Positions 1 through 64,000 of a DNA stretch of 64,000 nucleotides are shown here, in pieces. The notes beneath the pieces are model-generated. The model made no database searches, was not told the DNA's origin, and saw nothing but the letters and a program-made list of their open reading frames with translations. The stretch lies in the NCBI GenBank assembly GCA_963924555.1, contig OZ004586.1, forward strand, positions 3,492,501-3,556,500. The letters run 5' to 3'. Both the position numbers and the translations under genes were made by a program. The DNA is from Crambe crambe. Lineage: Eukaryota > Porifera > Demospongiae > Poecilosclerida > Crambeidae. Numbering within the stretch: position 1 is the stretch's first letter; every line of letters begins with the position of its first letter.

Positions 1-75
1 TGTATTAGTATAATGGGCGCACGTGAGCTGTTTCCAATCCTGTGTACGTAGTCTAATTATCTAAGGTTAAACAAC

Positions 76-193
76 GAGACCGAGGGATCTACCGTCTGTA
101 TAAACCCGAAGGCCCTGGGCTGTAGCGTCCCGAGCGTAGCGAGGGCGCTACTAGGGGCCTGAGGGTTTATACAGACGGTAGATCCCGTTGGTC
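76..193. repeat. Foldback (inverted-repeat) element, about 118 bp
   Basis: The left arm (about 76-107) and right arm (about 161-193) are near-perfect reverse complements, sharing the core GATCTACCGTCTGTATAAAC. The inner part (GGCCC...GGGGCC) folds further. This is the shape of a MITE or other foldback element. No protein is encoded and no clear target duplication was found. Confidence 0.75.
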
Positions 194-1500
194 GAGGTGT
201 CTAACTAATTTAGAACATGGCAATAACCTTGACAACCTAGCGCTATAGCTAGCTAGCTAGTTTCAAATAGCTACTCGGCGACTCACCATGCTTAGACTAT
301 TTGACGTGAACAACCGAGACATAACAGACGAGCTAGACTACAATAGCAACCCAAACTGCCTCGAAGAACCTTGGTATTCTGCGTGGGGCATTTGCAAGGC
401 CCAAGAACCTGTTGAACAAGCTATGGAACCAGAAACTAGGCATGGTCTGCAGTCACATCAAGTATTAGCTAACATGAACAAACAAAACTCTGACAAACGT
501 ACTCTTAACATCTTGATATGCTATTGATGATGCTATTATATTGTACATTTTTAATCTTTGTCACCCAGCAATGCTATTATGCCTCAGGCACGGGGTTAAT
601 ATATGTAGACTTACCTATGCCCTGAGAGGAGGTAAGTCTATATGTAGACACCTCCCAGTAAATAAGTGAACTAGTCTACCTCTAACTGACCAATCAGATT
701 GCAGGAATCAATCAAGCCATGTTCTAAAGAAAAAGAACAAAAGTCAATTTTAGACATCGTTTTTTTCTTATGTTAGCGAATGAATTTTTGGTTTTGGAAC
801 ATTCTCCTCTCTTCTTTGTAGATGTAATAATTCACTGTAGCCTTCTGAGAACCTGTAGAGCAAGGGTAGAAGAGAAAGAAGAGTTTTTAGTTTATACAGT
901 CTTATGACCTTTGACCCGCCATCCCTACTTAGAGAGTGCTAGCGCACTCTCTGATATCTAGGTCTACACTCCAAAATGCCCCAGGCGTACGTACGTACGT
1001 ACGTACGTGTCGTGCAATAGTAGCGCCCCTGCGCGTGCATTTATGCGCATGCTCCAGTTGCAATTGCTTGATTGATTTCTACATCGCTTTGTATAATTAT
1101 AGCATGGTGGATAGTAGGGCTAGGCTTATCTAAGTGGATTGTAGGCACTAGACATATCCAAGTGCTTTGTGGTAAGTACTTAGCTTTCTATGCATGCAGC
1201 TGCCTGCCACTTAGCTACATAACACACAGCAAAGCACAAATGAACTATCAGCTCAACATTTCTACAGCCTTTTGGGCAGCAGGCACAAGACTGACAAGAG
1301 GCTTATCTAAGCGGCTTGTAGGCACTAGGCTCATCTAAGTGCTTTGAGGTAAGCATGTATGCAGCTGCCTGCCACCACTTACATGACTCTTAACAATATC
1401 AAGCACTGAAGCCTATCAGCTACTTTAATTGCTCACTATCAAATGCTGCACATAGCTACAGATACTCAACAGCAAATGAAAATCGTTGAAGAATACTTGC
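194..1500. other. Intergenic, small repeats only
   Basis: I see no convincing gene here. An open frame of 79 codons at 288-527 resembles nothing I recognise. Present are a short hairpin around 608-641 (TAGACTTACCT and its complement), a 22-bp palindrome at 931-952, a GTAC microsatellite near 987-1010, and two diverged direct copies of an approximately 85-bp segment at about 1121-1214 and 1299-1380. Confidence 0.6.
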
Positions 1501-1559
1501 TTGCTCGCTCGCTGTCAACTGAATGTTGAACATTGCCCTAGTAATAATATTAATTATAC

Positions 1560-4500
1560 CTGGATCATCACGAAATGCTCCAGTATATGCCTGCAGTGTA
1601 GCCCGTGAAGGTAACTGGATGAGCTCAAAATTTTTCAGAGCATCATAAGCAGATGGACTTCTTGTGTAAACTGCTAAGGCCAGTCTGATAGTGATTAAAC
1701 TCCAGCGATTTCCTCGGTTACCAGTAGCTAATGAATAAAGAAGGAAATTGACACAGACTATTTTTTGTGGTTTTTTTGTTTGTTTTTTGTCGTTGTTGTT
1801 GTTGTTTTTGGGGGGGGGATTAATGTACCAAACAGAGTTAACTAACCATTTCTTTCCTGATCATCTCTGAACTCCTGGACGGCTTGTCCAACCCCTTTCC
1901 CATCACCTTCTGTAAGCAAATCATCTAAAGTTTTAGATCCATCAATTTGTTCAACTACAGTACACATCTGACCATGTTGATCTTCATTCAACGTTACATC
2001 TGCATGGCCATATTTCTTTAAAAGCTTTTTATCATTTGCCCTTTCATAGTTAACATTCTGACGCTTTTTCTTTAAGCTTTGTGGCGAGAGGTATTTTTCT
2101 GGAAAATGGGATCCAGATTTTAATTGATTTTCTTTATCACTTTGTGTCAAAGTGGCTGCCTTTCTTAAACTTTGTTCCAGATCACTTTTTAGACGCTTAC
2201 ATGAAGAACATAACACAGCACTCATGTCTTTTTCAAATATACTGGCATTCCTTGAAAGCTGATGCCAAAGAAGACATTTATGTGAATCAATACGGGAAAT
2301 TGGATGTGTTTGTCGTCTTACACTCTTAAGATCATACCGAATTATACTGGTGTTTCATACACATCATTATTAATTCCAGGGCAAAGCTTAAAAGAAGAGT
2401 TTATATATATCTTTCCACATAGTTTAACAAAATCTTCAATATTGTTAATGTTACCTTTCTCTTTACTGAAAAAAGGACCTGAAAATCGTAACCTCCATCT
2501 TCAGCAACAATAATCCGAACTCTACTTATCATACCTATTGGAGGATGATTATGGAGGTCTTTCCTTGTGCAGACAAGGAATTTTTCAGCAGAACTCAAAC
2601 TATACAAAAGTTCTGGGAAGCGATTTTTCCCTGCCTCTAATAATTGAGGTAGAGAAGGAGGAGAAATTTTTTGCCGCTTCGGATCATGATCAACAACAGA
2701 ACCCGTTACTGCTCAGCAGCTTTGACGTCAGATCCTGGAATACTATGGTGTGTAATCAGTGTCAAAATTCATTTATCTCTATTAGATTTTAAATTAATTT
2801 TATGACGTCGCTCTTTCATCTGTGAGGTCCCTCTTTTATTCCGTGAGGTCGCTTTTTATTCCATGGAGTTCAAAATAATTCTATGACGTCGCTCTTTCAT
2901 CTGTGAGGTCGCTCTTTTATTCCGCGATCCGAGGTCGCTTTTTATTCCATAGACTTCAATGATGTCGCTCTAAGGTCGCTTTTTATGGGACCCACTTTTT
3001 CAATGAGGTATACCTGCGCGCGTGCGGTCACACGCACACGTGCGATTAATTCACGCTTGCGCGTTGAATAGCAGTACATATACATACAGAGCTAGAGCAC
3101 TCTATATAGTGCATCTGAATTCTATCTTCGAAGAGGCGGGACTTAATTATATTAATTAATTTTATGCAAAATAAATTCTTTAGTCTTTTCATATAGATCT
3201 AATAGATGTGGAATAGATGTGTCTAATTCAGTCATGTCAGATTCGGAGAGAGGAGTTTCAGTAACTGGTATAACAACAGAGTCATCATCATTTGAAAGAG
3301 AACCAGGCCCTTCCCAATCAATCCCAAATTGCTCAGCATCAGCCTGTGTAAGAACAGAACATTGTGATAGCAATGATCAGATGTTGTGGAGGGAAGGAGA
3401 AAATGCATACACCACAAAATTTAACGTCATGCAGTCACCAAACTTGCCCACATAAAAGCATCAGACTAACCCAGAAAAATGTACAGGACTCACTTCACTT
3501 AAGTCTTCAAACACCTCTCTAGAAATACAGGTAGCTATTTCCATGGGCATATTTTGTAAACCTGCAGTCCACAGTTATTCAGGAGATAAATTATGCTCAG
3601 ATTGATCCATGCTTGGTTCCAGGACTCTAAGTGTTGATTGATGCAAGGGATGAAGACTTGATGGAGACAGAATAGATCCACCTTGGGTCAAGTAATTGGA
3701 TAATTTCCAAATCTTCCATCTTGACTTGTCAATGAAATCATCATCACTACACACCTACAATATAGAAATAATTAATTTTAAGACTTAACTTTTTATATTA
3801 TTATTATTATATTTCCTTTTCAGGTTCTTTTTCATCTGACTGGCTGGCACCACATTCAGCTACATGTTTCCGTAACACAGACATGGGCAAGAGGGAGTTG
3901 CACTTTCTACAAAACTCAGTTGGTCCATTCACATCCTATTATGAATTAATAAATATATATAAAACTGTGCAACACTTAATCACCTCTGAGATATAAGGAG
4001 TCATATCACTCTCTGTGATGTCACTCTGCAAAGGTCTCACATAAAGCTTTGCATGATTTAATACATCTTTTAAAAATGGAACAGTTAAGCCACTGATAGG
4101 GCCTTCAATTTCAACCAAATTGTGAGAATTTTCTCCCAATCTCAAAAGAGTATAACCACCACACGAATCCAAAACTGGAAATTTGCTCAGTAACATGGTA
4201 TGAATGTGGTCAGCATCACCATCAGAATTAAATATTATTTCAGTAGCTCCCAATCCAATTTTAGCTAATTCCATTTTTTCCTCAGGCGATGGTTTCCAAG
4301 ATTGTTGACTATCCTTCAAACAAATACAGTCCTTCCTATAAGTTTTCTTTCCTGGCTTTTGCTTTACTGACCTTCCTTTAATTGGGTGCTTTTTACAAGT
4401 TGGAAACCAAATAAATGTTTATGCTCCGCTATAATGCTTGAATTTGAAGACGGTTTACTGGCAGTGCTTGAAGATGGTTTACTGGCAATGCTTGAAGATG

Positions 4501-4627
4501 GTTTTATACTGGCAGTGCTCAGAGAATTGGTAGTACTCGCTCCCTTCTTGAGCAGCAATTTGAATTACCGTGTCTACTGCTCCTAGTAGCAAATCCTTCG
4601 CACGCTTAAAAGCATTCTCTCCAGCCA
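1560..4627 (-). CDS. Transposase-derived multi-exon gene (P-element/THAP-like family), possibly decayed
   Basis: Exon-like pieces run right to left. A possible start at 4627 (MAGENAF...) and a Ser/Thr-rich stretch (4558-4364) lead into a segment with FPVLDSCGGYTLLRLG (4319-3939). An acidic piece (3373-3152) and a segment at 2607-2401 with PPIGMISRVRIIVAEDGGYD follow. A Cys/His-rich exon (about 2335-1848, with CSSCKRLK and ending DQERN) comes next, then an exon at 1727-1560 reading GNRWSLITIRLALAVYTRSP and LPSRATLQAYTGAF. That last block resembles the conserved core of P-element/THAP-type transposase-derived proteins that are multicopy in sponges. The join 1848/1727 keeps frame (ERN-AT-GNRG), which supports real splicing. 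The first exon does not join cleanly to the Ser-rich exon, so the 5' model is uncertain and the gene may be damaged. The 5' half lies inside the TIR element at 2744-4919. Family assignment is by memory of motifs. Confidence 0.45.
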
Positions 4628-4919
4628 TCTAACCTTCACTCTCGAATGTCTGGTTACAGTCTGCGCATGCGTAAACATTCCACATGGTTTGCGCCGCGCC
4701 GCGCCGGCCGGCGGGCCAGCTAATGGTCGACCTCGACCTCGAGTGGAACGACCTCATGGAAATAAGCGACCTCGTGGAAAATAAAAAGCTCATGGAGCGA
4801 CCTCATGGAAATAAGCGACTTTGTGGAAATAATAAGCGACCTCGTGGAATAAAAGAGCGACGTCATAGAATTAATTTAAAGTCTAATTGAATTTTGACAC
4901 TGATTACTTACACACCATA
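2744..4919. mobile_element. DNA transposon with long terminal inverted repeats and 6-bp target duplication
   Basis: The ends TATGGTGTGTAA... are inverted copies of each other. The inverted repeats extend about 190-240 bp (2744 to about 2985, and about 4730 to 4919). They are built of internal subrepeats of the type GAGGTCGCTCTTTTATTCC. The hexamer GAATAC flanks both ends exactly (2738-2743 and 4920-4925), a clean target-site duplication. The interior carries minus-strand exon-like reading frames. A 6-bp duplication with long repeat-rich TIRs is known from Polinton- and IS3EU-type elements, but no diagnostic transposase is visible, so I leave the superfamily open. Confidence 0.75.
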
Positions 4920-5035
4920 GAATACTGTTAAAATTACGGAATGAATTACGGATTATATCACGTGAGTGTCATGTTACTTTCCAAATACAGCGCTATTGGC
5001 AGTTCGACACTCTCCCTCCCTTATTTACTCTTGGA

Positions 5036-6485
5036 ATGACTGAGAGGCCTAGAAGACGTAGATATAGACGCCGGCCCCCTAAGTCTGGGTCATGCGCTGA
5101 TCACCAATATGGGCAGTTACAATTCGTCGATGCAGTTCCTGAAGACTTCATATGTCAGATATGTATGAAAGTTTTACAAGAGCCTCACGTTACTGAATGC
5201 TGTGGTCAGCATTACTGCAAAGCTTGCCTGGAGAAGTGGTTTACACAGTCAGGAAACTGCCCTCACTGTAGAGAAACTGGTTTCAGACACATTCTCTATA
5301 AGCCTTATCAGCGTAAGATCAATGATTTACAGATAATTTGTCCTAATCTTAAAAGAGGTTGTCCAATCACTCTGAGACTAGGAGACCTAGAATTGCATCT
5401 ATCTGCTACCAATGCTTCAGGATGTGCCTTTATCGATATAATATGTCCTAATCAGTGTGGAGCTTCCTACTACCGTAAAGATGAAATGAATCACTTGAAT
5501 ATTCAATGTACGAAAAGGATAGTCAACTGTGAGTATTGTTATAATGAAGTTACATTTGACTCATTGAAAGACCACTTCAAAGAATGCAAGAAGTATCCGA
5601 TACCTTGTCCCAGACAATGTCAAGCAATGGATTTAACAAGGGAAGATTTAACAAAGCATGAAGAAGAGTGCCCAAATATGCCAGTGAAATGCCCTTTTTA
5701 TGAGGCTGGATGTGATGAAGAGTTGAAAAGAAAAAATCTTAAGAGCCATGTAAAAAGCAGCTTTGCTGTTCACATGATGAAATCCATGGCCAAATTGAAA
5801 AATGAGCTTGATGAGTTAAAAGCAGCTTTGGAATATTACAAACGATTACATAGACTATAAAGCCAAAGTTTCACAAGCGGTTCCTGAAATTCTGAAAGCA
5901 ATTGTTCAGTTGCAATATGGTCCAAGAGTATATGCAGACCCACTAAAAAAGGCATTTTTTTTTGTTGACCGATCCTCTGCTTGATAAGATAAACTATATT
6001 CCTTCCCACAGTTCAACCAGTATCCAAATGGCTGGAAGACACATCCTTTCATTGTGTCTCCTGGTTACAGATTTCTTGTCGAAGCTTCTAAAAAGGAATC
6101 ATTAACCATCGACTTATTTTTACTGAAAGGAGACAAAGATGAGCAACTCAAGTGGCCAATTTGTTCTGAGTTAGCCAATAATAGTTTTACAATTACTCTA
6201 TATGGTCCTAACCACAATCCACAACTACAATCCTTCCGTGCATTATTTAATTGTGATGAAGTTAAGAATTCCTGTGGGAAGTTTTCAATGCAACGAGAAG
6301 TTATGAAAAAAGAGTTTCGAGTTGTTAATCAACTATCACATGTTTCCCACATTGTTATCTCTCATGAAAATCCTGTCCCTCCTCTCCATGGCTTTAACTA
6401 TTGTTATCATTGCAATGTTGAATTTGGCCAGCATTCACCACAGTCAACGATCGCCATTTGTATGCAATGTGGGAAAAGGCTGTAA
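5036..6485 (+). CDS. TRAF-like protein: RING, TRAF zinc fingers, MATH; possible frameshift
   Basis: The 5' exon (5036-5860) encodes a basic N-terminus and a C3HC4 RING (CQICMKVLQEPHVTECCGQH..., residues about 40-80), then several TRAF-type zinc fingers (about 100-240) and the start of a coiled coil. The 3' exon begins after an acceptor at 6010-6011 and runs 6012-6485 (FNQYPNGWKTHPFIVSPGYR...), which fits the TRAF-C/MATH domain. TRAF proteins are trimeric adaptors and E3 ligases in TNFR/TLR-type signalling. The exon-1 frame stops at 5858-5860. The next 100 bases stay open in another frame (KVSQAVPEILKAIVQLQYGP), so the coiled coil either carries a frameshift or is spliced in a way I could not resolve. 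The start ATG at 5036 directly precedes the basic tail, and no upstream in-frame extension is evident. Confidence 0.8.
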
Positions 6486-7489
6486 AATAACTACTCTAGT
6501 TCTATAGCTATTAAATATACTTCTTTGTTTATCTTTTATTTGTTTTATTGTTTTACATATTAGGAGTATCCATAAGTGAAGCACTTTAATTTCTGTTTTC
6601 TCAGTTCTCCACTGGTACTCAGGAGAATGCCAACCACGAATGAGTTGACGTCATTAACAGTCATTTCCAATTAAGGCGCGTGCATGCCATCCTCGTTGTC
6701 TAGTGCGCAAGCGCGCCAAGTGGGGGTAAAATTGAAAAATAGTGTAGCAGTCTTTTCATTTGCTGCATGGTTGGGAACTCAAGTCTTGGATGTACAGGAG
6801 GAGAATAGGTTAGTTTAGTATGTTAGCTACAACCAGTTGTACTTTTTAGAGTGTCAGGAGCTGTTTTGGGCCGCAATTTCCCAAGTGATGAAGGGTTTAC
6901 CCACAGAGCCGGCCAAAAAAATGTGGTCTCCTGTGCAGAGAAGTTATTAGAATGGATGGGGATGAAGCCAGTGACGACCCTTTCCCACTTAATAGTTGAC
7001 GCATCCTTTAAAAGTGTGGCTTGCACGTTCAAAGACGATTAGAAGATAGATGTCAGTTAAGCTATTTTACTCTAAGCACTTGCTGGTAAGCTCCCATTTG
7101 AGCAATCATTAGACAAAATGCTCCAAAATTCAATAGTTAGTGTGACCAATGGTCCATAATGTATCGAATCCAGCATTTGGATCATTTGTCTAATGTGATA
7201 GTGACAGGCGTTTGTGATGATGTTTTTATAGTGATGCTTATGCATGATGATAGGTGGATTTTGGAATTGGTTTGTACCTTTATATATAGGTGTGCCAGAT
7301 ATGGTGTTTCTGCAGCTAAATAGAATTAGTTTGTAGAGACTTTTTTGTATACAGTACAGACTCTCTGAATTGCGGACACTTTGGGACACAAGCCTCTGTC
7401 CGCTATTCAGGGTATGTCCTTTATTGGGGAGTTATTACATTCGAACATACGTAGTCCACGTGGACTCAACAAACAGATGCTTGCCGCCA
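6486..7489. other. Intergenic, no supported gene
   Basis: This is AT-rich sequence between the TRAF-like gene and the HIRAN-like fragment. Short open frames on both strands around 6823-7042 overlap one another, and neither resembles a known family. Confidence 0.5.
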
Positions 7490-7871
7490 ATGGCCTCTCA
7501 GCCACCTCAAAGTTCTGGCCTGGAAGTTGCAGAGTTTAACTCCTACATTAGAGGTTACCATGTCTATAAAGACATTTGGACTCCAGAGATTGGAGAGGTA
7601 CTGCTTCTAAGACGCGAACCACATAATATAAAGGACAAATCAGCTGTAGTGATTATGAAGGAAACTGATATAGTTGGACATGTTCCTTATAATAATTATT
7701 AGCTCTCTGCTATCAAACTTTCTCAAGAGAGTCAGGTTTTGCAATTGTATTAATCATGGAGCCGGTTATGGCATGGAAGTTCCGTGCACTTATAAACTCC
7801 ATGAACCTTGGGAGTATATTACAAGACTCTTGGAGATCATACAATCGCTGGTGGACTGTGAACTGCTCTAG
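7490..7871 (+). pseudogene. HIRAN-like domain fragment, frameshifted
   Basis: From the ATG at 7490 the frame reads a short Ser/Gln-rich lead, then EVAEFNSYIRGYHVYKDIW, GEVLLLRREPHNIKDKSA and IVGHVPYN. This is the pattern of a HIRAN-like module (Y-W-GE-L-RE-N--D--AV----IVGH-P) that recurs in many marine invertebrate proteins. A stop interrupts it at about 7700. The expected continuation (LLSNFLKRV... GMEVPCTYKL) follows in a different frame to about 7871. I infer a decayed gene or a domain carried by a repeat. The domain name rests on motif memory. Confidence 0.5.
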
Positions 7872-8750
7872 ATTAAGATCGAAACACATTATCATTGTAT
7901 GTCTAATTCATTATCAATATTCAAATGAGGTATGTTCGGAAAGCCCCTCCCACCGTCCATTATTCAGGATAGATTTTATATAGAGCTAGATCGTTTGGCG
8001 CAAGCTCCACTCTCTGTTGTCCAGAACTGGGAGGTGTCCACTCTTTGGATGTTGCTAATACATTGTAGGATAGGGATTTCAGTTGGTGCACGAAGCAATG
8101 TCCGTTATTAGGTAGATGTCCACTGTTGGGAGTGTCCATTAATGGAGAGTCTACTGTAGAGTGGATATAGCATGCAGAAGAGAGAGTCTGCAAACTCCTA
8201 TACCGACTTTGTTCTAGAAATCCATGATAGCATGTGCAGAACATGTAGGTACATCATCAAATTTGAGCGCATGTAGTCTTTACTTGGCGAGCAGATAATT
8301 GTTGCCTCTTTATCTATAGCTAGCTGCATGCAATCTATAGTGATTGTCCTTTCATATTGTTTGACTTTTAGAATTGAATAGCCAAGCCTACGTCCACCTT
8401 CTTGAATAGCTTCAAGAAAATCTTGAACAGAACAAAGGAATTTGACCAGACTCTCTCTTCTGCGTGTGAAAGTTTGGCCCCAGTGAGACTAGAGTGGATA
8501 TACAAAGGTGCTTTTTTGTTAAACAGTTTGTCCTCTTTCAGAGCATTATTGGTGATTTCACTGTGTTTTATTATAATTATAGCTTTCATTTTTCAGTCTA
8601 TATAATAAAGCTGTTTTATAAATGATCAGGTATGAATGAGGCTTGTATATGCTAGCTTTGAGTGCTAACAAAGAGAAATGCTGGGTCAATTAAAATGTGA
8701 CCTCTGACAAGCTTCTCTTTGTATAAGTCAGTAGCTACTTTTTAGCCAGC
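7872..8750. other. Intergenic, no gene seen
   Basis: The sequence is AT-rich with scattered short open frames on both strands and no recognisable protein. Poly-pyrimidine and TAGC-rich patches are present. Confidence 0.4.
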
Positions 8751-9593
8751 TAGTTATGAAGACATCGCTCCATTAATTTTCTCTTGGACGTGACCGACTA
8801 ACACCAGAGTGTTATTCTTGATAACAGTGGACATGAATGAAATGTTAAAAAAGTGTATGGTGTTATTTAAAATATGATAGCTAGCTATGGAAGTCAAGTT
8901 TCTCCCTCTTTTTAAACAGACTCTCAAAGAAACTAGTTCATCTACGTAGCTAAATGTGGAGAATCACCACAAGGAACTACAAGACTGTCAAGTATAGTGG
9001 TGGAAGTAATGATGTTGAAACTAATAGTAGTGATTATGGACTATTTCTGACTCAGACATAATAGCTAATACTTTTAGTTTTAAAATTAACACCTGGTATA
9101 GCTATTACTTTTAGCCATATGGGGTGCTATAACTGTGATGATCTTGGCGGGCTTACTGGGGTGTTACTTTCATATGGAATGTTATTCTTCAGCATCTACG
9201 GTATTTTTCTTCAGCATCTACAGTACTTTTGATTCCCACAAGTCAGTATACTTTTGGAATTACTAGTTATGAATTAATTTTCTCTTGGACATGACTAAAT
9301 TAGCTATCACAGTTATTATTACAAATTACAAATATCTTTTCAGCTTGTTATTGTTAACAGGGTTTCATCTAAGGAGGGGGGCACAGGGGAAGCTTCCCCT
9401 CCAAATAGCTCAACTTCCAAGATATTGCCAATTTCAGGACAACAAAAGCTTCTAAGTATTCTTTTAGGATTTAAGGCTTCACTCTGCGTGGGAGGGGGCA
9501 CATCCCCCTCCCGCACCCTCACCATGACATGTTCCATGAGCTTCCCATCCAACGTGAAATTCCTACATAAAACCCTGGTTATTTACTATTCTA

Positions 9594-9753
9594 CACTGCA
9601 AAAATGAAATTGTTATTTTAACAAACCTAATTAGTTAGGTGAGGTTAATCTGTCAAAGTGACACTATTTTTGGAGACTGTTTGGTTGTTTCAAAGATGAT
9701 TAGTCTTGCCTAACAGTTATGTTTATTGAAATAACAATTCTGTTTTTGCAGTG
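9594..9753. mobile_element. MITE 1, TA-flanked (Tc1/mariner-like ends)
   Basis: The element begins CACTGCAAAAATGAAATTGT and ends with the complement of CACTGCAAAAACAGAATTGT. It is flanked by TA on both sides (9592-9593 and 9754-9755). It is 160 bp with no coding capacity. The TA duplication and short TIRs fit a non-autonomous Tc1/mariner-type element. Confidence 0.8.
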
Positions 9754-10131
9754 TAACAGTGGGCATGAATGAGGTGTTTAAAAAGCGTAGGGTGTTATTT
9801 TAAAATGTGATAGCTAGCTAGCTATGGAAATCAAGCTTCTCCCTCTTTTCAAACAGACTCTCAAAGAAACTAGTTCATTTACGTAAATGTGGAGGATCAC
9901 CGAGGAACTACAAGACTGTAAAGTAGTGGTGGAAGTAATGATGTTAAATCTAGACAGTTGTGATTATGGACTATTTCTGACTCAGACATAATAGCTAACA
10001 CTTTTAGTTTTAAATTTAATACCTGGTAGCTATAGCTATTACTTTTAGCCATATGGGGTGCTATAACTGTGATGATCTTGGCGGGCTTACTGGGGTGTTC
10101 TTTCACATGGAATGTTTTTCTTCAGCATCTA

Positions 10132-10318
10132 TCACTGCAAAAACGAAATTGTTATTTTAACAAACCTACTTAGTTACGTAGGTGAGATTAATCATTTGAA
10201 ATCTGTCAAAATGACACTATATTTTTTGTGAATGCAACAAACTGTTTGGTTGTTTCAACGATGATTAGTCTTGTCTAACACTTATGTTTACTGAAATAAC
10301 AATTCTGTTTTTCCAGTG
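10132..10318. mobile_element. MITE 2, same family as the copy at 9594, with an empty site nearby
   Basis: It shares the TIRs and interior of the 9594 copy. It sits in the sequence CAGCATCTA|...|TACGGTACTTTTGATTCCC. The sister duplicate at about 9190-9205 has the uninterrupted CAGCATCTACGGTA, so the insertion postdates the segmental duplication and used a TA target. Confidence 0.85.
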
Positions 10319-10606
10319 TACGGTACTTTTGATTCCCATAAGTCAGTATACTTGGGAATTACAAATCTAGCTAGTTATAAATCAATTTTCTCTTGGACGT
10401 GACTAAATTAGCTCTCACACACAGTTATTATTATAAATTACAAAATATCTTTTCAGCTTGTTTGTGGATATTAATTAAACACTGAATGTGAAGTTATAGC
10501 TATAGCTATAAAAGGAACTAACATTATAGCTAGATAGCTATTTTTCTCAATTCACTTTTTATGACATCTGAAATAGCTAGATAAATATATATATCTAGCA
10601 GAAGGG

Positions 10607-13600
10607 ATGAATTTTCAGTTATTTCTCTTTCTTTTCCTGTCCATTTTGAGTAGCTCAGCAGAGGATATCTGCTATGTAAAGCCAGCCAATTCCTCGCAGG
10701 TTTGTCCTGGTGATCCTTGCCTCACTTTGGGTCAGTATGCCAATGAAACTGCTATGTATTTCACAACAGGATCGGTTTTTGTTTTCATTCAAGGTAATCA
10801 CACTCTTGATGAGCCATTGTGCATAGAACATGTATCAAATGTCACGATGAAGAGACTTAACATCAATGATATTGTAAGTATCTTGTGCATTAGAAACTCC
10901 GGCATCGAGGGTTATAACATCACGAATATGTTCATTGAGGGACTTGAGTTTGTAATTCTGTTTGACCGGAGAATAATATCTGGAACTCTTTTAGTTTTCA
11001 ACGCCAGTGGAGGGATCATGATTTCTAATTCACAATTCCGAAGCAAAGTGATTGAAAGTGGCATTTCTATACGGAAAAGAGCACTCCATTTCGATTTTTG
11101 TGACACGATCGCAATAATAAACTGTCGCTTTGAAGGAATTGGAGCACGAAAAGGTGGGGCTATTCTTGCCTTGAATAGGACAAACTTAACATTGGCTAGG
11201 AATACTTTCATTGGAAATATTGCCGAAGAAGGTGGTGCTATAAATGTTCATGATCAAACAGTCTTGATACTCGCTGAGAATACATTTATACGAAATCGAG
11301 CAGAACACTCGGGTGGAGCCATAAATGCTGATAACGAAACCCAACTCGTACTCGCTGGAAATAATTTCATTGGTAATGGTGCAGAAAATTATGGTGGTGC
11401 AATTTTTGCTTATAACAGGAGCCATTCAGTGCTTACAGGGAATACGTTTACTGCAAACTTTGCCAGATCCCTTTTCGGTGGAGCCATTTACGCTTTCAGG
11501 AGTTCAGTCACTCTTCGTGGAATTCAAAATGATTCCTTCTCACAAAACATAGCGAGATTTGCAGGCGCTATATACACCCAGCATGAGACACTCAAGATAT
11601 TGAACAGTGCACGTTTCTTCAATAACAGAGCAACACTTGGTGGTGCGATATCTGTGACTAATTCTTCTATACTGATTAATGGTAGTGACGTTATCTTCAT
11701 GAATAACACTGCCGCAGAACTGGGTGGAGGAATATTTGCACACGGAGAACCAAATGATAAAAGCATCAACATTACACTTAATTCAGTCAATTTTACCAAC
11801 AATTATGCAAGATTAGGAGGTGCTATATCGTTAGATCGCACCTCTGCTACATTGAAGAATATCAAGATGTCTAATTACAGACGTGGCATATTCACGATAT
11901 ACAACAGCACAGTAAGCTTTGAAGGAACGACTACTTTTTCAAGAAATAGTTATCATGGACAACAAGTGGAATTCTTATTGATAAGTGATAGCAAATTGAT
12001 CTTTAATGGTAACACTATCATCGAGTATAATCATGGGAGAGTTATTTCGGCACTAAAGAGTGTTCTTGTCTTTAATGGACTGACAGAAGTGATGAATAAT
12101 ATCGGTGGAGTGAGTGTCATAATTTTATCCACTAATTCAAGTTTCATATTCATCGGTAACACAATGTTTCGTAATAATAATATATTATACAACGGAGGAG
12201 GGTTGTATGTATTCGGAGGTCAAATGCTATTCACCGGAACTACCACATTCCACAACAACTCTGCAGGTCAAAATGCAGGTGCCTTGTTCGTATTCCACTC
12301 AGCAATCACATTCAACGGAATGACATTGTTCTGCAACAATAGTGCTGCATTGTCTGGAGGAGTTATCGTCTCACAGTATGGGACAATATCATTCCAAGGA
12401 CATACGATGTTTAATGGAAATATTGCGAATGAAGGAGGTGGAGTGTTCTATTCATTAGGTACTACAATCACTTTGCAGGGTACAGTTGATTTCTCGTTTA
12501 ACACAGCAAAAAGAGGAGGGGCCATGTACTTCCTAGGCAGAGCCTCTCTGATTTTAAACTCGCGTACTAATCTCAACATGTCCTATAACAGAGCAATAGA
12601 ATATGGTGGAGCAATATTCCATGAAGATATAGTCACCCGTGTTCATTGCCTCAATGTGATCACGAGTATTGAGACGAATTTTCTTGATTACTGCTTTTTA
12701 GATTTGAAAGACCCGACAGAAAACAGCGAAACTATCATGAATTCTCATTACAACTCGGCAGGAAGCGATGGTAATTTTCTATATGGTGGTTTATTGGATA
12801 ATTCTCGTTTACTTAACATTCCTATGACCACACCCTATGAGATATTGAGCAAACGGATTCTCAGAATAACTTCACAGGACAAAGGAAATAATGACATCAC
12901 ATCAAAGCCATACCTATTATGCTATTGTGGTGATGATCAATACGAATGCAATGAGATAGAATCAAATGCTACCATTTATAGGGGACAAAATATTAGCATA
13001 AGCGTCAGAGCACTGGGGCAAGGAAATAGTATCATTCCGGCAGATGTCGTGGGACTGACAAGTGATAACTCAAGGATCAAAGTTCATCAGAATTATCAAC
13101 ATGTTTCAGGTAACTGCTCAAAATTAACCTACACCTTTTTTTCCAGAAACGATTCGGCAAATATCACATTTTATCCTGATGGGCCCTGTCACGGTGCTAA
13201 AAGATCTTATAAAATCATTAGAGTCACTTTTCTACCTTGTCCTGATGCATTCAAATTAGAAGATGACCACTGCATTTGTGAGGAACGGCTACAAGCTTAT
13301 GATGCCGAGTGTGTCATCGGAGAAGAAAATCGCATCCTGAAAAGGAATGGTTCGAAATTTTGGATGAGTTTCTTACGAGAAGATGACACATACCAAGGTC
13401 TTGTCTTATACCCATCATGTCCACCTGATTATTGCACCACGGAAAATCCTGCAATACCATTGGATAATCCAGACATCCAATGTGCTAGAAACCGATCTGG
13501 AGTTCTTTGTGGACAGTGTGCTACGAATCACAGCCTTTTGCTTGGTAGTTCAGGATGTGCCCGGTGCTCGAATAACTACATAGCTCTTGTGGTTGCATTT

Positions 13601-14797
13601 GCAGCAGCTGGGTTTTTTCTAGTTGTTTACTTGGCTTTTTTCAGAATGACAGTTGCAAATGGAATGATGAATAGTTTAATACTTTATGCAAATATCGTAC
13701 AGGTCAATAGACGATTGTTTTTCCCCACTGACGAAGTCAATGTACTGACGATATTCATTGCATGGCTAAACCTTGATTTTGGTTTCCAAACTTGTTTCTA
13801 TGATGGACTTGATGCATACGTACAAACTTGGCTTCAGTTTGCTTTTCCACTCTATGTCTGGTTGCTAATCATTGCGATCATAATGGCCAGTAGATACTCC
13901 ATAACCATTTCTAAATTGATAGGGACTAACCCCATTGCAGTCCTTGCAACTCTAATACTGATGTCCTACACTAAAGTCTTGCAGGTGGTCATCGGTGTTT
14001 TCTCCTCTGTCAATTTGGATTACCCCCAAAGAAGAAAAGTAAGAGTTTGGCTCAAAGATGCCAATGTGGACTACCTACGATCAAAGCATCTCTTTCTTGC
14101 AGTTGTCACTCTAATGGTCGTCACCTTCTTCTTCCTTCCTTATACAGTCTTTCTCCTACTTGGCCCTCAGATTTATCGGATTGCTTCTAGAAAATTTGTT
14201 CGACGATTTGTAATTGTTCGACGATTTGTTCAACAGTTGCTCTTAAGGATCAAACCACTACTTGACTCTTACTACGCCCCATACAAGAGAAAAACCCGCT
14301 ACTGGACTGGATTCCTCTTGCTGATACGCTGCATTCTCTACATCATATTTGCATACAATTCACTTGGAGATACAAATAGGAGTCTTTTAGCGATCATTAT
14401 CACATTCACAGGAGTCGGAGGTATTGCTTGGATTTCTGGACGAGTGTACAGGAACAATTTTGTGGAAATCATGGAGTTTTTAATGTATCTGAATCTCATT
14501 AGCCTTTCAGCTGCTACCCTTACTGGAATCAATGAGAGAGTCCCGGTCAATATACTCGTAGGAATGGTGTTCGCCTCTATGATAATCATCACTCTATATC
14601 AGTTCTACCAGCTTTACATCTCAAAGAATAAAGTATGGCTAAAGATCAAGACAAAGGTGTCTGATTGCTTATCATGCCTACGGAAAAAAGATAAACCTTC
14701 AGAAGAAGTCAAGGTCCCTCGGCCTGCACCTGCACAACAAGAGCGTTTTGTCACACAAACAGTAATAGATTTGCGTGAACCTGTAATGGAGGACTAA
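10607..14797 (+). CDS. Large secreted beta-helix (Pmp-like repeat) protein with C-terminal multi-TM domain
   Basis: This is a single open frame of 1396 codons. Residues 1-18 form a signal peptide (MNFQLFLFLFLSILSSSAED). Residues about 150-700 carry many irregular repeats with GGAI/GGGI and FxxN elements (GGAINVHD, GGAINADNE, GGAIFAY), the signature of right-handed parallel beta-helices as in chlamydial Pmp proteins. A Cys-rich region follows (about 860-985, including CGQCATNHSLLLG). From about residue 991 there are about nine hydrophobic segments, with a conserved-looking YYAPYKRKTRYWTGFLLLIR, then a short charged cytoplasmic tail rich in Lys/Pro. The predicted topology is a large extracellular sensor or adhesion domain on a multipass membrane anchor. 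Sponges have many such genes, often labelled outer membrane protein Pmp-like. The absence of introns suggests retroposition or an intronless family. The ligand is unknown. Confidence 0.85.
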   Translation: MNFQLFLFLFLSILSSSAEDICYVKPANSSQVCPGDPCLTLGQYANETAMYFTTGSVFVFIQGNHTLDEPLCIEHVSNVTMKRLNINDIVSILCIRNSGIEGYNITNMFIEGLEFVILFDRRIISGTLLVFNASGGIMISNSQFRSKVIESGISIRKRALHFDFCDTIAIINCRFEGIGARKGGAILALNRTNLTLARNTFIGNIAEEGGAINVHDQTVLILAENTFIRNRAEHSGGAINADNETQLVLAGNNFIGNGAENYGGAIFAYNRSHSVLTGNTFTANFARSLFGGAIYAFRSSVTLRGIQNDSFSQNIARFAGAIYTQHETLKILNSARFFNNRATLGGAISVTNSSILINGSDVIFMNNTAAELGGGIFAHGEPNDKSINITLNSVNFTNNYARLGGAISLDRTSATLKNIKMSNYRRGIFTIYNSTVSFEGTTTFSRNSYHGQQVEFLLISDSKLIFNGNTIIEYNHGRVISALKSVLVFNGLTEVMNNIGGVSVIILSTNSSFIFIGNTMFRNNNILYNGGGLYVFGGQMLFTGTTTFHNNSAGQNAGALFVFHSAITFNGMTLFCNNSAALSGGVIVSQYGTISFQGHTMFNGNIANEGGGVFYSLGTTITLQGTVDFSFNTAKRGGAMYFLGRASLILNSRTNLNMSYNRAIEYGGAIFHEDIVTRVHCLNVITSIETNFLDYCFLDLKDPTENSETIMNSHYNSAGSDGNFLYGGLLDNSRLLNIPMTTPYEILSKRILRITSQDKGNNDITSKPYLLCYCGDDQYECNEIESNATIYRGQNISISVRALGQGNSIIPADVVGLTSDNSRIKVHQNYQHVSGNCSKLTYTFFSRNDSANITFYPDGPCHGAKRSYKIIRVTFLPCPDAFKLEDDHCICEERLQAYDAECVIGEENRILKRNGSKFWMSFLREDDTYQGLVLYPSCPPDYCTTENPAIPLDNPDIQCARNRSGVLCGQCATNHSLLLGSSGCARCSNNYIALVVAFAAAGFFLVVYLAFFRMTVANGMMNSLILYANIVQVNRRLFFPTDEVNVLTIFIAWLNLDFGFQTCFYDGLDAYVQTWLQFAFPLYVWLLIIAIIMASRYSITISKLIGTNPIAVLATLILMSYTKVLQVVIGVFSSVNLDYPQRRKVRVWLKDANVDYLRSKHLFLAVVTLMVVTFFFLPYTVFLLLGPQIYRIASRKFVRRFVIVRRFVQQLLLRIKPLLDSYYAPYKRKTRYWTGFLLLIRCILYIIFAYNSLGDTNRSLLAIIITFTGVGGIAWISGRVYRNNFVEIMEFLMYLNLISLSAATLTGINERVPVNILVGMVFASMIIITLYQFYQLYISKNKVWLKIKTKVSDCLSCLRKKDKPSEEVKVPRPAPAQQERFVTQTVIDLREPVMED

Positions 14798-15147
14798 TAA
14801 TGATACATTATTATTGTAGTAGCTATACTTGTGCATATGTACTTACTCAATTTTTTAACTAATCGTTAGTTAATTGCTAAAGTTAGTTCTAGCAATTTTC
14901 AATCCTTATTCATGACTTTGTGCAGTGAATCGAACTACCACCCTTGGAAACTTGTTCTGAACAGCTTTCATAATCATGACAAAAAATTCAAATAATTTAA
15001 TTATTGGAAAAGGGTCTTAATGCTAGCTAGCTAGCTAGCTAGCTAGCTAGCTATAGATGGAATTAAAACGCGTCTTCATGAAATGACGACCTCTTCCCGT
15101 TTCTCGATCGCAGAACAGTGTCGACCCTCACCCTTTAAGGGTGTGGC
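14798..15147. other. Intergenic spacer with a TAGC microsatellite
   Basis: About 350 bp of AT-rich sequence separates the beta-helix gene from the AAA ATPase gene. A GCTA tandem run lies at about 15022-15055. No gene is seen. Confidence 0.6.
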
Positions 15148-24130
<8,983 letters not shown>

Positions 24131-24243
24131 CAGATTATTGTTATTAATTGATCAAATCACACCAGTAGCTAGCTAGCTAGCTATGTAATGAATAATAATT
24201 TGTAGCTACTTGATCCCTAACAGTGCCTCCAAGTATTAATACA

Positions 24244-24523
24244 CAAGTAAAGAAAAAACATTTATTCGAATAAATGAAGGTGATGTAGGGATGACTATAG
24301 TTAACTGGTCAAAAAAGAGATGAAACAAGATCTGAATAGATGAGATTATGCAAGGATGAAGTCGAATGTGGGCACGTCACACCTAGTGACTGCACCCGGA
24401 TTCGACTTCATCCTTGCATAATCTCATCTATTCAGATCTTGTTTCATCTCTTTTTTGACCAGTTAACTATAGTCATCCCTACATCACCTTCATTTATTCG
24501 AATAAATGTTTTTTCTTTACTTG
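24244..24523. repeat. Near-perfect 280-bp palindrome (foldback element)
   Basis: Arms of about 124 bp (24244-24367 and 24400-24523) are essentially perfect reverse complements around a 32-bp spacer. Each arm contains the TIR-like motif TGATGTAGGGATGA, also seen at the ends of the MITEs at 35554 and 35954. No coding potential is seen. Confidence 0.95.
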
Positions 24524-27085
24524 TTTCTTTCATTTTTTATTTATTAATTTTTTGCAGGTCATTATATCCATCTCATAGCTAGCTAGCTACTTGTTATGCC
24601 AGGCCCATTATTTTATGATTTCTTTTTCAGGAGGTGATCAGTGCTGTACATTTATAGCTTCTTTTTTCTACACATACTAAAGTCAGGCCTGGGATGAGGT
24701 TAATATGAGTGGTAGTGGGAGAGCTGCAGTTCATAAAGTCTTGTGTTGCAATGCACAATCAAGCCTGGTGAACAATTGAGTGAGACTAAAGCCTTCAGTT
24801 CTAAATAGATACAGCTGAGCAGCCTGCCAGGTTTCGTTTCTAAATAATGCACACCTCACGGGAACTCGAGCGTTACTTACCATTCAAAGTTTAAACCTGT
24901 CCTTAGTACAGATAGCCTTATCGTTTTTTTGTTATGACCTCAGAAGAAATGGCTTTTAAGTTTTGTTTGAGAAGAGTCATGGCAACTTTGTTGTTTACGC
25001 ATGCGCGTTATGTTTAATGGCTTCTTCGTATAGTCTACTGTAGTAAGATAGCGGCTTTTTTCTAAATGAACTAGAGGCTAAACCGATGGGACGTGGACCT
25101 GGTCCGAGTAAAATGGAGCAGATTCATATATAGAACATGGCCCAAGCGTGGCCCATTTTTTCTCCAGATCGTGCCATTATGATTATGAACAAGAAAATAA
25201 GAAATCATGCAAAAAGAGCGCTTTTATTATTCTTCCGTGTTGAGTCTTTCAGCTTCCAAAATTCTCCTGCATGATAAGAATGTGCATAAAAGACAGGATA
25301 AGCAGTCATAGCAGCTACAACTTACTGTTTTCTGAGAAAATCCAACTTCATTTTGTATTAGTCCTATGGAGGGTCATAGGTCATCCCTACATAGAGAGCG
25401 CTACCGCGCTCTCTGATATTTATATGCAAAAATCATGATCAATATGCAAGTAGCTATGCAAATCTTCTTCAAAATATTATATAGCTAGCTATAGTGCAAC
25501 CAGACATGGTGTTCCATTATTTTTTCAAGATGAAAAATAGTAATAACTTTTCAGTGCAAGGTGATTAAGGTATAATTCTTTGAAATTTCATTGATTGCAT
25601 GGTAATATAAATTTCAATAATAATACAAATAAGTTTTGATTATTGAAACCGAAATTACTTCTATATATGGCATATTTCATTAAATCTTATCTACTTTTCA
25701 AAATCATTGATAAAAATTAATAAAGAATAATGATATTTTTTTAGAACACAATAAGTATAAGACATGTATAAGAGCAACATATAATTTAAAAAAAATAATA
25801 ATTAAATTGAAGTATGTTGATCGAAATGCTATCTTCGTCACCAAAATTTAGCGAAAATTTCTGAAGTTGTGAAATCACATTATAAAAACACATTTAAATA
25901 TGTATGAGATCAAAAAATGAAAATACATTACAAAATATGAATTACAGATATATGCTGGGGGGATTTAACAACCTCCTGGTACACCCTCCAAATGGGTGTA
26001 TAGTATCTAAGGCATCCTGTGACAATTCCATGAGCTCATTATCTCAGACACATCACCATACACATCCTGCGCTTCTTGACTGACCCCTCCAGAAACAGAT
26101 GATTCTTCCCTTCCCTGCTTCTTTTCATGTCCCTTCCTTTCTTCAATCCTTAGACCTCCGTGGCATCTCAAAATAACTACGCGCGTTTTTAATTAACGCA
26201 TCACAGTCCGTTAAATTTTTTTTATAATGATGTCATAACCCACCTAGCTACACACTCGTACTCTGCAGGGCCGGCTGTAGAGATTTAGTAGCGCAGTGCA
26301 ATGAAAAAAAAAAAAAAAAAAGTTCGTAGCTATTAAGTTATGATAAGAAGTATTTTTTGGAACTCCATGTGTGGTTGCACTATAGCTGGGCTAATCTACT
26401 ATGCTGAATCACCTGACAATCGTGTTACACATGTCCACAGTTCTGATTCTTCTGAATAAAAATTCTGCTAGCTTTAATATGCTAAAAATATGCAGATCTG
26501 CATGGGTATCTTAGTATTCTTTTTTTCTTTTTTTTTTTGGTTGCTACTTTGGAGGCTCTGCACTAATAGACGGTCCTCTAATAAAGTACACCTTGACCAG
26601 TTAGGCAAGATAGGTGTCTTTTGTTGAGGGGTTAGCTATATATAGTTTTAATAGAACAATATTTGGTTAGGGATCAATGAAGGGATCGATCTCTGTTCCC
26701 AGCCATCATACATCACACTCAGCTATGGTGACTTCAGATGTGGCATGTTATAGGTTCCTGCATCTAAAATCGGTATAGAGTGTAATAATACCTCATAGAA
26801 AGCTGTCTGGCTACAACATCACTAGGCTAGCTACTTCACTGCATCTGGTAGTCCCTTAATGTCAATCCTTGCTTCCATCATTGACAATGGAAGATAACAA
26901 ATTTCCCGTGAGAAAGATAGCCAAAAGTAGCACATGACTACCATACTACTTTCCAAGTTATTCGATAGGCGGGGTCAATTGACGACAAATGTATTATTAG
27001 GCCAACTGCGCATGCGTATTACTCAATACAAAAGCATAATTCCAGGTCGCTTATCACATTCACATTAAGCCGCAGTTATTGAAAA
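24524..27085. other. Gene-poor AT-rich stretch with small repeats
   Basis: No coding region can be supported. Present are a hairpin palindrome AGAGAGCGCTACCGCGCTCTCT at 25393-25414, related to the one at 931-952, an A-run near 26304, and at about 26845-26940 a first partial copy of the repeat that reappears at about 28845-28920. Confidence 0.5.
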
Positions 27086-27298
27086 ATGAAGTGGTTAGCT
27101 GTCATATTAGTTTTATCTTTTTCTCTGATCTTTTTAACTCAGAGCAGTGTGACAGAAGCTCTGCCTGTGGTTCAGTCCGCTCCATCAGGACTCAAGGCCC
27201 ATGAAACTGCTCGATATGTTGTTGGAGAGGAGAATGTAAACAGCATGAAGAATTTATGCTGCCAGCTTACACTCCCATGCTGCTCTACAGCTGGTTGA
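27086..27298 (+). CDS. Small secreted cysteine-patterned peptide precursor (70 aa)
   Basis: The frame encodes a strong signal peptide (residues 1 to about 25, hydrophobic core LAVILVLSFSLIFL), a spacer of about 30 residues, and a C-terminal segment with the pattern CC-x5-CC near the stop. The total length is 70 residues. The layout of signal, propeptide and short Cys-rich C-terminus is that of secreted bioactive peptide precursors. A CC-CC arrangement is also the framework of T-superfamily conopeptides, but a single cysteine pattern does not show homology or toxicity. No dibasic cleavage site is obvious; the only basic residue near the mature part is a single Lys. The 3' end of the gene has a partial duplicate about 75-120 bp downstream. 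It could be a chance open frame, but the signal peptide makes that less likely. Confidence 0.55.
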   Translation: MKWLAVILVLSFSLIFLTQSSVTEALPVVQSAPSGLKAHETARYVVGEENVNSMKNLCCQLTLPCCSTAG

Positions 27299-30200
27299 AT
27301 ATCTAATTTTCTCAAACTACCAAGTTTTAGACAGAATATGTTAGCTTAGCTACATGTAAGGATTTACTTTATGCTGCTACAGCTAGTTGAATATTATATT
27401 TCTTGAACTGTTGTACTTTCATTAGACGTGATTGAATATTAGTATTTTCGTTGGACAGAACATGATCTGTTAGCTTGTATGAATTAAAGGCGACTTGCCT
27501 CTAGAGTGTAGCTATTAAGTACAAAGTCTATAATTAATTATTTGTTGCCAAGAACCCCCAAAAAGTGGGTAACATGATATGTATTGCTGTTAATGGTGAT
27601 GACATTGTTACATTCCATTAATGGTTGCTTATCACCTTGGTCATGGTACATAGCTACCATAGCAGCATGATATTATGTTCGTCTCACACTTCAGCAGAAT
27701 GATTTTGTACATCATTCGCATGCAAAAGATGCTTACCTGTTTTTGGCAGGCCAGTAAAAAATATACATGTCTGTAACATTTAGGTCTGCCCATTATTGAT
27801 TGGGTGGTGTTTACCATGAACTTTGAACCTTTGTACTTTTTACTGTAAGAAACACAGCTTTGCAGCTCTGTCTTTTGAACTGAAGTTATTTCTCCATCTT
27901 GTCCCTTCACACATTTGATGGTTGCACAAACATAGTGTATATGCATGCATGCATGCATGCATAGTCCAAATCTAACCTAAGGTCTTCCTTGTGGTGTCTA
28001 AATTTTAGTAGCTACAAAACTTTGACACGCTCCTATCATAAAATTTTGAAGGTGATAATAATTATGCTCTCAACACAGTGATGTTTCGATTAATTTATTC
28101 CTACATGAGCTAGCTATGATACTGCAAGTGGTCACCTTGATGCTGAGGACAGTAGCTAGCTAGCTACAAGTGTGTATTATGGACTATAGATCGAGTATAG
28201 CTGATTAATGTGCTAATACATTATGCTGTGTAGTTACTTTCAGAGTTCAGCAATTGGATGCTGGATCCGCTCCCTGGGCCTTTAAGTGAACACTGATATC
28301 ACCTCTGTGATATGTTTATCACTGAGAACATTCATGCATGTCTACCATGCATATGCAGAAGTATCCAAACATGTGAAAAAGCCATAATTTTATCATGCTG
28401 GGAGAGAAAACGCTAGCTAAGTCCCATCAGTGATTATGGGGAAGAGAGGGAAAGAGGGTGTTCCACCATTCCCAATACACTGAATCTAGACACCCTTTTG
28501 AAAGGCCATGCAGTAACCATGTCAGCGGAATGTGCCAGTCCCTAATGTACCTAGTTACAACCCTTACACAAAAAAATGACATTTATACTCTGCTACTCTC
28601 TGGGAGCCCATATCATTGTACAGTAACCATAGTAACAGTTGATCAGCAGAATATGATTAAATAGCTATTGAAGCTTACTCACATGATCACCTCTGTGAGA
28701 GCAATAGTTTTTTATGTTTATCACTGGTTTAATACATGCAGATTCCTGCATCTAAAATCGGTACAATTGTTGCCGCAATCAGAGTAATAATATCTCATGC
28801 GATGATTTTATTGTTGTAAAAAAGCTACTTCCATCACTGCATCAGGTAGTCCCTTAATGTCAATCCTTGCTTCCATCATTGACAATGGAAGATACCTGTG
28901 AGAAAGATAGCAAAAAGAAGCACAGTGGAGTAGGAAGTGGGGGGCCGGGGGGCCAGTAAGGGGGGCCTGGCCCCCCCAATAAAACTGAAGAAATGACCAT
29001 TAGCATGTAGTGTGTAATTAAGCTAACTCAGCTACAACATTGAATATACACATTCCATGCATCTTGTCTTTTTTTTTTTTTTTTTTTTTTTGGCTGTTCT
29101 TTTGATGACTTTTTAAAATATGAACATTAGCTAGTCCAGGTGGTCAGCAGAATATGATTTAGTAACTAGCTATAGCTAGCTAGTTATTATCTATAGTGTG
29201 CTCACATGATCACCTCTGTGAGAGCAATTTTTTATGTTTATCACCGGGAACATTCATGCATGTCTGCCATGCACATAGCCAGTTGGGCAGAAGTATATCC
29301 AAACTTGTTTAACTGATGCGCATTTACAGATTCCTGCATCGTACAGTTGTTGCCAGCAATCAGAGTAATAGTTAATAGCTAGCTATCTCACTTGATAGTA
29401 TTCCATTCCATTGCACCATTCCCAATTCACTGAATCTAGACACCCTTTGAAAGGCATATACGTATTATTCCCACAACTATATGCTAGCAGAATGTGCCAG
29501 TCCCTAATGTACATAGTTACAACCCTTAATAAAAATGACAACTGAGCATGCTCACATTTGCTACACTGCATGCAGTTGGTGTAAAAAGCACACAAAAATT
29601 AATGATTACATGACTATCACACTATGTTGTTAACTCAATGTCTTCCAGAGCAAGTTGGGGCTTTTAGCTAGGCTATATCTCTCTTCCACGTTAAATCCAC
29701 AATCTGGAAGTATGCAATGCCCATTATTCAGTTAGATACAGAAAAGATAAGGCTTTAAATTGCTAGGACTAAGATTGCTATGCCCATGATAGCTAGCTAT
29801 TGAGGTGATTTGGGATGGACTATGAAAGGATAGCATGAATGATGATGCACCAGAATTAAATTTTATTTTGTAGTTAATTGTGACACACTGTATGCAGATA
29901 AACTTCTTTCTTTTGTACTTTTGAGCATGTTACTCAGCTCTGTCTACCTGCAGCTCTGTCTTTTGAACTGAAGTTATTTCTCCATCTGGTCCCCACACAT
30001 TAAGCTGATGGTTGCATGCATGCATGCATGCAATGCCATGCATGCATAGTCCAAATTTGACTTAAGGTCTTCCTTGTGGTATCTAAATTTTAGTAGGTAC
30101 AAAACCTTGACACGCTCCTATCACAATAAACTTTGAAGGTGATCGATGATTATGCTCTCATCACAGTGCTGTTTTGATTAGCTATGATACTTCAAGTGGT

Positions 30201-31080
30201 CACCTTGATGCTCCACTGTACTGTATCATGGACTATAGATCAAGTAGCTAGCATGCATAGCTGATTAATGTGCTAAGCTCTTTTACTATACCGTGTAGCT
30301 ACTTCCAGAGCTCAGCAATTGGATGCTGGATCTGCTCCCTTTAAGTGATTAATTATCAGTGCTAGTGTCTTCCTGGGAACTTTGTACTCTCCTGCAAGAA
30401 CCTTATCATTGTTCAGTAAGCACCTCAGGGAATTCAAACTGTTGGTAATATAATTATGTGGTAGGTGGTCAGCAGAATAATAGCTATATTATAGCAATAG
30501 CTACGTAGCTATTATTATTTAGCTATAGTGTGCTCACATGATCCCCTCAGTGAGAGCAATTTTTTTTTCTCATTTTTTATGTTAACACTGGGAACATTCA
30601 TGCATATCTGCCATGTTAGTTGTAGGCAGAAGTATCCAACTGATGCATGTTACAGATTCCTGCATCGTACAGTTGTTGCCAGCAATCACAGTGATAGCTA
30701 ATACCTCATGCGATATTGCATAGCTAGATTAAATCTTGCAGTAGTATTCCATTCCAGTTTCATTCCATTCCACCATTCCTAATCCACTGAATCTAGACAA
30801 GCTTTTTGAAAGGCAGGCTATTATTCCCACAATTTAAAAAATGACATCACAACTGAATATGCTCAGTTGGTGTATTGTTTAAAGTATGTATAAATTGTCA
30901 ATCACTACAATGTGCAAAAAAAAAGTGGTCTGGCCTGGAGAGCCACCGTGAAAACCAGCCTTGAGTACAGGGGGAGCCATTTACAGTGGGTAAATCATAG
31001 GGATAATCAATGTCTGGATTACAGAGGTAGCTAACCACCACTAGACTAGTAGCTAATGTCAACTAGTCTGGCTACAACAT
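27299..31080. repeat. Diverged direct duplications, no gene supported
   Basis: Blocks recur in direct orientation. About 27835-28270 matches about 29940-30330 (GCAGCTCTGTCTTTTGAACT, ATTCAGCAATTGGATGCTGG-like blocks). About 28460-28930, 29130-29480 and 30470-30830 share AATCTAGACACCCTTTTGAA, TCACATGATCACCTCTGTGA and AGATTCCTGCATC. GCAT/TAGC microsatellites and T-runs (about 29070-29091) lie between. A G/C-rich patch at about 28925-28980 looks like part of a dispersed repeat. Confidence 0.7.
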
Positions 31081-31084
31081 CACT

Positions 31085-32095
31085 AGAGATCAAGAGACAG
31101 GATATGTGTACATGTGCTCTTGGAGTTGTGGACTGTTTTCTGGTGTACCGTTCAGGAGCCATCATGGACACTCAGAATGCTAGCTAGCTGGGTGGGGCTC
31201 ATGAATAATGGAACTAAAACTGCACATGCGCATTAAGTTTGTTTACTTAAGGGATCGCCCTATTTTTCCAATTTTGTATCATAGCTCTGGAATTGCCATC
31301 AAACTGAGTTATATAAATTCTGCTTATTATTCTCAGCTAACATGATAAAAATTCAATAGAATTAGTTCTCATAAAATTAGCTTATGAAACAAACCACCAA
31401 CGTTTCGACCAGAATACTCTAGCCTTCATCAGGGTGATACAAAAAAATGCACACAGAAACGTCTTTATATAGCTATGCTCGTTATCTAGACAACACACAT
31501 GCAAACGCCTATGGATATTATATTATAGCATGCCAATACCTGAAGTCATAAACACTATTTCCCTAAGGCTTAAGCGTAGAAACCCAGCAACCTTGAAGTT
31601 CTAGACCTACATCCCTATTAAAACGCTGCTCTTCTGAAGTTAAACCAATATGAAGCGCTTCTTTTAGAAGCAGCTCCTTCCTAGTCCTAGATTGCTAGTC
31701 TACTAGCTAGTTTCCGGAACTTTGATCGGATCATATCAAGCATATGCGCATAGATACAGCTACTGTAGATCGCTACAGGGTGGGGCTCGTATAAAAGATC
31801 CAGAAGTGCTATTTGCCATTATATTAAGGTATACACTCTATTAATCACAACGAACAGCTACTTTTTAATAACTTTACCACAGATCTAGCTACTCACATCA
31901 TTTCGAGAATTTCATCGTGCAAGCATGAAAGAAGCAGAAAAAATATGCAACTATATATAGTCCCAACTTCCTAGTCATAATTAGACACTCATCCTTTCTT
32001 TTGGTTATCTCTCTTCGGTTCCCCAACACCAAACACCTGACCTTCTGTGTTCAAGCTGATCTGGGGGGATATGGTTTGCAGAGTCCCTGGAGTCA
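31085..32095 (+). pseudogene. Relic R: 5' end of a 2A-Death-ankyrin gene
   Basis: The promoter and first exons of the array genes are present in decayed form. Upstream blocks match 39580 and 49710 (AGATCAAGAGACAGGA...). The GGGTGGGGCTCGTATAAAAG promoter block ends at 31797. An exon-1-like ATGAAAGAAGCAGAAAAA starts at 31925 but has lost its GT donor. Part of exon 2 (about 31998-32062) ends before the 2A motif. An insertion with a Penelope/hammerhead-like core (31310-31690) splits the upstream region. Confidence 0.75.
31375..31445 (-). other. Possible hammerhead ribozyme core / Penelope-like element remnant
   Basis: On the minus strand the sequence reads CTGATGA (31432-31426), then a 19-nt segment whose ends can pair weakly (GGC/GTC), then GAAAC (31406-31402). 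That is the order of conserved hammerhead core boxes. Penelope-like retroelements are known to carry such motifs in their terminal repeats. Helices I and III were not established here. Confidence 0.4.
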
Positions 32096-33060
32096 ATATT
32101 GGAGCATCTAACTTCTATGAACTACTGTAACAGTTCTTAATGGGGAAAAAACACATGCACACACACATATCTAATCACATGCGTGCATGCACACACACAC
32201 ATAATCAGCTAGCTACTCCCTATGTAGGAAAAAAAGCGGACCACCATAGTGTATGCAACCAAACTTCACTTAATAAAATATGGTGAGTTCACTTTCCAGG
32301 AAGATGTCATCTACTAAGTAGCTGCATACAACTTTTATAAAATTAATGTGATGTGTAGCTATAGCTACACACATAATTCAGCCAGCCAGGTCCTACAAAA
32401 ATCTCACACATCGTAGCTATCTAGCTATAATGATAATAGTTAGCTATAGTTAAGTAGCCAGTTAGCTAAGTAAAAAATAAACTATTAGTGTTAACATTCA
32501 CTTTGTTTATTTTAAATGTTATCGTATACTTTCTCTGTTGGAGACAGTGAAGGACTTTGTTTTCTGGCCACATGTCCATATGCTACACAAACATCCATTT
32601 CCATTCCACCAGCAGGACCTCTGTGATGAGAAAGTACACATTTGATATAATGCTATTCAGAGTTACGTAAGTGGAGCCATGCACTCCCCAGCCATCCGGT
32701 CTCTGGGATTTGTGAGGAGGTATTTGGGCAGACAGCTCCACAGACAAGATGATGTCCCTGGTCAAGGGGACTGATAAAGTATTCAAGGCCTGGATAGGTC
32801 ATGCACTGCAGCAGGCATCCAACCGGGTGGCCATTAGCTATAACTTGAAAGAAAGGGCAGAGCTAAAACATTGGGTAACTACATACGTACTTCCTATAGC
32901 TATAGCTAATAGGCTATATAAACACTGCTACTGTATACATTATGACCTTACATTGAGCAATCTATAGCTAGCACTATCCTGAGCTGAAGGAGCTATACCT
33001 CTCTTGTTATATTAGCTAACAATAATTAGTGGGGATTGTATATTAACTACAGCTGAAGTC
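32096..33060. other. Intergenic, possible missing 3' exons of the FN3 gene
   Basis: It contains CA-rich microsatellites near 32155-32200. An unassigned stretch at 32583-32786, open on the minus strand, could be a cytoplasmic-tail exon of the FN3 receptor, but no splice pair was confirmed. Confidence 0.35.
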
Positions 33061-33064
33061 TCAC

Positions 33065-35166
33065 CCTTTCCTTATTCCTACATCATGACAGTAGATACAG
33101 TAAATGATAAAGATGATGGAAGTATAAAGTATGACAGTCAAGAGGAAGGTAACGACAATGGCAACAGAAAATTCTATTCTACTGACTCCAAATAGTGCAC
33201 TGCAAGCAGGTGGTGGTGATGTAGGAGCTGCAACTATAAAGAACACAATTAACTATGAAGCAGTTCCATGACATACATACATTCAGTTGACACAGTCCAA
33301 GTCATCACAAACAATGATCTCTGTCCAGTAAATGTTCGCTCATCAATTTCAGCAATAACCACCACATAAAACAAGTACTCCACATTACATGTCAGATTAT
33401 TAATAACAATTGAGTTACTGGAAGCATTAACAAAGACATCCATATTTCCAGATTGATTGTAGTAATAGTAAACTCTGTAGCTTATTGTGGGCTCTGAAGT
33501 GTCAATACTTTCCCATGAAACATTAACTGAAGTATTAGGCAACATCTCCACCATGACATTCATCACTACAGCTGCAAATGGCATCATGAATTATAATATG
33601 AGACATGCAGGGGCAATAACTCACGTAACTCAAGTGTAGTCTGATCAGGAAAATTAGCAGGTTTTCCTTGACCTATTTTTGTGTAAGCAGTGACTGTAAT
33701 ATTAGAAACTCTTGTTTGTGGAGTCAATGATGGGATAGTGAATGTAGTGGTCAAGTCTGAGGTGTTGACTCTGACAGTATTGTTGCCATTGACTGTGTAA
33801 GTGATTTCATAACAGATGATGACCCCATTAAGTTCTTGAGGAGGACTCCAAGTGAGTACAATGGAAGTGAACTTTGGAGTACCGGATAGGTTAGACACAG
33901 GACCAGGAGCTATACAATTTTTATTAGAAGTTATTACGTAGTTTATAACTACTTAGTATATAGTCAGCTAGCTAGTACTAACTTTCTTCTTTTGTCTGAA
34001 TGCTGATTACATCAGTAAAAGGTCCAGTGTCATTGTCATTGACTCCAGCAACTCTGAAGGTGTAGTTTGTGTAAGGAGTGAGTCCACTAGCTGTGAAGGT
34101 CCTATTCACCATCACACCAGGGATTACAGCTCCTCTCACTTCTTGGAATTCCACTCTGTAGGTAGTGATTGGACCATTGCGTTCAATGCAATCAATTTTT
34201 GACCAGGACACACTGACACTTCTGGAGGTGGTAAAGGAAGTATGTATGTTGCGTGGGGGAGCAGTAGGTGCTGCAGCAGAGAAAATTTCATATAATTATA
34301 GCTAATTTCATTGCATGGTCATACCAGCTGTCTTTGTAGTGAACTCTACAATTGGTATCAGAGTAGCAGTGAATCCACTTGGTAATGTAACAGTAATGGT
34401 TACATTGTAAATACTGAATACTTGTAGGTTAGTAAACTCCACTGTGGAAATACCAGTAGTCATCTTATATTTGCGATCCTGAACTTCATGACACAACTGT
34501 CGTGCACCACTTAGTTCTACTCCATAGACATCCATTGGGAGACTGAATGGAGGTTGGGTCCAGGATATGGTCACAGAAGTGGCAGTTAGTGATGAGAATG
34601 TGATATTTATTGGCCTGCTGAAATCTGATTTTGAATATTTTAGTTAGTTATTGATAGTATATGACATTTCCTCACCTCTTACAGTGCCACTCACAGGTCC
34701 TGCTACTATTGGAGTCCCATAAAGTGCAACCAGCCAATAAGTAACTGTACCAGGTACCTGTCCTACATCACGACTAGATCCTCCAGATGCTACTATTATG
34801 CCAGCACTGGAGCCTGTAGGTGTGTCATCTGTCGTTATTAGGTATCCCCTACTAGGAGAAAAGTGTGGTGGTGTCCAGGAGACTCTCACTCTATTTATCC
34901 CAATCTGTCTGACCATGAAGTTAGTAGGAGCTTTTCCTGCATATATCAAACCAGTTACTCATACCTACTACTCTTGTATGTTATACTATGGCTGCTACAG
35001 TCTAACACACACTCCATAATATATTGCTAAAAATATTGCTCAAGTTAAAGATATCATTTAACATCATTTAATCATAGCACTCACCTTGACTCTGCACTGA
35101 CAAGATGAGAGTTGATACTAGACATAGCATCATCATTAATACAACTAGCACACTGCTCTTCAACAT
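33065..35166 (-). CDS. Fibronectin type III receptor-like membrane protein, 3' end incomplete
   Basis: My exon model on the minus strand is 35166-35085, 34936-34676, 34624-34325, 34270-33983, 33909-33625, 33571-33281 and 33233-33065. Exon 1 encodes a signal peptide (MLKSSVLVVLMMMLCLVS...). Each of exons 2-6 encodes about one FN3 domain, with the expected Trp (VSWTPP, ISWTQPP, VSWSK, LTWSPPQ, VSWES) and a Tyr/Leu-rich end such as LTPYTNYTFRVAGVN. Exon 7 encodes a transmembrane helix (FSVAIVVTFLLTVILYTSII) and the start of a tail, ending at a GTGAGA donor. The first six introns in this model are phase 1. The protein is probably a cell-surface adhesion or signalling receptor; what follows the tail is not seen. 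The gene lies between the 5' and 3' remnants of relic R. Confidence 0.8.
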
Positions 35167-35553
35167 GGTCCTCTGGTAGTGAACTAATTAGCCCGTGTGA
35201 ATTGTGAATGAGTGTCATGGTTGTGTGAAGGAGATTCATTCGCAAAACGTGATCTCGAGACCACACCCGTACCCATTGGTTGAAAAAGTTATGATTGAAC
35301 TAGATAAAGGAATCGCTCTTAATAACTTTTCTGAGGACCTATATAGTACTACTACAAACTACATCTACTTGTTGATATATCTTAGAGTATCAGCTGCTTC
35401 ATACCTTAGTCTCGCAAGCCAGCCCACTTATTTTTTTTTTTCGCAGGGCGGCTGAAAAATAAGGGTCTGGTCAAACTTACATGGTCGAGTTGATCTGCAC
35501 AGTCAGCAGTATCATAGATATACAAGTAAAAGAAATAATAAAAAAAAGAAAGT
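35167..35553. other. Intergenic, dispersed-repeat-like sequence
   Basis: A segment near 35402-35490 (GTCTCGCAAGCCAGCCCAC ... GGGTCTGGT) resembles one at about 38000-38050 and is probably part of a dispersed repeat with inverted CTCGC/GGGTCTGG ends. No gene is seen. Confidence 0.45.
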
Positions 35554-35655
35554 TGATGTAGGGATGAAAAAAAAAAACAGTGTACAAAAAAAATAAAGAA
35601 ACAAGGGAAGAAATTGTGAAAAGAAAATGGTTGATTTATTATCATCCCTACATCA
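35554..35655. mobile_element. MITE, TGATGTAGGGATGA family
   Basis: The 14-bp inverted termini are TGATGTAGGGATGA and TCATCCCTACATCA. The interior is A-rich with no coding capacity. A second copy in the opposite orientation lies at 35954-36053, and the same termini occur inside the 24244 palindrome. Confidence 0.85.
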
Positions 35656-35953
35656 AGCCAAGGAATTATTGTAGCTAGATATTACACTTTGACTATTCAG
35701 CTAAGTAGCTATCATAAGATGTGCCACAATGAAACAATTAAATATATATAATGGTAGAATTAGCTATAGTATTATGTGATGCTACTATAGCTAGGTGGTA
35801 TTCATAGAATGTACTTGGTGCTCACATCATTGATTCAACCTCACTGAAAGGACAATCTCAACCACCTGCTAAAATGTGCTAAGAGTGACTGCTAATAGAT
35901 TTTCATTATTGAAAGAGGACAGCCTCTCTCTAGCTATAGTCCATTGCTACCAT

Positions 35954-36053
35954 TGATAGGGATGATAATAAATCAACCATTTTCTTTTCACAATTTCTTT
36001 CCTTATTTCTTTATTTTTTTGTACACTGTTTTTTGTCATCCCTAGCTACATCA
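35954..36053. mobile_element. MITE, TGATGTAGGGATGA family, reverse orientation
   Basis: The interior is the reverse complement of the 35554 copy (AAATCAACCATTTTCTTTTC, TTTTTTGTACACTGTTTTTT). The termini are slightly degraded, with a small GCTA insertion in the right end. Confidence 0.8.
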
Positions 36054-36080
36054 TTTTTTTAAATGTTTTTTTTTTCCTTT

Positions 36081-36493
36081 ATGGGCATAGTGACTATTTA
36101 ATGCAGTGTAATCCTAATGTATGGAAGACGACCACTTCACCATGCTTCACAATGCGGTCACCTCCACCTCGTCAAGAATCTCACAGAGAATCATGCCTGC
36201 GACCCCAATTCTCTGGATAATAGCAATTCTACACCTTTACATATTGCAGCCATCAAAGGACACCCCGATATCTAACTGAAGTCAAAGGATGCAACGGTAT
36301 ATTACAAGACAAGAATAATAACACTGCACTCCATGTGGCAGCAGTGTATGGTCAGCTCGCAACTGTGAAGTATTTCATCGAACATCTCCATTGCTCCCCA
36401 AGCATCAGAAATATGTTTAACAAGACTTCACTCCAGCTGGCCCAAGCAAAGGGTAACAGTGAAGTGGTGGGTTATTTCCACTCACACTGTTAG
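36081..36493 (+). pseudogene. Relic R: ankyrin 3' end of a 2A-Death-ankyrin gene
   Basis: The sequence follows the last ankyrin repeats of copies A-C (ACCCCAATTCTCTGGAT, AACTGAAGTCAAAGGATGCA) up to the same final stop context CACACTGTTAG. Small deletions break the frame (for example after CAAAGGACACC near 36260). It lies about 4 kb from the relic's 5' end, with the FN3 gene between. Confidence 0.85.
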
Positions 36494-36704
36494 TCTCCTT
36501 CATAACTATGCACTTAGCTACCACAATTTTATTGTATTGTGTTCATTTTGTAAAAATAATTTTGGTTCCCCTCACTCACATGGTCAGTTCTATTTGCTTC
36601 ACTTACACTTTTTGTTTCACTTCTCAAATTATAATTTTGTGGATTAATTTTTATTTGTAAAATTATTTTACCAAAAATGACATTCACATGATGCAGGACC
36701 TAAA

Positions 36705-36890
36705 TTCCTTTGATGTGGTCATGACTTCCTTCGATGTGGTCATGACTTCCTTTGATGTGGTCGTAACTTCCTTTGATGTGGTCATGACTTCCTTTGATGT
36801 GGTGAATTCTTTGATGTGTCTTAATTACCCTTCTGAAACACTGGTGGGTAGATCCTTTGATGTGGAGAACTTCCTTTGATGTGGTGAACA
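36705..36890. repeat. Minisatellite of TTCCTTTGATGTGGTCATGA units (unit R)
   Basis: About eight imperfect units of roughly 20 bp lie about 210 bp after the ankyrin stop. The same array follows copies A and B and, inverted, copy C. Confidence 0.9.
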
Positions 36891-37309
36891 GAATGCTTGA
36901 TGTACCCTCTGAATCACTGGTGGGTGGAGCTTCATATAATTAATTATGGTATTATACAAAACAATGAATTTCACACAGTCATGTTATTTTTAACAGAACA
37001 GTGGAAAGGGTTCATATATCCATTCAGGACACCAGCTTGAGGACTCTGCATTAAAAGAGAACTATTGGAAGAAGTGTTGGTTCCTCTCACTCACTTACAC
37101 TTTTTGTTCATCATGTAAGGACCCACCGAAATCTGATTAGACCCAAGTCATGTGACCACTTATGACGAGCCTAGCTAACTGCATCTTTTAATGAGGCAAA
37201 TTTGGATGATGTGAGTGTGCATACATTAAAGACTCAAAGTTAGCTAGGCATGTTATAACTATTACTTATTGACCCCATAGAACTACTAATGTACTTGCAA
37301 ACAATCACT

Positions 37310-37760
37310 TCTCATTGACCTTTCAGTTACAGAAACTGCCAACTGTTTCCATAACAATGCATCAATGTGTCATGTGACTCTCCAGCCAATCAAATTCAAT
37401 TTATGACTTGGATATCTTATCCCATGGTCCACAAGGTCATTAATCTTATGAATCTTTGAAAATTCAGTGTATGACCTAAGACCTGACATCTTTCTCTAAC
37501 TGCAGCTACCACACTTACTTGAACTTCACAATGTTTGGATGACTCCTCTTCCTCAGTATTGATGTCAACTTTCCTGTTGTATAAATATTATACATGCATA
37601 GTTATTAAAGGAACTTTCACTGGTGACTCACCTCCTGGGAATACAGAACACATCCTTCACCTTTTTAACGCACTCCAATAGTTTGATGACTCCACTTCCT
37701 CAATATGCCACGTCCTCCATCTTCTTAACAGCGACTTTCTCACTCAAATAGTCACCAACG
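37310..37760 (-). pseudogene. MAP3K12/13-like kinase fragment (unit R)
   Basis: Minus-strand pieces match kinase segments seen in units A and B. One has the small-lobe Lys motif (EKVAVKKMED, with an in-frame stop soon after) and one the HPNIVKF-type segment near 37540-37520. They are separated by non-coding sequence conserved with about 48815-49050 and 57318-57530. No full kinase remains. Confidence 0.65.
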
Positions 37761-38495
37761 AACACAGCACTAACAAGTAAGAAAATCATGCAAAGTTACA
37801 CTCACAAGTCACTAGATAACTGCTAGAACGATACACCTAATGTTATGTCCTCCACTCACTAAAGGAGAACTTCATGGACATCAAATTGTCTAATTTCTAA
37901 ACTAGTTATATGACCTTGACGTTTAAAGAAACAGTCCACACAACTTCATTGATCTTAATACTCATCAACAACATGACCTTTATGCCCATACCTATTGATA
38001 GTCTCGCAAGCCACACCCCCACCAACGCAAGGAAGGAGAGGGTCTGGTGACGCTGGTTGAACTTTTCTGGCAAACTAACTATTAATTAGTTTTGGATTTT
38101 ACATAGACCAATCAGCTGCATCTTATCACATGATATGACGTATGCACAGCTCACATGATATGACATAATGCACTATACTAGCTAGTTAGGCGCCATTTCG
38201 CCGCGAGTAATGACTGACAGTACTGAGAGAGAGGGCAGCTAAGATTAGAAGGATATGATTTGTATACGAGTCAGGCGTCTCTACCCACTCCTTGAGAGCT
38301 GGCACCACTGCGAATCCTCCTCCTTTTGAAATTTGGACAGTTGAACCTCCGTATTGCAAATAAGGCATCTCTCCATACACTAGCACGAACTAGCTACAGT
38401 TGCATGAACTGTCTAGCACGAACAAGCTACGGTACTAGCCTTAGATATATGTGGCTAGCTGGATAAATGATTGTGTGCACAAATAGAAGTATATC

Positions 38496-38550
38496 CAAAT
38501 GATGTAATGCATAATGATGTAATGCATAATGATGTAATGCATAATAACAT
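38496..38550. repeat. Short tandem repeat, about 16-bp unit
   Basis: ATGATGTAATGCATA is repeated about three times in direct order. Confidence 0.85.
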
Positions 38551-38695
38551 GTAATTTCATGTGTATATGATGATAATGAGTATAATTATGCTATATTTAT
38601 TAGAGGTAGTGAGTATTACAGCAGACAGTAAGACTGTATGACATAGGCACTATCTTCTAACCACACACCCCACTATCAGTTCCACTATAACATAC

Positions 38696-38925
38696 CTGGC
38701 CAAAACAAGACCATTGATGATGAGCCATCCTCACATCTGATCTATCCATTCAGCGATAAACTCAGCAGGGAAGTTCTCAAATGGTTTCTTGTTCCCAAAG
38801 GGGTAGTGGCACTGAGCATAAGGCATACTGCCGCTTTCATACCAGCAATCAAAGACTTCCATCACATGGTGAAGGGTATTATTCCTCGGATAGATGGGAT
38901 TATCTCATCAACACTGAGTGAATTG
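38696..38925 (-). pseudogene. Isoleucyl-tRNA synthetase gene fragment
   Basis: The minus-strand translation reads [33 protein letters not shown] and NGLVLA. This matches the conserved catalytic-core region of cytosolic isoleucyl-tRNA synthetase ([28 protein letters not shown] and NGLVLASDG in the family). The fragment has a TGA stop, a frameshift before EVFDCW and an internal loss between GW and NGLVLA. A GTATG donor still follows. It is an isolated exon-derived fragment, not a gene. Confidence 0.8.
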
Positions 38926-38934
38926 GGAGGGAGG

Positions 38935-38975
<41 letters not shown>
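38935..38975. repeat. (GA)n microsatellite
   Basis: GGGA/GA repeats lie directly between the synthetase fragment and the hAT fragment. Confidence 0.9.
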
Positions 38976-38980
<5 letters not shown>

Positions 38981-39039
38981 ATGGTTATCAAGAAGAGTTA
39001 CCCAAATATAATTACAATAATACACATTTTGTCTGTTAG

Positions 39040-39232
39040 AGTTGCATCAACTGAAAGAGCTAATTCTGCCTTAAAACATGTAAAGAGATCCATATGTCAA
39101 GACAGACTTGATGCACTACTTCTTTTATACATCCACAAAAACATATCTATTAATTATGACTCTGTTATAGACTTGTATGCCAGTCGTTATCCAAGAAGAA
39201 TGACATTTATTGACCCTTTATCTGAAGATTAG
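39040..39232 (+). pseudogene. hAT transposase C-terminal (dimerisation) fragment
   Basis: The frame encodes VASTERANSALKHVKRSICQ, RLDALLLLYIHKNI and a final stop at about 39232. This fits the C-terminal hAT dimerisation region (STER-FS-L--IK----RL--L-LL-I). Only the end of a transposase is present. Confidence 0.7.
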
Positions 39233-39579
39233 ACTTTTATTGTATGTATTCAACCAAAAAATAATTGAACCACACCAAGTGGGTGCAGTTTCTCCAAAAA
39301 GGGTCTGGTTAGGCAAAAGTGGGCATGATGATTAAAAAAAAAATTATTTTTTTCACACACTGTGCACAGGTATCTATGTGCCCCCTCCTTTTGAAAATCC
39401 TGGATCCACCACTGAGTCTTCTCCATGGACATCCTATTTCTAACCACCTATATGACCTTGACTTTTAAAGAAACAGTCCACACCACTTCACTGATCTTTA
39501 TACTCCTATTGATCCAACAAGACTCTTGACTGATAACCTTCCAGAAGTGACATTTGCTTTCACAGAAGCAGATCTGAAT

Positions 39580-40002
39580 GAGATCAAGAGACAGGACATG
39601 TGTACACGTACTCTTGGAGTTCTGGACTGTTTTCTGGTGTACCGCTCTCGAGCCATCATTCATGGACATGACCAACTTCTACTCTAACAATGCGCATCAT
39701 GTAGCTGGGTGGGGCTCATGAATAAAACTGCACATGCGCATTAAGTTGTTACTTAAGGGAACGCCCTATTTTCCCTTTTTTGTCCTTATAACTGCCATCA
39801 CAGCTCTGGAATTGCCATCGAACTGATAAACTCAGTGATAATATAGTTATATAGCACTAGTTTCCAGATTTCTGCTAGTACTTTCCAATTTTGGTCGCAA
39901 GCTACTTGCAGATCGCTAAGGGGGTGGGGCTCGTAGAAAAGATCAAGAAGCACTTTTTAAGCACAACAAACAGCTACATTATAAGGATTTCATTGTGCAA
40001 GC
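39580..40002 (+). promoter_or_regulatory. Conserved promoter region of copy A, altered TATA-like box
   Basis: Blocks conserved before all array genes are present: AGCTGGGTGGGGCTCATGAA, a CACATGCGCATTAAGT-type site and GGGGTGGGGCTCG. The TATA-like element reads TAGAAAAG at 39934-39941, where copy B and relic R read TATAAAAG. The leader ATG is 62 bp downstream. Confidence 0.6.
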
Positions 40003-43000
40003 ATGAAAAAAGAATCAAAGGTATGCAACTATTTTAATACTGTAAGCAACTTCCTTTAGTGGTAACTAAACACTCCTGCTGTCTTTATCCAGTGCTTGTT
40101 GGTGATCTCTCTTCCCCCACATCAAACACTTTCTGTGTTCAATCTGTGGGATCATGGCTCCCTTCTCAACCTGTCATTTGCACAGACAGTTCTCCCCTCT
40201 CTCTTGATACTCTGTGGTGATGTCGAATCTAACCCAGGCCCAGAGAGTAAGTCCAACAATATCAAGTTCCTCATACACTGTTATTTTACATCTGTTTTTT
40301 GTTTTGTTGTTTTTCGTTTATTTGTTTGTTTGTAGCACAACTAACAGTGGATGATCTCTTTGAAGTCACCCAATATTTGAAAACTCTTCTTCCAGAAGAC
40401 TTGATACAGTTGGGTTTAGCACTGGGTCTCCACTACAGCGACTTGAAGATGATGAACCCTCTTCGTGAAGACATGGTTTCGGCTTGGCTCAATCAGAAAG
40501 ATAATGTGATGAAGAAGAGTGGTAAACCCACCTTGGCGAGCTTGATGAAAGCACTCGGAACTATTGGTCATGGAGGACTCGCTCAAAAGATTGCGCAAGG
40601 TAAAGATTAGTTAACTATCAAGTATATCATGATCAATTCTCATTGTCACTTCAACAGATCGACAGGAAACTCAATATCAAGAATCTGCTGCCTCTACTGT
40701 CAGTTCATGTGCCAGTTCAGGTATGTTACTTGAAGAGTTTCTATGTTAAGTGTTAATAGCTATATTATTTGAACATTTCAGTGCTAAGTCTTGTGGAACT
40801 TATTCCACATTTTCCTTCTCTCCCAACTCATGGAATGTCAGAAGATGAAAAAAAGATTAAAATGAATAAGCTTTACCAAGAAACTGAACAGATTAAAACT
40901 AGATTTGTTAATCTCATCTTTGGTCTTCAGAAGTCCATAGAAGAGTCATACAAATTCGATGACTTTCTAAGCCTCATTAAATTTCATGATATGAATTTTG
41001 AAGAAAAATTATTGGAAGGTTGTGATACAATGACTGAAGCTTTTCGTAGAGTGTCTAGATTTTGTTCTTTTCATGATCATCATATCATAAAGCTTTGGAT
41101 TAAGAAATTTGGTGGAAGAAGAAATAAAGAGGCACTTAAAAGCTTTAAACAAAAGATCCAGGAGTATTCTAAAAGACAAGTTTGTGAATGTCCAAGTAAT
41201 GCATTTGGTAATGCAGAGAAATCAGAAAAAGTTCTCTCTCTGGAAAGTAAAATAGAGCTTGACAAAATGACCATTGAAGAATTCGGAAAACTAGAGAAAA
41301 GGATGAAGATTGCATTGGGAGGTCCAGTGTTACGACTGCTGCATATTGATGAAGGTTGCAAGATGAAATACCGAACTTTGGATGATGGCATAATAGATGC
41401 TATTACTGAAGAACAACAGCTTGCTTTGCAAAGTCTGGGGTTGGTGAATATCAGTTATGGAGACCAGAGTCTCAATCTTTCTTCTCAGGTGACAACTAAT
41501 GATAAGGGAAAGGGTGAGTTCTCTCCATTGGTATTTGACGTCATCTGATATCTCTTCTCCTGCCCAGACCCTGTCCTCTCTCTAGTGGGGGAAATGGCTG
41601 CCCTTAAGGTGGAGGGTATTGATGGTGATGATGATACTGACTCAGCATTAGGCACAGTTAGTGACATCACTGGAACAGGTATTGCCACTACTCACTCAGA
41701 TCATAGGCGGTGAAACAGGTCAGGCCAGTCAGGCCCAGGCCTGACCAATATTTTGGGAAAAATTAGGGGTTAAAGGTTGTTAACGATTAATATTTACACT
41801 GTAATATTTATTCAGTGGCTATCAAAAGAGAAAGTGTCCTATGATGTTTGAATATAGCAAATTGTAGTGAATTTAGAGATTCAATGGTCTGGGGGATTAT
41901 ATTTCAATTTCAGGCCTGACCAATCAAATCTTGCTTCCAACACCTTTGCAGATGATGGTGGAAGCATATTCACAGGACCCAGGACCAATATCTCTGATGA
42001 GTTCCAGGTAAGAACTTCAACTTCAACGAACACAATGACGTAATTTCTTTAGCCTGTCTTATTGTCAGGAAGTAAATTTTTTTTTACATATCAGCATCAA
42101 CCTCTTATGCAATAGTTGTAATGTCTGTGTTCCAGGTAAGGATTTTAAAATCATTCCCCTAACATAAAAATATCTAGTTCTACCTAATTCAATAATTAGG
42201 GAAGAATAAATGATGTAGCATATTCTTATACATTTAGGCATAATAACTTTTAGGGCATAATTGAGCTTAATAGGCAATTACTCATAGACCTTTCTGAGGT
42301 TCAGTGAGCAAGGATGCTCATTGTCTTCCCTTTTCAAGAGAGTCCTCTTAGTCCAACCTTCATCTACACAGCTTATGAAAGGGTTTTGTCACATCCTTTA
42401 GCTAATGAGAGAAGAATATCTTCAACGCTGATAAATCTATTGCTACATATAGAACAATGTTTAAGAAGCATAATAGGTAGAATTGGAGATCAAGAAAACA
42501 ATGGAGCATAGCAATTTTACTCACACCTAATGTTTACTAAGGGTGCTTGCAACCCTCCGCCCACGCATGGTTGCTAGAGGAGTATAACTCCAGAGCTGTC
42601 TAGAGCAGCAATAAGAAAAATATCCCAGCTATACAGTACCATGTCACTACCACACACACCAAAAATTTCAAATATTGCCTAATTATCGTGGGTGCTATGA
42701 ATGACTTTGCTAATGCCTGTAATTCTCAGGAACTGTTGGACTTACTTAGATAATTTTTTCTCTCAGACACCTTCTATCTGTATTCTACAACATAATATTG
42801 AGTTTTTCTGAATTTCAATATTAATTTTAAACTTATGAAAGCTGCATGCAAAAAATGAGCTGATTCGAACCAGTGGTTCCTGAGATATATGAAGTAATCC
42901 AAATTTTATGGTTTAAGGTATTTTAGCCACACCATGCTCCACCCCCTCTTTATAATTAATACATAGTGTGTAGATTGATCCTATCTGAAGATAAGACTAT

Positions 43001-44248
43001 AAAATTATCCAACTAGCTGCAGTATAAGTGCAGGACAACCTTTTCGAACTCTAGAAATAGAAGCACGGGCATTGCTATTGCAAGCACCCTTATAACAATT
43101 CCTCTATTATGTTAGTATTAGAGTGAGAATTTCCTTCCCTCACATGACAGGACTATGTTGGGAGAGACTTGAAGGACCCACGACTGGACATGATAATCTC
43201 AGCAGAAACCACCACCAAGCAGAGCTTGGAATTGCATCATGCTGCCGCAATAGGAGACCTGGATGAAGTGAAGCATCTCATCACAAAGGGACTCAACCCC
43301 TTAGCAAAAGATGCGAACAATAATACATCACTACATCGAGCAGCTATCAACGGAAGATTGGAAGTGCTTGAGTACCTGATCGAAAGTGAGCTATGCAACC
43401 CTGCGCCATTAGGTAAATATGGAATGACACCATTACACCAAGCAGCTATAACAGGTCATCTCAACATAGTACAGTATCTAATTGACAAGCACCAAGTTGA
43501 TCCCCTTGAGCAGGACGAGGATGGTTATTCACCTCTACACAGAGCTTGTATTGGCAGAAATTTAAAAGTAGTGAAGTACTTGATGGAGACAATGCTGACC
43601 TTCATGAAGATAGAAGATATTTTCAAGGATTTCACAAAGCATCAGACTTCTCCCATCCACGTTGCAGCTCAATTTGGTCACATTGAAACATTGAAATATT
43701 TTATCCATGACTGCAATTGTGACCCCAACCTTCCTAATGGTGTGCATGGTGGAGGACCTCTTTTTGATGCCGCACAGGAGGGTCACTTGTCCATTGTAAA
43801 GTTCCTGATAATGGAGTGTGGGTGTGACCCTGAGAGTAAAAATGATGAGCATGCCACCCCCCTAGGTCTTGCTGCACAGTTTGGGCACTTATCAATAGTG
43901 AAATATCTATGTGAAGACATGAGGTGTGATCCTCTCTGTAGGAACAAGCGGAACAGCACACCACTTCACAATGCAGCCCTTTATGGACATAGTGATGTTT
44001 GTGACTATTTAATAAACATTATGCAGTGCAATCCTAATGTTCCTGGTCAGTATGGAAGACGACCACTTCACACTGCTTCACAAGAAGGTCACCTTCACCT
44101 CATCAAGAATCTCATAGAGAATCATGCCTGCGACCCCAATTCTCTGGATGACTGGAATTCTACACCTTTACATATTGCAACCGTGGATGGACACCTATCC
44201 ATCATCCGATATCTAACTGAAGTCAAAGGATGCAACGCTATGTTATAA
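40003..44248 (+). CDS. Copy A: 2A-leader / Death domain / ankyrin-repeat protein, truncated by nonsense codon
   Basis: My exon model is 40003-40020, 40093-40246, 40336-40599, 40658-40720, 40782-41513, 41568-41678, 41952-42007 and 43151-44248. Exons 1-2 encode a leader of about 57 residues ending in the 2A-like motif CGDVESNPGP. Exon 3 encodes a Death domain (LLPEDLIQLGLALGLHYSDL ... WLNQKDNV). Exon 5 is the conserved 245-residue region, and exon 8 encodes ankyrin repeats. TTATAAGAC replaces TTACAAGAC of B and C, so a stop at 44246-44248 removes the last two repeats (sequence continues to the ancestral stop at about 44468). Exon 1 is 10 nt and exon 2 five nt shorter than in B. Together the losses restore frame before the 2A motif. 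The TATA-like box is altered. It may be a weakly expressed or truncated allele, or a young pseudogene. Confidence 0.75.
40201..40242 (+). other. 2A-like recoding motif, copy A
   Basis: The sequence encodes LLILCGDVESNPGP. The consensus D-V/I-E-x-N-P-G-P is met exactly. In characterised 2A sequences the ribosome fails to form the Gly-Pro bond and continues, giving two products. Confidence 0.9.
41702..41951. mobile_element. About 250-bp insertion used as (part of) an intron in copy A
   Basis: Copies B and C read continuously from GACATCACTGGAACAGGTAT through GATGATGGTGG. Copy A has about 250 extra bases at this point, starting CATAGGCGGTGAAACAGG and ending TTTGCAGAT, with CAGAT repeated at both junctions. 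The right end supplies a CAG acceptor and an existing ACAG|GTATTG gives a donor. Confidence 0.7.
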
Positions 44249-44687
44249 GACAAGAATAGAGGCACTGCACTCCATTGGGCAGCAGAGTCTGGTCAGCTTG
44301 CAACTGTCAAGTATTTCATCGAACATCTCCATTGCTCCCCAAACATCAGAAACATGTTTAACAAGACTCCACTCCACCTGGCCCAAGCAAAGGGTCACAG
44401 TGAAGTGATAAAATATTTATGCATATATTTGTACATTGAAGTGGTGGATTATCTCCACTCACTCTGTTAGTCTCCTTCATAACTATGTACTTACCACTAT
44501 TTATTGTATAGTGTTCATTTTGTAATAATTTTGGTTCGCCTCACTCACATGGTCAGTTCTATTTGCTTCACTTACACTTTTTGTTTCACTTCTCACATTA
44601 CAATTTTGTGGATTTTGTTTGTATAATTATTAAAATTATTTCAAAATAAAGTGCCAAAAAATGACATTCACATGATGCAGGACCTAC

Positions 44688-44830
44688 ATTCCTTTGATGT
44701 GGTCATACTTCCTTTGATGTGGTTGTGACTTCCTTTGATGTGGTGACTTCTTTTGATGTGTCTTGATTACCCCTCTGAAACACTGGTGGGTAGATCTTTT
44801 GATGTGGAGAACAGAATGCTTGATGTGTCA
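44688..44830. repeat. Minisatellite of TTCCTTTGATGTGGTCATGA units (unit A)
   Basis: About six imperfect units of roughly 20 bp lie between the ankyrin gene and the kinase pseudogene, in the same orientation as in units R and B. Confidence 0.9.
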
Positions 44831-45074
44831 TATTCTAGTTTAATTACCCTCTGAATCACTGGTGGGTGGAGCTTCATATAATTAATCATGGTATTATACA
44901 AAACAATGAATTTCACACAGTCATGTTATTTTTAACAGAACATTGGAAAGGGTTCATATATAATTCAGGACACCAGCTTGAGGACTCTGCATCAAAAGAC
45001 AATGCATGATCATTAAGATACACTCAGATTGCTAATCCTGTGAGTCTTCTACCTGGAAGCCACTGTCTTCCAGC

Positions 45075-48000
45075 TCAGCAGAGTGTTTGGAGATGGTTAC
45101 CACTACTCTTAGACTTCTTGGACATGTTCTCAACGAAACTCCGAACAATCGCAGTCATGGAATTTATCTTAGGCTTGGCTACGGTTGGCGTTACAGAACC
45201 ACCTGGAGTAAAGGGAAGAGTCAATAGTAGCAATTCTAATAATATTATTAATATCACCAATCAAGTTCACTCACTGTCGTCCTTTCTTTCTGGGCTCTGC
45301 ACACGTCGAATGTGCACAGGAATGGTCAAACTGGTTGAACTTATTGGCTCAGTCAATGATTGTAGCCCAGTATTCTCAAACTGCGACACAAGTGAAGAGA
45401 CTTGGAGGTTGCTATGGTGGTTGCTAGGGGGTGTGAGCTCCTGCCAGCTGTTGGAGACTATTTGTGGTGTGTGTGAGAGCAAATTCCCTGAAACAAAGAG
45501 ATCAGTCTTGTGGGTAGTTCCAGGGGAGCCCCTTTCATTAGTTGGTGGGGGTGGATGACTGGATACTGTTGTACTCATCACAGTTACATTCTTATAATCA
45601 GTTCTACTGGAATGGATTTTTGGAATGAGACTGTCTGATTCTGTTATGTCTGGAGTGGAACACGAGGTCAATTCGTCACTTTCTGCTTGGGAGGGAGAAG
45701 CTACTGAAGACTCGATATTAGACTCCGTGGTCTCATTAGGCTCTGTCCCACTGAACCGGTCGAACCGGTTTTCATAGCTGTCACTGGTGGACTCTCCATC
45801 AGCATCATGTCCATCTCCATCTGACCCGTGGGTGACTTCTTGTCTTCGGTGGAGGAAGATTTACTTCCCACGTTGCCACTACTGTCCTCTCCAGTAGAAT
45901 GATTGGCCACCGAGTCTTGACTGCTGCTGAGATTGGTACCACACTGAGGTCTGACTGGACTATTATTCAGATTGGTACTGGAACGAGACTGAGGTCTGAG
46001 GGGCATGGTATCTGCAAAGACTCCCTTGGAGCTAGTGGTTGATCCACTTGACCCTTGTCTCTTATGAGTCCTCAAGGAACAATTGGATCCATTTCTACGG
46101 TGACCACGTGGGTGACGAACACTTTCAATCAGATCAGTCACTTCAGGAGAGAAACTCCAATCTGGTGCGAGGGGTGTGGTCGGATGTCTTGGACGGGGGG
46201 TAGAATCTCGACTAAAGGTGTCCAACACAGCTGGTTCATCGAGGAGAGAGTGAGTGGATGGGTCGTGCTCGGAGAGGTGGTGAGGGGCATGTGTGGTTGT
46301 CATCAGACTACTGAGTGGGGGAGGGACTCTCTCCGAGCGAGGAGGTCAAAGTTCTGAACCCTGTCCAGAAATCCTGACAACTCTTTAGCTTTGTCTTCCT
46401 TGGACTGGCTTGATTTTCTCTTCCGACGCCACACTCTCTTGCGTCCTCCTGGTGAGTCATATGATTTAACTGTGGGCACATGGGGTTGGAACGTCCCATC
46501 CTCTTCATTATCTCTGCTGTCAGTTGTCCTGCAATCAAGTGGGGGTGTGGCTGTGTGATAGGGGAAACCCCCACCTACAGAATGATGCTTCATCTTATAT
46601 GCCTTGTCATTCAGCTGTCTCTCCCGTCTGGAAACAGCAAACAAGTAATGAAGATCATTTCTGGTTCATTTTCCACCCACCATCCCTAGAAAACTTTCAA
46701 TGGTGATGTAACCTAAACCCTTCTTGAAAATGGGGTCCATTGAGGTCATAGCATGAATGCACTTATATGGGTGAACACGTGTGCTTATCCTGTTCCAGAG
46801 GTTTGAAAGGGAATATAGTTAACTCTCTCACCTTGTCGTTCCAACTCCTTCGCATCCAATTGACTCTTGCAGGACTTGAGTTCCTTGTATAGCTTGTCTG
46901 CTGTCTGCAGCTTCTGTTCGTACATGACTTGGATGTCTTAAGCATGTTTCAGTTCCTCCTCCCTCTGCTGGATCAGTTCAGAGTCATTAGGGGATCCCCT
47001 CGATACGAAGCTTGCTAAGACACTCCTCTATCTCACCTCTCCAACTCTCCTGCAAATAAACAATATCACTGTACATCCAACATGATTATTGTGTTACTTG
47101 CCTGGGACATGAGGTAAGTGTCTGGAGGGATGGTTAGAAATGCTCCAGCTACGAGATCAAGATGCATCAGAATCTGCCGGAAAGATGGTCTGTTTATAGG
47201 CTTGGGTTGCCTAGGAAACGAATCGAGAATGCAATCAAACAGATGTCTTTTGTTACTAATTAAGAATAAGATATATATCACTTATGGTAAACACATTATC
47301 TATCAAGACTTTGCCGACACTGCAAAATACCTGAGGGCTGCTGCTGGTATCAAAAGCCTTGGAGTAGCTAACCCTGTGCCCCCAAAGAATGCCAACCACA
47401 TAAACTGATAAGAGCTAATTACTGTCCATTGAATGCTGAACTGCATAAGGTCTTGCTACAGTGGAATGCAGTGATCTTGCAACAGAACACCAAACCAAAA
47501 TTTACATAGCTTCCTTTGAAATAGCCCAACTCTAAAGCCACAATTAAGTCAGTTGAAAGGAGGCTATGTAAATTTTGGTTTAGTGTTTTGAATTTCATGT
47601 TGCAATCCACTATAACAACTCCTCCATGTTGTGAACTACCCATATATTTACCCTCCACTGACTTTGACCCAGCCTCCACTGATTCCTTACCAACACATTT
47701 CCAAGAGGACTTTGAGACCCACTGGACAGCCCGAGGGGATGGGAGGTGGAGACTGTTACTGCCAACACCCCAAATCACTGCAGAGGAACTGCAAGTATGA
47801 CCACTAGAGTCAAAGGTTGCTATAGTGATACACCTAATACACCTAATGCTGTGTTCAATAAAATGTCAGTGTTGAAAATCACTGAAGTCACTGAGGGAAG
47901 ACTCCAAATTCCTAACTCCCTTACATGCTAGAGTTACTCCAACCTTCTTTTGTGGTGATTCTTGACACATTATATTTCATTTACATTGTATGGCTTCTCC

Positions 48001-49050
48001 TGCATGAGCATCTCCCAGAGCAGGACACCGTAGGACCAGATGTCCACCTTCTCCGAGCACAACTCGTGTCTAAGAAGACATCCACCCAACCGTTCCAACA
48101 AAAGTCATCTTCATGCTCTTCTCACCAAAATGATGACTCACTCCGAAGTCAGAGATCTTCAGGACATCGTTATTGCAGAGAAGAATACTACGATAGAGAG
48201 AGAGGTCATAATCATTCATAGCTCCTTCTATTCATTAGGTTCATAAAACCACTGTATGTGGTCCTTGTGACCAACACCTCATGAATTGTGTTAGGACTTG
48301 ATGATCTCATGGCAGTGGGCATAATTTTGTAACTGTTGTGACTGCCTCTAGAGTGTGGACACAAACAATACTGATGTGGGATTGTGAATACCCAATAGTG
48401 AATAAAGTTAGTTATTTGCATCATCCCATGGGGAGAAATGGTGGTACCATTTACAACTGGAGTGAGGATACCACCCATTTCCCATCCACACCTCCTTTCC
48501 ATTGTATTAAGTCTGTAATAGGGCATTCATAATAAGGTAATAACTATTAAAGTGTCCACAATAGGGTACACACAATAAGGGTTTCAGATTTTTCTGTGTT
48601 GCATGTCATGACTCACTTTCAAGAGTGACTTCAGGTCTCTGTGCATGATTTTCTTGGAGTGGAGATAGAGCACGCCAGATCCAATCTGCTGACCACTTAA
48701 GGACCAAGCAGAAGCAAGGAGGCTCAGTGCAAACTCCTCTACAAGAAGGGAAATACAAATTTTTTTCTCAGGATAAGTTAAGGAAGAGGTTGTTCCCATA
48801 ACAATGTCATGTGACTCTCCAGCCAATCAAATGCAATTTATGACTTGGATATCTTATCCCATGCTCCATAAGGTCATTAATCTTATGAATAACCTAACAC
48901 TGATTTGAAATTTCAGTGTATGACTTAAGACCTGACCTCTTTCTCTAACTGCAGCTACCAGTAACAGCTACACTTACTTGAACTTCACTATGTTTGGATG
49001 ACTCCTCTTCCTCAGTATTGATGTCAACTTTCCTGTTGTACAAATATTTA
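45075..49050 (-). pseudogene. MAP3K12/13 (DLK/LZK)-like kinase pseudogene, unit A
   Basis: Minus-strand pieces in gene order are SHPNIVKF (near 48990), GVCTEPPCFCLVL and GVLYLHSKKIMHRDLKS (about 48740-48615), and NNDVLKISDFGVSHHFGEKS to GTVGWMSS (about 48190-48070). Then follow [45 protein letters not shown] (about 47190-47140), ESWRGEIEECLSKLRIEG and MYEQKLQTADKLYKELKS (about 46925-46870), and a long Ser/Pro-rich tail (46644-45075). This order matches MAP3K12/13: kinase, then leucine-zipper region, then Ser-rich tail. It is disabled by a stop and deletion at the APE segment (48070-48072), by loss of frame around 47720, by stops near 46990 and by a TAA in the zipper linker near 46940. The tail stays open, so it may have decayed recently. 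In animals this family controls JNK stress signalling. Confidence 0.8.
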
Positions 49051-49542
49051 AAGGAACTTTCACTGGTGACTCACCTCCTGAAAATATAACACATCAACAC
49101 ACTCAGCAACTTTCTCACTCCAATAGTCACCAAGAACACGGCAATAAGTTTAGATCACGACTACGAGGTGTCTATTGTAAACAGAGTAGTCACTCACTGG
49201 AGTGATTTGACAATAGTATAAACTGTATAGTCTTATAACTACCACAGGTCTCTAAAGATACCTGACCACTTGCAGGCCTAGCAAGTGGTTACTACATGAT
49301 ATAGTGCCTCATTACATCAAAGGGAATTATTGTCTAATAAGTAAGAAAACCATGCAAAGTTACACGCACAAGTCACTAGATAACCTCTAGAACCATACAC
49401 CTAATGTTATGTCCTCCACTCACTAAAGGAGAAATCCATGGACGTCAAATTGTCTAATTTATAAACCCCTATAATATGACCTTGACTTTTAAAGAAACAG
49501 TCTACACCACTTCACTGATCTTTATACTCATCAACAATAATT

Positions 49543-49793
49543 ATGACCTTTATGTCTATACCTATTGATCCAGACACACAGCACCAACTGAATGGAGGAA
49601 AACTCTTGACTGATAGCCTCCCAGAGAAGTATGAAGTGACAATAGTGTCAAAAAGATTTATAGATATGAACAGCACGATCGTTCTGGTGACGTTTGCTGT
49701 CACAGATCTGAATGAGATCAAGAGACAGGACATGTGTACACGTAATCTTGGAGTTCTGGACTGTTTTCTGGTGTACCGTTCTGGAGCCATCAT
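49543..49793 (+). other. Repeated orphan exon-like segment upstream of the 2A genes
   Basis: An open stretch encodes LLTDSLPEKYEVTIVSKRFI and VLVTFAVTDLNEIKRQDMCT ... LGVLDCFLVYRSG. Shorter, degraded copies occur at about 39505-39660 and about 31085-31160, and a trace at about 57860-57890. I do not recognise the protein. It may be an exon of a gene lost from the array or an upstream exon. Confidence 0.4.
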
Positions 49794-49848
49794 AATCTGG
49801 CCTAGCCAGCCCCGAGCTTCGGCGCTCGGGGCTGGCTACTCCAGATTA
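49794..49848. mobile_element. Very short foldback insertion (about 55 bp)
   Basis: A GC-rich hairpin with arms AGCCAGCCCCGAGC and GCTCGGGGCTGGCT is bracketed by AATCTGG and CCAGATT. The flanks GAGCCATCAT (49784-49793) and GAGCCATTAT (49849-49858) repeat each other. The corresponding site of copy A (39650) lacks it. Confidence 0.75.
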
Positions 49849-49904
49849 GAGCCATTATGGACAGGAACGGTAAGTAGACCAACTTCTACTCTACAATGCG
49901 CACC

Positions 49905-50262
49905 ATGTAGCTGGGTGGGGCTCATGAATAAAACTGCACATGCGCATTAAGTAAGGGAACGCTCCTTTTTGGTCCCAGAGCATAGCTACAGCTCTGGAAT
50001 TGTCATCGAACTGATAAACTCAGTGATAATGCACTAGTTTCTGAAACTTTGTACTAGTTTCTGAAACTTTGTACTAGTTTCCGGAACTTCGGTCGGATCA
50101 AGTTACTTGCAGATCGCTAGGGGGGTGGGGCTCGTATAAAAGATCAAGAAGCGCTAATCACCACTATTTTTAAGTATAAACTCTATTGATCATAACAAGC
50201 AGCTACATTTAATAACTATCATAGATCGAGTCACATCATTTCAAGGATTTCATTGTGCAAAC
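49905..50262 (+). promoter_or_regulatory. Promoter region of copy B with TATA box
   Basis: The block GGGGGTGGGGCTCGTATAAA includes TATAAAAG at 50135-50142, 121 bp before the leader ATG at 50263. The GC/CACCC-type box and the GCACATGCGCATTAAG site are shared with the other copies. Confidence 0.65.
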
Positions 50263-53200
50263 ATGAAAGAAGCTGAAAAAACCATCAAAGGTATGCAACT
50301 ATTTTGTATTCCTCCTGCCTACATATTCCAACTACCTTTAGTGATAGCTAAACACTCATCCTTTCTTTATCCAGTGTTTGTTGGTGATCTCTCTTCCCCC
50401 ACATCAAACACCTTCTGTGTTCAAGCTGATCTGAGGGATCATGGCTCCCTTCTCAACCTGTCCTTTGCACAGACAGTTCTCCCCTCTCTCTTGATACTCT
50501 GTGGTGATGTCGAATCTAACCCAGGCCCAGAGAGTAAGTCTAACAAATCATTTTGAGAATAGTGTGACTGTAGCCCATCCATTTTTTTTTCTTTTCTTCC
50601 TTTTTTTTTTTTTTTTTTTTTTTTTTTTGTAGCACAACTAAAAGTTGATGACCATTTCAAAGTCACTCAATATTTGAAAGATCTACTTTTAAAAGACTTG
50701 AAATCGTTGGGTGGGGCTCTGGGACTCCGCTACACCACCTTGGATAGGATGACATCTGATTCACTATGTGAAGGATTGGTTTTGGCTTGGCTCAATCAGC
50801 AAGATAATGTGATGAAGGAGAGTGGTAAACCCACCTGGGAGAGCTTGATGAGAGCACTCAGAACTATTGGTCATGGAGGACTGGCTCAACAGATAGCACA
50901 AGGTAAAGATTTTATGTATATCGTGATCAATTCTCATTGTCACTTCAACAGATCAACTGAAAACTCAATATCATGAATCTGCTGCCTCTGCTGTCAGTTC
51001 CAGTTCAGGTATGTTATTTAAAGTGTTTCTATGCTAAGTGTTAATAACTATAATTTTTCAGTGCTAAGTCTTGTGGACCTTATTCCACATTTTCCTTCTC
51101 TCCCAACTCATGGAATGTCAGAAGATGAAAAAAAGATTAAAATGAATAAGCTTTACCAAGAAAATGAACAGATTAAAACTAGATTCGTTAATCTCATCTT
51201 TGGTCTTCAGAAGTCTGTACAAGAATCGTACACATTCGATGACTTTCTAAGCCTTCTTAATCTCCATGATATGAAATTTGAAGAAAACTTATTAAAAGGC
51301 TGTGATACGGTAACTGAAGCTTTTCGCAGAGTGTCTAGATTTTGCTCTTTTCATGATCATCATATCGTAAAGCTTTGGATTAAGAAATTTGGTGGAAGGA
51401 AAAATAAAGAGGCACTTAAAAGCTTTAAACAAAAGATCCAGGAATATTCTGAAAGACGAGTTTGTGAATGTCCAAGTAATGCATTTGGTAATGCAGAGAA
51501 ATCAGAAGAAGTTCTCTCTCTGAAAAGTAAAATAGAGCTCGATAAAATGACTGTTAAAGAATTTGCAAAAATTGAGAAAAGGGTGAAGATTGCATTGGCA
51601 GGTCCAGTGTTACGACTGCTGCGTATTGATGAAGGTTGCAAGATGAAATACCGAACTTTGGATGATGGCATAATAGATGCTATTACTGAAGAACAGCAGC
51701 TTGCTCTGCAAAGTCTGGGGTTCATGAATATCAGTTATGGAGACCAGAGTCTCAATCTTTCTTCTCAGGTCACAACTGATGATAAGGGAAAAGGTGAGTT
51801 CTCTTCATTGGTATTAGACGTCATCTGACATCTCTTCTCCTACTCAGACCCTCACTCTCTAGTGGGGGAAATGGCTGCCCTTAAGGTGCAGGATATTGAT
51901 GATGCTAACTCAACATTTGGCACAGTTAGTGACATCACTGGAACAGGTATTGCCGATGATTGTGGAAGTATATTCACATCAGGACTCGGGACCTATATCT
52001 CTGATGAGTTCCAGGTAAGGATATTAAAATCTTCATTCCCCTAACATAAAAGCATCAACCTGCTACTGAGTAATAGCTCATAATTAGAGATGATAGCTTT
52101 ACTCATCTAATTTTAATATCCATGGTTACAGCTTACTTGTATTTGATTAATTTAATTTCCATGTATTTTTTAATTGCTGTTACTTGTAAACAATGGTTGT
52201 AATGTCTGTGTTCCAGGTAAGGATTTTAAAATCATCATTCCCTAACGTAAAGTGCTACTAGTTCTACATAATTCAATAATTAGGGAAGAATAAAATTAAT
52301 GATGTAGCATATTCTTTTACATTTACTTTTAGGGCATAATTGAGCTTAATACCATATAGCGGGTATATTTCGAGGGGCGAAAGTTTCACGATTAGATTTT
52401 TTTGTCTATTTCGCAGGGAAATCATTCGCGGTTTAGATTTTTAAAAAACAAACTTGGCCGGCTAGCAAGCCAGCTGGCCATGTGCGCATGTGCACGAATA
52501 CCTAACTAGCTAGCTAAGGGCCATTATTTACTAATTTTGCGCAACATAACAACACGCATGTGACAATCAATTATCGGGCAGCACCTGCCCGTTTCCTATC
52601 CCTGTACAGCCGTTACGTAGTATAGCCAAATTTCTTCCACGTGATTCACGTGGTTAAATATTTGTGGACAGAAGAGAAATCGCGAAATAAATCCGCAAAA
52701 CTTTCACCCCTCGAAATATACCCACTATACGGTAGGCAATTACTCATAGACCTTTCTGAGGTTCATTGAGCCAGGATGAATTACCCTCATTGTCTTCCCT
52801 TTTCAAAAGAGTCCTCTTAGTCCAACCCTCATCTACACAGCTTATGAAAGGGTTTTGTCATTTAATGAGAGACGAATATCTTTAATGCTGATAAATTTAT
52901 TGCTACATATAAAATAATTTCTAAGAAGCATACTTGTTTTAATTTCCATGTATTTTTTAAGTGGTTACTTGTAAACAATGATTGTAATGTCTGTGGCACA
53001 ATCCATAAATTTCCAGACTTCTATAGCTAATAAGTCAACAATTCCTCTATTATGTTAGTATTAGAGTGAGAATTTCCTTCCCTCACATGACAGGACCATG
53101 TTGGGAGAGACTTGAAGGACCCACGACTGGACATGATAGTCTCAGCAGAAACCACCACCAAGCAGAGCTTGGAATTGCATCATGCTGCAGAAAGAGGAGA

Positions 53201-54374
53201 CCTGGAAGAAGTGAAGCATCTCATCACAAAGGGACTCAACCCCTTAACAAAAAATGTGAAAAATAATACATCGCTACATCGAGCAGCTAGTAATGGAAGA
53301 TTGGAAGTGCTTGAGTACCTGATCGAAAGTGAGCTATGCAACCCTGCAGTATTAGGTGAATATGGAACAACACCATTACACCAAGCTGCTCGATTTGGTC
53401 ATCTCAACATAGTACAGTATCTAGTTGACAAGCACCAAGTTGATCCCCTTGAGCAGGATGAGGAAGGTTACTCACCTCTACACAGAGCTTGTCAGAGTGG
53501 AAATTTAAAAGTAGTGAAGTACTTGATAAAGATAATGCTGACCTTCATGAAGATGGAAGAAATTTTCAAGGATTTCACAAAGTATCAGACTTCTCCCGTC
53601 CATGTTGTAGCTCTGAATGGTCACATCAAAACATTGAAATATTTTATCCACGACTGCAATTGTGACCCCAACCTTCCTAATGGTGTGCATGGTGGAGGAC
53701 CTCTTTTTGATGCTGCACAGTGGGGTCATTTGTCCATTGTCAAGTTCCTGATAATGGAGTGTGGGTGTGACCCTGAGAGTAGAAATGATAATCATGCCAC
53801 CCCCCTACATCTTGCTGCACAGTGGGGGCACTTAGCTATAGTGAAATATCTATGTGAAGATATGAGGTGTGATCCTCTCTGTAGGAACAAGTGGAACAGC
53901 ACACCACTTCACAATGCAGCCCTTCATGGACATAGTGATGTTTGTGACTATTTAATAAACATGCAGTGCAATCCTAATGTTCCTGGTTGGTGTGGAAGAC
54001 GACCACTTCACGATGCTTCACAAGAAGGTCACCTCCACCTCGTCAAGAGTCTCGTAGAGAATCATACTTGCGACCCCAATTCTATGGATAACTGGAATTC
54101 TACACCTTTACATATTGCAGCCGCAAAAGGACACCTATCCACAATCCGATATCTAACTGAAGTCAAAGGATGCAACGCTATGTTACAAGACAAGAAGTAT
54201 GGCACTGCACTCCACTGGGCAGCAGAGTTTGGTCAGCTCGCAACTGTCAAGTATTTCATCGAACATCTCCATTGCTCCCCAAACATCAGGAACGTGTATG
54301 ACGAGACTCCACTCCAGCTGGCCCAAGCAGAGGGTCACAGTGAAGTGGTGGATTATTTCCACTCACACTGTTAG
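50263..54374 (+). CDS. Copy B: intact 2A-leader / Death domain / ankyrin-repeat protein (about 897 aa)
   Basis: My exon model is 50263-50290, 50375-50533, 50633-50902, 50952-51008, 51062-51793, 51848-52014 and 53094-54374. Phases agree, giving 897 codons. Leader residues 1-61 (MKEAEKTIKVFVGDLSS... LLNLSFAQTVLPSLLILC) end in 2A-like GDVESNPGP. Next are a Death domain (about 66-150), a Ser-rich linker, the conserved helical region (about 172-415, with VCECPSNAFGN and GPVLRLLRIDEGC), an acidic linker (ISDEFQ) and 12 ankyrin repeats in one exon. If 2A acts, the second product starts at the proline just before the Death domain. The Death domain suggests an adaptor in apoptotic or innate immune signalling, with ankyrin repeats as the recognition part; that role is inference. 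This is the only undamaged copy of the array, and its promoter has a good TATA box. Confidence 0.88.
50488..50529 (+). other. 2A-like recoding motif, copy B
   Basis: It encodes LLILCGDVESNPGP at the end of the leader exon. The splice donor follows four nucleotides after the Pro codon, so the motif sits at the exact 3' border of its exon. Confidence 0.9.
52352..52732. mobile_element. TA-flanked MITE in the pre-ankyrin intron of copy B (381 bp)
   Basis: The termini CCATATAGCGGGTATATTTC and the complement of CCGTATAGTGGGTATATTTC form TIRs of about 35 bp. TA flanks both ends (52350-52351 and 52733-52734). Copy A near 42265 and copy C near 60460 have the uninterrupted TAATAGGCAATTA, so both are empty sites. 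There is no coding capacity. Confidence 0.9.
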
Positions 54375-54587
54375 TCTCCTCCATAACTATGTACTTACCA
54401 CTAGTTATTGCATTGTGTTCATTTTGTAATAATTTTGGTTCCCCTCACTCACATGGTCAGTTCTATTTGCTTCACTTACACTTTTTGTTTCACTTCTCAC
54501 ATTATAATTGTGGATTTTGTTTGTATAATTATTAAAATTATTTCAATACAAAGCGCCAAAAAATGACATTCACATGATGCAGGACCT

Positions 54588-54755
54588 AAATTCCTTTGAT
54601 GTGGTCATTCTTTCCTTTGATGTGGTCATAACTTCCTTTGATGTGGTGAATTCTTTTGATGTGTCTTAACTACCCCTCTGAAACACTGGTGGATAGATCC
54701 TTTGATGTGGAGAACTTCCTTTGATGTGGTGAACAGAATGCTTGATGTGCTAGTT
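54588..54755. repeat. Minisatellite of TTCCTTTGATGTGGTCATGA units (unit B)
   Basis: About seven imperfect units of roughly 20 bp, same orientation and position as in units R and A. Confidence 0.9.
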
Positions 54756-54949
54756 CAATTACCCTCTGAATCACTGGTGGGTGGAGCTTCATATAATTAA
54801 TCATGGTATTATACAACACAGTCATGTTATTTTTAATAGAACAGTGGAAAGGGTTCATATAATCATTCAGGACACCAGCTTGAGGACTCTGCATCAAAAG
54901 ATAATGCATGATTATTAAGATACACTCAGATTGCTAATCCTACCTGGAA

Positions 54950-57625
54950 GCCACTGTCTTCCAGCTCAGCAGTGGGCACATGGGGTTGGAACATCCCATC
55001 CTTTTCATTATCATTGCTGTCAGTTGTCGAGTGGGAGTGTGGCTGTATGATGGGGGAAACCCCCACCTACAGAATCTTATATGCCTTGTCATTCAGCTGT
55101 CTCTCCCATCTGGAAACAGGTACGTAATTAAGATCATTTCTGGTTCATTTTTCCTCCCACCATCCCTAGCACCATCCCTAGAAAACTTTCACTGGTGATT
55201 TAACCTAAACCCTCCTTCTTGAATAGAGAGGATGGGCCCAGGTCATAGCTTGGATGCATTTATAATAGTGCTTCTGTATACTCATCTTGAGTAGACACAC
55301 GGGAAGGATGTGCTTATACTGTTAGAAACGTACTCTCTCACCTTGCAGGACTTGAGTTCCTTGTAGAGCTTATCTGCCATCTGCAGCTTCTGCTCATACA
55401 TGACTCAAGCATGTTTCAGTTCCTCCTCCCTCTGTTGGATCAGTTCAGAGTCATTAGGGGGATCTCCTCGATACGAAGCTTGCTAAGACACTCCTCTCTC
55501 TCCTCTCCAACTCTCCTGCAAACAAACAAAAACAAAAAATATATATATTCAAATCACTGTACATCCAACAAAGAGCTGAAACTTGCCTGGGACATGAGGT
55601 AGCTAAGTGTCTGGATGAGGGATGGTTAGAAATACTCCAGCTACAAGATCAAGATGCATCAGAATCTGCCGGAAAGACAGTCTGTTTCTAGGCTTGGAAA
55701 CAAAATGGAGACTGCAATCAAACAGATGTTTTTGTTACCAATTATGCATATCACTTATGGTAGACACATTATCAGACTTTGCTGGCACTGCTAAATACCT
55801 GAGGGCAGTTTTTCACAGCTGCTAACAGAAGCTTTGGAGTAGCCCCCACAACAATAAAGACACATAAACTGTCCATTGAATGCTGAACTGCATAAGGTCT
55901 TGCTAACAACTCCTCCATGTTGTGAACTACCCATATTTATCCTCCACTGACTTTGCCCCTCCACTAATTCCTTAGCTACCAACACATTTCCAGAAGACTT
56001 TGAGACCCACTGGACAGCTCGAGGGGATGGGGAGGTGGAGACTGTTACTACCAACGCCCCAAATCACTGCAGAGGAACTCATGTATGCAAATGTACACCT
56101 AATGCTGTCAATGCATTGAAAGTCACTAAAGGAATATTAATTCCTAACTCCCTTATATGCTAGAGTTACTCCAACCTTCTTTTGTGGTGATTTATTTCAC
56201 TTACATTGTATGGTTTCTCCTGCATGAGCATCTCCCAGAGTAGGACTCCGTAGGATCAGATGTCCACCTTCTCTGAGCACAACTTGTATCTAATCATCTC
56301 AGGAGACATCCACCCAACCGTTCCAACAAAAGTCATCTTCATGCTCTTCTCACCGAAATGACGACTCACTCCAAAGTCAGAGATCTTCAGGACATCGTTA
56401 TTGCAGAGAAGAATAATATGATATAGAGAGAGGTCATAATCATTCATAGCTCCTTCTTGATATTCATTAGGTTCTGTATGTGGTCCTTGTGACCAACAAC
56501 ACCTCCATGAATAGGACTTGATCTCATGGCAACAGGCATAAATATTTATAATTTGGTAACTGTGGTGACCACATACAAAGGCAATGAATTACACTGACAC
56601 TAACCCTATTGTGACTGCCTCTAGTAAGACTACAATACTGATGTGGGACCAATAGTGAATACCTTTATTGTGTGTACCCTATTGTGGACACTTCAATAGT
56701 CATTACCTTATTATGAATACCCTATTGTGCACTTACGTAATACAATGGTAAGGAGGTGTGGATGGGAAATGGGTGGTATCCTCACTCCAGTTGTTACATT
56801 TTTATAAACGGTACCACCCAGTCCTCCATTTCTCCCCATGGGATGATGCAATCTTCAAGTTGCTTAGTGACTTCAGGTCTCTGTGTATGATTTTCTTGGA
56901 GTGGAGATAGAGCATGCTAGATCCGATCTGCCTCGCCCACCCAATCTCGATGTCCAATTGTATGTAATCATAAAGCATGCCCCCAGGGCAGTATTCAAGA
57001 ATCAAGGAGGCTTAGTGCAAACTCCTCTATAAGGAAACAAAGACACATCTGTAAAGGGACTATCAAACATGTCCCAAACAAGTGCTTTATTTAATGCACC
57101 ACCTGATATAATCACATTGCTGAGATCAACATTTGACATCATTTGGACCTCATAGAACCACTTGTTAATAATCACTTGGTAGCCTTGTGGCTGAGCATTG
57201 GTAGCCTTGGGATTTCCATTGTAAAGCATAGGGACAGCATTTGAAGACCTTTTCAATGACTAATACCCACCTGAGTTACAGAAACTGCAACTATTTCCAT
57301 AACAATGCATCAATGTGTCATGTGACTCTCCAGCCAATCAAATTCAATTTATGACTTGGATATCTTATCCAAGGTCATTAATCCTATGAATCTTTGTGTA
57401 TGACCTTAAGACCTGACACCTTTCTCTAACTGCAGTTATCAGTAATAGCTACAATTACTTGAACTTCACAATGTTTGCCTCTTCCTCAGTATTGGATGTC
57501 AACTTTCCTGTTGTACAAATATTATACATACATAGTTATTAAAGGAACTTTCACTGGTGACTCACCGCCTGGCAATACAATACATCCTTCATCTTCTTAA
57601 TGGCAACTTTCTCACTCAAATAGAC
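54950..57625 (-). pseudogene. MAP3K12/13-like kinase pseudogene, unit B
   Basis: Minus-strand pieces in order are EKVAIKKMKD (about 57615-57585), ANIVKFK (about 57470), GVCTKPP and LILEYCPGGMLYDYIQ (about 57030-56955), and MLYLHSKKIIHRDLKS (about 56920-56870). Then come NNDVLKISDFGVSRHFGEKS and [22 protein letters not shown] (56410-56259). A TGA at 56256-56258 stands where the family has Trp (VDIW). The frame is also broken at GVCTKPP and by a TGA before the zipper piece near 55405. Relative to unit A the Ser-rich tail is deleted: sequence matching A 45075 joins directly to sequence matching A 46466 at about 54972. The HRD and DFG motifs are still readable. Confidence 0.8.
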
Positions 57626-57894
57626 ACCAACAAACACAGCACTAACAAGAAAACAATGCAAAATTACACTCACTAGTCACTTGATAACTGCTAGAACAAT
57701 ACAGTTAATGTTATGTCCTCCACTCACTAAAGGACTCCATGGACATCAAATTGCTAATGACCTTGAGTTTTAATGAAACAGTCCACACAACTTCACTGAT
57801 CTTTGACTACTTTGCACTCATCAATAACATGACCTTTACACACAACACCAACTGAATGATAACCTCCCAGAAGTGACATTTGCTTTCACGGAAT

Positions 57895-58135
57895 AAAATC
57901 TACGTGGTGCGCACTGTAGAGCACCATGCGCACCAAGTAGATGGGTGGGGCTCATGAGTTGCAATTAAAACTGCACATGCGCGTTAAACGCCTTTTTGTC
58001 AAGCTACTACATCACTAAAGGGGTGGGGCTCGTATTAAAGACAACTTTTTAGGTGAACTCTATTGATCACAATAAAACATCATAAAAACTACCACAGATC
58101 TAGTCACATCATTTCCAGGACTTCATTGTGCAAGC
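57895..58135 (+). promoter_or_regulatory. Promoter region of copy C, variant TATA
   Basis: The GGGGTGGGGCTCG block is present but the TATA-like element reads TATTAAAG (58033-58040). The distance to the leader ATG is about 103 bp. Confidence 0.55.
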
Positions 58136-61100
58136 ATGAAAGAAGCTGAAGAAATCATCAAAGGTATGCAACTTGGCATATATTTTCCAACTACCTTTAG
58201 TGATAACTAGACATTCCTGCTTTCTTTATCCAGTGCTTGTTGGTGATCTCTCTTCCCCCACATCAAGCACCTTCTGTGTTCAATCTGATCTGGGAAATCA
58301 TGGCTCCCTACTCAACCTGTCCTTTGTGCAGACAGTTCTTCCCTCTCTCTTGATACTCTGTGGTGATGTCGAATCTAACCCAGGCCCAGAGAGTAAGTCT
58401 AACGATCTTACTGCTTACTGTAACCCATCCTTAAAAAATAATCTTCACCTTTTTTTCGTTCCTTTGTTTTTATCTTTTTGGTAGCACAACTAACAGTGGA
58501 TGACCATTTTGAAGTCACTAAATATTTGAAAACTCTTCTTCCAGAAGACTTGATAGACTTGGGTGGGGCATTGGGTCTCCAGTATAGCAACTTGAAGATG
58601 ATGAACCCTCTTCGTGGAGATATGGTTTTAGCTTGGCTCAATCAGCAAGATGATGTGATGAAGAAGAGTGGTAAACCCACCTGGGAGAGCTTGATGAAAG
58701 CACTCAGAACTATTGGTCATGAAGGACTTGCTCATAAGATTGCACAAGGTAGTTGCAGCTAATTCTGGACTAGTAACTACTCAGTATCCAAATCAACTAG
58801 TTGTGAATTTGATTAAAATAAAGGTCCATTCTAAAGATCAACTGAAATACATGATCTTATAATGCCAGTCGATATAACCAGTTAGTTAATGATTTTCATG
58901 ACTTATTTTGTTACAGGTGTTCAACAGTTGACATCAGACACTCCAACATCATTTGACATGAGTTCTGAAGGTAAATCAGAAATAATTCTTGACAAGAGAA
59001 CAATTATATCTTCATTTTAGATCAACTGAATGTCAGATCTCCAGAACCTGCTCCTTCCACAGTCAGCTCATCCTCTAGTTCAGGTACTGTTCTGAGGGAA
59101 GTTAAGATCTATTTATGCAAGCGTGTTACTTGAAATTTCAGATATGAGTGCTGTGGATCTCATTCCATGTTTTCCATTCTTACCTACCGATGGGATGTCA
59201 GAAAAAGAGAAAAGATTTAAAATGAGACAGTTGCAGAAGGAAACTGAACGTTTGAAGGCTAAATTTACTAACCTTGTCTTTGACCTTCAAAAGTCTGTCG
59301 AAGAAAAGTGCACACTAGATGACCTTCACAGCTTCCTAACCTACCATGAAGCAAAGTTTGAAGAATTACTAGAAGGTTGCAAAACCATACCAGAAGCATT
59401 TCGCAAAGCATCAAAGTTTTGGTCTTTCTATGATCGTGATCTGATCAAACTTTTAATGAACAGATTTGGTACAACAAGAAATAAAGAAGCACTCAAAGAT
59501 TTCCGGAAGAGATTTCAAGATTATTCCAAGAGACGAATTTGTGAATGTCCGAGCAATACATTTGGTAACGAAGAAGAGTCAGAAAAAATGCTCGCTCTCA
59601 AAAGTGAAATGAAAATCGATAAAATAACTGTTGAAGAGTTTGAGAAACTGGAGCATGCTATGAGAAGAGCATTGGGAGGTCCAGTGTTACGACTGCTGCA
59701 TATTGATGAAGGTTGCGTTGAGATGAAGTACCGAGCTTTGAATGACAGCATAATAGATGCTATTACTGAAGAACAACAGCTTGCTTTGCAAAGTCTGGGG
59801 TTCATGAATATCAGTTATGGAGACCAGAGTCTCAATCTTTCTTCTCAGGTCACAACTGATGATAAGGGAAAAGGTGAGTTCTCTCCATTGGTATTTGACA
59901 TCATCTGATGTCTCTTCTCCTACCCAGACCCTGTCCTCTCTCTAGTGGGGGAAATGGCTGCCCTTAAGGTGAAGGGTATTGATGGTGATGATGATGCTGA
60001 CTCAGCATTTGGCACAGTTAGTGACATCACTGGAACAGGTATTGCCACTCACTCAGATGATGGTGGAAGTATATTCACATCAGGACTCGGTACCAATATC
60101 TCTGATGAGTTCCAGGTAAGGATATATAAAAGCATCAACCTGCTACTAAAATTTCAGAGTAATAGCTCATAATTAGAGATGATAGCATTACTCATTTGCA
60201 TTAGGTTTTTATAAATTTTAATATCCATGGTTACAACTTATTTATATTTAATTTCCATGTATTTTTAATAGCTGTTACTTGTAAACAATGGTTGTAATGT
60301 CTGTGTTCCAGGTAAGGATTTTAAAATCATCATTCCCCTAACGTAAAAATATCAACGTGCTACTAGTTCTACCTAATTCAGAAATTTTCGATAATTAGGG
60401 AAGAATAAATGATGTAGCATATTCTTTTACATTTAGACATAATAACTCTTTAGGGCATAATAGGCAATTACTCATAGACCTTTTCTGAGGTTCAGTGAGC
60501 CCTTTTCAAGAGAGTCCTCTTAGTCCAACCCTCATTTACACAGCTTATGAAAGGGTTTTGTCACTTCATTTAATGAGAAAAGAATATCTTCAACACTGAT
60601 ATATTTATTGCTATTATTATATTATGGAACAATTTTTAAGAAACATAATAGGAGATTAAGAAAACAATGGAGCATAGTAATTTTAATGTTTACTAGTTTT
60701 AATATCCATGGTTACAGCTTACTTATATTTGATTAAATTAATTTCCATGTATTTTTTAATTGCTGTTACTTGTACACAATGACTGTAATGTCTGTGGCAC
60801 AATCCATAAATTTCCAGACTACTATAGCTAATAAGTCAACAATTCCTCTATTATGTTAGTACTAGAGTGAGAATTTCCTTCCCTCACATGACAGGACTAT
60901 GTTGGGAGAGACTTGAAGGACCCACGACTGGACATGATAGTCTCAGCAGAAACCACCACCAAGCAGAGCTTGGAATTGCATCATGCTGCAGAAAGAGGAG
61001 ACCTGGAAGAAGTGAAGCGTCTCATCACAAAGGGACTCAACCCCTTAACAAAAAATGCGAACAATAATACATCACTACATCGAGCAGCTAGTAATGGAAG

Positions 61101-62180
61101 ATTGGAAGTGCTTGAGTACCTGATCGAAAGTGAGCTATGCAACCCTGCGGTGTTAGGTCAGTGTGGAGTAACACCATTACACTGTGCAGCTGAAGCAGGT
61201 CATCTCAACATAGTACAGTATCTAGTCGAAAAGCACCAAGTTGATCCCCTTGAGCAGGATGAGGAAGGTCTCTCACCTCTACACAGAGCTTGTCAGGGCG
61301 GAAATATAAAAGTAGTGAAGTATTTGATGGAGATAATGCTAACCTTCATGAAGATGGAAGATATTTTGAAGGATTTCACAAAGTATCAGACTTCTCCCAT
61401 CCACATTGCAGCTCTGAATGGTCACATAGAAATATTGAAATATTTTATCCACGACTGCAATTGTGACCCCAACCTTCCAGATGGTGGTGTGCATGGTGGA
61501 GGACCTCTTTTTGATGCTGCACAATGGGGTCACTTGTCCATTGTCAAGTTCCTGATAATGGAGTGTGGGTGTGACCCTGAGAGTAGAAATGATCAGCATG
61601 CCACCCCCCTACTTCTTTCTGCACAGAGTGGGCAGTTATCAATAGTGAAATATCTATGTGAAGACATGAGGTGTGATCCTCTCTGTAGAAACAAGTGGAA
61701 TGACACACCACTTCACAGCGCGCCCTTGATGGACATAGTGATGTTTGTGACTATTTAATAAACGTTATGCAGTGCAATCCTAACGTTCCTGGTCAGTATG
61801 GAAGACGACCACTTCACCATGCTTCACAAGAAGGTCACCTCCACCTTGTCAAGAATCTCATAGAGAATCATGCCTGCGACCCTAATTCTCTGGATGACAG
61901 CAATTCTACACCTTTACATATTGCAGCCTCAAAAGGACACCTATCCATCATCCGATATCTAACTGAAGTCAAAGGATGCAACGCTATGTTACAAGACAAG
62001 AATAATAACACTGCACTCCACTGGGCAGCAATGTTTGGTCAGCTCACAGCTATCAAGTATTTCATCAAACATCTCCATTGCTCCCCAAACATCAGAAACA
62101 TTTTTAATGTGACTCCACTCCAGCTGGCCCAAGCAGAGGGTCACAGTGAAGTGGTGGATTATCTCCACTCACACTGTTAG
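58136..62180 (+). pseudogene. Copy C: 2A-leader / Death domain / ankyrin gene with frameshift
   Basis: My exon model is 58136-58163, 58234-58392, 58485-58748, 58917-58970 (an exon absent from A and B), 59021-59083, 59142-59873, 59928-60115 and 60895 to 62180. The leader, 2A motif, Death domain (LPEDLIDLGGALGLQYSNLK) and conserved region are open. A one-base loss in the ankyrin exon near 61720 (CACAGCGCGCCC against CACAATGCAGCCC in B) shifts the frame to a stop at about 61756-61758. The remaining repeats continue in the other frame to 62180. The first part of the conserved region differs strongly from A and B, while the part after about 59670 is nearly identical to them. It may still yield a protein with a shortened ankyrin domain. 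Confidence 0.8.
58347..58388 (+). other. 2A-like recoding motif, copy C
   Basis: It encodes LLILCGDVESNPGP, identical at the protein level to copies A and B although the preceding leader residues vary. Confidence 0.9.
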
Positions 62181-62388
62181 TCTCCTTCATAACTATGTAC
62201 CACTATTTATTGTGTTGTGTTCATTTTGTAATAATTTTTGTTCCCCTCACTCACATGGTCAGTTCTATTTGCTTCACTTACACTTTTTGTTTCACTTCTC
62301 ACATTATGAATTTTGTTTGTTATAATTATTTCATATTCACATGATGTCCCGCGGCACTTCCAGGCAAAATAACATGATTGTGTGCCAC

Positions 62389-62605
62389 CGACCAGTGATT
62401 CAGATGGTAATGAATATGACACATCAAGCATTCTGTTCACCACACCAAAGAAAATTCTCCACATCAAATGATCCACCCATCAATGTTTCAGAGGGGTAAT
62501 TAAGATACATCAAAAGAATATACCACATCAAAGGAAGTTATAACCACATCAAAGGAAGTTGTGACCACATCAAAGGAAGGTACGACCACATCAAAGGAAT
62601 TTAGG
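62389..62605. repeat. Minisatellite, inverted relative to the other units (unit C)
   Basis: Units read AACCACATCAAAGGAAGTT, the reverse complement of the arrays after R, A and B. The flanking pieces (CACATCAAGCATTCTGTTCA, TTTCAGAGGGGTAATTAAGA) are inverted too, while sequence on both sides keeps the usual orientation. Confidence 0.85.
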
Positions 62606-62829
62606 TATCGATGTGCATTAATCTCTAGAGCTATAGCTGAATCACTGATGGGTGGAGCTTCATACATTTAATCATAATACATTATATAAACAATGAATTT
62701 CACACAATCATGTTATTTTTAACAGAACAGTGGAAAGGGTTCATATATCATTCAGGACACCAGCTTGAGGACTCTGCATCAAAGACAATGCATAATCATT
62801 AAGATACACTCAGATTGCTAATCCTGTGA

Positions 62830-62930
62830 GTCTTCTACCTGGAAGCCACTGTCTTCCAGCTCAGCAGAGTGTTGGCAAAGAAACTCTGAACAATGGCAGT
62901 CATGGGATTTATCTTAGGTTAGCAGGGCCA
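62830..62930 (-). pseudogene. Remnant of kinase 3' end (unit C), array border
   Basis: It is similar to 45040-45190 (CTTCTACCTGGAAGCCACTG, GGCAGTCATGG-ATTTATCTTAGG) with internal deletions. Nothing of the kinase domain follows, so the tandem array ends here. Confidence 0.7.
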
Positions 62931-63169
62931 CTTAAAGGCTAAAGCTGCTAGTATACCCAATATCCAGGAAGTTAATTTATGATGTAAGTTAGCGGAACGC
63001 ATGCTGCTCAGTGCAATATCAAATTGATAATATATAGTTTGTCTTGATAATTGTGATGATAATTTTGTGGGAAAAAAAAATTTATTGAATGAGGTACGTT
63101 GTCTCTATGCAGATCAAGACTGTGAAGTACAGAAAACACTTATTAAGATGTACCAAGATTTGACGTCCT

Positions 63170-63875
63170 TCATTTCTTTGCTGCCTTGGCAATTCCTAGT
63201 GAGACAAGAGCCATGCCACCTATTGCCAAGACCCCTCCAACAGCCGCTGCCCCTCCTAACATTGCCATACCAAGCAGTCCATCTAGAATAAAGAGAAGAA
63301 AAAAAGCATGAGACCTATAGTACAGACTATCACTTGCAGCCTCGTTACAGTGGAACTCCGAAAGTTCTACTGTATTTATTAGGCCAAATGCACAAGTATA
63401 ATGTACATATGTACATGATAGATTTTTTTTATAGACTACATAATACGTACATGCAGGGTTCTGGTCAACAGTGGCCATTTCGGCCACCAATCAGTAATTT
63501 TGGCCATCACTCATAATAATTTTGCCATTATCAATCTTCCTTTTCTCTACAAGAACACCAGTTCAGTTTATCTGTGGGTGTGGCCAAAGGAAGATGACAT
63601 TTTGTCGAAAATTCTGAGTAGAACACTGAATTGGTCCCTCACATTTGAAATCGTGTTTCAATGATCAGGACACAGTGTCACAGTGAGCTAATCAGCCATT
63701 TCTCACAATCAAGCTAGCCCATAGACCTTTCTTTACATAATTAATAAAGGATATGTCTCACCCCCTTACCTCTTTTTAACTTCTTGGAGATAAGTTCACT
63801 AAGCTGCTTGGCCTGTCGGTTGTTGGGTTCCATTTGAAGCACTCGATCAGTGCAATTTTTCGCCTCTTCATATTC
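63170..63875 (-). CDS. FIS1: FIS1-like mitochondrial fission protein, last two exons (partial)
   Basis: The exons on the minus strand are 63875-63770 and 63282-63170. The first reads EYEEAKNCTDRVLQMEPNNR QAKQLSELISKKLKR, the C-terminal TPR-like helices. The second reads DGLLGMAMLGGAAAVGGVLA and ends in IAKAAKK, a single hydrophobic helix with a short basic tail. FIS1 proteins have exactly this ending: a tail anchor for the mitochondrial and peroxisomal outer membrane following DGL-GMA. The splice joins at KR|DGL in phase 1. The 5' exons lie beyond the right edge of the window. FIS1 takes part in organelle fission and recruitment of fission or TBC factors. Confidence 0.85.
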
Positions 63876-63965
63876 CTATAACAATTAATACATAACAGAC
63901 TCAAAGGTTATACATTGAATTGATGTATTGTCATCACTATTCTAACTGATTACAGAAGACACTGC

Positions 63966-64000
63966 TATTATGTATGTATGTATGTATGTATGTATGTATG
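63966..64000. repeat. GTAT microsatellite at the window edge
   Basis: A perfect (TATG)n run is cut off by the end of the window. Confidence 0.95.

Follow-up and report, generated by a model that had tools for sequence, protein, structure and literature searches.

The window analysed here, a 64,000 nt stretch of the genome of the demosponge Crambe crambe (contig OZ004586.1), carries an array of genes in which a short leader and a 2A-like motif precede a Death domain and ankyrin repeats. Cellular genes reportedly use such StopGo elements only rarely (PMC12846837), and the locus raises the question of whether the motif separates leader and Death/ankyrin protein during translation and, if so, which product matters.

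The gene array of the window

A six-frame scan of the window for NPGP gave three occurrences, all reading LLILCGDVESNPGP on the forward strand; the NPGP codons lie at 40231, 50518 and 58377. They lie in copies A, B and C of an array that is one among several such clusters in the genome. A 36-base string around NPGP is identical in the three copies, and no match to it was seen in 100 shuffles of the window. The scan and a check of splice sites confirmed the original prediction that the 2A consensus is in frame in all three copies, and the predicted gene order (leader, 2A, Death domain, a conserved region of 244 residues, earlier given as 245, and ankyrin repeats) is also right. The features are as follows.

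31925-31943, + strand: relic, piece of the ATG exon (blastn of B exons; this piece and the next have 94.7% and 79.1% identity)
32001-32067, + strand: relic, first 63 nt of the 2A exon (blastn of B exons; no 2A core)
36090-36493, + strand: relic, 3' third of the ankyrin exon (84% identity to positions 851-1281 of B exon 7; repeat family D1)
40003-40020, + strand: copy A, ATG exon, 18 nt (27-copy alignment and splice check)
40093-40246, + strand: copy A, 2A exon, 154 nt (5 bases shorter, which offsets the 10 missing from the ATG exon)
40216-40242, + strand: copy A, GDVESNPGP codons (skip point between 40239 and 40240)
40336-40599, + strand: copy A, Death-domain exon
40782-41511, + strand: copy A, exon of the 244-residue region, aligned part (93% identity to B exon 5)
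43151-44248, + strand: copy A, ankyrin exon, shortened by TAA
50263-50290, + strand: copy B, ATG exon, 28 nt (phase 1 end)
50375-50533, + strand: copy B, 2A exon, 159 nt (phase 1 to phase 1)
50503-50529, + strand: copy B, GDVESNPGP codons (skip point between 50526 and 50527)
50633-50902, + strand: copy B, Death-domain exon, 270 nt
50952-51008, + strand: copy B, linker exon, 57 nt
51062-51793, + strand: copy B, exon of the 244-residue region (model pLDDT 46)
51848-52014, + strand: copy B, linker exon, 167 nt
53094-54374, + strand: copy B, ankyrin exon and stop codon (Pfam Ank_2, 1.4e-78)
58136-58163, + strand: copy C, ATG exon (copy alignment and splice check)
58234-58392, + strand: copy C, 2A exon (copy alignment and splice check)
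58362-58388, + strand: copy C, GDVESNPGP codons
58485-58748, + strand: copy C, Death-domain exon
59144-59875, + strand: copy C, exon of the 244-residue region, part used in the alignment
60895-62180, + strand: copy C, ankyrin exon, frameshifted after codon 288

Three copies and a relic had been described as sharing the full order. The order is common to A, B and C, but only B is intact, its seven exons (28+159+270+57+732+167+1281 nt) having consensus splice sites and compatible phases, as had been anticipated, and joining into a single open frame (897 codons and a stop), in which GDVESNPGP occupies residues 53-61. The ankyrin exon of copy A has a premature TAA after 366 codons, and its exon 6 is interrupted by about 260 nt, while the ankyrin exon of copy C is frameshifted after 288 codons. 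Copy A also has an ATG exon of 18 nt and a 2A exon of 154 nt, against 28 and 159 nt in most copies; these two frame changes cancel each other, so that the reading frame is shifted in its leader but restored for 2A and Death domain. The relic departs from the description, since a blastn search with the B exons (E 0.001) recovered pieces of the two leader exons and of the ankyrin exon, and found no 2A core, Death domain or 244-residue region.

The ankyrin repeats of copy B are evident from the Pfam match given above. Its Death domain by itself scored 15.7 bits, below the Pfam Death cut-off of 22.6, and Pfam alone was therefore set aside as proof of the domain; among ORFs downstream of other 2As, 4 of 10 exceeded the cut-off. 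A profile built from 13 relatives matched mainly Death-domain entries of the PDB (THOC1, the best at E 0.0008, NRADD, FADD and RIPK1). The AlphaFold model of the focal domain is weak (pLDDT 65), and its top Foldseek rows were the Death domains of p75NTR and FADD, at E 0.5, with none below 0.001. By profile and predicted fold, the focal domain thus appears to bear a modest resemblance to solved Death domains. The 244-residue region matched no Pfam family, its PDB sequence match was unconvincing (E 0.66), and its model (pLDDT 45.7) was unusable for structure; a protein-database search with copy B returned six matches, each covering 52-55% of the query and aligned to this region. Two copy B exons scanned with Pfam contained no NACHT domain, and identification of the focal genes as NLRs was rejected on that ground.

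2A motifs, leaders and Death exons across the genome

The pattern DxExNPGP occurs at 210 sites genome-wide, compared to one for the reversed pattern. In the focal family the D-x-E-x-N-P-G-P core is in frame and has a conserved hydrophobic context upstream, both features of 2A (StopGo) elements, and LSFAQTVLPSLLILCG is nearly invariant in 24 copies. Within 27 close copies with the focal leader type, the ATG is in frame with 2A in all 27; these copies were selected by similarity to a 2A exon query, which did not include the ATG exon. The intron between the two exons is 66 to 105 nt long, with 13 different lengths that span all three phases. An in-frame ATG in the copy B intron before the 2A exon was set aside as a start, because the intron lengths cover all phases and the changes of copy A cancel only if its ATG exon is used.

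Selection differs along the 2A exon. Pairwise pN/pS in 24 of the 27 copies is 1.01 for codons 1-28 versus 0.22 for codons 29-52, and pS is nearly equal in both parts (about 0.05 among the focal copies). Codons 1-32 hold 23 nonsynonymous and 9 synonymous distinct variants, and codons 33-52 hold 2 and 5, respectively (column permutation P 0.00085, with the boundary set after the columns were seen; Fisher P 0.075). This contrast depends on few changes. In five other leader groups (31 of 80 loci), where pS reaches about 0.5, pN/pS drops from the leader to the last 20 codons (leader/last 20: 0.26/0.04, 0.58/0.35, 0.50/0, 0.52/0.24 and 0.58/0). From these comparisons, the 2A ahead of the Death module appears to be kept by selection, and the focal leader outside 2A seems to evolve as if neutral, with constraint centred on the 2A part. 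A protein-database search with a leader group other than that of copy B gave 20 matches, including P0026, encoded on a 1,856-base contig from another source, which has a similar leader and GDVETNPGPG.

The motif is also positioned relative to Death domains. A Death exon was found within 1.5 kb downstream of 2A at 52 of 80 loci, with none upstream or antisense (0/80 each); the remaining 28 had no Death exon within 1.5 kb. Among the Death matches listed (two lists), at least 50 of 205 2A sites have a Death domain downstream, compared to 0 and 0 in the controls, and the best splice donor after the motif is in phase 1 at 75 of 80 loci. Since the loci are copies, these counts are not independent events. 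Dissimilar leader groups precede Death exons at many places, and other partners occur too: 14 2A sites and 16 ankyrin exons are intermingled at C10:4.10-4.51 Mb, two families have Ig-like exons downstream of 2A, and NACHT follows within 12 kb at 5 of 205 sites, a sixth (C12:673984) being added with the complete site list. Conversely, for 104 of 150 B-type Death exons listed, the 1.5 kb upstream contains no known 2A, so 2A is no general need of this domain. It has been lost at 2 of 28 close Death exons on C9, and one copy retains the ATG exon with most of the 2A exon gone.

Some paralogs have a start codon where the motif would be. An ATG directly before (N/D)PG was found at 30 sites, compared to 0 for the reversed pattern, and an ankyrin exon follows within 9 kb at 21 of the 30, the upstream control giving 3. 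Among 13 such paralogs examined, 10 keep DIK (for DIE) ahead of the ATG. The 30 codons that precede it contain in-frame stops in 7 of the 13 and no stop in the other 6. DIEMNPGP, at three other sites, is one residue away. In the tree, seven ATG-(N/D)PG genes form one clade (100/98), with 2A genes beside and outside it. Within the C10 block below 1.3 Mb, M-(N/D)PG lies within 9 kb for 17 of 36 ankyrin exons, and 19 have neither M-(N/D)PG nor 2A. It seems that the 2A of one paralog clade decayed and was replaced, at nearly the same position, by a start codon.

Proposed ribosomal skipping and its alternatives

We propose that the short first coding part of this Death/ankyrin multigene family ends in a 2A (StopGo) element. 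The ribosome would make a 60-residue leader and, in most passes, the Gly-Pro bond at GDVESNPG/P would not be formed, the leader would be released, and translation would continue across the phase 1 junction of the 2A and Death exons to give a separate 837-residue protein (Death domain, 244-residue region and ankyrin repeats) with proline as its first residue. The freed, leaderless protein would be the product kept by selection, and the focal leader largely a carrier for 2A. We consider it likely that skipping frees such a protein from the 2A-led family. Motif, frame, splice phase, selection pattern, neighbourhood and decayed relatives can all be read from the genome; skipping in sponge cells, its frequency and a signalling role for the freed protein are what we infer. 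The predicted production of a leader and a separate Death/ankyrin protein from one mRNA is thus supported indirectly, by the frame of all 27 copies, the constraint on 2A, the adjacency of Death exons and the ATG paralogs.

The original prediction went further, in that the share of skipped and fused product could direct the protein to different places. The focal family lends this little support: the leader outside 2A has a pN/pS of 1.0, its best 17-residue Kyte-Doolittle mean is borderline hydrophobic (1.71 in most copies), and the stretch adjoins 2A, away from the N-terminus. More generally, the hydrophobic stretch could serve as a signal or anchor that takes the fused product into the secretory pathway and leaves the skipped one in the cytosol, a balance that translocon engagement may shift. 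There is a precedent in the leader of sea urchin NLRs, where the same arrangement and 2A-dependent dual targeting have been tested (Roulston 2016, PMC4981915), and signal-bearing upstream proteins are reported to inhibit 2A once in the translocon (PMC2978324). Strongly hydrophobic runs do occur near 2A elsewhere in the genome, with 17-residue means of 2.68 (C1 cluster), 2.5 (C10:4.70 Mb) and 2.33 (C16:2.07 Mb), and of 3.11 in a leader at C1:4.42 Mb, 20 residues before 2A; the Ig-like exons of two families would also fit. However, such a run may itself be needed for skipping, leaders of the ESEGTTKTRF type reach about 1.0 at best, and the focal leader is unconstrained outside 2A, so that we regard dual targeting as possible but rather doubtful. 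A broader scheme, which we think unlikely, would make 2A a standing, genome-wide device for demosponge Death receptors, with a leader-2A exon placed ahead of Death modules of several types (ankyrin, Ig and NACHT), in which a regulated bond switch sets the amount freed in the cytosol (through translocon engagement or translation stress, for instance) and switch-free branches hard-wire the freed form via a start codon before NPG (GDIEMNPGP to GDIK-MNPG).

Since the 2A exon runs from phase 1 to phase 1, and the ATG exon likewise ends in phase 1, omission of the 2A exon by splicing would also yield an in-frame leaderless Death protein, and the copy that kept its ATG exon and lost most of the 2A exon is in keeping with such a cassette. 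Alternative splicing as the decision between leader-bearing and leaderless protein is nevertheless quite improbable, as cassette use alone would not account for a nearly invariant GDVESNPGP in an otherwise drifting exon. The same two-part pattern bears on conservation of the motif for some other peptide reason, or by recent gene conversion, with no skipping. The focal copies are young and similar, but two parts of one exon with nearly the same pS differ in pN, and the same core ends dissimilar and more divergent leaders, which makes this explanation very unlikely. An origin of the 2A copies as passengers of non-LTR retrotransposons, where the core is known (PMC11512398, PMC4981915), was rejected as scarcely credible: among 150 of 801 reverse transcriptase candidates (144 used), one lay within 6 kb downstream of a 2A, one upstream and two on the other strand, giving no excess near the sponge sites. 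None of the downstream stop-free frames read was recognised by eye as reverse transcriptase, and the loci read have a splice donor after 2A, often followed by a Death exon.

Release of a leaderless Death/ankyrin protein, the reading we favour, can be set beside known systems. The NLRs of Strongylocentrotus purpuratus, as described in PMC4981915, likewise have an N-terminal 2A in a large Death-domain family of immune type. The sponge focal genes differ from them in carrying a region of unknown type and ankyrin repeats, with no NACHT found in B, in having 2A on its own leader exon behind an ATG exon, and in showing several dissimilar leader groups and ATG-for-2A paralogs. With viral 2A as outlined in PMC12846837 they share a DxExNPGP core after a hydrophobic run; in the sponge, however, this core belongs to a host gene family with introns, where it ends an exon and no polyprotein is involved. 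Another demosponge, Dysidea avara, has expanded families with Death and NACHT domains (PMC12909245), to which the NACHT domains downstream of some Crambe crambe 2A sites offer a likeness; that paper's main text makes no mention of 2A-like sequences, NPGP or ribosomes. The literature matches listed include no description of a 2A in Death-domain genes of sponges, and Rao et al. 2025 (Cell Rep 44:115822) may list sponge 2As.

Sponges would thus be a second animal phylum that pairs 2A with Death domains. One animal genome holds 210 motif sites, many of them clustered and often linked to a Death domain, with selection seen at those that were tested; a paralog clade suggests what can replace the motif. 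The family may therefore offer a workable system for asking what purpose cellular 2As serve.

The array and its close copies

Six-frame translation of the window gave three NPGP tetrapeptides, all on the + strand (40231, 50518 and 58377) and all occurring as LLILCGDVESNPGP. The surrounding 36 bases are the same in copies A, B and C and found no match in 100 shuffles, bearing out the original prediction of a 2A (StopGo, ribosome-skipping) motif in each copy. The common exon order and splice frame also claimed for the array hold in copy B, where seven exons (ATG, 2A, Death, 57-nt linker, 244-residue exon, 167-nt linker and ankyrin) with consensus splice sites form a single frame of 897 codons, but in copy A the ankyrin exon is cut by a premature stop and exon 6 is split, and the ankyrin exon of copy C is frameshifted. 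The conserved region is present, with a length of 244 residues in the copy B exon chain and not the 245 proposed. Two frame changes in copy A cancel, leaving the leader in another frame with the 2A frame restored, and the relic retains fragments of the leader exons and the ankyrin exon. Other features seen in the window were:

4904-5860, +, TRAF-like gene with RING and TRAF-type zinc fingers
10577-14797, +, 1406-aa ORF in a single exon, with repeats of the Chlam_PMP type, its C-terminal half multi-spanning in appearance (by eye)
45267-46345, -, pair of overlapping serine-rich ORFs located between A and B

A 54-residue 2A-exon query retrieved 27 close copies (L039-L065) on C9, the contig on which the window occupies 3492501-3556500, and weaker matches in the rest of the genome. 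Broken 2A exons may be under-represented among these, since they were picked by 2A-exon likeness; the query did not include the ATG exon. In these copies the ATG exon measures 18, 19 or 28 nt, the intron 66-105 nt and the 2A exon 150-162 nt. ATG and 2A share a reading frame in 27/27, and the summed length of the two exons leaves one remainder modulo 3 in all of them; the intron takes 13 lengths, with remainders split 10, 10 and 7.

The 2A motif across the genome

The 143,139,886 bases searched contain 210 matches to DxExNPGP (92 forward, 118 reverse) and one to the reversed control pattern. Four sub-patterns account for 97 (T before N), 79 (L or V), 27 and 7 sites, and 25 of the 27 are C9 sites of SNPGP type. 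The majority of sites are clustered, with clusters on several chromosomes. C14:6590077 (DEEENPGP) and C18:6412595 (DEEINPGP) look like chance matches. The ankyrin exon of copy B matched 116 stretches genome-wide, some genes contributing two.

Death exons were taken from two lists of 150 matches each (Pfam Death and the Death exon of copy B). Among the matches listed, a Death exon follows at least 50 of 205 2A sites within 1.5 kb, and no site has one upstream on the same strand or on the other strand; the five further sites that complete the 210 have none in either list. The converse, that a Death exon implies a 2A, does not hold: for 104/150 of the B-type matches listed, the 1.5 kb upstream contains no known 2A. 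A Death profile, whose 12 seeds all came from the 2A loci themselves, matched downstream in 52 of 80 distinct loci (12 of the 52 being the seeds' own) and upstream or antisense in 0/80. Pfam Death scored above cut-off in four of ten ORFs tested; one other was an Ig domain, and a further Death-like ORF had no Pfam match. The 28 loci without a profile match include the nine C1 loci, and the one of these checked by Pfam has an Ig-like exon instead. Ig-like exons after the 2A were seen in L009, L095 (C1:3.55 Mb) and L073 (C10:4.70 Mb), by Pfam for L009 and L073 and by eye for L095; in L073 the exon comes after a Death-like exon.

In 75 of the 80 loci (counting L009 and L011, where it is very weak) the best donor behind the 2A falls in phase 1, against three loci in phase 2 and two in phase 0, the loci being gene copies of which the focal family makes up 27; donors scoring ≥6 number 28, 3 and 1 in phases 1, 2 and 0. 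A NACHT exon lies within 12 kb downstream of 5/205 2A sites, and upstream or on the opposite strand of none. The complete site list added a sixth, C12:673984, with a neighbouring gene's NACHT 5.0 kb upstream.

2A sites with a same-strand NACHT exon 0.7-10.5 kb downstream
C12:668135
C12:673984 (0.7 kb)
C16:2088616
C9:8373101
C21:1489881
C8:6449150

The closest system is that of sea urchin NLRs with an N-terminal 2A (PMC4981915). A 2026 StopGo paper describes use in cellular genes as rare and cites the sea urchin example (PMC12846837). Among the open-licence papers listed, none described a 2A in the Death genes of a sponge.

Constraint on leader and 2A

Selection was measured in the 24 focal copies with a 159-nt 2A exon (three of the 27 were omitted for length). 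Codons 1-28 and 29-52 have similar pS (0.054 and 0.049), but pN falls from 0.054 to 0.011, so that pN/pS is 1.01 versus 0.22. Distinct codon variants in codons 1-32 (23 nonsynonymous, 9 synonymous) agree with the neutral expectation (binomial P 0.50), and those in codons 33-52 number 2 and 5 (P 0.019). Column permutation of the codon 33-52 contrast gave P 0.00085, and comparing the two parts by Fisher's test gave P 0.075. The cut points for these comparisons were chosen once the columns had been inspected. Each of five further leader groups, comprising 31 loci, likewise has a lower ratio in the last 20 codons than in the leader, although their leader ratios, in contrast to the focal family, are well below 1.

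pN/pS in other leader groups, leader to last 20 codons
0.26 to 0.04, 10 loci
0.58 to 0.35, 4 loci
0.50 to 0, 6 loci
0.52 to 0.24, 8 loci
0.58 to 0, 3 loci

One widespread leader group, the ESEGTTKTRF type, begins with a hydrophobic stretch, runs to about 110 residues and contains several cysteines and an N-x-S/T site ahead of GDVETNPGPG. It is constrained (pN/pS 0.26) and has a relative from a different source (P0026); the leader may itself be a secreted product.

Members of the ESEGTTKTRF-type leader group
Genome loci (C1, C5, C8, C10, C21): L019, L024-L026, L030, L034, L038, L070, L074, L077
Database proteins: P0007, P0026

Loss of the 2A and the putative released protein

Among the matches listed, 2/28 close Death exons on C9 lack a 2A. 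At C9:440.4 kb the ATG exon is kept and the 2A exon mostly deleted; in the Death gene at C9:342.4 kb (L080 1-700, C9:342.3-343.5 kb) the 5' end has given way to other sequence, which gives the impression of a mobile-element ORF end. The genome-wide list has no DxExNPGP site in the first 1.3 Mb of C10, where another arrangement occurs: ATG, then AAT/GAT, CCT/CCA and GG, then the same donor as in the 2A genes. This ATG-(N/D)PG pattern has 30 sites genome-wide (≤3 mismatches), its reverse 0, and an ankyrin exon lies within 9 kb downstream of 21/30 (upstream control, 3). The C10 block contains 36 ankyrin exons; an ATG-(N/D)PG site lies within 9 kb of 17 of them, and for the other 19 neither the 2A nor the ATG form was found.

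Thirteen sites were examined: DIK precedes the ATG in ten, NPGQ occurs in four and NPGK in one, pieces of the old leader lie upstream in three (NLSFAQ at one, NLYMSFAQ at two), and the 30 codons upstream contain in-frame stops in seven and none in six. Elsewhere DIEMNPGP occurs at three sites, followed after 121-342 nt by a Death exon, so DIE to DIK would be a single step. A tree built from 24 ankyrin exons groups the seven ATG genes into a single clade (100/98), and 2A genes fall both next to it and outside it. Because the C10:4.1-4.5 Mb genes were scored as 2A by interspersion (2A sites mostly >9 kb away), the state of four rows is unknown, the root was placed at the midpoint and a number of branches are open, the direction from 2A to ATG leans more on the leader relics with stops than on the tree.

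Skipping at the focal 2A, as motif and context suggest, would release the Death/ankyrin protein from its leader. By analogy, dual targeting is possible, failed skipping sending the leader-fused product elsewhere; it has a tested precedent with a sea urchin leader (PMC4981915), but the unconstrained focal leader disfavours a strong targeting role. Splicing out the 2A exon, which is phase 1-1 and thus removable, is a rival route to a leaderless protein. Death exons without a 2A and ankyrin exons with neither form narrow the reach of the skipping claim, not the reading of 2A-bearing copies. The product kept appears to be the Death/ankyrin protein in its freed form, since skipping would give it and the ATG clade would make a near-identical protein directly, without skipping.
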